Shown here: positions 1 through 64,000 of the stretch, piece after piece | Layout: the number at the start of each line of letters is the position of its first letter | Numbering within the stretch: the first letter of the stretch is position 1 | NCBI GenBank assembly: GCA_032622095.1 | Contig: CP136066.1 | Coordinates: 99,903,319-99,967,318 of the forward strand | Direction: 5' to 3' | DNA length: 64,000 bases | Source: Siphonodentalium dalli | Taxonomy: Eukaryota; Mollusca; Scaphopoda; Gadilida; Siphonodentaliidae | Translations under genes and position numbers: made by a program | The notes under the pieces: generated by a model | Database searches by the model: none | What the model was told of the DNA's origin: nothing | The model's input: only the letters and a program-made list of their open reading frames with translations

Positions 1-343
1 AAGATAAAGATCTGCATTGAATTTGAGATGAACTGTTATTCTTGCTTTCACACTGCCCATAATTTTGACAGCAGTTGTACCTCACAGACATTAACTATCA
101 GGTATATTATGATCAATATGGCAACTTGTATATACGCGTGTTGAGCGTGAAAAAAAAAGATAAAATATGGAACTAATGGAATTGGTACTGAACATAGAAA
201 ATTAGAAATCGAATAGTGTGCCTTGTGTATGGTGAATATTTTAACAATCACTAGTATATCCTGAACATTTATATTTATTTGGTCACTCACATACAATTGT
301 CATGGTTTAGTACAGTTTGAGTAACACTTCCACTAAATTTCAG

Positions 344-462
344 GAGATGAAGTTATCAGAGCCTATGACAGTTTAAAAAGAATTTGCTGCGAAATCAAAC
401 TGAAGCATCCAGAGAAGATCACGTCAGTGAATTTGAGAAAATATATGGCCATAATCACACAG
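344..462 (+). CDS. Exon 1 of the YR-like gene remnant
   Basis: The acceptor is a T-rich tract ending in CAG at 341-343; the donor is CAG followed by GTGAGC at 463. The 119 bases have one open frame: two bases complete an incoming codon, then 39 codons end exactly at the donor. The peptide includes RAYDSLKRICCEIKL and ITSVNLRKYMAIITQ. The conserved-looking arginine in LRK sits where the second catalytic arginine of tyrosine recombinases would be. Confidence 0.55.
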
Positions 463-615
463 GTGAGCAATACAATTTGTTTTAATTCTAAGACATGATC
501 AATTTAATTGTTTGTTTTTACTAGGATAACTGATTATGAAACAAGTATTTGTTTATCTATTGTAAATACTTGAGTAAATCTAATATACTCAATCGCCCTA
601 TCCATTATTTTTCAG

Positions 616-778
616 GCATTTTATCTGAGTCATCAACAACAGTCATGGATTACCAACTACCTGAGCCATTCAATGGACATTCACAAGATACATTACCGCA
701 TGACATATAAAAAATGATGCTTCTACAGGAATTCAACCTCGTTGGAAAGTATGCGGGAAAGAAACTAGATGATATCAG
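616..778 (+). CDS. Exon 2 of the YR-like gene remnant, frameshifted
   Basis: The acceptor is TTTTTCAG at 608-615; the donor is ATCAG followed by GTTTAA at 779. It opens in phase 0, matching exon 1, and reads YLSHSMDIHKIHYRMTYKK then TGA. Shifting one base inside the A-run (about 709-714) restores MMLLQEFNLVGKYAGKKLDDI. The restored tail has the 'GKxLDDI' ending I associate with this protein family. A partial second copy of the GKYxGKKL-encoding stretch lies at 932-960. Confidence 0.5.
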
Positions 779-783
779 GTTTA

Positions 784-2278
784 ATGGTTCGTAATAAGTT
801 AATGTTTTATCAAGCTTTTTATAGAATACTACTACCTCAATTGTTACCGAGATATCGGTACTGATATTGAACCTGAGAAATGAAATTTCCTTGTATGATT
901 GATTCGACGGTCAAACTAAAACAGTTAGAAAGTTGGAAAGTATGTAGGAAAGAAACTAGAATATATATGCCATCAACGTCGTTTTTCGGTTGATCTATGA
1001 GCCTATAGATCGATCAGTAGACGAATAACATACAGTATAATTCCGCAAAGTGGATTATACTAAGTATGTTATTCGTCTACTAATCGATCTTTTGGCTCAT
1101 AGATAAACCGATAAACGACGTTGATGGCTTATAATTACAACGATAACACTTTATTTCAACTATCTACTATTAATCCATCTCAGAAAAATTAATTGCCAAA
1201 ACATGATTTTCCGTTGGACGATCTCCGAATTTGGTTGATGGTCCGAAAATAAATTGGCCGAAATTGTCAACGCGCAACTACACCAAGCAAACTTTCAGAA
1301 AATAAATATTTACACCTCAACTTCAATTTTCAGCAATAAACTATCCATGATAACAAAAATTACTTGTTTGGCTACGATTTAAGTTTAAAATGAGTCAATA
1401 ACAACCCAACAATTATCAACACACACAGAGTCGAATCCGAAGCGATTGGATAGCGATCTCCGGTACAATTATTAACTCCAGACTCCACTCTCCAGCCCGA
1501 TGGCCGATGTAATTTGTAAACAAATGCCATGACCACATCTAATGTTCTCGTGACAAATGCCATGTCATTACCATTGTTACGAAGCAGATAAATGTTAATT
1601 GGGTTGTAATCGGGTAACGCATTTTACTTATTTCCAATAAGATTATCCATGTTCATCAACCTGTTGATCACTCTGATTCATGATAATTTGTGTTCACAGT
1701 AACTATAACGTTGTCATGGACTCTCTTTCGAAAATTGGACAAATGAAAAACGCGGCACGAACTTTTAGTGTTCAGTCGAGCGTTACAAAAACATGAATAC
1801 GGCTGAAATGAACAGACATAAGTATAGTATAGTGTCCGCAAGAAGCCGAAACATGCAATATAGACATCAAATACTTTTTCAAATGTTTCTAGCATTGAGT
1901 TTTCGAGTTTTTTTTTTTCACTGAAATTCTTATGAAATTATCGTTCCGCGCTTTCACGTCATCCGGGGACGTCGTGAGGGGCGACGGCTATAGACTCGCC
2001 CATTTTTCTTAAAGTATCACTACGTCGTCTACTGCAACGTCTATGCACTGATATATCAGGTCACGCGCTAGCCTATCGACCAATCAAATGCCCGTATTTC
2101 GACGAAAACGAAAGTAGTTGTAATTATATTACTCTGAATGGTTCATAATATGTTAATGTATTATCAAGCTTGTCATAGAATACTACCTAAATTGTTACCG
2201 AGGTACCGGTACTCATATTGAACCTCAGAAATGCAATTTCCTTGTATGATTGATTCGACGATCAAACTAAAACGGTTA
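784..2278. repeat. Direct repeat pair 784-927 and 2137-2278
   Basis: About 143 bases after exon 2 recur at 2137-2278 with roughly 90% identity. Both copies contain the same blocks, such as TATCAAGCTT, ATTGTTACCGAG and CTTGTATGATTGATTCGACG. The material between includes the palindrome at 969-1128. This looks like a local segmental duplication inside the intron. Confidence 0.75.
969..1128. mobile_element. Palindromic foldback MITE (~160 bp)
   Basis: Two arms of about 78 bases are near-perfect inverted repeats, from GCCATCAACGTCG at the left end to CGACGTTGATGGC at the right. The centre is GCAAAG around 1046. The flanks are AT-rich (ATATAT on the left, TTATAA on the right), so the target duplication may be TA or TAT-like but is not certain. 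No coding capacity. Confidence 0.75.
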
Positions 2279-2943
2279 TTATAATTCCATCGCAAATAAA
2301 CTACTACCGATCTTTGTGGCTATAACTATGCTTTGATTAAGATAATAATGCAGAAAATCCTTCGTTTGAACATGAGTCTTTCAAAAACAACACCACACAT
2401 CATGATATATATATTTTTAGAACTGGTATTTGATGCTGAAGGACAGATCAGTCCAGGGTCGGACAAGGAGTAAGTTCCCTTTTTGCTTATACACATGGAA
2501 ACTGATTGCTTCCTGAAAAAGCATGGAAGTCCACCCATTGACTCATGTCTTAACAATTTCTTCAAATGACATATACAACTTCACAGGGCCGATCAGGATA
2601 ATGGTGGCTGTGAGAGCCTTTCTGGGACCTATTGACCATCAAATAGAATAATATCAATAAATAGGCATTTCATATCATAACCGAACAATTGCGGAAAATG
2701 CCGTTTTTAGAGTTTTATTTGAAAACGGCTCTACATACACCCCAAAACATGTGGGGTTAGTTGTGTTGGGATCAAAAAGCACTTTCGAATAGTATATAAT
2801 GTCAAAAATGCACATTTTGTGGCCACAAGCACTTAGTGCCATTTTAAAGGTTGATTCTCTTTTCTAAATAACTGAAAACTTCTGCAATGATCAGCTTTAA
2901 AACAAAACATGATTCGCCCGGTTCCAATTTAAAAAAAAATCAG

Positions 2944-3026
2944 TTTCTTGCAGTTGGCAGGGACAACAACATATGTAAGCTGGAGAATGTTGGAAGACGA
3001 AGATTTCCAACCAGGTTTTGATGATG
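2944..3026 (+). CDS. Exon 3 of the YR-like gene remnant
   Basis: It reads LAGTTTYVSWRMLEDEDFQP and on to GFDD, then a GTGAGT donor at 3027. Two acceptors are possible, CAG at 2941-2943 or the better pyrimidine tract ending CAG at 2951-2953. Only the upstream one keeps the frame from exon 2 (phase 2). Leaving in phase 1 fits exon 4. The acidic content (EDEDF, DD) continues in exon 4. Confidence 0.4.
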
Positions 3027-3064
3027 GTGAGTCTAAACATGGTTATAAATTTACTTTTAATATA

Positions 3065-3247
3065 TTAAAGCCACATGGCGGTTTGCGCTCCAAAATACAC
3101 AAAATAATATTCGCTTTTGAAATTTTCCCGGTATCAAAATAGGTAGATAAATGCCCAAACTACCTGTCTACGACCAATATATATCCCAAAAAGACGCAAT
3201 CAAGTCATGAAAATTACAACAAAATCATATTGTTTGGTCCCAAAACA
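3065..3247 (+). repeat. Interspersed repeat, copy 1 (second at 40532-40725)
   Basis: The segment starts TTAAAGCCACATGGCGGT and ends near TTTGGTCCC. It is collinear with 40532-40725, which has the same start and the same internal AAAAAGACGCA block. Divergence is moderate. The family is not recognised. Confidence 0.65.
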
Positions 3248-3249
3248 AA

Positions 3250-5330
3250 CCAGCCATTTTGGATGATGCAACCACCGACAACAGCCGAGGATTTCCGGGT
3301 GTATTCGTATATAAGCTTCCCCCGCGTCTCTATAATTTTCGGTACGCGATAAAGGGGTTTCAGTTGATCGTATGTGACCCTGCCAGATCAATGGTCTCTG
3401 TTGACAAGAATTTAATGATAGGACGGTCATTCTGCATTTATCAGAGACGTGGCGATGCTGCGATTTGTGGGAGGGGGTTCAGAAAGGATCATAATATTAC
3501 TTATATAATAAGTAATTATGTTGAGATTTATTTGTATTTAAATTTCAACCCAACATCATTATCGTAGTAAATTGCATGACTTGCAGTATATGTTGAATAT
3601 ATTTCTTTCTTATAGAATATAGTAATGAGTTGCCAAGTATTATATCATGTCACGAATTTATACTCTGGCTATCGTAGAGATCATATTCAACCCGTTAAAA
3701 ATATGGGAACGTTTTAATATTCTGACGGAGAACTTTATAGCATTGAACAAACACAGTGACTATATATATATTTCTTTGTTAATACTTGTTTCTTAATAAT
3801 ATATTTAACAATAGGGGTGGTCACAACTCCAGATTGCATGATTTGTCTGTGACTTTTGTGAGTCGACATCGAAATAAACATTGAATTGATTACCCATGAT
3901 AAATTTCATAATTGTGAAGGATGCCAATCAAACACGACTCAACAAAGTGACATATTTCATGCAACATCGAGCTGGGATCTTCGTGACCTACATACACTGG
4001 AATACAGTATTTACCGAGGAACGACATTAACGAAGACAATATTAGTTGCACTGTTTTTTTTAATTGTTTATAAACTTCCCTATCTGAACATGAAAATATT
4101 CACATTATTTGAACTGTGTAGAATTATCTCTATGGGCGTATATAGTCAGGGTATATATATCATGATATGATCTAGCTATTAAAGTATATATCCATATAGT
4201 TTTTCACAATTTACGTAGATCCGTCCATTGCATGTGTATATGTTGAAATCAACTGGAAACAAGATAGACAGGTGGAGAGAGTGTACACACACACGTCACA
4301 TCGGAACGGTGTTAATTATTTACTTGGATGAACGGTTTTGACTATCTATTTTTTAACGCACGGAAAAATTAGATATCAAATGAAAGTAGAACATGTGAGC
4401 TGTATGATTTGCACTGCTCTATAATTTGAAAGTTGTGCCATGGGAACGGCGTGTAAACAATGTAGACACATTTTGAGGAAATATTTAAAAACAAATTTAA
4501 TCCTATTCTACTGCTGAAACCGATGGTGAAGATGCTGTTTTGGGTGTTATTTGTCATGTCTATTTTCTAACTTTTCAAATATAAAATGAGGTAACAGGTG
4601 TGATATGGCCATTTTGGGACAGACAATCTACATAATTATATGGTTTACGACTACAAAGCATTGTTTGTGTATATTTCATTTTATTACTAACATGGCAATA
4701 GTTGGTGCACATAATGCCACCTATCACATAAAATCAGCATTTTTCAATACTGATTGTCATGACGGATGCCATTTTCAATAGAAAATTTTGCTCTAAGCGG
4801 ATTTATCGGATTTTGGATATGTTATAGAGGATATGATTATTATTCCTCTTCAAAATGGAATAAAAACCAACTTAGTCCAAGTATTTTCTAGGTCAAAACT
4901 TTTATCGACAAGACCTGGATGTCTTACCATTTTGCCCTTTTCCCACATTTTGTCTTGTAACTCAGAGGCATGTGGTTTTAATTAAACTGAGATGGTAAAA
5001 TAAAATAAACAAATTTTGAGTACCCCAAGCATCTTATATGTACTGGTTGTCCCTATATATAGACTATAAACTCAACATAGACGCCAGTGTGCACCAGGGA
5101 AGTGACAGTTATCAATATCGTTCCTTTTTATTAGAGGTAGAAGCATATTTTCCAAATTTTCATTTCGGTCCTAAATTTGTGTTTCTCTGGCTTCGGGGGT
5201 TAACACAATATTTGATTTGAGTCGAGGACCCCGCCCATCAAAGCTCAGAGTTATTAGATATCGATTTTTAATATCTTTTATTTTTAATATCTTTTATTTT
5301 TAATATCTTTTATTTTTATTTTATTTTTCA
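3250..5330. other. Non-coding, no gene seen
   Basis: Only short chance reading frames are present and no convincing splice-bounded exon. The stretch 5150-5250 is partly repeated at 5340-5440 (TTGATTNGAGTCGAGGA and CATCAAAGCT blocks), next to a short AT-rich tandem repeat. Confidence 0.5.
5265..5328. repeat. 16-bp AT-rich tandem repeat
   Basis: The unit TTTTTAATATCTTTTA is repeated about three and a half times, then degenerates into TTTTATTTTATTTT. Confidence 0.85.
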
Positions 5331-5332
5331 TC

Positions 5333-5750
5333 GGTACTCAATCCGATCAGACGCTCCTAAATTACTATTTCTTTGGTTTCGGGGTAAACATTATTTGATT
5401 CGAGTCGAGGAACCCACACGTCAAAGCTTAGAGTGATCGATTTTTGAAGTTTGTTATTTCTCGAGATGTGTAATAACATGTGGTCAAATGGAGGGTCTCG
5501 GAAAAATTTCTGGATGAAGATGGATAACTCTAAATTCAAGTGATACTTTAGTGATAATATGGCCATATTTTGTTGAACAAAATGTTGATATAAAACAAGT
5601 TTTGGGAAATTCGATACCATAGTTGACACAGTGATTAGCATTAATGTGTTGTAATAAATCGATTCTGGTAACTAAAGCGTATTTTGAAGAAATGTTGTTG
5701 TTGTTGTTGTATCTTGTTGGTATGGGGACCGTCTAATCGGATTGAGTACC
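5333..5750. mobile_element. Short element with 21-bp terminal inverted repeats
   Basis: Positions 5333-5353 (GGTACTCAATCCGAT then CAGACG) are the reverse complement of 5730-5750 with one mismatch. The 418-bp unit has no transposase. A short (TTG)n run lies near the right end (5694-5709). I see no clear target-site duplication, so the transposon class is open. Confidence 0.55.
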
Positions 5751-6535
5751 TTTAAAAAGAACTACGGATTTGAACTAACTGCAGTTTATCGACCAAACAT
5801 ATATATAGTGCCACTTTCAACTGAAAATTATTTACTATACAAAATTGCGATTAGAGTATATTTGAGAAAAATGAATGTGTTCCAAGGATCAATGTAAATG
5901 ACTAAAATTCATGTTGACATTGTGTAACAAACTGGAAAACCGTTCTATCAGTACATCCTTGTCAACAGAGGCTATTATTCTCGCATGGATAAATAAGATC
6001 CAACGGAAACACATTATCGCGTACCGATGTGGGGAACCTTGGAAAATGAAATATGTCACAAACATGGCGGTATCGAGAATGCATTATTTCCGAAAACACA
6101 TGAGCGCTGCCGGCATAACTCGGGAAGATTGGCTGATTAGAAAACTTTAACCAGAACAGAGAAACGATAACAAATTTACGCAAAAATATAACTAATAAAA
6201 CGCGGTTTTAGCGCTATATCGACGAATTAGCTCGGGAATAGTTTGCATATATATGTATGTTTTGAGACACCTGTTCTCGAATTACGTATACATAAATTTT
6301 AGGGTGCGAATGAGCCATGTCCGTTTGATAAACATATAACAAGTGCTATCTATCTGGTATTAGTTTTTAGCTTAACTTGACAAAAAATCAGTTCAGTGTA
6401 TTTCATCCATGGGAAACGGTCAAATGATTTTTGTTACCATAATATCTATATTTGGGAACCCATTTAGTTATATGTTTTTAGCTCAACTTTACTTTGTAAA
6501 GTTTGAGCTATTGCCATGGCTTGGTATCCGTCGTC

Positions 6536-7566
6536 CGTGTGTACTAATACATTTAGACCGGAACGATTCATTTTGGGGTCATTCAGAAAAAAAACATAGC
6601 CGCTATCAGCCATCTTGGATTTCAAAATTCAATCTATTAGCACGAGCTACAGATTTCAGTCTGATCATCATGAAATTTGTCATGGATGTTAATATTGACT
6701 TGTAGATGGGAAGGAGTCATTTTAGGTCATTCGGCCAAAAAACATGGCCGCCAGCATTTTTACTCTTTGCATGACTAGATCGTTTGGCACGGGCCACAGG
6801 TCGTACCTTTGGTCGGATCATTGTGAAATTTGTCATGACTGTTGACATGTAGATGGGATAGAGTCATTTTGGGGTCATTCGGCAAAAAAACATGACCGCC
6901 AGCGGCCATCTTGGATTTCAAAATTCAATCCATTAGCACGGGCTACATGTCGTACTGTCGTCTGATCATCATGAAATTTGTCATGGATGTTAATATTGAC
7001 ATGTAGATGGGAAAGAGTAATTTTTAGGTCATTCGGCCAAAAACATGGCCGCCAGCATTTTTACACTTTGCATGACTAAATCCTTTAGCACGGGCTACAG
7101 GTCGTACCTTTAGTCGGATCATTATGAAATTAGTTAGGACTATTGACATGTAGATTGGAACTAGTCATTTTGGGGTCATTCGACCAAATAACATGGCCAC
7201 CAGCAGCCATCTTGGATTTTATTCTTCGCAAGACTAAATCCTTTGGCACGGGCTACATGTCGTACATTTGGTCTGATCATCATCATGAAATTTGTCATGG
7301 CTGTTGACATTGGGATGTATATATGAACGAGTCATTTTGGGGTCATTCGGCCTTAAAACGTGTCCACTGGCACTCTGGCAGCCATCTTGGATTTTACTCT
7401 TTGCACGACTAAATCCTTTGGCACACCCTAGAGTCCACTTCCCTCATCTGATCATCTCCAGACTTCATATTAATCTTGATATTGATCTTACTAGATGGAA
7501 GCTATCAAATGTTTTTGAATTTCATTGGAAAACATACACATGTAGCCGCCAGAACCATTTTGGATT
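6536..7566 (+). repeat. ~150-bp tandem array (family 1 internal units)
   Basis: About six or seven units are marked by GGTCATTCGG at 6725, 6873, 7026, 7174 and 7341 (spacing 148-167). Each carries ACATGGCCGCCAGC, CATCTTGGATTT, TTAGCACGGGCTACA and ATGAAATTTGTCATG. The same unit type occurs at 11300-11700 and 42190-42380. Confidence 0.85.
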
Positions 7567-7569
7567 TTA

Positions 7570-7572
<3 letters not shown>

Positions 7573-7602
<30 letters not shown>
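7573..7602. repeat. (TA)n microsatellite
   Basis: An uninterrupted TA run immediately precedes the hairpin end of the first nested element. Confidence 0.95.
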
Positions 7603-7604
<2 letters not shown>

Positions 7605-8067
7605 TAGCCGATGAGCCCGACGTTGTCCGGGCTATTCAAAAACCAAATTTCAAGTCGATAGCTCCACCCGTTTCCGAGATCTGGTCTGCGCATGCGCGAA
7701 GCTGGCGTCGCACGAGCTCGGCGACCCGATAAAATTCGTATCCGGGGCGAGATACATTCACATAACAATTTTCAAGTCGATAGCTTCCCCCGTTTCCGAG
7801 ATCTCGTCTGCGCATGCGCGAAGCTGGCGTCGCACGGGCTCGGCGACCCGATAAAATTCGTATCCGGGGCAAGATACATTCACATAGCAAATTTCAAGTC
7901 GATAGCTCCACCCGTTTCCGAGATCTCGTCTGCGCATGCGCTGCACGGGCGTCGCACGGGCTCGCCAACGACGACCGCCTGGTCAAACTACACACACGTA
8001 CCAAGTTTCGTCCCGATCGGTCGAGAATCGTAGATTTGTATTAATGACAGACAGACAGACAGACAGA
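7603..8067 (+). mobile_element. Hairpin/122-bp array/(GACA)n element 1 (pearl-like)
   Basis: It opens with ACTAGC and a hairpin GCCCGAC-GTT-GTCCGGGC at 7615-7632. Then come 122-bp tandem units (TCGATAGCTCCACCCG at intervals of 122), a conserved right block (CGTACCAAGTTTCGTCCC) and (ACAG)n at 8047-8067. This order matches my memory of bivalve 'pearl' and related Helentron-like or RTE-tail-derived elements; the assignment is inference. Confidence 0.65.
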
Positions 8068-8088
8068 GGTCTTCAAAATATATATGAG

Positions 8089-8499
8089 ACTAGCTGATGT
8101 GCCCGACGTTGTCCGGGCTATTCAAAATATATATAAGAAATATTTGTACCCGGTAGCTCCACCCGTTTCAATAAGAAAAAATTATACCCGGTAGCTCCAC
8201 CCGTTTCCGAGATCTGGTCTGCGCATGCGCGAGGCTGCATGGTGTCGCACGGGCTCGGCGACCCGATACAATTTGTACCCGGCGCAAGATACATTCACAT
8301 AGCGAATTTCAAGTCGATAGCTCCACCCGTTTCCGAGATCTCGTCTGCGCATGCGCTGCACGGGTGTCGCACGGACTCGCCAATACGACAACGACCACCG
8401 CCTGGTCAAACTACACACACGTACCAAGTTTCGTCCCGATCGGTGGAGAATCGTAGATTTGTATAAAGGACAGACAGACAGACAAACAGACAGACAGAT
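8089..8499 (+). mobile_element. Hairpin/122-bp array/(GACA)n element 2
   Basis: It has the same order as element 1: ACTAGCTGATG and a GCCCGAC-GTT-GTCCGGGC hairpin near 8101-8118, partial and full 122-bp units, the conserved right block and (ACAG)n at 8469-8499. It is head-to-tail with element 1, separated by about 20 bases. Confidence 0.65.
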
Positions 8500-8519
8500 T
8501 GTATCAAAATATATAAGAG

Positions 8520-9125
8520 ACTAGCAGGTTAGCCCGCCACCGGCGGCTTGTCCGAAACATGACATTTTTATATATATTTTTTTAATTTTTAGCTCCACGC
8601 GTTTCAATAAGAAAAATTTGTACCCGGTAGCTCCACCAGTTTCCGAGATCTGGTCTGCGCATGAAAATATGTACCCGGTGCAAGATACATTCACATGCCA
8701 AATTTCAAGTCGATAGCTCCACCCGTTTCCGAGATCTCGTCTGCGCATGCGCTGCACGGGCGTCGCACGGGCTCGGCGACCCGATAAAATTTGTACCCGG
8801 CGCAAGATACATTCACATAGCAAATTTCAAGTCGATAGCTCCACCCGTTTCCGAGATCTCGTCTGCGCATGCGCTGCACGGGCGTCGCACGGACTCGGCG
8901 ACCCGATAAAATTTGTACCCGGCGCAAGATACATTCACATAGCAAATTTCAAGTCGATAGCTCCACCCGTTTCCGAGATCTCGTCTGCGCATGCGCTACA
9001 CGGGCGTCGCACGGGCTCGCCAATACGACAACGACCACCGCCTGGTCAAACTACACACACGTACCAAGTTTCGTCACGATCGGTCGAGAATCGTAGATTT
9101 GTATGAAGTACAACACACACACAAA
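8520..9125 (+). mobile_element. Hairpin/122-bp array element 3
   Basis: It starts ACTAGCAGGTTAGCCCGCC with a variant hairpin (GCCGCC-type stem). It holds three full 122-bp units (TCGATAGCTCC near 8712, 8834 and 8956) and ends in an AC-rich tract near 9113-9125. The apparent reading frames on both strands here are products of the 122-bp periodicity. Confidence 0.65.
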
Positions 9126-9365
9126 CATAAATATATAAGAGAGATATGTAAATTAGATAGATTGTATCAAAATATATAGGAGAGATATGTAAATGATCTA
9201 CACACCATTACTGGTGTTTCTCAAAGTTTAGTGGGGTATATCAATACTCATTCACGATCATATCATTGAGGTCCGGAGGGTGTGGGCTATCTCTCGAATA
9301 CAAGGAGTTCTCAAAATATATAGAAGAGATATATATCTATCTATTATTTTTTTTGGAAGATCTGT

Positions 9366-10142
9366 TTGTGTGTGTGTGTGTGTGTGTGTGTCTGTGTGAT
9401 CGCGATGAACTCGAAAACGGCCGACCCGATTTCGATGAAACTTCGTATGTGAGGATACTATCGGTCGGGAAGTGGCATAGGCATATTAATGTTCAGATCC
9501 GAGGTAAACTTTTCACGTGCTGAGGTCAAATCTGTTTTTACGCTGTGTTACGGGACTTTCATTTGAGTTCGGTGCTTACAAATCGATTCGAAACAGCGCG
9601 AATAATAAAATGCCAGTCATAATAATGACACTGTGAGAATCTTTCGTGTTTCCTCTTTCCAACGATATATAATGCGTATGTATCCGTTTTAGTTATCTGC
9701 CTCAATTATCAAGAAGAAGTGGTACTATCTTCCATCAGGATAAAAACAATGCGTAACTTCTATGACGTCGTTAGAGGTCATGACGTTAGATCACGTTAAC
9801 GTTTAACCGGCCGATGCATTTTGACTGTTTCAGACGTCTTGGCGATATCTCGGGCACCGATGGTAATTTATCTTTACGTTGAAACTTGATAATTAATGAG
9901 CGTGTGTATATATGAGGCGCGTTTATATACTTGAGTGGAAATCAAATCGGGTTAAACTGGCGGATTTTTACGGACGAAATTTTATGCATAGGGTATCTCG
10001 GTATCCGCTGGGCCGATTTCCCGGTATCCGCTGGGCCGATTTCCACCATTTTTGGGTTGTTGGTGTTTGATCCCACCTGACCTTGACCTTCAAAATGGTC
10101 AATTCAAGGTCAAAGCCCGGACGAAGTCGGGTCACCTTCTAG
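9366..10142 (-). mobile_element. Related hairpin element on the minus strand
   Basis: Read on the minus strand it starts at 10142 with ACTAGAAGG and the stem GACCCGAC-TTC-GTCCGGGC. It is preceded by a TA run (10143-10202) and ends in (CA)n, seen on the plus strand as (GT)n at 9366-9393. It lacks the 122-bp array but shares the terminal architecture of elements 1-3. Confidence 0.5.
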
Positions 10143-10165
10143 TATATATATATATATATATATAG

Positions 10166-10202
<37 letters not shown>
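10143..10202. repeat. (TA)n microsatellite
   Basis: A nearly pure TA run, interrupted once by GC near 10164, flanks the hairpin end of the minus-strand element. Confidence 0.95.
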
Positions 10203-10205
<3 letters not shown>

Positions 10206-10384
10206 ATCTTCATGTTGATAATCTAGTATTACTTAGAAATTTCAACTTTCTGCATTCCTAATCGCTCCATTGACTGTAACACATGAAATTATTTCCTTTC
10301 CAAGTTGAGCTACAGTGTCTTTGACACTTTCATTTAATATTACATTGTCAACTTATATATCTATAAAATAAATATTGTTTCCAG

Positions 10385-10508
10385 TTCAAGGCCGTGACGA
10401 TTACAAGTTTGACGAAGAGGATGAAGGAGATGCACCCAATGTGTCACTGAAAAATGGGTTGTATATGATCTCTGCGAAGTATTCTGTTCACACTTTTATG
10501 GGAAATAC
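10385..10508 (+). CDS. Exon 4 of the YR-like gene remnant
   Basis: The acceptor is TTTCCAG at 10378-10384. Joined in phase 1 to exon 3 it reads VQGRDDYKFDEEDEGDAP and continues open until TAA at 10510. The donor may be at 10461 or 10509; both leave phase 2, which fits the acceptor at 11839. The peptide is an acidic linker with no recognisable domain. Confidence 0.4.
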
Positions 10509-11239
10509 GTAAATTTAAAAGTTAAATTGACTTATGAAATCATCAGTTTAACTGACAGATCAATTATAGTTACTGATATCCATCGTGTACTTTATTGAAC
10601 CATTCAAAGACATCCAATTCAAATAAATGTAACTGGTGCTGCACAGGGACAAAAGAAACAATGTTCGAAACAAGAATAATATATATTATTTATATTGATT
10701 ATTCCAGTGGTGCGCATCGCTATGAAAGAATAAATTTGCGTAATAAATAGTCTTAGTGTTTTTTGGAAGTTTTATTAGCATGTCAAAAATTGTGAAGAAA
10801 AAATACAACAAAAAAGCTTTTTTGGGACTTTGGATAGCTTGATATATTGTGGTTCTATTTTTTATTCCACATAAAGTCATTTGAGGCATTATCATATGGT
10901 CTTAGCTACTTTGTGAATATAATATTCTTTTAGAAACATTCCGCAATGTTTCAGGCTTTCCTATTGCATGATCATGACACACAGATAGAGACCTGTGTTT
11001 TATTATTTAGTTATTACTTCTATGTCATAATACTGCTGACATAGGTGGTTGAGGCTATCAATGCAATGACATGGGAATGACTTTGTGATGTTACATTTAA
11101 GAAAAGTACATTGCGCTTGAAGCCAATATTACTCCTATACACATTAGCCACAATTGCTTCGTTGCGGTGTAATATTATGCAACTGTTCCAGGCTTTGTCA
11201 ATATAACCCACTGTCATATTGCCCTCGTTGGTTATTATT

Positions 11240-11803
11240 AGCTTAACTTGACGAAGTCAAGATAAGCTATTGCCATCGTGCAGCGTCTCTGCATCTGTTA
11301 ACATTTCCTTCAACACGGGCTACAGTCCACATCTTTCGTCCAATTTTCTTGAAATTGACATTGACACGTACATGGGAACAAGTTATTGTGGCCACGCCCA
11401 TTTAAAAAACATGGCCGTCGGCCGCCATCTTGGATTTTGCCCTTAAATCCTTTAGCACTGGCTACAGCCCACATTTTTCATCCAATTTGATTGAAATTTG
11501 CTGTGTATATTGACATGTAGATGGGAACGTGTGATTTTGGCCACACCCATTTAAAAACATGGCCACTGTCGGCCATCTTGGATTTTGCACTGAAATCGTT
11601 TGGCATGGGCTACACTCCAGATTTTTCATCCAATCTTCTTGAAATTTGCTGTGTACATTGACATTGACACGTATATGCGAACAAGTGATTTTGGCACACC
11701 AAAAGGCATTTAGCCCAGGTATCCTCACTATCTTCTGATTACAGTTATCAGTAGTTATGCATTAAGAGCAAGTTAAGCTACAGTGTCCTTGACACTTTCA
11801 TTT
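11240..11803 (+). mobile_element. Helentron-like non-autonomous element (family 1, copy 2)
   Basis: The left end is AGCTTAACTT at 11240-11249 within a hairpin (ACTTGACGAAGTCAAG). The right end has its exact complement AAGTTAAGCT at 11770-11779, then the hairpin AGTGTC-CTTG-ACACT (11782-11796) and TTTCATTT. Two to three internal ~150-bp units contain GCCATCTTGGATTTTGC. Compared with copy 1 the inverted repeat differs at one position on each side, and both changes keep the pairing. Confidence 0.65.
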
Positions 11804-11839
11804 GCTAAATGTACTGGTGTTTTTTTCAGCTTTTATCAG

Positions 11840-12014
11840 ACAGATGTGGAGTGCCAAAGAGATGGCTGAAATTATAATTCTCTTTAAAGAAAATCTCGAG
11901 ACATCCATAACTCCTGGACAAAAAGAATGTTTGAAAGCGATGACGATAAGTGAAAAACAACATGGACACATTTATAAACGACCCAACTGGGAGACAATAA
12001 AGGAAAAAGTGTAG
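11840..12014 (+). CDS. Terminal exon of the YR-like gene remnant
   Basis: A T-rich tract precedes AG at 11838-11839 (an alternative CAG ends at 11829). The frame runs QMWSAKEMAEIIILFKENLE to ...RPNWETIKEKV and a TAG at 12012-12014. Spaced tryptophans (MW..., NW...) and PGQKEC resemble a C-terminal Myb-like or helical domain seen in uncharacterised invertebrate proteins; this is inference. A Helentron-like element ends only 26-36 bases upstream, at 11803. Confidence 0.5.
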
Positions 12015-12169
12015 AACGAAATAAAAAAGATATGAAATTAATGTTAACAAATGGCTGAAATAATGTTGCATTATCAGATTGCTCCTTTTATCATTCCTAT
12101 TTTCTATTTGAAGTGGAGTTTCAAAGAGTTGACTGAAATTAAAATTCTCTTTAACTGGTTCAGTGCTGA

Positions 12170-12221
12170 AAGCCCATATCTGGACCCTATGTGAAAGTGC
12201 TGGAAGCCCAGATATGGGCTT
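12170..12221. repeat. Small inverted repeat
   Basis: AAGCCCATATCTGG at 12170-12183 pairs with CCAGATATGGGCTT at 12208-12221 across a 24-base loop, next to the left end of the TTAA element. Confidence 0.8.
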
Positions 12222-12433
12222 TGGCAATGACTCTGTCTTGTTTAGTCAACTCTTGTTTAGTTTAATAATTTAAATAGCGTTTGTCAGGTAATATTTCAAA
12301 AATATTGTTACATATATAATTAAATTGGGACATTGTGAAGTTCTAATGGATGCCGACCAATAAAATTGTCAGAAAAGGTACTTATATCGCGAAAAGTTTG
12401 AGAAAAATTACAAATGTTTTGCCATAAGGGCGG

Positions 12434-12778
12434 CCGGCAGCCAAGCTCATAACCATAACCTAATCAGAAATCCAGGCTCATATCGATAACCTACTTTGAA
12501 AAACAGACAACCAGGCTATTAACCATAGCCTAATGAGACATACATGCCCATAACCATTGCCTAATGAGACATCCAGACTCATAATCATTGCCTAATGAGA
12601 CATCCAGACCCATAACCATAGTCTAATGAGACACCAAATCTCATAACCATAGCCTAATGAGACATCCAGGCCCGTAGGCATAGCCATAGCCTAATGAGAC
12701 ATCCAGACTCATAACCATAGCCTATTGAGACACCCAAGCTCATAACCATAGCCTAGTGAGACATCCAGGCTCACAACA
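12434..12778. repeat. ~31-bp minisatellite
   Basis: About eleven diverged units follow the pattern CATAACCATAGCC then TAATGAGACATCCAGGCT. It lies inside the TTAA-flanked element. Confidence 0.9.
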
Positions 12779-13053
12779 TAATTACAAATGCATATATTTC
12801 GGGGTCAAATTTGAGAAAAGAGTGCAAATTATCAACTCCGAGCATAAAATTCAATAATTATTTTCTGTTTGTTGAAATATATATACGCATTTTATTACGT
12901 ATATGTAGGATATTTTGCAGCGAACCAGTTAAAGAAAATCTCGAGACATCCATAACTCCTGGACAAAAAGAATGTTTGAAAGCGATGAAAATAAGTGAAA
13001 AACAACATGGACACATTTATAAATGACCTAACTGGGAGACAATAAAGAAAAAA

Positions 13054-13500
13054 GTTGCCTGATATTGATTAGCAGTTTATGGGGAGGGTGATATAAGTAA
13101 AGAAAACACATGTATAAATGACAACTGACAGATGTTAAGATGCTTGGCTTAACTGTATTCAGCAGGGTGTGTATTGCTTGAAAATATTTTATTAGCGGTT
13201 ATTTTCAGCGCAATGTAATTGGTTAGCAGTTGCTTGATATTGATTAGCAATTTATGGGGAGGGTGATTTAAGGAAATAAAACACATGTATAAATGACAAC
13301 TGACCTATGTTGAGCAAGATGCTTAGTTTAATTTGCAGGGTGTGTATTGTTTGAAAATATTTTATTAGCAGTTATTTTCAGCCCAAGGTAATTGGTTAGC
13401 AGTTGCCTGATATTGAATAGCAGTTTATGGGGAGGGTGATTTAAGTAAAGAAAACAGATGTATAAATGACAACTGACAGATGTTGAGCAAGTACATGTAA
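13054..13500. repeat. ~174-bp tandem repeat, 2.5 units
   Basis: Units start with GTTGCNTGATATTGA at 13054, 13229 and 13402. Each contains TTATGGGGAGGGTGAT and TATAAATGACAACTGAC. The array begins immediately after the duplicated exon remnant. Confidence 0.85.
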
Positions 13501-13831
13501 TGTACATTCAACAATACGCAAAATAAACATAAACAACTGTTTAATATTGAATAATTGAATTTGATTATCTTTGTCATTGTTTATTTATGAACTCATCACT
13601 ACTGTCATTCATTAATAAACTTGTATCACCATGCTGCGTGTTGTTTCTTTGTTCTTGGCCCATATGGCTTCACATTTGGATGCCTCCATTTAGAGAAAAT
13701 AAATTCGACAACAATGGATCTGGCATGTTTTTGTATAAGATCCATGCGACTACAAAGCGGTGAATGACGCAAATCAGATAATGTATATATGTAACAATAG
13801 GTTGATGACATAGACAGTACACAACGCGCAT

Positions 13832-13958
13832 CTTAATCGAGACTCTTTTATCGAATGAGTTTCGGATGGCGCAAGGATATATTTCGCGAAAGCGTAACTC
13901 GAGCGAAATATAACTTTGCGCCGTCCACAACGAATTCGATAAAAGATTCGAGATTATG
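13832..13958. mobile_element. Palindromic foldback sequence (~127 bp)
   Basis: The left arm (CTTTTATCGAAT...GGCGCAA...TATATTTCGC) is the inverse of the right arm (GCGAAATATAACTTTGCGCC...ATTCGATAAAAG). The arms are about 60 bases and meet near 13897. Likely a palindromic MITE; no target duplication was identified. Confidence 0.65.
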
Positions 13959-15096
13959 ATGCAAGTTGTGTTCTGTATTTATTCTACACCGTTCAGTCAG
14001 ATAAGTTCAATCCACGAATGTCACCTCCATTGTTACTATAGCTACCTTTATTGTGATTAAATCTGACAAATAACCAGTAATTATGGGGGGGGGGGTTCAC
14101 CAGAAGCGGATGATCGACGTAATGTACGTCATCTTTCTTGTCGTTAACGTCAACAAGAATAGTTCCGGCTTGTATTCCACTAGAGGTATACACTAATATG
14201 TATTCAATGGCTGTGATTCCGTTGAATATATGTGCCTCACGTAAATGGGCGTGGAATAAAATTTAGGTAATTACTTCTGTCCGCCGCTGACCAGTTGCAT
14301 GGTTTGTTATTGTTGACAATTTCAGCCAGTTCGTAACTTTATCTGTAGATTGAGTATGGATACGAGATTTACGAGATAGCACCGGTTTCAATAGACTGGT
14401 TCCCATAAAAAACTTTATTATATACCAGTCAGGATCAATTGTTCATTTTCCACTCAACCAAGTACCCATTTTACGTTTGGGTGCGACAAGATAAGTGCGG
14501 ACTTAGAATATTATCCAATGATTCTACACAGCTTGCTGATTAGTTATTGGCTGCTAGTAGTGGGTCACCCAAGCAAGTACTAACCACTCTCAAATTTTGC
14601 TTAACGTCATGCTGATCTGACGAATACTGAAGCACAGCTGGCATCCTTTAAATATATCATGCAATGGATTGTCCATAGACAATGTTACAAATCTGTCCAT
14701 GGAAGGTTGGTTCAGTACACAACAATGATCAGATTACCCAACAAAGGTTCTTGGACACATCCAGACACATACTCATTAACTGACCTTTTGTAAGAACTGT
14801 TTTTAAGTAACCAAGGTTTTTTTTGGACTACCTAACAAATGTTCAAATGTAGGTGATCAGATTACCCAACAAAGGTTCTTGGACACATCCAAATACCAAA
14901 TGGTTTAAAGTAACCAACAGTGTTAATCAGACTACCCAATAAATGCTCAATCGTATGTTGTCCGGACAACAACCCATCAAGTGTGCTATTGTAAGAAATT
15001 CAAATGGACTAATACCCAATAAAACCTGGACGGACACATACCCAATAACTGACCTTTCGTAAGAACTGTTTTAAGTACCCAACAGTAAGTAACCAA
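13959..15096. other. Non-coding with short direct repeats
   Basis: No exon was recognised. A block GATCAGATTACCCAACAAAG near 14728 recurs near 14856, and related 'ACCCAA' units continue to about 15070. A G-run lies at about 14085-14096. Confidence 0.5.
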
Positions 15097-15589
15097 CATG
15101 TTTTCGTGAAACTTGGCACATACATCAACCACCATGGAAACCTGTGCACCTGCGATTATGACGTCTGTCGGACTTTTTTTGGTGGAGTTATCCCCCCTTT
15201 TTCGACTTAGAATTTTTTTTGCAACATGCACAATTTTGTCCAAGCTTTTATTCCTACATTTATAGGTCAATGTTTTTTAATCTTGGCACTGATATTTAGT
15301 ACCATGGGAACCTGTGCACCTGTGATTATGACATCTGTCCGACATTTTTTGGTGGAGTTATCCCCATTTTTCGACTTATAATTTTTTTGCAACATCCATA
15401 ATTTTGTCGAAGCTTTTATTCCTACATGTACAGGTCAATAGGTTTAAGATTAGGGTTAGGGTTGTGCGCCTGCAATGGGAACTGTTAGTTTATTATTTTA
15501 ACTAAATGTTTACTGACATGTGAAACATCTTAGTATTTTAAAAAACACGGGGGGTATCCTTAGTCCCATTGGGACAGTCACACCTCTAG
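15097..15589 (+). mobile_element. Helitron-like element (family 2, copy h1), 5' end unclear
   Basis: The 3' end has GGGGGTATCC, the hairpin GTCCC-ATT-GGGAC, ten bases (AGTCACACCT) and then CTAG followed by T at 15586-15590. A stem about 10 nt upstream of a CTRR end abutting T is the classical Helitron terminus. Two ~165-bp internal units contain GAACCTGTGCACCTG and GGTGGAGTTATCCCC. The 5' hairpin end seen in the other copies is missing. Confidence 0.55.
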
Positions 15590-16021
15590 TTGTTGATTGT
15601 TATTCAACACCATCTCCCAAAGTTAAACCTGGAAGGGAAACTTTCATGCAAAGCAGGAACATCAGTCGGTTTTGGCGCTCTACTGGGTCATCAGCTGAAA
15701 TAATTATAATAGGCCTTTGACCGTGATGAGTCAGTTTGCATAACACTCATTACATGTAATACAAATGATTAAGAACATGATAATCTGAGAAAGGACCACA
15801 ATATTATCCTCTGAGATACCGGATAAAAAGGAACTTTTTTGATAGTCTGTTACCTCAGTAGGGTTTGACCACTACTGGATCGTCAGCTGAAAATTCGTAC
15901 TTGGCCTCCGAGATAGATACTCATGTGCTGCCTATCTACAGCAACTGTTTGATGCTTATGTCACTACATCAAACTGATATGGTGAGACTCGGCCACTACA
16001 ACCATTTGAAGAATTCAAAAA

Positions 16022-16590
16022 CTAGAGATGTGACTGTCCCAATGGGACTACGGATACCCCCCTGTTTTTAAAATACTAAGATGTTTCACATGTCAGTGAA
16101 CATTTAGTTAAAATATTAAAATAACAGTTCCCATTGCAGGTGTACAACCATAACCCTAATCTTAAACATATTGACCGATAAATGTAGCAATAAAGCTTGG
16201 ACAAAATTATGCATGTTGCGAAAATATTTCTAAGTAGAAAAAGGAGGATAACTCCACCAAAAAATGTCAGACAGACGTCATAATCGCAGGTGCACAAGAT
16301 CCCACGGTACTAAATATATGTGCCACGTTTTAAAACAATTGACCTAAAAATGTAGGAATAAAAGCTCAGACAAAAGTATACATGTTGCGAAAGGGGGATA
16401 CTCCACCAAAAAGGTCCGACAGACGTCATAATCGCAGGTGCACAGGTTCCCATGGTGGTTGATGTTTGTGCCAAATTTCAAGGAAATTGATCAAAAAACG
16501 ACTGAGAACAACTACGGACAAATTTGTGTCCATGGACGGACGGACAAGCTGACTCCAGTATACCCCCTAACTTCGTTGCGGGGTGTATAA
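16022..16590 (-). mobile_element. Helitron-like element (family 2, copy h2)
   Basis: On the minus strand the 3' terminus CTAG lies at 16022-16025, preceded by AGACATC-type spacing and the stem GTCCC-ATT-GGGAC. The 5' end near 16590 reads TTATACACCCCGCAACG and pairs with GGGGGTATA about 20 bases inside. It is inverted relative to h1, about 430 bp apart, so the two could form a large stem. Confidence 0.6.
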
Positions 16591-18241
16591 TTATTCAAAA
16601 CAGACAACATCGGCTGTGCCATTTCGTAAAACAAAAAGTATAACTATATAGGAATATAAGCAAACAGTTATCCATTTGCCTTGAACAAATCACCAATATA
16701 CAAACAAGAATGATTTCGCCAAAAAAACACTACCTGTTTTATTTATATGAAAGAATGGTGTGACGTGCTGGCAATTTTGACTGTTTACTGAAATACCGGG
16801 TACAAGCGGTGATCAAGTTTATTTGGCATGAGCCACAGCAGTGTTTCAAATAACCAAATTGGACAGAAATAACTTGTAATTTGTTTGAAAAAGTCAGCAA
16901 TCAAGAATGGATGATGACATGTTGGTCAGGCCAGAATAGAATAATCAGGAACACGGAAATTCAAGTAACATCTGACGTCCAGGGATGTTAATCTGAAAGA
17001 TTGTTTTATATAGAAATAGGTTAAAGCGACTCAAAATCTTCGTGTATACCTACTAATGTATCATGCCTTGTGATAAAAATATGACGATAAAGCACGAAAC
17101 ACTAATAGACAGATTATACACTTTTTAAGGACTTGCCAAAGCCATAAAAATATTTTCAATTTGTCCACAAAAGGATGCAAACATTATTTCTACCATATAT
17201 AGAAAGGATTCACACAGAATGCTTTTTATTGTTCCAAGTTGAAGAAAAGAAGGGATCGGTTTTTTTTTCGTCTGATATAATAATGAACAATATGTAAATG
17301 CTGAAGATATGAGTCACTATAGTGACAATGCATTAAATAAAGTATTGCAAAGCCATTTGGCAGATGGTCTCGTATCTTTCTTGGAAACGGTTTCGCATGT
17401 TGTGTGAAACTATTCTCTACACGGTCTGCAGTCGATCTTGTCAGAACTCCGATTCATTGTATGATATCCTGTAATGGCAGTAGATCGGGATAGGCAACAT
17501 ATCTTCGAGTACGGAAATGTTATTATCCCTTGTTGAAAACAGGCTGTTATGTGGTTTCTGAAGTTAGAACTGTTAAAACAACTTTTTTTCTTCGCATTTT
17601 GCTTGTGAAATAAGTGCGTAGCATACACCGCGACATATAACGCGGAATTAGAAATGTTACATTTCCGGTGCACATCTTTAAAAAAAAAGTAATAGTGTAT
17701 GAATTTGTTAAAATTTATTTTGCTTAATTAGTATAGTTTTTATGATTCCTTTCCTGAGAGTTCCCAAAGTGGAGGCACGAGCCCACTGGTCACTCACCGA
17801 TATTTCCACAAATTCATCTACATTGACATTAATATCTGGAAATTTTGACTCGAGCATGGATTTACATATATACAATATTTTGGCATTGATCAGATGACCG
17901 GAGGATTTCTTTTCTCCATGTGTGAGAATGTGGTTGTTGATTCAAGGAGAATCTCACTGCTGAAATCTGTCACATTTTCCCGACTTTTAGCTGCGTCTTC
18001 TCGCTCATCAAAACATCCACGACCTGTTCAACTTAATCTAAATATTCTACCTTCTCTGCATCCTCTCTGTAATCCAGACAGTCTAAAAATACCTCACATG
18101 GGACGTTTATCGGCACTGGGCTGGTTGTTGCTTCGGTGTAGCAATTATCCTCCTTATTTTTTATGGTGAGCTTTTCATGCTTATTTCTTTTCTGAGCTTT
18201 CGGCATTCTCCATACATATAACTGTTTCTTGTTCTTGTCTC
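16591..18241. other. Non-coding, no gene seen
   Basis: The sequence is AT-rich with only short frames. No retroelement motif or credible exon was found. Confidence 0.45.
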
Positions 18242-18378
18242 ATTTATTCTTGGTGCTAGTAGCAGGCCATCTTTTTGGGCGCACTTATCTCCGAGGGTGA
18301 TGAAGTAGATGGCTTGAATGTTACGGTTTGCCTCTTTCAGTGCATCCTTATCTTCAATTATATATGTTAAATCTTGTG

Positions 18379-18954
18379 TCATACACCCGCAACAAAATCA
18401 TGGGGGTATACTGGAATTCGCTTGTCCATCCGTCCATGTACATATTTGTCCGGAGTTTTTCTCCATCATTTTAAATCATTTTCCGTGAAACTTGGCAGAC
18501 ATCAACTACCATGGGAACCTGCGCACCTGCCATTTTATGTCGGTCAGACTTATTTTCGCAGTTTTTGGCCTTCTAGACTTATTGTATCAGTAATATTTGT
18601 TTACCAATTATTTGCTGTGAAGATGATCTCTCATTTTAACTATATCCTAAGTTAACTAAGTATTTTACTGTTGATATCTAACCTACCACCAGATCATGTC
18701 TGTTGAATGCATGTCACCTATATTTCCATAACTGACTGACATGAAAAACCCTCTGACTACCATGTCATGTTATCCTTGCTACAATCTGGAATGCAGGTCC
18801 GTCCGTGGACAAGCTTTGTCCGGAGTTTTGCTCAGTCATTTCTGAATTGTGCACCTGCAATGGGAATCTGTTATTTTATTATTTTAACTTAATGCTTACT
18901 GACATGTAAAACATCTTGGTATCCTTAGTCCCATTGGGACAGTCAGACCTCTAG
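18379..18954 (+). mobile_element. Helitron-like element (family 2, copy h3)
   Basis: It begins TCATACACCCGCAAC at 18379, with GGGGGTATA pairing back. It ends with GTCCC-ATT-GGGAC, AGTCAGACCT and CTAG at 18951-18954 followed by T. The TC start, stem and CTAG end satisfy the classical Helitron rules. The 576-bp length and lack of coding make it non-autonomous. The orthologous copy h4 lies at 48358-48934. Confidence 0.7.
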
Positions 18955-19465
18955 TTATTTTTAATTCTTCCCACAACCTACCCACATTGATCGAATATGG
19001 CTCATTTACATTCTAATTTCCTCTAAAACCGTTTCAACTGATGCAACCACTTCAATTGCTCCTCCACTCAACACTTCGTCGCCAGTTGATTCTTCGTTCA
19101 TTGTTGCTGATGGGTTATGTGTTGCTGGGTGGCACATGTTATTCAGTTGGAACTAGGGCGAGCTTATGTATTCTGCTCCTGCAATGCGTGGAATGCCAGG
19201 TGTACCAGCCATCTCTGTATCCGCTGCCTGGACCAAAATACAAGATTCCTTAACACCGCCTTAATAAAATATTTTCATTTACAACATTGATATTACTTCC
19301 GTGTAACACACACAAATTACATGATATATCACGTGATCGATAGCTTGGATAACTTCGCAGCTGGAGACATCACAGCGTCTGCTTTCATATTGCTTGGACG
19401 TAACTTTCAACGACCTATGAAAATAACGTTGGGACTGGATGATAAATCTTCTTTAAGACAAGGAA

Positions 19466-19980
19466 TTGGTGTTGATTTTGTTGCATGTATTGTCTCAGCA
19501 AAATTACAGTGCTTCGCAAAGTATGGCAGTTATTGGTCACAAGTCCGTGTCATCCCTAGCGGTATATCAACGTGTATATCTGACGAAGGATGGAGATGGG
19601 CCGGCCAATAGCCGCCAAATTGATCCCAAATGGACCCCCGATCACAAGTTCTAATCATACAGTCAGTGTGAACCCAGATAATGAAATCGCTGGCGCAACG
19701 CTAAATGCAAACAACACATTGGGAAGTGGAATGAACCGATGTGTGAACGGATGGCGAAACGACAGCGAATACTGACAAATGTATGTTCATAATCCAGTAT
19801 TTCATCATAATACACATGCAATCCATTAATCTAATCATGACAATGGCACTAGACCAGAAAAGTGCATCAATGTCATCATCCAAAAACAAGTGCACTGGTA
19901 ACTTCAACATAGCAAGTTTCTTGAAAGAACTATTTGAGGAAGAGCTCACAATCCCGGCGAATGTATCATTGGACAAGTAA
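19466..19980 (+). pseudogene. Tyrosine-recombinase-like C-terminus, copy A (frameshifted)
   Basis: The frame around 19490-19575 reads QNYSASQSMAVIGHKSV then SSLAVYQRV. GHKS...Y matches the spacing of the last two catalytic boxes (H/GH and the nucleophilic tyrosine) of tyrosine recombinases such as Cryptons. The frame then shifts into MEMGRPIAAKLIPNGPP at about 19592, the kind of tail that follows the tyrosine in this group. A last block, 19783-19980, ends NIASFLKELFEEELTIP. The upstream catalytic arginine was not located. The breaks show it is inactive. Confidence 0.5.
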
Positions 19981-21034
19981 ACATAATTCTGAAAAACTTA
20001 CTCAGGAAAACATCGCCGTCACCGAAAGCAAGAATTCTATTGGATAGTGGACACTTTTGTCATTGAGTGTGTTATTAATAGAATTAAAATTCCTGTTGCT
20101 CAAATGCGCCCAATTCAACCACCCGTCTCGACGGGGCATGCTAGTAGTACAACGTAATCCGAATCGCACGCTTAAATCTTTACGCGAATGACGTCAACTA
20201 TCGCCCAACATACAAATTGGCTCGGAAAAATGATCACATTACGGTTGCTATGGAAATGATGGTAAATTGGGAAAAAAATCGTTATCTTCGGGAACATACC
20301 GAATGTATCTGAATGTCTTTTTGAACAGACATTCAAAATCTACATCCAAGTATTAAATCTCCATATACCCCCGATGTTGCAGAAGATAACTAATGAACAT
20401 AAAAATCGATATCCAAGTATTAAATCTCCAAACACCCCCGATGTTACTGAATATAACTAATGAACATAATCTCGCGCAAATACGCACATAATCGACATAT
20501 AATGTGAAATAGATACATAATGTGATTATTTGATTATAATGGATTCATACCCGTTATTTAGTTTTATGTCGCGGGCCAAAGTGAAAACTCATGTTAAAGA
20601 GCGAACACATGAAAAGTCTTGAGTTGGCTTACTTGTGTCATTGTCCGCACATAATCTGCTTATGATCGTCTCATTAGGAGTCGATAATGTGACTATAACG
20701 CTACAAGGTACAGTGCTTTCTGTTAGGAGATTATATAACTGATTAGTTTCTTATTGTCGTGTGAAATATATCAAAGACTATCATAATTGATCAACGAAAT
20801 GATACCCATCATGGTACACTAAATTAGTGGTTTCAAATGGTTCACAATATACTGGTATACATTCATTCTTTGAACTAATCCCATTCATGGACTATAAACT
20901 AGATATGCACGCACCCAATCTGCGTGGGTTTTATTTATCCTAAAAACCCCTACATCACGATACACTAAAGTAGTGGTTTCAAATATATAGATATGGACGC
21001 ACCCAATCTGCGCTGGGTTTCTTTCATTCTACTT

Positions 21035-21220
21035 TCAACCCGGAGTATGTCATGGATACAAGTTACGTCAAGACAGTTCTCGATACATCAGACAAGATTG
21101 ATTCACGTTCATTGCTCTTAGCAGGGGAGATTCAGATGCTGGCTGGTAAATACAATGGTGTTGCACAAGTGAACGCCAATCTGAAGGCCATATTCGCTAT
21201 GGTTTGCCACTGTTGAAAAC
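21035..21220 (+). pseudogene. Unrecognised reading frame conserved between repeat copies
   Basis: The frame STFNPEYVMDTSYVKTVLDT continues to LLLAGEIQMLAGKYNGVAQV and NANLKAIFAMV before a stop. The partner copy (62689-62895) keeps the same frame with only a few substitutions. No initiator Met in copy A and no known motif. It may be part of the repeat's coding capacity. Confidence 0.3.
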
Positions 21221-21842
21221 AATTAAATGACAATTTGGTCCAATGTGACCTTGTTTACGTTTCGACATTCGGCCCATATTTCTAGAATATTTCATCGACA
21301 TTCACGACAGGTGATCGATGTAGCGTGCCCACAATGTTGTGCAACTTTCAAGTAAATAAATGTACAGTTTTATTGAAACACATAAGAATGCCAGTTCCCA
21401 TAACTGAAAAGAGTTATTTTATTGAGAAATAGCTGTCATAGTGTTGTCGACAAGTTTGGTTTATTTGAGTAAAGCTCCGCCCATTACTCAGAAGCGGCAC
21501 CAATATATTTGTAAACGTACAACACGTGATCGTCGGTGTCAGACTGCCTTCAATCTGACATTTTTCTGTTTTTACCTTACACTGGGCTACATTATAGTTA
21601 TTGCAGCCATGTTGACCTCCAGTTATAACATATACAATATAATTTAACATATAACATCTGCTTTGTTCTGTTGAAAGCAATAATGACATGTAAACTGGAC
21701 CGATAAATACCAAAGAATATAATTTTGTTATTGAAAAATTAACTATTTATTTTTAGTGTCCCTCTCAATCATCGGATATGTATGAAATAAATGCATATCA
21801 TATTCAATATCGAACAAAATAACATATTTCTTGTAGCACGTG

Positions 21843-23971
21843 CAGGGGAGTGTGGGGGTGAAAAATAATTACACATATAGGGCCCAAACAGTTTTTTTCC
21901 GACCCCGAGGGACCCACCACCCCAAAAAATATTTTTTTCCTCCAAAATTTTGGGACCCACCCCTCCCCCTTTCTCATGTTTTTATCAAAATTTCAGAGGT
22001 ATTTTTTAGGCGTTCTTCAATAACTGTGTTCACTACCTTTCAATCCCATTCCACTATCCTTTTTTGGTGCAAACTCTTGCTGCGTACCATTAAGACTCAA
22101 GCAATAACATGCTTAATTGATAAACACATCAGAATAACGAAAAATAAACTGAATTTCCAGGTGTTTTCAGTATCTAACAACAATAATAAAGCATTGTGTA
22201 GGTACACTATATGTCACAAATCACCCTAGACCCCAGTATAGCCTAATTTATCGAGTGTGTTGTGTCTGATAGAGAACACTGGCCAGTGTAAATAATGGTA
22301 AACAGGTCAGGGGTTCCACAATTATTTGTGCATGACCAAAAAACTCTTTAGTCTTATACACCGGGTGGGGAGGTATTAGTCAGCGGGTATATAGTTGATG
22401 CCTCGAGCCGTCCGTCCGTATGAACATTTTGCATTATAACTCAAGAGTCTGTTGTTATATTTAGATGCCCTATGGCATCACTGTGCACAATTCATCAAGT
22501 TCAGTATGAAGACTGTCGATGTATCAAAACCAAGAGCTCCTTGCACTAACATGCCATACGCATGTCCAGCATGTGATGTCGTATAATGGACATATTTCGT
22601 TGAAACTCATTATCGGTTGAAACACCCGGGTTTCAGTTGTCCCGTGAAAGTTCTTGATTCCGAGAAAGACAGAATGGTCAAACACTAACCATCAGAATAT
22701 TTTTAATTCATAAAAACTGAATCTCCACTATATCAACTCATGATCAACATTGTCTACTTTGTAGGCCTGGCTTAATTGTATTTGGTTTTCCACAAAATTA
22801 GATATAATTTTATCTGTTGCATTGTATGCACCACCCTTATCATAATTCAGCAATAGCTTGGTCAGTATACTAGTTGCAGTGCAACTAGTACAGATCATTT
22901 AGATGACTTTATAACCATAATGCCAATTTTAACAATATTACATATATCTAGTGAAATCCATTGTGGCTCACAACGTGACTGCTTTTGACTAACCATATCA
23001 GTAAAGGCAAATAGAATGTGTCTTCCTAAATGTTATCAAATGTTCAAGAACTGTGGAGCTTCAGTGGCTATGGATTTTAAATATTTGTATGTACATTTAT
23101 GAACTAGAGTCTGCAGTATAGTCTGTCAGATTTTATTCTTGATTTTACTTTTAGTTTGAACTTTGAAGACATTGAAGAATGTCATTTCTCAATGTATCTG
23201 AATGCATCACATTATTTCAGTTCATCTATCTGTAAGTGATAATAGTATACAATTAGTATTTTAGTTTAGTCTTGTTGAGCAGTAAAGCACCAAGATGAAG
23301 TTCGGAAATTCAATGAGAATAGCGTCACCTTCAGTTTGGATTGTCTGAGCAGTAAACAGTAATGGTCATTAACCATAACCAGTTTAATTGGATAATTGTT
23401 GCAAATTAACATTACTTGCAATCATTCAAGATGAGAAATAACCAGAAGGAATGAATTTGATTACATGCCAGAACAAGACAGTATTTCAGACATTGTAAAT
23501 TTATGAGATACCCTTTTCAATTTCATGTTATGCAACAATCAGATTAATGATATCTAGTCATCATTGAGTATTCACCATGTAGTATCCAATTTGTGATACA
23601 GTTTTTTTGTTTTATTACTTTTATTCAGGTAATACAACTGGGTAATATATTAATTTTGTTACTAAATATTTCTTCCGTTGATCATAAGTTTCCTGAACAC
23701 AATTACGGTGGTCCACTGTGAAGTGGGCCGGGATCCTGTGAAATCCAGAATGTTGCTAAATCTTAAGCTAAAGAGTCACTATAGCTGCCTATATAGCTCT
23801 ATAGCAACAAGCATGGTACTAACATGATTACAAACAACATTACATGGTCAGTACTAGTAAATTGTTTGGAAAAAAAAACATTTTGGAAACAATTTACAAG
23901 CACGATTATTTCGGCCTCTGGACCACCCACCCCGACCCTATATACGGATTTTTTTTGCAGACCCCCCCTGA
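21843..23971. mobile_element. CAGGGG-ended element (~2.13 kb) inserted in copy A
   Basis: Copy B has an uninterrupted CACGTG at 63514-63519. In copy A CACGTG appears on both sides of this block (21837-21842 and 23972-23977). The ends are inverted: CAGGGGAGTGTGGG on the left and, read inward from the right, CAGGGGGGGTCTGC. CAGGG ends recall hAT elements, which make 8-bp duplications; only six matching bases are visible here, so the class is uncertain. No transposase frame is evident, and the interior is AT-rich with no gene seen. Confidence 0.7.
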
Positions 23972-24340
23972 CACGTGTTAGTTTTATACAATAGAATCTA
24001 AATAAAACATAAAATAGGGTTTTTTTAAACATTGGTTTGGAAGCCTGAATACATCTTTAGAACTAGAACAATTTATTTACACACATAAAATTAAAAATAG
24101 GACATTTTGAGATTGTTTTTTTAATAATTTCAATAAATCAATGTCAGGCGGAATGTGCCTGGACTAATAATCGTCCTCTTACTAACTGTCGTTACTAGCA
24201 TTAGATATACTAATGAATAAACTACAAGTATATACATTGTAGTAGATATTCACATTTAGATGTGAAGTGTTGAATATCAACTGACAGGTGAACACAATTT
24301 TCATGAGTACCGGTAATATATTAATATATATATATATTAA

Positions 24341-24834
24341 AGGTACGGTTGGCCTTGACGGTGGGTATCCTGTGAAAATATTTCCACCCGTCAAAAACCG
24401 ACACAAACAGAAAGAACAACAAAATGTAGACAGACTTTGTCCGTATACAAATAAGAAATATCGCATAAACAGTATGGTATTGTCATATCTTTGACCATTG
24501 TTATGTAAACAAAGCCATAAAAAGTTACTTTTCTGGTGTTTGTTTATATTATGATGGTAAACATAAAGAGCGTTCTTTGTTGGTGAATTCCTGATATGGA
24601 ACGAATAAAGAGCGTTTATGCAATTTGTGTGTGATTAGCCAGCAGCATTGTGTTGTCTTCTGTAACACAATCAGGCTCTTGCTTAGGTAAAATATAGTAA
24701 ATCTTTATGATAACATGCTGTTAACGCGATGGTCATGGTATATATGAACGAAACTGTATGCGTTTTAATGTTTTTCTGTTTACGGTGATTGGAACAAATA
24801 TGAATATTTTCGACAATTAAGGCCTCACGTGCCT
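24341..24834. mobile_element. TTAA-flanked MITE (494 bp) inserted in copy A
   Basis: TTAA occurs at 24337-24340 and 24835-24838; copy B has one TTAA at 63879-63882. The ends are inverted repeats of about 17 bases: AGGTACGGTTGGCCTT on the left and AGGCACGTGAGGCCTT read inward from the right. TTAA targets suggest piggyBac or Kolobok; no coding capacity. Confidence 0.8.
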
Positions 24835-24915
24835 TTAATCTTAAGGTTGACAAACATACATTTATTAGTTCCCATGCAAATATTTGGTATTCAAATGTTA
24901 TGTCAAAAATCAACC

Positions 24916-26660
24916 CAAATTAAATAGGGTGTACCAACGAATGGACTTATAAACAATAAACGTAAATCAAAGGTAGTCCAAACTAGACAGGTGCATGCCA
25001 GAAAAAAACTAAAAAACTTTAGTGTCAAACTTTTGGGTGTTGTTGATAGTTTAGACATATATGTTGAGAATAAAATCTCGGGCCACCCTGCAAAAGTCCC
25101 TGTATTGAAAATAAATAGCGAAGTTCAAATTCAAATATGTTTATTCTCATTAAACCATATATACAATACAGTATTTGAGAAAAAATAATAAAGTGAAATA
25201 CATGTAATGAAATATATATACATAATACCCGACGTGTTATAGGTATCTCGAGGTGTATGGTGATTTTTCGTCATTTGGCTGCATAACATTATCCTTATTA
25301 TACATTGAGAGAGACTGTAAAAGTGACACATCAAGCCATTCTGATCCTAATATGGGAGAAACTTTTGATATAATATATATATATATATGGTCATATATGT
25401 TTGACGTGCACAGGTCTGAGACAATCTCATCACATTTCCTCTTTAGTGTAATTAATGCATGGATCAGTTTTGACACAGAACTCTGTTGTATATAGGAATG
25501 TACACGTATGATTCAGGGGAGAAGCTCATATCGAACATGTTGACAACACCTGGATGTTTGAATTGACCCATTAGTCGAGATTCCACAAAACTTATTGTTA
25601 ATGCTTAGTTCTAGAAATTAGATCTTCCAAGAATACAATATATATTGTTGTGTAGTTTATATACATATATATATAATTCATAAGTATGTGATTAATGTCG
25701 ATCGGGTACTTTGTGATACAAATAAGGCGAACGGGTCTATTGTGTCACTTTAACTGGTCAATCATCCTTTCACAACTGGATGGTCTCGCCGAGCGAGCAT
25801 CCAGTCATCAAAGGTTTACGTGATTGATAACGGATAACTATATTATACAGCCTATCGGGATGACACCACTCACCGAGACACACAATCACATCAGGCTGGG
25901 CGGGGGCATATGCAGGCAATCTATCGCTCTCATCGCATCGATGATTCAGACAGCTATAAACGCACGATTTAGTCGAATTTTCACGGGGTTATTTCGGTCG
26001 GTGTGTGATCTCTCGGGGCCGGGTCTTTCGGTTTTCGGTAATCGTCGATTGCAGTCTGTGCTGAAAGCCGATGGACACGCTTGGTTATTGGTGAGTGAGT
26101 GAATTTTAAAAGTATAAATCTTTAAACCAATAACGTATACGACTTTATTTTGGATACTCTTATCACCATGGACTGTTGTATATATACTGTCTCTGGGAAT
26201 TGTATTATATAATGATGTCTTTATGGTTACTGTATTATAAGCTTGGTTCCCGGAGAGATCACAATATTAAATGCACATGTATACATGGACCATTTTTTTC
26301 AATGTAGCCGTATACAATCGAGGCAGTGATTAAAGTGACACGACATGGTATTATGTAAAATTAAATCATAGTCTTCGGTTCAAGTTCAAGTGTATATTGT
26401 CTCATATAATCTTCAAAAAGGAATCACGTCAGCTATATGCCACTTTAACATTCTACCTGCCTTACTTACACCGATTTATGCGGTGCGAGTTCACCACTAC
26501 CTGCAGGTTTGCACCGATGGTGCGGGTACATCTCTGTAAACTCACGCGGACCGTCCGATGGTCCATTTCCCACATTGGGCACTCAGTATATTTGTGGGGT
26601 TGGGGGGGGGGGGGTGTATGGGTCTCATTTGGTGACTAATCAAATAAAGGAATGTCGATA
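24916..26660. other. Non-coding; one GC-richer island
   Basis: Mostly AT-rich without gene signals. A GC-richer stretch at about 25780-26100 holds a 92-codon open frame ending beside GTGAGTGAGTGA, which could be an exon or first exon, but nothing in the peptide is recognisable. A long G-run lies at about 26596-26615. Confidence 0.35.
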
Positions 26661-26663
26661 TAC

Positions 26664-26682
26664 ATCTATACTATACTATACT
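26664..26682 (-). repeat. 3' microsatellite tail of the LINE
   Basis: The plus strand reads CTATACTATACTATACTG, so the element's 3' end is (TATAG)n and directly overlaps the ORF stop. Very short 3' ends with a simple repeat are usual in several non-LTR clades. Confidence 0.75.
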
Positions 26683-28893
26683 GCTGGTCATTATTTTTTC
26701 ATTTATTAATTTTATGAAACGATAGACATTGTGCAGCACCTGAGATTTATTGTTTTTCATAAGTGAGATGAGTTTATCGTCATTTGGGTGTGTATAATAG
26801 TATCGCGGAATAAATTTAACCCTGGTATCGTTGAGACTCTCACATATCAGTAGTGTGTGGTATTCGCTTCCAATAGACTTTCCACATAACGTGCACGTGT
26901 TACTGGTGGGAAAGTTTTTCCAACTTGACGTTTCAATTGCCAATCGATGATTTCGCGTGCGGAATCGCAACAACGATAATGCTTCGTTTGTTGGGAGCTT
27001 TAGAAGGTAAATTTCTTCTTCAAATTCGTTTTTGATCATTCTATAGAATTGGTATTTGTCAGAGGAATTAATTATGGTTTGCCATTCCTGTATATATTCA
27101 TCTCTTAGCTTCACTTTGATTGTCTGACGAAACCAGTTTTCCCTTATAATATTATGGGACAACCAGATATGCGACAATCCGATATAATTGAGTGTAGTTT
27201 GTATATAGCGGATCCAACCGAGACCAGTTTTGTGTCGGTTTATCATGTTGTGTATAGTGGCATACAAGATATAAGATATTTTAGTTTGATTTCCGCTCAC
27301 TAGTCGTGACCAATAGTTTAATATTCTACTTTTAATTTTACTCGTTATCGGTAGTAAGCCTGTTTCTCCATAAATCATCGCCGTCGGTGTTGATTTTTTA
27401 AGTTTTAATACAAATTTGAGGAACCATAATTCAGTGCGCTTAATTATTTCATTGTTGGCCACTCCCCACACTTCACAGCCGTATGTCAATATTGGTATAA
27501 CCGTTTTTTCATAGAGTTCGATAATACACGTCAAAGGGAGCTTCCATTTTCTAGCTTTGGAAATAATAGAAAACATAGCATGTTTGGCTTCATCACATCT
27601 CCTTTTCTTTTCGGCTACAAAAGAACCATTATTTGAAAAGATCACACCTAGATATCTATATTCTTTTTTTACTTCAATTGGTTGATCATTAATTGTGAAA
27701 TTGATTTTGGAATTTCTATCGTGACCGAATATCACAATATTGCTTTTGCTGTTATTTATTGTCAGCTTCCATTTTTCACAGTAAGCGGCATATGCATTTA
27801 ACATATTTTGCAATTCCTTTGGGCTATCAGCCAGTAGGACGGTGTCGTCGGCATACAACAGGCACATTATTTTGATATGTTCATGAAATGTGGTTTCATT
27901 TAGGTCAGCTAACGCAATACCCTTCTGGTCCATGTCATATAAATATGTTTCAAGGTCATTGAGGTAGATCGAGAACAGTATTGGTGATAGGTTCTCTCCT
28001 TGCCTTACACCCATTTCACATGAGAAGGAAGGAGAGCACCTACCCCCAAGAGATACACACGATTTTATTCCATTATACATGTTCATTATTAGGTGGAGGA
28101 CCCGTCCTTTAATTCCTATTTCTAAAAGTTTTCTCCATAGTCCAACTCTCCAGACGCTATCAAAGGCTTTAGACAGGTCGATAAAAGCACAATATAAACT
28201 CATTTTTTTCTTAATTTTTGTCATTTCAATTAGGCTATGTAATGAGAAAATATGATCTACTGTTGAGTAATCTTTTCTGAACCCAGCTTGGTTTTCTGAT
28301 AATAATTCGTTTATTTGTAGGAATGTATATATACGATTACTTAGGATTGCTGTAAATAATTTCGCCACACAGCTAACTAGTGTAATGGGTCTGTAGTTGT
28401 CAGGATTTTTAGGATCTTTGGATTTAAAAATTGGGTGGATAACGCCTATTCCCCATTCATCAGGTATGAAGCCAGTTCGCAAAATCAGATTGAATAGTCG
28501 AAAGTACAGTGGTTTCATCTGTTCGAAAGTAGCTTTTATATATTCACATCGTATATTATCAACTCCCGGTGATTTTCCAAGTTTCAGATTCCTCACCACA
28601 TCCTCAATTTCCGTTAAAGTAAAATCAACGTCGAGTGAAGATGTTTCAAACTCATGCTTAAAATCGTCCCCGGTATCGGAGGTGCATACATTCTTTTCTT
28701 TGAAATATTCATAGAACTCTGTTAAAGATGGGGTTGTTTCAGTTAGTTTACTATTTTTATTTTGGTTGAGCAATTTCCAATATTCCCTGGGGTTATCAGA
28801 TTTCATTTTTCTTAATTTTGCATTAAAATCAACATCGTATTTTCGTTTGCCAAGTCGCAGTGCATGTTTATATTTATTCCTAGCATCTACCAT
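26671..28893 (-). CDS. Non-LTR retrotransposon reverse transcriptase (5'-truncated)
   Basis: The 740-residue product carries the ordered RT motifs: NYRPI near residue 166, AFIDLSKAFDSV near 236 (catalytic Asp), GVRQGENLSP near 295 and LLYADD near 345 (catalytic Asp pair). YLGVIF follows near 409. A C-terminal zinc-binding-like motif CTLCGKS...EYHTLLIC lies near 665-685. It copies element RNA at a nicked target. The frame is fully open from Met, but no endonuclease domain precedes it and an in-frame stop occurs 15 codons upstream of that Met, so it is probably a 5'-truncated or frameshifted copy. The stop codon lies in the (TATAG)n 3' tail (plus strand about 26664-26682). Jockey/I-like superfamily; clade not assigned. 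Confidence 0.92.
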   Translation of the reverse strand: MVDARNKYKHALRLGKRKYDVDFNAKLRKMKSDNPREYWKLLNQNKNSKLTETTPSLTEFYEYFKEKNVCTSDTGDDFKHEFETSSLDVDFTLTEIEDVVRNLKLGKSPGVDNIRCEYIKATFEQMKPLYFRLFNLILRTGFIPDEWGIGVIHPIFKSKDPKNPDNYRPITLVSCVAKLFTAILSNRIYTFLQINELLSENQAGFRKDYSTVDHIFSLHSLIEMTKIKKKMSLYCAFIDLSKAFDSVWRVGLWRKLLEIGIKGRVLHLIMNMYNGIKSCVSLGGRCSPSFSCEMGVRQGENLSPILFSIYLNDLETYLYDMDQKGIALADLNETTFHEHIKIMCLLYADDTVLLADSPKELQNMLNAYAAYCEKWKLTINNSKSNIVIFGHDRNSKINFTINDQPIEVKKEYRYLGVIFSNNGSFVAEKKRRCDEAKHAMFSIISKARKWKLPLTCIIELYEKTVIPILTYGCEVWGVANNEIIKRTELWFLKFVLKLKKSTPTAMIYGETGLLPITSKIKSRILNYWSRLVSGNQTKISYILYATIHNMINRHKTGLGWIRYIQTTLNYIGLSHIWLSHNIIRENWFRQTIKVKLRDEYIQEWQTIINSSDKYQFYRMIKNEFEEEIYLLKLPTNEALSLLRFRTRNHRLAIETSSWKNFPTSNTCTLCGKSIGSEYHTLLICESLNDTRVKFIPRYYYTHPNDDKLISLMKNNKSQVLHNVYRFIKLINEKIMTSSIV

Positions 28894-28959
28894 TTCTCGC
28901 TGTAGTTTTGCGGTTTGGTGTTCAAATGTTCATAATTTCCAATCACTCGACGCACCATA

Positions 28960-29625
28960 CTCCATTTTGTTAGAAGGGATATAACTCTAAAGCAAACATT
29001 AACTCGATTTCGTCTGACCAATTGCAGATGCGATTATGTAATCAATTAATATTAAGTGAATATTAATCATCAAATGGACAGTTTGAACAAAATATTAAGA
29101 AACGGTAATTTTAATGAACATTCCATGAACACAGCGACCCACAGTAAAGAGCAGAACCCTGATTGTTTAAAACATTTATGACCTTGGTTTTACGGCAACA
29201 GTGACAACACTGTTTTGTGTTTACAAATTTACACAAAATTGCACGATTCTAGCGATCTAACTGTAATAAACGTACAGTTGCGCGTGCTGCTGCGCGGATG
29301 GACACATAATTTAAATAATTGTGACGAAACGATATCGATTGCCATAATTATTTTCATTGACTTCGGCGCGATTCATTTTTTAAAGTTTCGGAAATTACAG
29401 GATATTTCAGTCAAAATTGTGTTTATTCTGACCAAAAAAGCATGACACTTGGAACGGAATGTTGTCAAGATTCTGTTGGTATGTGTAAATAGTGTTGGTT
29501 CATACAGGAAATGTTTGGAAATCGTTCTAAAAGTAGAAAACTTAATTTCGAAGTGACGATATATTTTTATTGTCGTAAACAAACACTTGGAGAGGAACAC
29601 GTGGAAGTTCAGCTCGGATCTGGAA
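28960..29625. other. Gap between LINE and recombinase, no gene seen
   Basis: Only short frames are present, with no motif recognised. The LINE similarity ends near 28960-28980 and the recombinase frame begins at 29626. Confidence 0.45.
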
Positions 29626-31028
29626 TTATTTACTGTTCACATGGAATTTCCATAGCTCATTCGACTGGAATATGCCGTCATGCTCATCATCTGAGTCGAT
29701 AATTGGTAATATTCTTCTTCGTTTTACTGGTTTATTTACAACTCCTTCCACATAATCGTTGGCAAGTCCTTTTTGTTGCTCGACTTCAACCATGTTTGAT
29801 CCGTAGAAATTGAAGTGGAATGTGCAGTCCCTGTTATCTCTTATCACGACTTTCTTGTTAGAGCCCATGCCTGATTTTGTTACTGTCATTGACTTTTGGG
29901 AAGAGGCGACAAAGTGTGTGTCCAGTTCAAAGTTTTGGTTATTTGTTGACACCGATGATGTTGAAATACATGTGGAATCATAATTCATTTCATGTTGAGC
30001 TTGATGATTCATACTAGTAACAGTAGAACATGAAGCAGAAGCATGATTCTGAGATACTGGTTTTGGTGCCGTTGAATGTCGATACGGAAAACCGCATAAC
30101 TCTCTTGACTCCAGGGGGCGCATTAGAGAAGTTTTTATCGCTTTCTGTTGCTTTTCATTCAACTTACTGTAATTATTGGCACTGCCTACATTCCTGTGTC
30201 CACTTATTTGGATAGTACAATTAGCAGGCAGTCCCATATCGTTACATTTCTGCATCATATGTTTGCGTACACTGTGATTTGTTATTTTCCCCGCATCTTC
30301 TTTCTGCATTATTTCATCACATTTTGATTTCATTTTCTTTACTAGACCGTAAATATGGTTCACTCCCATATAGGAAGTTTTTGAACCAAGGTAGATTGGG
30401 ATTTTTCGTATAGTTTATCTCAAGGAAGAATGGCGAGTCAGGTGTACACAAGGCAGGAGTTCTTTTGTCTCTATATATTTTGTAAGCCCGTACTGGACAG
30501 CGTTGCATATCTTCCATATAGTGCCATGCCCTTGGTTTAAATTTCCTAATATTTGTTGGATCTGTGCCTGTTCCGAGTTTTAGTTTGCCGCTCGCGTACA
30601 TGCTCCAAATATTCATCACAATCCTCATCTGTAGAAAGGCTTATGTCACCCCATGTTAGGCTACGGTGTTCTCTGCTACCGCGCATTCCAAGAACCACTG
30701 AGAATGTTACATGAAGGAAATTCACTATCTGGTTGGGTGTGTCGGTTCCCATCTGACCTGTCTTGAAGAAGTATTCAATGTCTTCATCAGTCAATTCATC
30801 CGATTCATTCGGTTTATTACCACGACCAAGAGATTTTAGATATTTCATCTTCGCAACAGCCTTGTTACTGTGTCGAATCAGAGGGTTCTTATTGACGGTG
30901 TGGGGATAGTGCTGTGGACGTAAATAACGCTCCAAACTGGACACACACCCTCGAATAGTGGAAGGTTCATAATCGTCCCCATTGGTTTTTTTCACAACAC
31001 TGAGGAAATTCCCTTTATCACTTTTCAA
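29626..31028 (-). pseudogene. Crypton-like tyrosine recombinase, broken by two frameshifts
   Basis: Three overlapping frames run in order on the minus strand: 31028-30546, 30628-30317 and 30369-29626. The first holds FSVVLGMRGSREHRSLTW, which fits the first catalytic arginine box of Crypton/DUF3504-type recombinases. The second holds RCPVRAYKIYRDKR. The third holds ITNHSVRKHMMQKCNDMG and then QISGHRNVGSANNYSKL, giving the R-x-x-H-like, GH and tyrosine boxes. Together about 440 residues cover the catalytic core plus a C-terminal extension. Such enzymes cut and rejoin DNA through a tyrosine-linked intermediate. The two frame changes could be decay, short introns or assembly error. It is divergent (head-to-head) with the frame at 31630. 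Confidence 0.75.
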
Positions 31029-31629
31029 TTCAATTCAACAAGAAATCCTTATAAATCACGGCTAAGTGTGTAATTAAAATACATAATTTCTATTGATATA
31101 TACGAAATGGTCGACAAGGAAGGCTGAATACAACGACAACACACTGTTGAATTATCGTTTATTTTTCATTGTTACCCGTTATTTGGTTATTGTTAAAACT
31201 GTTCTGTTCAGCTGCAGGTGGGTATCTTATCTTTTGCCCATCGTTTTGATTCTTGGTTCGATACGTGTTTGGTTTGTATATTGTTTCATTTTAAATTATT
31301 ATTCGGGAGTTTCCATTTGCATTTTCTGGTTATGTTGTTTGGTAATTGACGTTACATTTCGGTGTTAGCTACATATCAAACATTTCAAGTCTTTTTGAGT
31401 TTTTCTGTTTCCAATTCTTGTTAGAAGGTTGCTAAAGTTGCTCTTGTTCTGTTAGTTATGTTAGATGTAGTTGACATAGTCCTAGTGTTCTATACCGCAT
31501 GTTGGTTACATTATTGCTTCTGTTTTCTAAATCGTTCTCTCGTATCCTGACTCTGGCTTTGGTTCTAATTCCAGAGAGGTCAAGAAGCCCTTCCTATCAT
31601 CTCTTGGTGATGGCAGTAAAAGAATTTTA
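31029..31629. other. Spacer between two divergent reading frames
   Basis: About 600 bases of AT-rich DNA lie between the recombinase frame (minus) and the Cys/His-rich frame (plus). No promoter element could be assigned. It would hold the 5' ends of both if they belong to one element. Confidence 0.35.
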
Positions 31630-32600
31630 AGGTGTACTTTATGTGACAAGACATTCGACAACGCGTGGGATTTGCAAAGATGCCCCATACGATGCATTCA
31701 GAAAGTGCGAAGAGTCGCCTCCAACACGATTTCGAGAGTTCGATATATGTGCATGAATCGTGCAGAATATATCATTTCTTACACGGATACGACGGAAGGG
31801 GGGTAAAACACTTGATTCCCATATCGAAGGAACACAGGACGAGGAATCAGCTTCAAATACATCAATGTCAAAACAAGAAGAAATTCGTTTGTTTTTGTGT
31901 GATGATCTTTGTACAATCGACCATCAGCCATATAATGAAGGTGGATTTGTCGGTGTTCAGAAGTGCGTTCTGCAAACAAACTGCTTGAACAAATGCGCGA
32001 AAAGTTACCGAAGTCTGACGATAAATTACTCGCCGCCGCTAAAAGACTAGACATTTTATTAAGTGGTGCCTCTTATGACATTTTCGCCGCCGACGTGTAC
32101 TACCACAAGATATGTTACAGCTGGTTTATGTATAGGTATATTCCCATTGGCGGTGAGCTTGATCACGTTGAACGCGACGCCGTAGTTGATGAGTTTCTGG
32201 AGATGGTAGAGACTCGTGTTGTGCGAGACAAGGATGCCATTCTTCTGACGGAGCTTCTTAAAGATGCGGACGAGATAGCAGATAAACATGCTGTGCAGAT
32301 CCCATGTAAATTGAAATACACCAACAGACTTAAGGATACAATTCAACGCAAGTTCGGATGTCTGGTGGACTTCCTGACCATCGGCATACATGTTGTTTTA
32401 TTTCGAAGGATGTAAACCCTCCACTAACAACGAGGCTGTCAGCACTTTCGTCCGGCAAAAATACGGTCTACGATCAAGGATAAACAGCACATCGACTGGA
32501 AAATCTGTTGATGGATTTTATCAGCAAAAGACTGAGACACCGGAGATGAAAGACAAAGTATTTTTGCCACAATATCCAAACCAAAAATAAAGACCGGTTT
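31630..32600 (+). pseudogene. Decayed Cys/His-rich protein of unknown function
   Basis: Successive frames read CTLCDKTFDNAWDLQRC at 31633, then SESAKSRLQHDFESSIYVHE with SCR at about 31692, then a short block with LFLCDDLCTIDHQPY near 31889. The longest frame, 31963-32415, reads LPKSDDKLLAAAKRLDILLS and YDIFAADVYYHKICY. The repeated 'YHKxCY'/'VHExCR' elements with CxxC look like a zinc-binding repeat protein that I recall as uncharacterised in molluscs and cnidarians. At least two frameshifts separate the blocks. It is divergent to the Crypton-like recombinase. Function unknown. Confidence 0.55.
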
Positions 32601-32829
32601 GGAAAAGAGGAAGAACGATTCAAAAGTGATTTATATACTGAAAGACAGGCAGGCATTCGGTACACTAGTCGGTAAGGCTGTGTCTTCAGAGGAGGCCCAT
32701 TCCTATCCGCTGACATCGATATCACTGGCTTTGGCAACACCTGAATGCCACCTGAATGCGATCTTAGGCAAAGTTTTTTTTACTAATTCATAATCTAAGA
32801 ACACCATTGTGTTATGTTAATAAGTCTAA

Positions 32830-33600
32830 CTTTCAGTCATAGCAACATTACACATGATAGGAAAATTTACCATATGGCGGTCATTTTGGATTTTGGCCGC
32901 CGTTTTTAGATATCATTCATCAGTAATGTTGACAATTTATTAGTTTTATTGTTAATGCATCATCAAGAACAATTAAGACACAAATACATCAATTGTCCGT
33001 ACTGATAAGATTAATCTTCAGACCCAGAAATATTACACATGATAGGAAAATTGACCATATGGCGGCCATTTTGGATTTTGGCGGCCATTTTGAAACATCA
33101 ATCATCATCGTGGTCAATTTATTAGTTTTGTTATTAATACATCATTAAGAACAATTAAGACACATACATCAAAGGTCCGAGCTGATAAGACTAACGTTCA
33201 GTCCCAGAAACATTTGACATATAATAGGAAAATTGACCATATGGCGGCCATTTTGGATTTTAGAGGCCATTTTTAAATGACATTGACCATTAATGTGGTC
33301 AATTTATTATTTAGTTTTATTATTTCATCACCTAAGAACAATTAAGACGTACATACATCAATGATTCAGTCCCAACAACATTATACATGATAGGAAAATT
33401 GGCCATTTTGCATTCAAATTATCATGAATAAGGTTGGTTTATATCAAGTCATCATCTAACAATAGATTAGTCGGGCATATATCAATGTTTCATGCTGATA
33501 AAACTAAATTTCAGCACTAACAATGTGACATAAGATAGGAAAATTGGCCAAATGGCGGCCATCTTGGATTCAAGGACATTTTCAAGGTGGCCCAATTTTT
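32830..33600. repeat. Tandem repeat, ~145-185 bp units
   Basis: GATAGGAAAATT occurs in five successive units (near 32857, 33041, 33225, 33389 and 33534), usually followed by GACCATATGGCGGCCATTTT and later TTAGTTTTATT and CAAGAACAATTAAGAC. Periods shrink from about 185 to about 145. Confidence 0.8.
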
Positions 33601-34897
33601 TATTTTGAAGAGTAATAATCATTCTATTCAAAAACATCCTCAAAAGTTTGACAGAATTTTTTTTTAGTTTGTTCTTGAAAGCACCAGTCTATAACGTCCT
33701 TGATGTTAGATTTTAACAGGCTGCATAGCCAAATAGTTGATAAAACTTGCATTATGAGCAATACATTTTGTGGGAAAACAAATGAATCTTATGTCCTGAA
33801 CACTATCACATTGTAATTATTACTAATAATATATTTTCCCATGCTAACAAATTATCAAATACAAATTCTATTCCCTCAAAGAATTTATAATAACTCCAGC
33901 AAGTCTGAAGAAATCTGCTAGGATCAAATAGGCAAAATACTCTTAAGAAAAAACGCCGAATAGAATTACTTTTACTTCAAAATGATCCCGAACCCTGTTC
34001 GCCAAAGCCGCAACGTCAACAACTACATGTATGTGCAAAAAAATTTATATTTAATTTATGTTCAATATCAATTAGCTACGTATGGTGTACTCACATGAAC
34101 CATTATAGCACTGACCAGCCACTGGAATAATACACAGATGAGCAAATAAATACTGTGGCAACTAGATTGTGTGTTGTTGCAATTGCAGGTATGGATACAT
34201 GTCTAAACTACCTATCTATTATATCTAATTGTGTTTGAACAACAACTGCATTGAACTGATTTCTCTACCGTTCAGAGTTATGAATGCAACGGTTTTCCAC
34301 AGTTAAATGGATGTCCTTGACCTTATGATTTCCTTTGATTTTATTTTATAAAATGGCGTATAATCTTAATACTGCACATGCACGTAATATACGTGTTCGC
34401 AACATGGGGGAAAACCCCAATCAATTTTAATCGATTACTTCGATCATAAAATTGATTATTTTTATAATCGTGATTATCTATTTTAAAAGTAATTGAATGT
34501 TAAATGTTCAACTTTTATAAATGGAGTGCAACACATAGAAATAGGATACTGAATTATATGTCATATGAGATTTTGCGCAGCAAGGTAGGCATTATAACAT
34601 TTAGTAACTATTATTTTCTTTTTCAAGTTTCGTAAACCAGTCCTGATTGAAGCTGACAAGATATATTCCGAGCCGCTGTGTACTGCAGAAGTGGTTCAGT
34701 AGTTGGCAAGCATATACAGAGGCATACCGACTGTAAATGTACTGCAGAGGTAGTTCAGCAGTTGGCAAGCATATGCAGATCATATCGCCTGTAAGTGATT
34801 ATGTGAGTTAAGCGATTATCTCAGTTTCCATTTCATATGCAGATAAAGATGAGTGTCGAGTATTCACATCAGATGGCCCACTTCTGGTCAGCTTACC
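33601..34897. other. Non-coding, no gene seen
   Basis: AT-rich DNA. A short direct repeat (GTACTGCAGANGTGGTTCAG and a diverged partner) occurs near 34680 and 34738. No exon recognised. Confidence 0.4.
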
Positions 34898-35232
34898 AAA
34901 GTCAGAAACTGATAAACTTCAACGTATGATGAACATTGCTGCTCGTATGATTCTTAAGAAGCCTAAATTTTCTGACCTGACACTAATGTTCAAATAACTG
35001 AACTGGCTACCATTTCGAGCCCGTATTGACTATAAAATTGCAGTCTTATGTTGTAAGAAATTTGACTGTCTCTCACCTCTCCCTGCATATATTGAATATC
35101 TTCTTTCGTGCTATGTACCTGGTAAACCAGGCTTAAGTTCTACCGATAAGATGTTACTTGCTGTCCCCAAATGTGACCTAGTTAATTATGGTCGTCGAAA
35201 TATCACAAAGATGCTCCTATCGTTGGACCTTT
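34898..35232 (+). pseudogene. CR1/L2-type LINE fragment (ORF2 C-terminus)
   Basis: The frame reads LPKSETDKLQRMMNIAARMI, then LNWLPFRARIDYKIAVLCC, then LSSTDKMLLAVPKCDLVNYG with RRN. 'LP..xTDKLQR.xN.AAR', 'L.WLP...RI.YK' and 'LRSS...LL.VP' are hallmarks of the C-terminal region of CR1/L2/Rex-like LINE proteins. One nonsense codon (TAA before LNWLP) shows it is dead. The RT core is not present upstream, so this is a strongly 5'-truncated copy. Confidence 0.8.
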
Positions 35233-35629
35233 TGTGAAGTGATCTTATAAGTACATTCAGTTTCAGTTCAAGGGTGAGATGGCCAAGAGAGTGTGGATCA
35301 AAGCTGAGAGTATGGTTCTCGTTGATTATATTTCTTTCAGAGTTGTACTCGTTAGTGAGTCATGAACTTTTGAAGTGTTTTCCTTCACCAAGAGAGGTGG
35401 TAATGCCGCAGCTGTAAGGGAAGGTTGGCGGTCACACACCCTTTAATTATAGAAAATATAGTTTTTTGAATAAGTAATTAACTAAATCGTCTATAAAATA
35501 ACCTTGTTATCTCGATATCAAATACCATTTATTATAGATATCAGGTTAGGCTGTGAGGTGAGGTTGGAGGCCACATAAATATTGTCTTTTTTGTTGTTGC
35601 AATAAAATTTATTGTCATTAAATAAGGAA

Positions 35630-36966
35630 ACAGACATGATCCAAACAATTACAGGCCAATTGCTCTGAGTAGTAATGTTGGAAAACTGTTCAATAAAATT
35701 ATTAACTCTAGAATCGACAACTTTTTTAGAAACAAACAAACTTATAAGCGATAATCAATTCGGATTTAGAAAAAATCGCAGTACAATCGACAGAGCGTTA
35801 GTCTTGCGTACGTTATTGAATAAGAAAAAGAGCAGAAACGACCTCTATATACTGCTTTTGTAGACTTCCAGAAATCATTCGATTCCGTTGATAGATCTAT
35901 TTTATTTACAAAACTTCAAGGTATTGGTGTTAACGGGTAGGTATGTAAATGTAAATTGTTTGACAAATTAATAATGCCTATTCTGTTGTATGGTTGCGAA
36001 ATATGGGCTGCTGAATTGAAATTTCCGTTTGTTGATAAATACCCTCTTGAGCAGACACATTTAAAATTCTGTAAAAATATACTACAACTCAACAGAAAAG
36101 CGTCAAACCATGCTTCGAGGGCTGAACTAGGTCGATACCCCATAGCAATTAATGCCATCGGGAATATGTTCAAATATCTAAATAAACTAAACAACCGGGA
36201 AATATAATACATGATTCGTTCACATAATCTATATTATGTAATCTTCCAACGTGGGACACACATCTTGCAAAAAGCGGTATCAATATATCAGTCTAATAAA
36301 ACGATAGGATACACCGACAAACTTATAATTGAGAGACTAAAATCAGAACTTGTAAATAATTTCAAAAAAACCAAGAATGGTGCTAATAAACTACGAACAT
36401 ATAGAACGTTCAAAGACAAATATGAAATAGAACCATACATCAAACACGTCCGATAACCAACGGCAAGAGAAATGTTCACCGACTGCGTGTAAGCAATCAT
36501 ATATTAGCTATAGAAAAGGGCCGACACACACACAGCCAAAATACAGAATTTGTCTCATGTGTGATGGGGAAAAAAGTTGAAACTGAAAAACATTTCATAA
36601 TGGAATGCAGTGCGTACACTGTCCTCAGGAAAGAATTATTTGATGTTGCTAACACTAATAACATACACTTTACAAACATGAACGATGATGATAAATTCAT
36701 TTTTATAATGAAAAATAAAGATAAAGTAATTATGAATTCCGAGTGCAACATTATCCGGTTATTCTTCCAAAGGAGAACAAATATATATATGGGGAAATGA
36801 AAATTATGGGAAATTTATATTTCATTAAGAATCATATGTAGGATATAGTTATAGGTCTGTTTACTGTTATATGCACATATATTATGTATTAAATTACTTG
36901 TACTTTATGTTATTTGCAACTGCCTGCACTGGTGTATTGTAATAAACTATCTTATCTTATCTTGAA
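35630..36966 (+). pseudogene. Degenerate non-LTR retrotransposon with internal deletion
   Basis: Blocks in order: NNYRPIALSSNVGKLFNKII (about 35650), FGFRKNRSTIDRALVL (about 35760), a diverged TAFVDFQKSFDSVDR (about 35850), then directly LIMPILLYGCEIWAAELK (about 35970), a linker (36211-36456) and a Cys/His end KHFIMECSAYTVLRKELF (about 36590). The YADD region is missing, so a deletion joins palm motif A to the thumb. The 3' end is a (CTTAT)n run at about 36947-36963. Same broad type as the LINE at 26671-28893 but a different subfamily. Confidence 0.85.
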
Positions 36967-38430
36967 TTAGCTCTTGATCTTATTTCTTATGTTGCACACT
37001 CTGCATTCAAATTGAACAAGGGTCCCCTTCTGACCTATGTCGCAGGTATTTGACTCTTTAGCATAAGATAGCCTTAAAATTCATTCGTAAGAGCACTCTT
37101 TAGATGGACACACTACAGAGCGGTACGGATAACGTTACGTTGGCACATTGCGTAACATATGGCAACGCACGTACCGCTCATCCAACATGGACGAGGAAGA
37201 ATTAAGCATTCCTCAAATCGGAAAACAATTTGTGTATAGACTTATATGCAGAAGCCACACTGCTGCCTGTGGAAGACATAGGGCCGGCTATGTGCAACAA
37301 AACGAGTAAACAGCGTCCTCGATCAACATAATGAACTTCTCTATCACTCCGTTAAATTTTCCTGGATTAACGGAGAACGCAGATTCAAAACCAGAAGTAG
37401 CGGCAAAAGATATTCATCGTAAGATATATAGAATCGTGAAGTTATTTTTGAGTAGGTCTTCTTTTATTGGGGCAACTTTCCGGACGTGTTGTGTTCAGAA
37501 ATCAGAGTGAAAAATTATGAATTTGTTTTCAGAAAAAACATTGGTTGGGGGACTGGTAGTACAGCCTTAATAAATGTTGAACTTGAAGATTACGAAAATA
37601 CCCAGCTCAGAATATTTCCTGGCCAGTTTTATTCGCCAGCTGATTACGCATTGATTTGCGAGACAATATGGTTACAATTTTACATAAAGTCATATTATGA
37701 AGAGCCAAGTTTGACCAAGTCCATGTTATGGAACACGCATATCAACGCATATTTGTTTTCGTTTTCGGCCATATAGGTATGAAAAAATTAGTGAAAGACA
37801 CAAAACTATTCTATATTTAAACAAAATGATTTACCCTAAGATCTACTTTTTAGCCAATTTTGAAAATATGTCGAAATATGAAAAAAGACCCATTTTTTAG
37901 GTAAAGATGTCCATAATTATTTTTCTTTCACGAGAAAGCATTTTTTGGTTATGTGACCAGCATGGTGAGATCTACAAAATAGTATTTAAAAACTTAGACC
38001 AATTGAAATGTTCATGAACATCCCTAATATAATTGCATATTTAAAGAATCAACGACATGGAATGATGCATTTAAAACAAGAGCATTGCTAGGGCGTGGTA
38101 ACATATGCCCTTTAGCCATTTCGAATTGTACTGCAGCAAAATAAAATAATAATTTGAGTTTACAAAGTGTATCTGATATACCCCTAATTTAATTTCAATG
38201 CCAAAATGCGGTCAAAAAATGGCCGTAACTCATGTGAAAATAATTGGACATAACCTATATTCGAACTTGGCTTGAAATCTTAGCTGGCAAATACACATAC
38301 CAACTTTGGTTCAGATCAAATAATCCAAACTGGAGTTATCAATCGGAAACCATAACTGTTAACGGACGAAGAATTTGATAATCTGTTTTTCTTCTGTCAC
38401 CAGTGCGTGTATTTCTAGTTATGAAACATA
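36967..38430 (+). other. Mostly non-coding; one unassigned open frame at 37486-37776
   Basis: The frame at 37486 encodes FRKNIGWGTGSTALINVELE and later FPGQFYSPADYALIC over 96 codons. It has no recognised domain, no convincing splice sites and no second copy in the window. The rest is AT-rich without gene signals. Confidence 0.3.
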
Positions 38431-38439
38431 TATAGGCTC

Positions 38440-39432
38440 TCGTTCTGGTTATGTATATTATTGGAAATCATGCAAGGTTTTGTGGAGAAATTACCATTAT
38501 TGTTCATCGGAATGAATCCAAATTTGGTATATTACTTTCTCCCACCAAAACACAGGTCAAGTTCGAACTTGGGTTCTGTCCGACCATGTTTGGCAGAGTT
38601 ATGCCCCTTTTTCGACTCAGAAAATTCAGTTTTTCTTATGTTTTTTTGTTTCCGGATGATAACTCGATTTTGGAATGTTTATACGCAAAACCCGTTTTTT
38701 TGTGGATTACATATATCGAAATACAAGTCCGAATTTCGTTTTAATCCGAATTTTTTTGCGAGAGTTATGGCCCCTTTTTTGACGTAATTTGACTTAGAAA
38801 ATCCCTGAAATTTGTTGTCCGGATGATAACTTTACTAGAGCTTATCGGATTCAATGATAATTTGGTATATTACTTTCTCCCACCAAAATCCAAGTCAAGT
38901 TCGAATTTGGGTTCCATCCGCCAATTTTCCCCAGAGAGGGCGTATTTTGCACGCCCAGCGTAGCTCTTGTTCGACTTAGAAATTGTTTTGCAACATGCAT
39001 AATTTTGTCCGAGCTTTTATGCCTAAATTGTTAGGTCAATGATTTTTAATCTTGGCACTGATATTTAGTACCATGGGGTCGTTCATATCAAAATACATGT
39101 CAAGTTCGAATTTGAGTTGGATCCAATGATTTTTCCCAGAGTTATGGGCCTTTCGACTTTGAAAAACATTTTTTATAATTTTCTGTATGAGGGTACCTTC
39201 ATTGTGTAATCAACTCCTCCTACAGTTTTGATCGTAGCTATTTGAAACTTCAGAGTATTGTTACCCACATATTGGAGATGTGCAACATGTATATAGATGA
39301 CGGAAAATTATTTCTTTACGGAATTATTAACCCTTTCGACAGAACATTTCAACATTTTTTTTAATTTCTTTAACAAAGAGGCGTCGACTTGCCACGTTTT
39401 CGGGGTACACTGTGGTCGGCTGACCCTTATTA
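38440..39432 (+). mobile_element. Helentron-like family 3 units and 3' end
   Basis: Units carrying TTTGGTATATTACTTTCTC, AGGTCAAGTTCGAA and AGAGTTATG-CCCC occur at about 38520, 38690, 38860 and 39095. They end at 39396-39432 with CGGGGTACAC, then GTGGTCGGCTGACC and CTTATT. The same end signature closes family 3 elsewhere (44500-44527 and 60768-60796). The 5' terminus is not identified and a family-2 segment is interleaved near 38985-39080. Confidence 0.45.
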
Positions 39433-39682
39433 TTTCTGGAGTTAGTCCCCTTTTTCGACTTAGAACATTTTTGCAACATGCATGATTTTGTCCGAGCTTT
39501 TATTCCTACATTTTTCGGTCAATGGGGTTAAGATTAGGGTTAGGGTTGTGCAGCTGCAATGGGAACTGTTATTTTTATTATTTTAACTAAATGTTTACTG
39601 ACATGTGAAACATCTTAGTATTTTATAAACACGGGGGGGGGGGGGGGTATCCTTAGTCCCATTGGGACAGTCACACCTCTAG
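39433..39682 (+). mobile_element. Helitron-like element (family 2, copy h5), 3' part
   Basis: The end has a long G-run, GTATCC, the stem GTCCC-ATT-GGGAC, AGTCACACCT and CTAG at 39679-39682. It is directly downstream of the family-3 end, so one element inserted beside or into the other. The G-run (about 39635-39648) corresponds to the GGGGGTAT terminal repeat of the other copies. Confidence 0.6.
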
Positions 39683-41128
39683 TACAAAATATCATTTAAT
39701 GACATGAATCTAGTATTTCTTCGGTGGCCTTGTGTTATTGCCCAATTTGACATCGAACTAGTTGTGATACATATAATCTGATTGTTTACCACATTGTAAG
39801 GTAATGTGGAGAATCATTATTGTTCACCGTATTGAATCTGATCGTGGACCAAGCGCCTAAAATATTATGCATTGTAAATTGTTTTCTCCCCAACATATTT
39901 TGAAGTAATCATTGAGAAACGCTCTTTATCTTAACCGTATTTGGGTATGTTAGTAAATAAATGCTCTTTATACATTTATAGGTCGATCTGATCTCAACGG
40001 GTAGATCTCGACAATCGAAACTACAATATATATAAAAGATTGTACGTGAGAAACAATGTCACTTGATAATAACACATTTTTTTGCCATGATGTCGATGTA
40101 CAGTTTTCTAACTTGCAGTTGAAAAATAAAGTTCTCATGAGCTACTGTTATGTTACAAATGTGCCATTGAAGGAGCTTTCCTCAAAATATGGTACCATAA
40201 TCTTGTGTATCGGTGAGTGGATGACTAGATGATCGCTACAGGCATTTAAAGCATCAACTCACATCGATGTTATCGATTGGCAGGTTGCGTAATTTACATG
40301 TACTAGGCCTAATTATCATTTAACCAAAAGACGTGCGTACTCCTATTATAATATGATGATTAAAATTAATGATTACCTGATACACTACCTGGTGAACTTC
40401 CTCCAGACAAACACAATATTTGACATTGAATTTGTGGAAAAGAAGTTAATTCTATTTTATCATAGTATGGAAATAATTTGGAGTATTTGTATGGGAAATA
40501 GTTGCTAGGATATAATATTGATGTTGAGAATGTTAAAGCCACATGGCGGTTTGCGCTCCAAAATACAAATACTATTATTATTAGCTTATGAATTTTTCCG
40601 GTAACGAAATAGGTCGATAAATATATTCACTATCTTTCTACGAGGATTATGTAACCCAAAAAGACGCACTGAAGTAATGGAAAATGCAACTATGAACAAG
40701 GTGTTTGGGTTCCAAAAAAAAAGGCATTTTCACGACATGGAACAGAAATTAGCGTTCCTTGTTATTCTATTCCTGATATGGTAGCAATAAAGAGCGTTTG
40801 TCTGACTTTGGACGAAAAATTGAAAACGGCTGTGACTTCGGCAAGTGTTTTTTCAAAACATATGAAGCCGGCAATCAATATTTCGTGTATTTATCGACCC
40901 ATCGTATCCGTCCCTCCATATTACGTAGACAAAATTTTGAGGTTCGAAGGAGCCATGTCCGTTTAAATGTTCTCATGTGCCTTGTCCAATCAGTATAGCC
41001 ATGATCATAACTTATGAACTGGAACAGCAGCCAAAATAAAATGCGTTCTAAGAAATTGGATTTATAAATTACACGTGGCCACAAGAATTTATCCTTTGTT
41101 AATTGTTGTAATATTATAAACTGGTGGA
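39683..41128. other. Non-coding; contains repeat copy 40532-40725
   Basis: No exon recognised. The segment 40532-40725 is the second copy of the repeat at 3065-3247. The text AATAAAGAGCGTTTNT near 40787 also appears near 24610, another dispersed repeat. Confidence 0.5.
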
Positions 41129-41985
41129 TTATTTCAAATTTGTAATGAATTTAGCAACTGACCTTTGCAGCAGGTGTTGGTCTGATGTCTGTTTGGTTTC
41201 CTTGCACTGTTGTCGTATATCGGATATGAGCAGTTGGGGACCATCGTCAACATCAGCTGGCCTGGTGTTGTGTAACATGTCTTCAGTGGGGTCATGGTGA
41301 TGGACCAAAGCCTCCCACAAATCTGCATCACTCGCTTCCCATTCTGCTTCCCAATCATTATTAATGGTGACATCTTTGTAGAAGTGGTTCTGCCCCTTCA
41401 GCCACATTAAAGCTGCCACTATTCTTTCTGGACTGATATACTGGTATAAATAGTGCCCTTTATAATGCAGCTTTCTATTCAACGTCAGATGCACAACTTG
41501 AGCTACTGATGGTATTCTCGGCAGGATGGTACAGATCTGCTTCAGTGATGTCGGTATGTTGATGGCCGGTCCTATAATCTTCCTTTGCTTGCATCTAGCA
41601 AGAGCGACCATCTTCTTAAAAGGTATATGCTGCGTTATCAGTCTTGTTTCCAGGCTATTCAAACCCAGTAACTCGTCTGGAATTAATTTTTATTGCAAAT
41701 TATTTGCAATAGCCTGGCATGGTAATTTACCTCTTTTGAGTGTAGCGCAGCAGGTACGACAAATCCACTCATCTCTATTGTCTGTTCTGTTTTCGAGAAC
41801 TGCCTCTGTTTGAGTAGAAAAATCATTTCTCTTCAACGAAGCGAATCACAGATTTTTTGTAGAGAAGGCGATGCCAGCATGTACATGTGTAAATTGGACC
41901 TTCTCTCACCTCCTCTCAGAACTTCACTGTCATGCTTCTATTTGATTGGTTTCCGGACCTCTCACTGAAAAGAGGAATAAACATA
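41129..41985 (-). pseudogene. Helitron protein fragment (DUF6570-type, N-terminal region)
   Basis: On the minus strand the order is GPIYTCTCWHRLLYKKSV (about 41930-41870), a frame change, then NRDEWICRTCCATLKRGK (about 41775-41720), an in-frame TAA, then LLGLNSLETRLITQHIPF and IPSVAQVVHLTLNRKLHYKG in the open frame 41662-41129. 'YxCxxCHRLLF', 'WICxTCxxxLKxGKxPxQ', 'LNxLExRLIxxRIPFMK' and 'KLxYKGHYxYxYIxP' are, from memory, the signature of the domain preceding the Rep/helicase of animal Helitrons. One frameshift and one stop show decay. The Rep HUH motif and helicase are not present. Confidence 0.75.
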
Positions 41986-43765
41986 TTCAGTTGGGTTTTA
42001 ACCAACCTATACTGTTTAGAAAGTAAATAAATAATAGGACACTGTCCGGCAATTGTTTTTATGGAGTTTTGCCCAATTTTTTGCTTGGAATTAACAATGT
42101 TTGCGTTCCCTGCATTATAACGTGAAGGATATTCAAGAGAATTTCATAATATTTGGTATGTGATTAACATTTGATAAAACATTTGATAAAGGCCGCATCT
42201 CTCATCCGATCATAACCAAACTTCATATGGATCTTCGGGCGAACCTCTGCAACATGAGGCATGATTAGGATCACCTCTAAATGAGAGCTATCAAATTTGA
42301 ACAATTTTCACTGAAAAACATGGCTGCCGGCAGCCATCTTGTATTTAATTTTTGCATGACTAAATCCTTAGGCACACCTTATATAGTTAAATAGTTGATT
42401 GTTTAGAGCATTAACTTGCCAACCAGTTAGCAAAGAGATTTCCGGAGGGTAATGACTTGTACTGTTAGGACATCCAGTTTAGTGGTCTTGATGTCCAAAT
42501 CTGCCAAAATTTTGTATCATGAACCATTGAAAAATGTAAATGGACTACCTATACTTTTTTGAGTTCTTTTCAGCTATTATCTATGCTGCTTCATTGTGGA
42601 AAGTCTTGTTGAAAGCTGACTTGAGTGTAAATAGAAGCAATGGATGTAAATTTTGTTGCATTTCTGTTGAGTATGGATGCAAGTTGGTTTGACATTTACA
42701 CAAAATGTCAGACCATCTTTTATCCTTACTATAGAGATCACAACAAAATCAACATCCATTGCTTAACATTTATTTGATACTAAAGAATATTGACTGGAGA
42801 TGTGTAACACACAACGTTCACCACTTCCGCTTGCCTGTGCGCTTCTGTCTTTCATTCTCAACTTGATAGAAAATGTGTATTGTAGATGCATCAATTTATT
42901 GGTTTTACAACCGCCGTAGAATGAGGAAACAACACAATAGTGTGACTCGGCTTATAAACAATTCAGCGTGCTTTTTGTCATAAAGCACTAAAAATTGAAA
43001 AGTTTTGCGAGAATCATTACGAGATTCAATTCGGTGATTCTCGACGAATCTTAAGACCTGCTTTACTTGCATTTTCTCTGACACAAAGGGTGTTTTGTGA
43101 ATAATATCGCATCCATATCATTATTATGCTATACTTTATATTCTTGAGGAAATTACTAGTAGAATAATTTGATCAATGTTATTTCTAAATTATAACCTAC
43201 AACGAAGGCTGCCCGTACCTTTAAAGTGATGTGAAACACTCCGGTGGAGTGATCAGATAGAAATGGAGACTATCTTGCTCAAAATAGTTATTTTTTACAA
43301 TGATCATATCCAAGTTGACAACACACGCCGTCATTCTTGTATATTAATTAAATGCTGTGACTCTTTATGGCGACACCGTTTTTTGTTAGTTTATCACCAA
43401 TAGTTGCGTCCCGAATCGAGAAGTAAATATTTACAATTGAGCGTAGTTCAGACTTATGTTTTCTATGGAGTGGAACGGTCGATTTGCTTGAAATTTTCGT
43501 CGATGTTAGTATAATGCTACATTCCTCCAGTTAACATATCCCCTGAATACTAACTGCTCGGTTTCACGTACCCGAATAAGTCCATAATATGTCTTTAAAG
43601 GGGTACTGTACCATCTCATGTTGTACTCAACAGAATATATACAACAAATGAATGAATTTGAGCCATGGATGAGCGAGTACAAAATACATTCACGTGCTCT
43701 ATGAACGATGCAAACAACATGGTAATGATAATGAAAATAATTTATGAATGGACTCATACATTCAT
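41986..43765. other. Non-coding; solitary family-1 unit at 42190-42380
   Basis: A single family-1-type unit (ACATGGCTGCCGGCAGCC, CATCTTGTATTT, TTTGCATGACTAAATCCTT) lies at 42190-42380 without recognisable Helentron ends. No exon seen in the rest. Confidence 0.5.
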
Positions 43766-43767
43766 TT

Positions 43768-44527
43768 TTGTCCCCTGAAAAAAACATTTCGGGGGACTAT
43801 TAAAATAGCCGGTGTCCGTCGGACCATCCGTCCGGAAATGGTTTCCGGGTGATAACTTTAGTTTAGGTTATTAGATCAAAAGCAAATTTCATAGGTGAGT
43901 TTATCAGACCAAAATACAGATAAAGTTCGAATATGTGTTTGCTCCGCTCGTTCTTGCGAGAGTTATGGCCCTTTTTTTTTTACTTAGAATCTTGTAATTA
44001 TCTGGTTTCCGGATGATAACTTTAGTTTTTGTGATCATATCTGAACCAAATTTGGTATGTGAGTTTATCAGCCCAATATACAGGTCAAGTTCGAATATGG
44101 GTTTTTTGCGAGAGTTTTGGCCCTTTTTCGACTTGGAATCCTGTAAATTTCTGGTTTCCGGATGATAACTTTAGTTTGTATGATCATATCTGAATTAAAT
44201 TTAGTATATTTTATCATCCCAAAATACAGGTCAGGTTCGAATATGGGTTTGCTCTGCCCATTTGTGTGATAGTTATGGCCCTTTTACGACTTAGAATCCT
44301 GTCAATTTCTGGTTTCCGGATGATAACTTTAGTTTGTGTGATCATATCTGAATCAAATTTGGTATATGAGTTTACCAGACCGATATACAGATCAAGTTCG
44401 AATATGGGTACGATCCACCCATTTTTGTCAGGTTGCTTCGGATTTAGGGTCCTTGTTATTTTTTTCAGAAAAGCTGATGCCCCAAAGAAGCCACGTTTTC
44501 GGGGGACACTGACCGGACGGCCTTTTT
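43768..44527 (+). mobile_element. Helentron-like non-autonomous element (family 3, full)
   Basis: The left end TTGTCCCCTGAAA pairs with TTTCGGGGGAC about 20 bases inside. The right end is GTTTTCGGGGGACACTG followed by a short imperfect stem (GACCGGACGGCC) and a T-run. GGGGGACA is the complement of the left TGTCCCC. Inside are about 3.5 units of ~157 bp, marked by GATAACTTTAGT at 43851, 44014, 44164 and 44322. Same plan as families 1 and 2 with different sequence. Confidence 0.6.
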
Positions 44528-44742
44528 CATTATAATAACCCTGTTTTTCCTCATTCATAGAGCACATACAAAGTGTATTTTGCACTATTTCATGGCTCCA
44601 AGTTGTTGCATATATTCTGTTGAGTATCAAAGGAGATTTCCCAAAAATAGTAGGATTTAGGGTACAGTCCCCCGTCACAGAACATCATAAGAATATGTAT
44701 TATTCATTAAACTCAAACATATAAACTGTATAAGTTACTCAC

Positions 44743-44811
44743 TCGTTTTTTCGTTTTCTCGCTCTTCCTAGTCTCATTGATCTGGAGCGTGGTGATTCTG
44801 ATTGAATATTT
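44743..44811 (-). CDS. Mini-exon 4 of 4 (69 nt)
   Basis: Acceptor ATTGCAG (duplicated nearby), donor GTGAGT. The peptide reads NIQSESPRSRSMRLGRARKR then KN. Phase 2 in and out. Confidence 0.5.
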
Positions 44812-47800
44812 CTGCAATACTGCAATACAGGAGAACAGTAAGTATTTATTTGTTTATATAGATTTTTAGCACAAAACATATATTGGTGTTCCTCTAATCA
44901 ATCACTAGATATATACTGAACTGTTCCATAACCATTAGAGATGGGCGGTATTGAAATTTCGATCTCGGTATCGGTATATTTTCGTTGATATACATCAGTA
45001 ACGGTACGGTAAGCGGTATTGGTTTTTATTTATAATACCAGATTAGAGATTCCCGGTAAATAGTGGTAATCCAAGTAATTGTGTCCACGGATTTACTACA
45101 TTTGTGACTACAGCTAAATTACACAACAAATGACCTACACAATTAAGTGATATTCACACATCTCTTTGATGATTTACATGCACACCGTCGCAATACTTTT
45201 GAAAAGAATGAGATAATGCATCAATGAATGACTGCAGAATATATACAAGTAAATTTCGTCACTTGACATTTTCGTAAATGAATAAAATTGTGAGTAGTAA
45301 TCAGTGATTACAATTCACAAATCGCAATAAATGGTCCCAACGGCGAAATAAATCCGCCATGCAAACAGAGCATTATGAATTTGAGCAAAACATGTTGTAT
45401 AAAAGAATTCCTAAATCATTTGATGGATCTGTTCTATTTTTAGAAAGTGAAAGTAGATTTCAGGGAAATTCAGACCCCGTACTCCCATGGATTATTTAGA
45501 ATATTGGGCATGTGCGAAATGCAGACTTTGTACCAATCAACATTATTTGCTACATCATAACTGAGTATTGAGTTAAAACATGATTACTTATTATCACTTT
45601 TCTGCGAGATTCCCTGTCATGCTCGATCAAATTAGGACCATGAAGCCACTGCTCCATCTTTAACTATTCAAAAGCCATGTGTAATAGACTTGGAACATAT
45701 TTAGGTTCGTAAAATCTTTGTGGGCGAAAAATCACTTAGACCAGGCAAAAGTTGTGCAATAGCACGATGCCGATGGTCAATTAATAGAAAGGTACCGACA
45801 TAGCATGCTATAAATATATCATACGCAATTAGGGAGTGTTTACTGATAAACTTTACTCAATATAAACTTATAAAGACATTTTTGTGTTATGATTTATGTT
45901 TTCCTGGTAAAATCAAACATTGCTTGATCGCTACGATATGCCTGCAGTCAAATCGTGAGAAAGTGCAGTGAGCCCTCCATCTGCTCACACCTGCATCGTA
46001 TGCGGTGGCACTAATGTTATCATTACTTACTCCTTTCGTTTCTTGTCTCTTTCCAGCCTCGTTGATCTGGAGCGAGGAGTCTCTGAGTCTCTAGTTCTGC
46101 AGAAGTGTAAGTCAATACAAGAATCAGGTATTTGCTCAAGAAGTGGAAGTCAATACAAGAATCAGGTATTTGCTCAAAATACATGCAATTAAATAGTATT
46201 CAATAATGATTGTAGTGACAAGAAGTGTGTACCATGTGCATCAGAGCCCATCCTACCATCCATTACATAAAGGGTTTAAGTATCATTCGCCTTATGTCCA
46301 GTTATATGCATATATAGTTTTTCTTAGGCAACCTGTGGACAGACTCTTGCGTAAAGTTCTGATATTTAGCAGAGTTATTGGTTTCTAAGAATTAATGGTT
46401 GAGTCGTGTAACAAACTCGACCTGTGGTGTGATGAATGACAGTGGACGTCATGTCACAACATAAGCACAATCAATTCAAGAATATTATTTGGATTTTTAC
46501 CTAATATCAGCATGTGCTATGCGTACCTTTTGTGTACAGTAGTTTATTCAAACTTAGCACATATATATGACAGCGTGATAAAAATGCTGTAATTGTGATC
46601 ATTATTACTCACTCTTTCATTAGCTTTTTTGCTGTTTCAAGTCTCACTGATTTGGATTGTGGTGTCTCTTCGATAGATCTGAATGAGAGAATAACAAAAA
46701 ATAAAAGTAATTTGTTGAGAATACATGAAGAGTAATCAATTGGTTTCGATGATTACATGAACTAATTCACGAGGGGAGCCGGCCCTGGTAAAACCAGAGA
46801 TATATTTCATATCAAATTTATTATGACACACCCCTGACATGTATTGTTGGTGTCATTTGGTTGATAAATTTATTCACTTTTTTGCTGTTTCAAGTCTCAC
46901 TGATTTGGATTGTGGTGTCTCTTCTTCGATAGTTCTTAATGAGATAACTTAATAATATAAGATATTTGTTCAGAATACTTGAATTTGTTACACAATTCGC
47001 CGCAATTTGTATGGATTTCTTGATGAATTAAAAGTGATAATGTCACACCTGTGAATTGATTTCAAGCGTTCGCTTCAATGTAAATACTAATCGTTTGTTG
47101 CATTTTTAGTTTTTTAAGGCCATCCTTAAAATATTTTGTGTTTGTCCTCTCCCTACCAAACATTTTCAGACTGGGTAGGTAGGTAGGCAAAATATTGTAT
47201 TCTTTAAATAACTTTATATATGGATCGTTTGGAGAATATCGAAGAATGTTCAATGAAAGATAAAATTTTATTATAAATTTAATAATTGAACAATTCAACA
47301 AACAATGCAACAACTAACAAAGTAAACAAACATCATTGAAAGGATTATATTTCCACTGCTTAGTATTGACCTTCTCTGTGAAATCAATATGATCTCAGAA
47401 ATCTACTGGTATGCACTGAGTTGACTTCATTACGAGTGATGTTGCTAAGTGTTAACTGACAAGTGTAAACCAAACTGATGTTTGCATTTTCGTACTCCAT
47501 AAGACAACAGAGTTGTCATGCAAAATGTGTATTTATATAATGCCTTTATTTGAATACTAGTATGATGCATGGACATATAAGGATTGACTGATAATTGTTT
47601 GACATACATTGGGTCATGGAGCCATAATTTGGTCAGTCGCAAATCTACCCAGGACCTGGCACTTTGTTGTTCATCGGATTTGCTTCTGATGCCATGGCTT
47701 CATGACCCAATGGAAACCCCCTTTCAATCGTCAAATATATTAGACATGTATTAAACTTTTATATTGAAAGCCTCAATATACTGAAAGATTCAAATGTTTA

Positions 47801-48065
47801 TTTAGTTTTAGGGTTTCTTTTGGGGACCTCCTTGCCAGTATTTAAACAGTCACCACACACAGACAGGACCACCCTGTACTGGTTTCCTACCTTCAACACC
47901 AGTTTTGACAACCTTCACGCAGAGCGTAACTTTTATTTCCGCATTGTCCGAAGCCGAGACATCCGTTTGCGCAGTCGGAGTGTCTAATTTAGCTATTTTT
48001 GTAGCGGGCCCAATTAAAAAATCGTCTGCAGTCGACATATTTGAAACGACCTTCACATCGATCAT
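44743..48065 (-). CDS. Candidate minus-strand gene with repeated mini-exons
   Basis: A likely first coding exon (48065-47891) and four short homologous exons (46934-46878, 46678-46613, 46096-46031, 44811-44743) lie on the minus strand. Each mini-exon is preceded by AG, followed by GT, and enters and leaves in phase 2. The peptides follow xxxETPxSxSxRLExxKK. The first exon ends in phase 1, so at least one further exon is needed to link them. The product would be a Ser/Arg/Lys-rich, probably nuclear protein; function unknown. The 3' end is not identified. A gene model is inference. Confidence 0.4.
46031..46096 (-). CDS. Mini-exon 3 of 4 (66 nt)
   Basis: Acceptor CTTCTGCAG, donor GTAAGT. The peptide reads TRDSETPRSRSTRLERDKKR then K. 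A 37-base direct repeat (CAATACAAGAATCAGG...) sits twice in the intron just upstream, at about 46102-46175. Confidence 0.5.
46613..46678 (-). CDS. Mini-exon 2 of 4 (66 nt)
   Basis: Acceptor CTCTCATTCAG, donor GTGAGT. The peptide reads SIEETPQSKSVRLETAKKLM then K. Phase 2 in and out. Confidence 0.5.
46878..46934 (-). CDS. Mini-exon 1 of 4 (57 nt)
   Basis: Acceptor ATTAAG; a weak donor, GTGAAT. The peptide reads TIEEETPQSKSVRLETAKK. Nearly identical to the next mini-exon, including its flanks, so probably the newest duplicate; the weak donor suggests it may be skipped or dead. Confidence 0.4.
46945..47885. other. Intron-like stretch, no exon assigned
   Basis: AT-rich. A minus-strand open frame near 47170-47090 (KMFGRERTNTKYFKDGLKK) follows a pyrimidine-rich tract ending CAG, but its phase does not join the first exon. 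Left unassigned. Confidence 0.3.
47891..48065 (-). CDS. Candidate first coding exon
   Basis: From Met at 48063-48065 (or an internal Met at 48036-48038) the frame reads STADDFLIGPATKIAKLDTP and on through EIKVTLCVKVVKTGVE to a GTAGGAAAC donor at 47890. Composition is coding-like and more CpG-rich than the surroundings, as is the region upstream to about 48180, consistent with a promoter-proximal exon. The A/B repeat begins only about 175 bases upstream. No homologue recognised. Confidence 0.4.
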
Positions 48066-48357
48066 AACATCTGACGGAGTTTGCCAAATGCGCTACGGAA
48101 AACGGCGGAATATATGTCAGCGAGACACACTAAAACGTTTCGTATCACAGTCGAAGAAAATGTGTAAACGAGAATTATTATGATAGCACAATCATCATCG
48201 CCATATTCCAGACATGACTGCACCAGTGTTGTGTTATATTTATTTCTTGGTGCTAGTAGCAGGTCATCTTTTTGGGCGCACTTATCTCCGAGGGTGAAGT
48301 AGATGCTTGAATGTTACGGTGCATCCTTATCTTCAAGTATATATGTTAAATCTTGTG

Positions 48358-48934
48358 TTATACCCCCGCAACAAAATCGTGGGGGTATACTGGAATCGGA
48401 TTGTCCGTCCGTCCATGGACAAATTTGTCCGGAGTTTTTCTCCATTTTAAATCATTTTTTCCGTGAAACTTGGCAGACATCAACTACCATGGGAACCTGT
48501 GCACCTGCCATTTTATGTCGGTCAGACTTATTTTCGCAGATTTTGGCCTTCTAGACTTATTTTCTCAGTAATGTTTTTTTTTACCAATTATTTGCTGTGA
48601 AGATGATCTCTCATTTTAACTATATCCTAAGTTAACTAAGTATTTTACTGTTAATATCTAACTTGCCACCAGATCATGTCTGTTGAATACATGTCACCTA
48701 TATTTTTATAACTGACTGACATGAAAAACCCTCTGACTACCATGTCATGTTATCCTTGCTACAATCTGGAATGCAGGTCCGTCCGTGGACAAGCTTTATC
48801 CGGAGTTTTGCTCAGTCATTTCTGAATTGTGCACCTGGAATGGGAATATGTTATTTTATTATTTTAACTTAATGCTTACTGACATGTGAAACATCTTGGT
48901 ATCCTTAGTCCTATTGGGACAGTCAGACCTCTAG
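48358..48934 (+). mobile_element. Helitron-like element (family 2, copy h4)
   Basis: Same position in copy B as h3 in copy A. It starts TTATACCCCCGCAAC (TT instead of TC), has GGGGGTATA inside, and ends with GTCCTATTGGGAC, AGTCAGACCT and CTAG at 48931-48934. One base change weakens the 3' stem. Confidence 0.7.
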
Positions 48935-49439
48935 TTATTTTTAATTCCTCCCACAACCTACCCACACATTGATCGAATATGGCTCATTTACATTATAATT
49001 TCCTCTAAAACCGTTTCAACTGATGCAACCACTTCAATTGCTCATCCACTCAACACTTCGTCATCAGTTGATCATTCGTTCATTGGTGCTGATGGGTGGC
49101 ACATGTTATTCAGTTGGAACAAGGGCGAGCTTATGTATTCTGCTCCTGCAATGCGTGGAATGCCAGGTGTACCAGCCATATCTGTATCCGCTGCCTGGAC
49201 CAAAATACAAGATTCCTTAACACCGCCTTAATAAAATATTTTCAATTACAACATTGATATTACTTCCGTGTAATACACACAAATTACATGCTATATCACG
49301 TGATCGATAGCTTGGATAACTTCGCAGATGGATACATCACAGCGTCTGCTTTCATATTGATTGGAAATAACTTTCCACGACCTATGAAAATAACGTTGGA
49401 ACTGGATGATAAATCTTCTTTAAGATAAGGAATTGGTGT

Positions 49440-49940
49440 TGATTTTGTTGCATGTATTATCTCAGCAAAATTACAGTGCTACGCAAAGTATGGCAGTTAT
49501 TGGTCACAAGTCCGTGTCATCCTAGCGGTATATCAACGTGTTTCTGACGAAGGATGGAGATGGGCCGGCCAATAGCCGCCAAATTGATCCCAAATGGACC
49601 CCCGATCACAAGTTCTAATAATACAGTCAGTGTGAACCCAGATAATGAAATCGCTGGCGCAACGCTAAATGCACACAACACATTGGGGAAGTGAAATTAT
49701 GTATGAACCGATGGCGAAACGACAGCGAATACTCACAAATGTATGTTCATAATCCAGTATTTCATCAGAATACACATGCAATCCATTAATCTAATCTTGA
49801 CAGTGGCACTAGACCAGAAAAATGCATCAATGTCATCATCAAAAAACAAGTGCACTGGTAACTTCAACATAGCAAGTTTCATGAAAGAACTATTTGAGGA
49901 AGAGCTCACAATCCCGGCGATTGTATCATTAGACAAGTAA
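49440..49940 (+). pseudogene. Tyrosine-recombinase-like C-terminus, copy B (frameshifted)
   Basis: Counterpart of 19466-19980. The GHKSVSS block is preserved, but one C is lost (GTCATCCTAGCG), which shifts the frame before the tyrosine. The final block keeps NIASFMKELFEEELTIP. Both copies are inactive, with different lesions. Confidence 0.5.
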
Positions 49941-50632
49941 TCATAATTTTGAAAAGCTTACTCAGGAAAACATGGCCGTCACCGAAAGCAAGAATTATAT
50001 TGGATATTGGACACTTTTGTCATTGAGTGTGTTATTAATAGAATTATAATTACTGTTGCTCAAATGCGCCCAATTCAATCACACGTCTCGACGGGGCATG
50101 CTAGTAGTACAACGTAATCCGAATAGCACGCTTAAATCTTTACGCGAATGACGTCAACTATCGCCCAACATACAAATTGGCTCGGAAAAATGATCACATT
50201 ACGGTTGCTATGGAAACTATGGTAAATTGGGAACAAAATCGTTATCTTCAGGGAACATACCGAATGTATCTGAATGTCTTTTTGAACAGACATTCAAAAT
50301 CGACATCCAAGTATTAAATCTCCATATACCCCCGATGTTGCTGAAGATAACTAATGAACATAAAAATCGACATCCAAGTATTAAATCTCCATATACCCCC
50401 GATGTTGCTGAAGATAACTAATGGACATAATCTCGCGCAAATACGCACATATATCGACATATAATGTGAAATAGATACATAATGTGATTATTTGATTTTA
50501 AAATAAGCAGGTAATGGATTCATACATTTAGTTCTATGGCGCGGGCCAAAGTGAAAACACATGTTAAAGAGCGTACACATGAAAAGTCTTGAGTTGGCTT
50601 ACTTGTGTCATTGCCCGCACATAATCTGCTTA

Positions 50633-50790
50633 TAGTGGGGCGGATAGATGACACAATCGTGCATTTTATGGTAAAAGCACCAAACTTGACACGCATGTAC
50701 TACATATAAAAATAAGACATTTTTGATATCATGCCAAGCTGGAGAATGGCCATGGTTGCCATGGCAACCGTTTTGACAACAACTCTTGTT
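50633..50790 (+). repeat. Left terminal inverted repeat of the 11.7-kb insertion
   Basis: About 150 bases match the reverse complement of the right end, with small gaps. The apparent reading frame starting at 50731 is made of this repeat and its continuation. Confidence 0.75.
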
Positions 50791-51871
50791 TTTCTCTCAA
50801 TCCCAACAAGTATGCATCGTTATGACTCAGTTTCTGATCGAAAAACAATGTTTTATGTACCTATTTGTACTGAAAAGGGATCAGGCTATATATCCATTGA
50901 CTCATGTGTCCGTTATAGTTGGGTAGAATCAAAATGGCGGATAAAATGGCCGCCATTTGTTTGAAAGTCCCTATTATTGGCTGCGTGTATCGACATTTTA
51001 TTGAGATGTGTGTATATTTTTTATTATAAAATGTACTTTGACAAGAAAATATAAACTGATAAATCACTCTGTATATATATAACAATTCTAAGGAGTGCAA
51101 AAGAAAAATTATAGGCCAGAAGATGATGGAGTAGCGTAAATATAATGCAAAAATAAACAATGGGTTGTTTGTTTTGATTACTATAATTGATGGTTACAAT
51201 GACACGAGAAGCATTTCTATGATATAAAACTATCTGAAAGTTGATTATGACAATCTACCGCGTTAACTTTATATCATATCATTTTAGCGAGTGTGTGTGG
51301 ACAATATTGGTCTGGTACAAAACTGCTTGGCAACCGTTGCTATGGAGCTACCCGATTACGTTTGTGCAGCTATAATAACACTTACTCACAATTTGACAAG
51401 CTGCTAATCATTGTTGTATTATATACGCAACATACAAGTACCGCAAAGTTTACATATTTATGATATTAGCTATAATTCTTCAAAATAGAGGTAAGCAAAT
51501 GTTTTTATTACGAGCGTAGGTGCGAATTATGTGCGACAATGTATGATATGAATTGCTTACATTTACAATAGCAATATCGTGAGATATATGTAATTCCCTA
51601 TATAGTTGTTACACAACTTAAGTGTGCTAAACAAATTGATTCTAATATATTATGAGAATCAATCATGCAATAACTCGTGGCATTTCGCCGCTCCAATATA
51701 GGATAAAACAGTCGAAGACACTCATTCTGCGATAAGTGGCATTCAATAATGTGCAATGGATAGTCAAGTATGAATAATTCATGACAAATCGCCAGTCAAT
51801 TCTGCTAGTTGTGTTAACGCACCCTAAAGAGTTAGAAAAACTTGCATACATGTCACTTTTGGCAACACTTG

Positions 51872-52027
51872 CAGTAACGCCTTAAGTAATCGACATCCTA
51901 ACCACAGCAGAATTATGGGTAACTTTCAGGATTTAGTCGGAAATATGGAAATTTATTTCCGACTAAATCCTGAAAATTACCCATAATTCTGATGTGGTTA
52001 AGGGGTCGATTACTTAGGGCATTACTG
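51872..52027. mobile_element. Palindromic MITE with CAGTAA ends
   Basis: The 74-base arms start CAGTAACGCCTTAAG on the left and, read inward from the right, CAGTAATGCCCTAAG. They meet at a short TGGAAAT loop near 51946-51952. CAGT ends and a TA on the right flank recall Tc1/mariner-derived MITEs; the left flank is TG, so the TA duplication is not intact. Confidence 0.75.
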
Positions 52028-52151
52028 TATTTGCAATTGCAACTGCATAGAGCAGTACAGCGTAATGATGCCCTCGAAAATTTGCAATTGTTTTTGCATC
52101 CATTCTTGCAACCACGTCGCAATAGTTCTTGGCAACCTTTGGATGCTCCAG

Positions 52152-52465
52152 GATTGATTGATTGATTGATTGGGGTTTATTGTCGCTTTAGCAACTAAGG
52201 CCATATCACGACATTGCCAGTTTTAGTGGTGGAGGAAATCCGCACACTTGCGACTAATCTAACAGTGATTTCAATGGCTGATAAACTCGTCAACCATGCG
52301 CCGCAAACCACCGGCCATCGGCGAGTAACTGGTAACTCCACCAGATAACGATTTCGAGCTACAAAGTCCACGACGGAAACATGAGGATTTGAACCCTTAT
52401 CGCCAGCGCTGGAGGGCGAAACGGCTTGGAGTTGTACCCCTAACCGATTGAGCCACCGAGGCCCC
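52152..52465 (-). mobile_element. tRNA-derived SINE with target-site duplication
   Basis: On the minus strand the head reads GGGGCCTCGG, with box A TGGCTCAATCGG (52455-52444) and box B GGTTCAAATCC (52395-52385) of an RNA polymerase III promoter. A central domain follows and the 3' tail is (CAAT)n, seen on the plus strand as (GATT)n at 52152-52171. An 11-bp duplication GGATGCTCCAG flanks it at 52141-52151 and 52466-52476. Intact boxes and a perfect duplication imply a fairly recent insertion mobilised by a partner LINE. Confidence 0.9.
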
Positions 52466-52476
52466 GGATGCTCCAG

Positions 52477-54028
52477 AAAGATCGGTCCATGTCACACTCC
52501 AACTTTCTTCATAGTAGCCTGTCATTTGTATAAAAAAAATGGGTTTCGTAAACAAAATTGGGGATTTCGTGCAATGTAGTTAATCGTAAATCCCATATAC
52601 TGGAGACATTGGAAACCATTGTTGATAAGCTTCTTATCGATTAGTAGCCTAAAAAATGGCATAACCATAGCAACAGTATGTGGTTTCTGAGAATTCTGGA
52701 AAATGATCATATGTGAATTAGTTTAGTGACAACGGTGGACTTGTTGGTGGATATGGTTATATAATAATACTTGCATGCATACATTCTCCAAGACGAACCT
52801 CCAGCACTGATCTCAAGAGTCAAGGTGACTATGAAAGGTCAAGTGTTTTATCACTTCATGTGCTATTATTTGTCTTTATGAGGAACCTTTCTCAATTTAT
52901 TGCATCATATTGATATTCTGTTACATTCTGGAGATCATAGCCTTTATTTTTAGACACATATCTTATCCATATGCTGATTATTACTTGTGTGAGAGATTTT
53001 ACGAAACATGTGACCAGGCCAATTGGCGACCCTTAAACTTAGAAATTGCTGTTCCCGATAGACAATGGCCACACCATTAGTTGGGTGGAAAGAGGACACA
53101 ATCGTCAATTTTAAGGGGATAAAATATGATCCGAATAACGTACACCGTTGGCATGGCAACCATTTTGGTGAATCACCTGTTGTTTGTCATACTCTATCCA
53201 TTATGTATTGCTAATGACCAGAAACCTCATAAAAATTGTTCGCTGTGCATCTATTTTGATTGGGTCATATACTTGTAAGAACATATAAATTTTATATATG
53301 GGTAGATTCAAAATGCTATCCCCAACAGTATGGTAATAGGACGCTTGTACGCCAATAAAAATAATAATATATATTTAACAACAGTTGAGCATCGATGTTT
53401 TTATTTATTTCCAGATATTGTCGTAGAACAGGGATAAGTTTAGTTGAAGTGCTTTAAAGTTGTCGGCCTGGGATTACTCAAGTACACAATTTAAAATCCA
53501 TATCTCAGGTAAAACATCCGCTTTGCGAGAACGACCGAGATGTTGCTATGAAAAATCCGTTTATCAACTATACATCAAATCGGTCGACGTTTGTTCAAGT
53601 TATATATCGCGATAACGACATTGGCAATGGGCCTTTTGTTTCTGATTTACTGCTTTGAAAAATTCGACTGACTGAACACTGGGAAAGGATAGTTGAACAC
53701 TATTTCAATAGAACACAAACAGTATATGTAAGACAGACGTAGAGAGAGAGAGATAATATAGAGTGAAAGACAAGGTATATAGATGGAGAATGGAGAGAGA
53801 GCGCGGGAAGGGAAAGATGCTTCTTTTATATTTATATTTTGCCTGATAGATATATAGGGTTATTGTTATTAATTTCGGCGTAATGGTTGCGTGTTCGGTC
53901 AATGGATATGGATTTTGAATGGTTTAAGTGATTAAGCCTCAAGATGAATCAGATTGTATTACTTGTTGTGCTTATCAAATAAGCCCATCTGCAGCCATAA
54001 ACTATTGTATTGGTGTTGGGGTCCTTCT
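52477..54028. other. Non-coding; diverged internal TIR-like unit
   Basis: No exon recognised. Around 53090-53165 the pattern GGACACAATCGT...TTTTAAGG...GGCATGGCAACC is a diverged version of the insertion's terminal repeat, suggesting the big element is itself built from repeated terminal-type units. A short (AGAG)n tract lies near 53742. Confidence 0.45.
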
Positions 54029-54523
54029 TCATAAAATGTTGGTACATGTGTAAGAAACAAGTATATTATAACGGTATATTTTGAAGGGGGTTACATGTTT
54101 GTCCGAAAATGTAGCCTCAAGAGTTCCGAAATATATCAATGACCTTTTTTTTATAAAAACTGAGAGATTCTTGGTAATTCTTCTGTTGTGGTTATTGAAT
54201 AGTGCTGCTAACTTGTTAGCGTTTGGTCTCCGATAATAGTATGGTCCCAGGTATTGTACGCGTATGTCTTGGGGTTCAATACATTTAAGGATTACATGAT
54301 ACTCGTCGCATATTTCTGAGTTGCAGAGGGCACATAATCTATCCGAATATGGGGCACTGGTCCACGTGCCATATTCTATTGAGAGTCTATGGTTCCTCGT
54401 TCGGAAAAGAAGGATGCTTTGCATGACTCTGTGGTTTGTTATTGATAGGTAACTTTCTCGTTCAAATGAGGTCTTGATAATACGATAAGATGCGAATTTA
54501 CTGGATGTTGCTATCGATGACAA
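54029..54523 (-). pseudogene. Non-LTR retrotransposon fragment (ORF C-terminus)
   Basis: The 164-residue frame reads LLFRTRNHRLSIEYGTW, then CALCNSEICDEYHVILKC, then YYYRRPNANKLAALF. These align with the same region of the LINE at 26671-28893 (LRFRTRNHRLAIETSSW, CTLCGKS...EYHTLLIC, YYYTHPNDDKL). It is 5'-truncated at about 54525, keeps the zinc-binding Cys/His set, and lacks the RT core. Confidence 0.9.
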
Positions 54524-54818
54524 CTAATTGTGCTTGGCATGCTCATCGATACTCATTCTCATGATAGCATTATGTATTCAAGCAAGTGTACTAGTCATCA
54601 TAATTATAAACCTGTGGATATATATACATAATCATAATATTTAATGAACATTGAAGTCACTTCCGACATATATATTAGCTTACCACTAAATCCGTTTTAT
54701 GTTAATGTTCTAATTGGACGCTAGGCCATTGGAAATGCATACATGGATGCTCATGCAGTTCCATATTCGTCAAATGTGTTAGCGTTCATGAATAACTCGT
54801 TCGGACGTTAGAACGATC

Positions 54819-55670
54819 AACCAATTAGTTTGTAAAAGTGGTCAATATTAGCCAGTTTCTTTGCTAAAGACGTAAGCCTACATCCTTCTCGAAATTTGAA
54901 TGCCATTGTGCGAAAATTTCACCGTTTAATCTTCTAGTCTATTCCAGACAAAGCAATTTTCCAAGTAGATTTGGAGAGCTTCTATGAGTACAATGGCCTT
55001 TCCTATAGAACGTTAATGTCAATAGAACGTTGTTTGATAAACCAACGGCTAATTATGGACCCCTCTACAATTCTGATCTCTCATGATAATCCAGCGACAA
55101 AAAGGGCACCAGTCTCATAAGAGACATATACAACATCACAAAACAACAGGTATGTATTGGACAGTAAACGCCCTTTGTGCTTGTCGTGTTTAGTAACTCA
55201 TTCAACGTTCTTTTTAAATATTTTAGAGTTTGCGAGTTGTTAGTCTTGGATCTGATGTTAGAATAATGAACCAATTAGTGTGTAAAAGTGGTCAATATCA
55301 GCCAGTTTCTTTGCAAAAGACATAAAGGTTACATCCTTCTAGAAAATTTAATTGTCATTGTGTTTCGCAAATTTAACGGTTTATTGTTCTAGTTTATTCT
55401 AAGCAAAGTCATTATCAAGGTAGACCTGGAGAGCTTCGATAGGCATTATGGTATTTCCCATAGAAATTTAATTTCAATAGAACGTTGTTTGATAAACTAA
55501 AGGCTAATTTTGGACCACTCTCCAAATCTGACCTTTCACGATAATCGAGCCATAACAAAAGGCCACCAACCTCATATGAGCGATATACAACATCACAGCA
55601 CAACAGGTGTGTCTTGGAGGTAGTAAGCGCCCTTTGTGTTTGTCGTGTCGAGTTATTCATTCAAAGTTTT
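54819..55670. repeat. 450-bp tandem duplication
   Basis: 54819-55219 recurs at 55269-55670 with roughly 80-85% identity (AACCAATTAG, AAAGTGGTCAATAT, TAGAACGTTGTTTGATAAAC and GCCCTTTGTGNTTGTCGTGT in both). A related stretch occurs in the opposite orientation at 59975-60100, so the unit is also dispersed. Confidence 0.8.
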
Positions 55671-57497
55671 TCAATTAAACATTAAAAGTTCTCTTCCTGC
55701 TGGATCGGTAAAAAGCGACATTAGCCAGTCAATATAGGTGATCGTGAATATGTGGCAGTGAGGCTCAAATTGCCTCTACTCCTATCGTTAAGGCTACATA
55801 CACATACAGACAATACGTTTACAACTTAAAGTCTGAAAGTAACGGTATGACATGTTCAGACTAAAACCGGACCATTGTCATGTGCACATAAATTATAAGT
55901 ACTTGTAATAGCGTGTGTACCCCTCCCTTCTCACACCCCTGAATCGAACGGAAATTTGATGGAAACAATTTGATGGCGACAAAATGTTTCACCAAATGTT
56001 TGGTTGGTATCCGTGGTGCATGTCATATATATATATATATACCAGCCAGATAAACATGTATCACTTAACATGGCCTATGAATAAACCCACTTGTATGACA
56101 TGTTATAATCGATATATATACAATCAAATACATACAACTGAGCAGTATTTGTTACGTGCTTCATTTTGTACGTATGCATATAAATTGTATACTAGCAGTT
56201 ATTATGTATATATGCAAAATTATTATGTTGGGTTTTATGTTTGAACATATAGGCCGGAGTCATCATCTCCAGTTTAAACATCCGAGTTAAACCTGGTTTT
56301 AGACCTACATTGGTGGTCAAAGGGCGCATCTTGTCGTTCAGTTGTCATTTAGTTGATAACTCTATTCGATGGTATGAACATGCAGTCAAACTACCTTGTT
56401 ACCAATCAGAACAATGTGCAGGCCGATAAAACGCTTATTGACACGCCATAAATTATCGCGAGCGATATGTATTCATTGAGAAACAAGTATCGCTCATGGA
56501 CCACTAATCCATTCTTATTCTGCGTTTAAACAAATCTGCCAAAGGGCATGTCTCTCGACGCGAGTTTCACCACTTTGTTTGTGGTTTTCCGCAAGATGCT
56601 TTACCCGAAAAGACAAAAGTTGGTGTGTTTACATGTATGTTTATATAGACATAGTATGAGATCTGTCTATCTATCCGTCCGTCCGTTCGCAATTTGTCGT
56701 CCTAACCCCAGAACCGCTGTTGTGGGTTAAGTAACTAGATAGAACAAGTTGTAACGAGCACATTTGTTTATTGTTTTGTGTCTACTGATCGCCGCCAAAA
56801 GAGTAGCCGTTAACGTGTCACTTGCAACACTTAGGAAACAGCCGTCCACACCATAGTATCGAACGTGTTTTTATTTTTGAAAACAATGAAAACTGGTTCA
56901 GCCAGTTACAGAGGTGTGTTGACGATTTAAATGCAGACGGGGAACCACAGTGCAGTTATATTTGTCGTTAACTTCCTGTTGATCTCTCCAAGACAAAATC
57001 CATACATGGGAATGACATGACCACCATCCGATTTTAAATGTGTGGAATCGAATAACTTTATTCTCAATACTTGGATGCCATATGAGTTTGTTATTTTGTG
57101 CATAATATTAGATAATCCTTTAATCAAAAACAATCATTTTTAGAACTGGAATTGCAAACAAATATCTTCGATCTGAATTGGGTGGGGGTGGCGAATAACT
57201 GTATTCTTCAAACTTGGGGTGGCGAATAACATTGGTCTTTAAACTCCGACGTAGATACGTTTCTAACTTTTTGTATTTGATTAGACGATCCTTCATTCAT
57301 AAACAATCATTTCATAGAACTGGAAGTCGAATTGAGAATAAAAATCTGCGATCTGAAATTATGTATTGGTTGGTGGGTTGGCGGGGTGGTGAATAACTTT
57401 ATTCTTAATACTTGGATATCAGATAAGTTTCTTATGCTGTACATTACATTAGTCGATTGACAATAGAGCCCAATTATTTAGCACAACCCATCCTGAT
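55671..57497. other. Non-coding, no gene seen
   Basis: AT-rich with small TA runs (about 56027-56041). Two related 'GAATAACTTTATTCTNAATACTTGGAT' blocks occur near 57050 (first inverted-like partner) and 57388. No exon recognised. Confidence 0.4.
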
Positions 57498-57574
57498 GTT
57501 GAAAATGAACATGCCATGCTGCTACTAAGAAAAGTATACAAGGAACCAGTTTTTGAACAGTTGCCCCCACACTA

Positions 57575-57997
57575 GTGAAATCTATTTCATTCCTTGTATT
57601 GTCTTTAAGGTGTTTGATGAATGTTAATTAACCATAGAGTTAGAGATAGAACAAAATTTATTAAGGTTAACGAGCCATACAGCTCTAACGGCAAAATGAA
57701 CAATGACCGTTTTCAACTATATCGGGTCTTGCGTACAATGTTATAAATCTATATTTTATCTGACAACCATAGACGTCACGTGACATTAAACCACATTAAA
57801 TCACACCAACATCATAGTGAAATCTATTTCATTCCTTGTATTGTCTTTAAGGTGTTTGATGAATGTCAATTAACCATAGAGTTAGAACAAAATTGATGAA
57901 GGTTAACTAGCCATACAGCTATAACGGCAAAATGAACAATGACCGTTTTCAACTATATCGGGTCTTGCGTACAATGTTATAAATCTATATTTTGTCT
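57575..57997. repeat. 242-bp tandem duplication
   Basis: GTGAAATCTATTTCATTCC starts both units (57575 and 57817). Both contain AGGTGTTTGATGAATGT, TAACGGCAAAATGAACAATG and TCTTGCGTACAATGTTATAA. Outside them, 57498-57574 is repeated at 58234-58321 (TATACAAGGAACCAGTTTTT). Confidence 0.85.
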
Positions 57998-58419
57998 GAG
58001 TTAAACAACCCACAATGTTAACTCCAACCTTCCTGAGCACATCTGCTGTTTCGACTGAACCAGTAAACAATAAAGGCAAGTGAACCGGATGATTTGGGGA
58101 TATATGGCGGCTATTTGGGGTAGATTTGGTCAAAAACATGCACAAAAATCCTCGAAAATATCCTGATTTTTGCTTAAGATGGCAGCCATCTTGGATTTGG
58201 AGATCACGTGACATTAAAACATTGGAATAGAGTGCAATTTCGATGTTGAAAATATGCATGCCATGCTTCTACTAAAAAGTATACAAGGAACCAGTTTTTG
58301 AACAGTTGCCCCAACCCTAGTAAATGTCCCGTAGTAATATGGAAATCATTATTAATTTTGTTTAACCCCAACGGTTTCGTGATCATTTTACCTTAATAAA
58401 AATATGATATATGTATCGC

Positions 58420-59111
58420 GCATGGACCTCAACATTGCACTTTTTGTTGCTAAATCGGCTGCGTGGTCAGCACCATGGCAGTCACAAGGGACTGAATTCT
58501 CGTGCGGTGCCGCACAGCGGGCATCTATATAGGACAGGGAGGCAACCATATAACCCGTTCCATATTTTCGAAAATAGGGCTGAAGTCGTGCATGGAGTGT
58601 CAAAATAGCCCCTTTTGATACTAAATCGGCTGCGTGGCCAGATCCATGGCGGCCACCCGGGAATTCTTGCATTTTCGTGCGGTGCCACCCAGCGGGCATC
58701 TATAGGACAGGGACGTGACTATATAGCCCCTTCAAAATATTCGAAAATTGGTCTGAAGTCGTGCATGGAGACCAAATAGCACGTTTTGTTACTAAATCGG
58801 CTGCGTAGCCAGAACCATGGCGGCCACCCTGGAATCCTGGCATTGCCGTGCGGTGCCACCGAGCGGGCATCTTATATATGACAGGGGCACGACCATATAT
58901 ATACACGGAAGGATTCCCTTGTGACTGCAATGGTTCTGGCCACGCAGCCGATTTAGCAACAAAAATTGCAATGTTGAGCTCCGTGCACAACTTCAGCCCA
59001 ATTATCGAACATTTGGAAGGGGTTATATGGTTGCGTCCCTGTCCCGTTGACGCCCACCGAGTGGCACCGCATGCAAATGCAAGGATTCCCGGGAGGCCGC
59101 CATGCTTCTAG
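58420..59111. mobile_element. Foldback element with 171-bp units in both orientations
   Basis: Three direct units are marked by TAAATCGGCTGCG at 58451, 58622 and 58793 (period 171). An inverted unit follows at 58916-59111. The outer arm 58420-58490 is the reverse complement of 58916-58986 (CTCAACATTGCA, TTGTTGCTAAATCGGC, AGTCACAAGGG). Apparent frames on both strands derive from this structure. Confidence 0.75.
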
Positions 59112-60754
59112 CTACGTAATCATGTTTATGGGCTGCGAAACGGTTTTCAAAAACATTTCTTTGTTTTTTTGTGACATCTCCCAGTCTGTTGTTGAAAATA
59201 CGTAAGAGTTTTAGGTCCTGATGGATCTGGGTTTTCTCTATCCATATTGTCGATTTAATTGTTTAAATACCAGAGGAGCAGATGGTGGCGATTTTCTGCT
59301 ATGTCTATATAGTGGTATAAACGATACGACGTCACGATATCGGGAAGAGAAGTCCCAGAACCCAAGATACTGGCAGGTATACCACGATGAGATCAGTGAA
59401 ACCCACTTGAAATCCTAAACGCTCTGTATAGTCACACCGACTATCGACCCATTGGCCAAAGCCGGGACTATAGCCTATAGTACATGTATGAGGTGGCGCG
59501 GCTTTTCCAAATTAATTGTCAACACACCTCATCCCACACGGACAACATCTTCATGTATACGGTATTTTTATTTGTTTATATCTGCATTAAGTATACACTA
59601 ATACTATAAAACAAGTTGATTATACGGTGACAGTCTTGATTTCTTGTTTACACTCAGACAGGATGTCATCCGGAAAACTAGCAATTTATTTGTGCCTAAT
59701 ATTCAGCCAACTTAAGTCGGACAACGATTCCAACATTTATAACCAAAATATGCAATATATGTATATAGTCATTCTCCAAGACAATGCCAATTTGTATTGT
59801 AATAATCAATCGGATAGGAATTTCATGAAAGCATTGTCATTCTGTGTACGTAGCATCAATTATAAGACTGGAGCTATATTTCAGCCTTTTCTATACATGC
59901 CCAGCGATACCTATATCGATTGGCATGTGTCCCTCGTCAAAGTTTCAACAGGAAGGGGATCCGGATGTTGAAATGTAAACCGTTGAAAGAAGCACTCAAT
60001 GTGATAACTACAAAAGGCTTTTACCACCCAAGGCGCACCTGTTATTCTGGAAATCCATATATTAATCTTATGAGACTGGTGGCAGCGAACAGAATTGGAG
60101 AGGTGATTAAAAATAACTCTATAGATACTGACACACAATGTTCTGTTGAAATGAATCTCCTAATTGAAAATACCGCTAGGTTTATCGACGCTCCGTGGGT
60201 CTACTTGGATAGATCTTGAAACTTATGATGCAGAATAGCTTTTACCTCCCTATAACTCAATTGGAAATTAATTGATTAATCTTGGCATATATCACAAAGA
60301 AATGGGTTCATCGTCCAAACCATGACTAAAACGCACACTGCCAAACATATTTAATATAAAACATTTTTGACATAGCATCATACATCCTGGGACCCAACTT
60401 TAGCCCGAGCCTGTGTACATATTCCGTCATTTTCTAGTCATTTTTTTTTTAATTTGGCACAGATATTAAACATCGTTGGAACCTGCAATTCTGAGTTTGG
60501 TTGGACACATTTTTGTCGAGTTCTTGTCATTTTTGCCGACTTTTCTAGCTCGTTAGCGCAATAACTTGAACAAATATTAACCGATTTTAACAATGTTTTG
60601 CGTAAGAGCTATTTAAAAAAAATTCGAAAACCAGACTTATCCGATCTTTTCTACCGCAATTATGGCCCCTAGTTTGACGAATTTTCTTGATTTTCAACAT
60701 TTGAGGTTTCCGGATGATGACATTTATTCCGGACATATCCAATCCTTCAGTTAG
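59112..60754. other. Non-coding and repeat-derived
   Basis: Open frames at 59627-59971 and 59920-60219 overlap a dispersed repeat: the segment encoding ITTKGFYHPRRTC and NLMRLV has nucleotide-level relatives on the minus strand at about 55080-55200 and 55530-55650. 60400-60750 carries diverged family-3 units (TTTCCGGATGATGAC, TTATGGCCCC). Confidence 0.5.
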
Positions 60755-60796
60755 CCACCGTCTCCAGGGACATTGTGGTCGGTCGACCTTTTATTT
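60755..60796 (+). repeat. Family 3 Helentron-like 3' end
   Basis: AGGGACATTGTGGTCGGTCGACC then TTTTATTT, the same end signature (GGGACA, stem GGTCGGTCGACC, T-rich end) as at 39396-39432 and, more loosely, 44500-44527. Confidence 0.5.
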
Positions 60797-61042
60797 AATA
60801 TGATTTGGTGTATCATTTCTAGATGAAGACAATCCAACTCGACCACCCATCGGACACTTGAATTATTCTAAACCACACAACTATCGGCATTGCCGCGCCG
60901 TATATATCAGTACCCGATTCCTAGATTATATCCACACTACTTTCCCACCCATCGGAAACATGAATTATCAAAAAAATGCTCTTCATTGTTCGGTCCACAA
61001 AATTTTAGGAGACAACGATACGATTAGGTGCCATTAACTTAG

Positions 61043-61400
61043 GCTGAATAGGTCACTCTCACCGGTTTTCTGTGATAAAGTTACCCAGGTTCCTAATTTT
61101 GTGATAAAGTTACCCAGGTTGGTGAGAATTGTGATAAAGTTACCCAGGTTAAGCAAATCTCACAATATCAACTCGATTTAAAAGTGACAGAGGGGAATAT
61201 TGTTCAGTTTTGGCAAGTAATAGCCCTTATCAAGCATAAATTAAGACATATCACAAAAATCAATAATTTGTTGCTAAACATGAACTATTATTAACCTGGG
61301 TAACTTTATCACATTCTTCTCCAACCTGGGTAACTTTATCACAATTTCAGGAACCTGGGTAACTTTGTCACAGAAAACCGATGAGAGTGACCTATTCAGC
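61043..61400. mobile_element. MITE with iterated 21-bp motif and 9-bp target duplication
   Basis: TTAACTTAG flanks it at 61034-61042 and 61401-61409. Ends are GCTGAATAGGTCACTCTCA and its inverse. In each arm a 21-base motif (core GATAAAGTTACCCAGG) occurs three times, pointing inward, spaced about 27-30 bases. Arms are about 110 bases. A 9-bp duplication fits Mutator-like elements (inference); the iterated motif may be multiple transposase-binding sites. No coding capacity. Confidence 0.85.
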
Positions 61401-61409
61401 TTAACTTAG

Positions 61410-62179
61410 CAGGTATAATTCCATGCGCATTAAGATTCGTCGACTAAGATTGTTACAAGTAACACCACCAGGGAGATACAGCTGCACCTATGTAGCCTCT
61501 GATGTCTACATATATAGAGTACGGTACATGCAGTTTGCATTGGTGTGTGGCACCGTGGTACGGTATATATCATCTCATTCAAAACCAGCTAAATAATCTT
61601 TTAATTCTTATTTTTTTTTAAACACAGATTCACCCATATTAGCATTGCACTGTATCAACCCAATTCATTGTGCTGTAATGCCGTTGAAGGTTTTTTGTGA
61701 GTTTGTCAGTAGCTTCATATCTGCCCTTACACAAGTTCCATGAATTCCGTTACTAGTTCCCAGACCAACCCCAGTTTCTAGTTCCCAGTTCTCATAATAT
61801 GATAACAATCGTTACTGAATCGCCCACATGTATGTATGCGTAATCACAGCAGCTACGGTGTCATCCTTTCTGGATTCTTCTTGTGCCGCGACTAGTCCAT
61901 GAGGAATCTAATGGTGTGGTTTATAGACGTCAATAGTGGCGCCATTTGAGTCAGGGATGCATTGAAGGGGAGAGGTGCACAATAATTAATTAACCTGTTT
62001 AGCGCCGATTTCCACAAAGTTGATACACATTCTTCTCTATGAAACGAGGAATCTAATCGTGTGCTTTCAAGATGGCAAAAGTGGCGCTATTTGAGTCAGG
62101 GGTGCAGTGCAGGGAGAGGGATACCAAAATCGCACTTCCGCAAAAAGCCAATTTGGCATTTTTGGCGGATATGTTTTTC
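61410..62179. other. Non-coding, no gene seen
   Basis: AT-rich sequence between the MITE and the right end of the 11.7-kb insertion. Only the short tandem at about 61905-62110 is repetitive. Confidence 0.45.
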
Positions 62180-62329
62180 GGTGGTTACCATGGCAACCAT
62201 GGGCTTTCTCTAGCATGGCATGATATCCAAATCCACAAGATATCACCTCAGGATATTGTATACAAAGTTTGTTGCTTTTACCTTAAAATGCACGATTCAC
62301 CCTTTTTTTGACACGGAGCCGCCCTACTA
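62180..62329 (-). repeat. Right terminal inverted repeat of the 11.7-kb insertion
   Basis: Read on the minus strand it starts TAGTAGGGCGGCTCC, then AATCGTGCATTTTAAGG, TATCATGCCATGC and CATGGTTGCCATGG. Just inside, two ~140-bp units (GTGGCGCNATTTGAGTCAGG at about 61937 and 62081) form a short tandem. Confidence 0.75.
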
Positions 62330-62688
62330 TTATGGTCGCCTCATTATGAGTCGGTAATGTGACTAAACCGCTACAAGACACAGTGTTTTATGTTAGGAGA
62401 TTATATCACTGATTAGTTTCTTAGTGTCGTGTGAGATATATCAAAGACTACCAGAATTGATCAACGAAATGATACGCATCATGGTACACTAAATTAGTGG
62501 TTTCAAATGGTTCACAATATACTGGTATACATTCATTCTTTGTTTTGAACTAATCCCTTTCATGGATTATAAACTATATATATACACGCACCCAATCTGC
62601 GTGGGTTTTTTCATCCTACTAACAACCCCGACATCACGATACACTAATTTAGTGGTTTCAAATATATAGATATGCACGCACCCAATCT

Positions 62689-62895
62689 GTGCTGGGTTTC
62701 TTTTATTCTACTTTCAACCGGGAGTATGTCATGGATACAAGTTACGTCAAGACAGTTCTCGACACATCAGACAAGATTGATTCAAGTTCATTGCTCTTAG
62801 CAGGGGAGATTCAGATGCTGGCTGGTAAATACAATGGCGTTGCACAAGTGAGCGCCAATTTGAAGGCCATATTCGCTATGGTTTGCCCCTGTTGA
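62689..62895 (+). pseudogene. Unrecognised reading frame, copy B counterpart
   Basis: Matches 21035-21220 of copy A with the frame maintained: SYVKTVLDTSDKIDSSSLLL, then AGEIQMLAGKYNGVAQVSAN. Here an upstream Met at 62689 is in frame. No motif recognised. Conservation of the frame is weak evidence because the two copies are similar throughout. Confidence 0.3.
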
Positions 62896-64000
62896 AAACA
62901 ATTAAATGACAATTTGGTCCAATGTGACCTTGTTTACGTTTCTACTTTCGGCCCATATTCCTAGAATATTTAATCGACATTCACGACAGGTGATCGATGT
63001 AGCGTGCCCACAATGTTGTGCAACTTTCAAGTAAATAACAGTAGTTTCATTGAAACACATAAGAATGCGAGTTCACATAACTGAAAAGAGTTATTTTATT
63101 GAGAAATAGCTGTCATAGTGTTGTCGACCAGTTTGGTTTATTTGAGTAAAGCTCCGCCCATTACTCAGAAGCGGCACCAATATATTTGTAAACGTACAAC
63201 ACGTGATCGTCGGTGTCAGACTGCCTTCAATCTGACATTTTTCTGTTTTTACCTTACACTGGGCTACATTATAGTTATTGCAGCCATGTTGACCTCCAGT
63301 TATAACATATACAATATAATTTAACATATAACATCTGCTTTGTTCTGTTGAAAGCAATAATGACATGTAAACTGGACCGATAAATACCAAAGAATATAAT
63401 TTTGTTATTGAAAAATTAACTATTTATTTTTAGTGTCCCTCTCAATCATCGGAAATATATGAAATAAATGCATAGCAAATTCAATATCGAACAAAATAGC
63501 ATCTTTCTTGTACCACGTGTTAGTTTTATACAATAGAATCTAATTAAAACATAACATGGGTTTTTTAAGCATTGGTTTGGAAGCCTGAATACATCTTTAG
63601 AACAATTTATTGACACATTTAAAATTAAAAATGACATTTTTAGATTTTGTTTTATTATTATTAATTTCAATAAATCAATGTCAGGCGGAATGTGCCTCAA
63701 CTAATAATCTTCCTCTCACTACCTGTCGTTACTAGCATTAGATATACTAATGAATAAACTACAATATACACATTGTAGTAGATATTTGCGCATTATCCAC
63801 ATTTAAAAGTGAAGAGTTGAATATCAACTCACAGGTGAAAACAATTTCATGAGTACCGGTAATATATTAATATATATATTAATCTTAAGGTTGACTAACA
63901 TATACATTTATTAGTTCCCATGCACTAAACAGTCAGTAAAAATATGACTGAAAGATTTGATATTCAAATGCTATGTCAAAAAGCAATCCAAATTAAATAG

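What the first reader, a model, noticed from the sequence alone, without database searches (positions are those of the whole stretch)
18242..64000. Two copies of a ~4-kb repeat act as mutual empty-site controls
18242-24915 and 48240-64000 are the same unit. Comparing them gives the exact edges of an 11,697-bp insertion in B and of 2.13-kb and 494-bp insertions in A, each with its duplicated target. It also shows that a Helitron-like element was inserted before the copies separated. One window thus dates four insertions relative to each other.
Basis: seen in the sequence. Interest (0 to 1): 0.75.

Follow-up and report, generated by a model that had tools for sequence, protein, structure and literature searches.

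The report
Duplicated segment recording transposon insertions
A stretch of chromosome was copied close to itself long ago, and because different jumping genes later landed in each copy, the two copies show where each one landed; this is a neat but ordinary piece of genome history.

Summary
A (from 18242) and B (from 48238) are homologous, and each copy is an empty site for the other's insertions. The 11,697-bp insertion in B duplicated TTA (3 bp). In A, the 2,128-bp insertion has a 7-bp duplication with one mismatch, and the 494-bp one has TTAA. A Helitron-like element (18376-18954) is shared, so it predates the copying.
The interpretation needs correcting. The unit is not a ~4-kb dispersed repeat and does not end at 24915/64000, where the window stops. 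Homology runs colinearly to 40351/80760. Each of three backbone probes found only these two full-length matches among the scored candidates of a 2.23-Gb genome. The "left boundary" is a breakpoint: older paralogous loci run across 18242, whereas B begins inside another repeat. A keeps the old arrangement; B is the derived copy of a local segmental duplication.
The 11.7-kb insert belongs to a young family of large TIR elements in which I found no transposase. A/B divergence rises from 4.2% to 9.4% near the 2.13-kb insertion, possibly through gene conversion. B's right end is unresolved. Each part is of a known kind.

The parts
18242..40351 (+). Copy A of the segmental duplication (shared backbone plus A-only insertions)
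   Evidence: colinear chain of blastn blocks to 48238-80760
48238..64000 (+). The part of copy B inside the window; it continues to window coordinate 80760 in L001/L002
18242..18242 (.). Point in A that corresponds to B's left breakpoint; older paralogs run across it
   Evidence: L070 aligns to 18069-18375 without a break; L071 to 17396-18253, only 12 bases past the point
47117..48237 (+). Dispersed repeat broken off at B's left breakpoint; 7 of 7 fetched copies continue past the junction
50633..62329 (+). 11,697-bp TIR element in B only, TSD TTA at 50630-50632 and 62330-62332; empty site in A at 20660-20662
21843..23970 (+). 2,128-bp TIR element (CAGGGG...CCCCTG) in A only, 7-bp TSD with one mismatch (21836-21842 and 23971-23977)
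24341..24834 (+). 494-bp MITE in A only, TTAA TSD (24337-24340 and 24835-24838), 5'-AG...CT-3' ends
18376..18954 (+). Helitron-like element shared by A and B (B: 48355-48934), absent at the same place in two older paralogs
24984..33693 (.). 8.7-kb stretch in A only; ends resemble imperfect TIRs by eye; holds a younger nested repeat from about 25.1 kb, an RVT_1 match and a sub-threshold DUF3504 match
35627..36961 (+). 1.3-kb A-only stretch with a reverse transcriptase match and a TATC-rich tail, read as a LINE fragment
19488..20394 (+). Older dispersed repeat shared by both copies (about 71-87% to other genome copies)

Best explanation
A chromosome segment (backbone 18242-40351) was duplicated locally. 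The derived copy B was joined at its left end to the interior of an unrelated dispersed repeat, at or near a short ATTTAT stretch present in both parents, most likely by a repair- or replication-based joining (inferred). A keeps the older arrangement (shown by paralogous loci). After the duplication each copy took its own transposon insertions: an 11.7-kb TIR element and others in B; a 2.1-kb TIR element, a 494-bp TTAA MITE and others in A. Each of these three duplicated its target, while the sister copy kept a single target (shown). A Helitron-like element and other old repeats were already present (shown). The left 3.6 kb may later have been homogenised by gene conversion (weak inference). 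The 11.7-kb element was probably moved in trans by a transposase that I did not find (inferred).
For: Colinear homology to 40351/80760. Two full-length genome matches for each of three backbone probes. L070 crosses 18242 without a break and L071 crosses it by 12 bases. B's left flank is a repeat truncated at the junction, while 7 of 7 fetched copies continue. Duplicated target in the filled copy and single target in the empty copy for each of the three inserts. 10 of 10 fetched copies of the 11.7-kb family have exact 3-bp duplications, at 9 distinct sites; three copies are about 96-99.9% identical to the window copy over the main aligned blocks. The Helitron-like element is missing from L070 and L071.
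Against: B's right end is not resolved. It meets another dispersed repeat (about 80754-81728), and neither A's 40352-48237 nor the other half of the left-flank repeat was found convincingly out to window coordinate 144000 (short repeat matches only, the best being a colinear 326-bp, 82% match of 45552-45862 to 122234-122551 that I could not test). The kind of duplication (tandem with later loss, or insertional) is therefore open. Microhomology at the left junction is weak: one base strictly, about six only if a 3-base gap is allowed in the repeat (by eye). Divergence is uneven along the unit.
Confidence: 0.85

Rival explanations
1. The unit is itself a dispersed mobile or repeat family with a fixed left end.
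For: Sharp left edge in two copies.
Against: Among the 40 scored candidates (of 2998) only two places match 18242-18942 in full; every other listed match starts at query base 140 or later. Two further probes also give two full-length places each. Paralogs run through the edge, and B's flank is a truncated repeat.
Confidence: 0.04
2. A and B are two haplotypes of one locus, placed side by side by the assembler.
For: Adjacent, same orientation, many presence/absence differences; a highly heterozygous species could show this.
Against: No N in the 124 kb of contiguous sequence. K2P of 0.04-0.165 per block is high for alleles. The left flanks of A and B are unrelated (best E 0.01), and B starts inside a truncated repeat.
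Confidence: 0.1
3. The empty copy lost the element by precise excision instead of never having had it.
For: Cut-and-paste elements can excise (general knowledge).
Against: The empty sites show a single target without footprint for the 11.7-kb, 2.1-kb and 494-bp elements; three independent clean excisions would be needed.
Confidence: 0.04
4. The left-right divergence step reflects regional mutation rate or alignment quality rather than gene conversion.
For: Right-hand blocks are short, gappy and repeat-rich; the rise after 21.8 kb is partly gradual.
Against: The change point (21770) lies next to the 2.13-kb insertion and 0 of 2000 bin permutations reach it; CpG-type changes are few (19 over the 13 blocks).
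Confidence: 0.5

Closest known systems
RESites (Related to Empty Sites) used to document transposon mobility (PMC2213677, passages seen)
   Same: Paralogous flanks lacking the element give the edges and the target duplication.
   Different: Here one duplication supplies empty sites in both directions, and older paralogs add an outgroup for one insertion.
Local segmental duplication (general knowledge, recalled)
   Same: Two nearby copies in direct orientation, one edge fused to unrelated sequence.
   Different: Right edge not resolved here.
Kolobok MITEs (TTAA, 5'-RR...YY-3' ends; PMC9587614, passages seen)
   Same: 494-bp element: TTAA on both sides in 8 of 8 copies and AG...CT ends.
   Different: No transposase partner was looked for.
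PIF/Harbinger (PHIS) elements (PMC4482050, passages seen)
   Same: The 11.7-kb element makes a 3-bp, AT-rich target duplication.
   Different: Only 5 of 10 distinct targets fit TWA; no DDE domain found.
Helitron/Helentron elements (features recalled)
   Same: A short stem then CTAG at the 3' end, no target duplication seen.
   Different: No 5' TC at the mapped edge, T-tract insertion, no helicase looked for; the stem folds no better than shuffles.

Membership tests
Segmental duplication | Long colinear homology beyond any one repeat, low copy number | tested here: met
   18242-40351 vs 48238-80760; two full-length matches for each of three probes
Segmental duplication | Both breakpoints defined | tested here: inconclusive
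   left defined; right meets another repeat
PIF/Harbinger (11.7-kb element) | TWA target duplication | tested here: not met
   3 bp in the window copy and 10 of 10 others, but 5 of 10 distinct targets are TWA
PIF/Harbinger (11.7-kb element) | DDE transposase | tested here: not met
   no transposase domain in six frames of the window copy at E<=0.05; this does not exclude a non-autonomous member
Kolobok (494-bp MITE) | TTAA duplication and RR...YY ends | tested here: met
   8 of 8 copies
Kolobok (494-bp MITE) | Shares ends with an element that encodes a Kolobok transposase | not tested
   no search made
Helitron (18376-18954) | 3' CTRR with a hairpin just upstream, no target duplication | tested here: inconclusive
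   CTAG end, GTCCC...GGGAC stem and an empty site without duplication, but the stem folds no better than shuffles (z -0.51)
Helitron (18376-18954) | 5' TC at the mapped start | tested here: not met
   insertion lies in a T tract, element starts near GTGTCATAC; Helentron-type insertion at T/T is possible (recalled)
piggyBac (B insert 64307-67995) | DDE_Tnp_1_7 transposase domain | tested here: met
   Pfam PF13843, E 1.6e-47 and 7.2e-09 in two frames; minus frames not scanned
piggyBac (B insert 64307-67995) | TTAA on both sides | tested here: inconclusive
   TTAA at left, TTAT at right
hAT/Dada-like (2.13-kb element) | Transposase of that superfamily | not tested
   only ends and duplications examined; its frames were not scanned

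The most novel reading that the evidence does not exclude
The 11.7-kb family is a recently active, large TIR transposon that carries no coding sequence of its own, has 3-bp target duplications that do not follow the TWA rule and about 150-bp imperfect inverted ends, and is moved in trans by an unidentified and possibly undescribed transposase. In addition, a gene-conversion tract between the duplicate copies stopped at the 2.13-kb insertion, which would place that insertion before the conversion and the 11.7-kb insertion after it.
Probability: 0.15. Interest if true: 0.5.

Novelty: new member of a known kind. Interest (0 to 1): 0.3.

Why it matters
The region gives self-contained evidence for transposon edges and target duplications in a repeat-rich genome without a second genome. 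It also exposes a multi-copy family of unusually large TIR elements without detectable genes. What mobilises it, and whether duplicate copies exchange sequence up to transposon-made heterologies, are testable questions. It changes no known rule.

Tried and rejected
Rejected: a dispersed ~4-kb repeat with a fixed left end. Rejected: B's left edge as the true end of the neighbouring repeat, because 7 of 7 fetched copies continue past it. Tried without success: finding A's 40352-48237, or the other half of the broken repeat, to the right of B up to window coordinate 144000.

Tried without success: finding a transposase in longer copies of the 11.7-kb family. Six other copies were fetched in pieces and four were looked at for extra blocks. 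Pfam was run only on L054 1-7014 and L057 7286-8790, both strands: L054 gave two GIY-YIG matches, L057 gave nothing. L053, L054 and L055 were read as ORF lists, and one extra block of L032 as ORFs. L056 and the other extra blocks were not examined for proteins. The Penelope-like and LINE-like readings are mine, from ORFs. Extra blocks of L057 remain unidentified.

Not scanned for protein families: 37917-48237, the 2.13-kb element except its edges, and most of the flanks. In the left backbone 18242-21842 no family was found. The organism was not identified. Paper searches: (listings seen); passages seen in PMC10045372, PMC9587614, PMC4482050 and PMC2213677. I make no claim that anything is absent from print.
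Full report
What was checked. The window is G000:C6:99903319-99967318 of a 2.23-Gb genome in 9 contigs. No call names the organism. The last block stops at base 64000, which is the end of the window.

Extent. Neighbouring sequence was fetched. Homology continues colinearly: 33694-33946 vs 64054-64306, 34348-35626 vs 68995-70275, 37092-37916 vs 70685-71588, and on to 40087-40351 vs 80495-80760. The chain's last two rows (40741-40799 and 43219-43344) are short and weak, and I left them out as repeat matches. There is no N in the 124 kb. So the "unit" is part of a segmental duplication, not a 4-kb repeat.

Copy number. Three backbone probes were searched genome-wide: 18242-18942, 34348-35626 and 18943-20663. 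In each, the only full-length matches listed are the two copies here; other matches cover internal, older repeats. Each search scored 40 candidates (of 2998, 359 and 3914), so weaker full-length copies cannot be excluded.

Left edge. The A side is not an edge. A probe of 17000-18300 found C6:62.8 Mb and C2:204.4 Mb. When fetched, L070 aligns to 18069-18375 without a break at 18242, while L071 aligns to 17396-18253, that is only 12 bases past it, and then in pieces further on. On the B side the sequence up to 48237 is a dispersed repeat starting at about 47117, and 7 of 7 copies fetched continue beyond the point where B begins. The sequence at the junction (ATTTATT) also occurs in A and, three bases displaced, in the repeat; strictly the overlap is one base (by eye). 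Hence A is the older arrangement and B was newly joined. The edge lies in or near a decayed minus-strand gene with a sub-threshold PHD match (E 3.9e-4, 20.8 bits, cut-off 24); paralog L070 has sub-threshold SWIM and PHD matches.

Right edge. B meets a multi-copy repeat at about 80754-81728, and beyond it nothing significant matches A. A's 40352-48237 and the missing half of the left-flank repeat were not found out to window coordinate 144000, apart from short repeat matches (up to 172 bp) and one 326-bp, 82% match in order and orientation (45552-45862 vs 122234-122551). Whether the duplication was tandem or insertional remains open.

(i) B, 50633-62329, 11,697 bp, TTA on both sides; A has TTA once at 20660-20662. 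The ends are imperfect inverted repeats of about 150 bp. Ten further copies were fetched by their ends: 10 of 10 show exact 3-bp duplications at 9 distinct sites, two copies sharing flanks. The ten distinct duplications, window copy included, are TTA, ATA, TAA, TAT, ATA, TAA, TCA, CTA, TTA and TAA; 5 of 10 fit TWA. The exact 31-base left end occurs 63 times and an exact 24-base right end 109 times, with 0 for the reversed controls. Pairing the 63 left ends with the 100 right ends that were listed (9 were not) gave 32 pairs, 26 of them 11.0-15.2 kb long; the other 31 left ends stayed unpaired. Of three copies compared piecewise, two are about 98.5-99.9% and one about 96-99% identical over the main blocks. 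In six frames of the window copy Pfam gave one sub-threshold MRP-S23 match (E 0.039) and nothing else. Longer copies carry additional blocks: L054 holds GIY-YIG matches and ORFs that I read as Penelope-like, L055 holds a 1271-aa ORF that I read as LINE-like, and the extra block of L057 gave no match.

(ii) A, 21843-23970, ends CAGGGG...CCCCTG. Of seven relatives examined, 5 show exact 7-bp duplications (3 distinct targets, since three copies share one); a sixth, L050, has lost its first bases and shows GTATGAC on both sides by eye; the seventh, L048, has no readable right end. The window copy's pair is GCACGTG/ACACGTG, with CCACGTG in B. Relatives match in pieces, mostly at 80-94%.

(iii) A, 24341-24834, 494 bp. 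TTAA lies on both sides in 8 of 8 copies near the locus. Seven of these copies are 94-98% identical to one another.

(iv) The Helitron-like element 18376-18954 (B 48355-48934) ends in CTAG after a short stem, in a T tract. L070 and L071 lack it at that place (by eye). The stem folds no better than shuffles (z -0.51; 49 of 200 shuffles as good), and no helicase was sought. That it preceded the duplication is supported; the name Helitron is only partly supported.

Smaller differences were not pursued.

Relative dates. Shown: Helitron-like element, then duplication, then the A-only and B-only insertions. Such identity bounds an age and does not measure it.

Divergence. K2P per block runs from 0.040 to 0.165, lower on the left. 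A single change point falls at about 21770, with 4.2% to the left and 9.4% to the right; 0 of 2000 permutations of 50-base bins reach it. The rise after it is partly gradual, and the right blocks are gappy. Gene conversion of the left 3.6 kb, ending near the 2.13-kb insertion, is possible but not shown.

Judgement. The correction is that the unit is a segmental duplication, with two copies as far as searched and a breakpoint at its left edge. The large TIR family is, as far as tested, a new member of a known kind.

Noticed in passing
L053-L057 and places: The 11.7-kb TIR family has many copies of 11-15 kb; some longer copies carry nested Penelope-like or LINE-like sequence near element position 11267.
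   Followed up: partly
L009/L010 (C7) and L013/L014 (C2): Two copies of the 11.7-kb element on different chromosomes have the same flanks and target, so the insertion was itself copied with its surroundings or sits in another repeated sequence.
   Followed up: no
G000:C6:18525387-18553373: Four right ends of the 11.7-kb family lie 9-10 kb apart in the same orientation, suggesting a tandem array.
   Followed up: no
window coordinates -8583 to 98022: Eight copies of the 494-bp TTAA MITE lie within about 107 kb.
   Followed up: partly
L070 4000-9701; window 15500-19200 minus strand: Old gene family with sub-threshold SWIM and PHD matches; the window copy looks decayed.
   Followed up: partly
15563-15589, 39656-39682, 16022-16048 (minus): Three more copies of the Helitron-like 3' end (stem then CTAG) in the window.
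   Followed up: no
24984-33693: Large A-only stretch with inverted-repeat-like ends, holding an RVT_1 match and a sub-threshold DUF3504 match on the minus strand.
   Followed up: partly
shared backbone blocks: Transversions outnumber transitions between A and B in 11 of 13 blocks.
   Followed up: no
L054 1572-2156 and 6070-6654: Near-identical 194-aa ORFs repeated on both sides of a Penelope-like ORF.
   Followed up: no
L041/L042, L045/L046, L051/L052: Three copies of the 2.13-kb family on two chromosomes share the same 7-bp target ATCTTCT and similar flanks, another sign of insertions copied with their surroundings.
   Followed up: no
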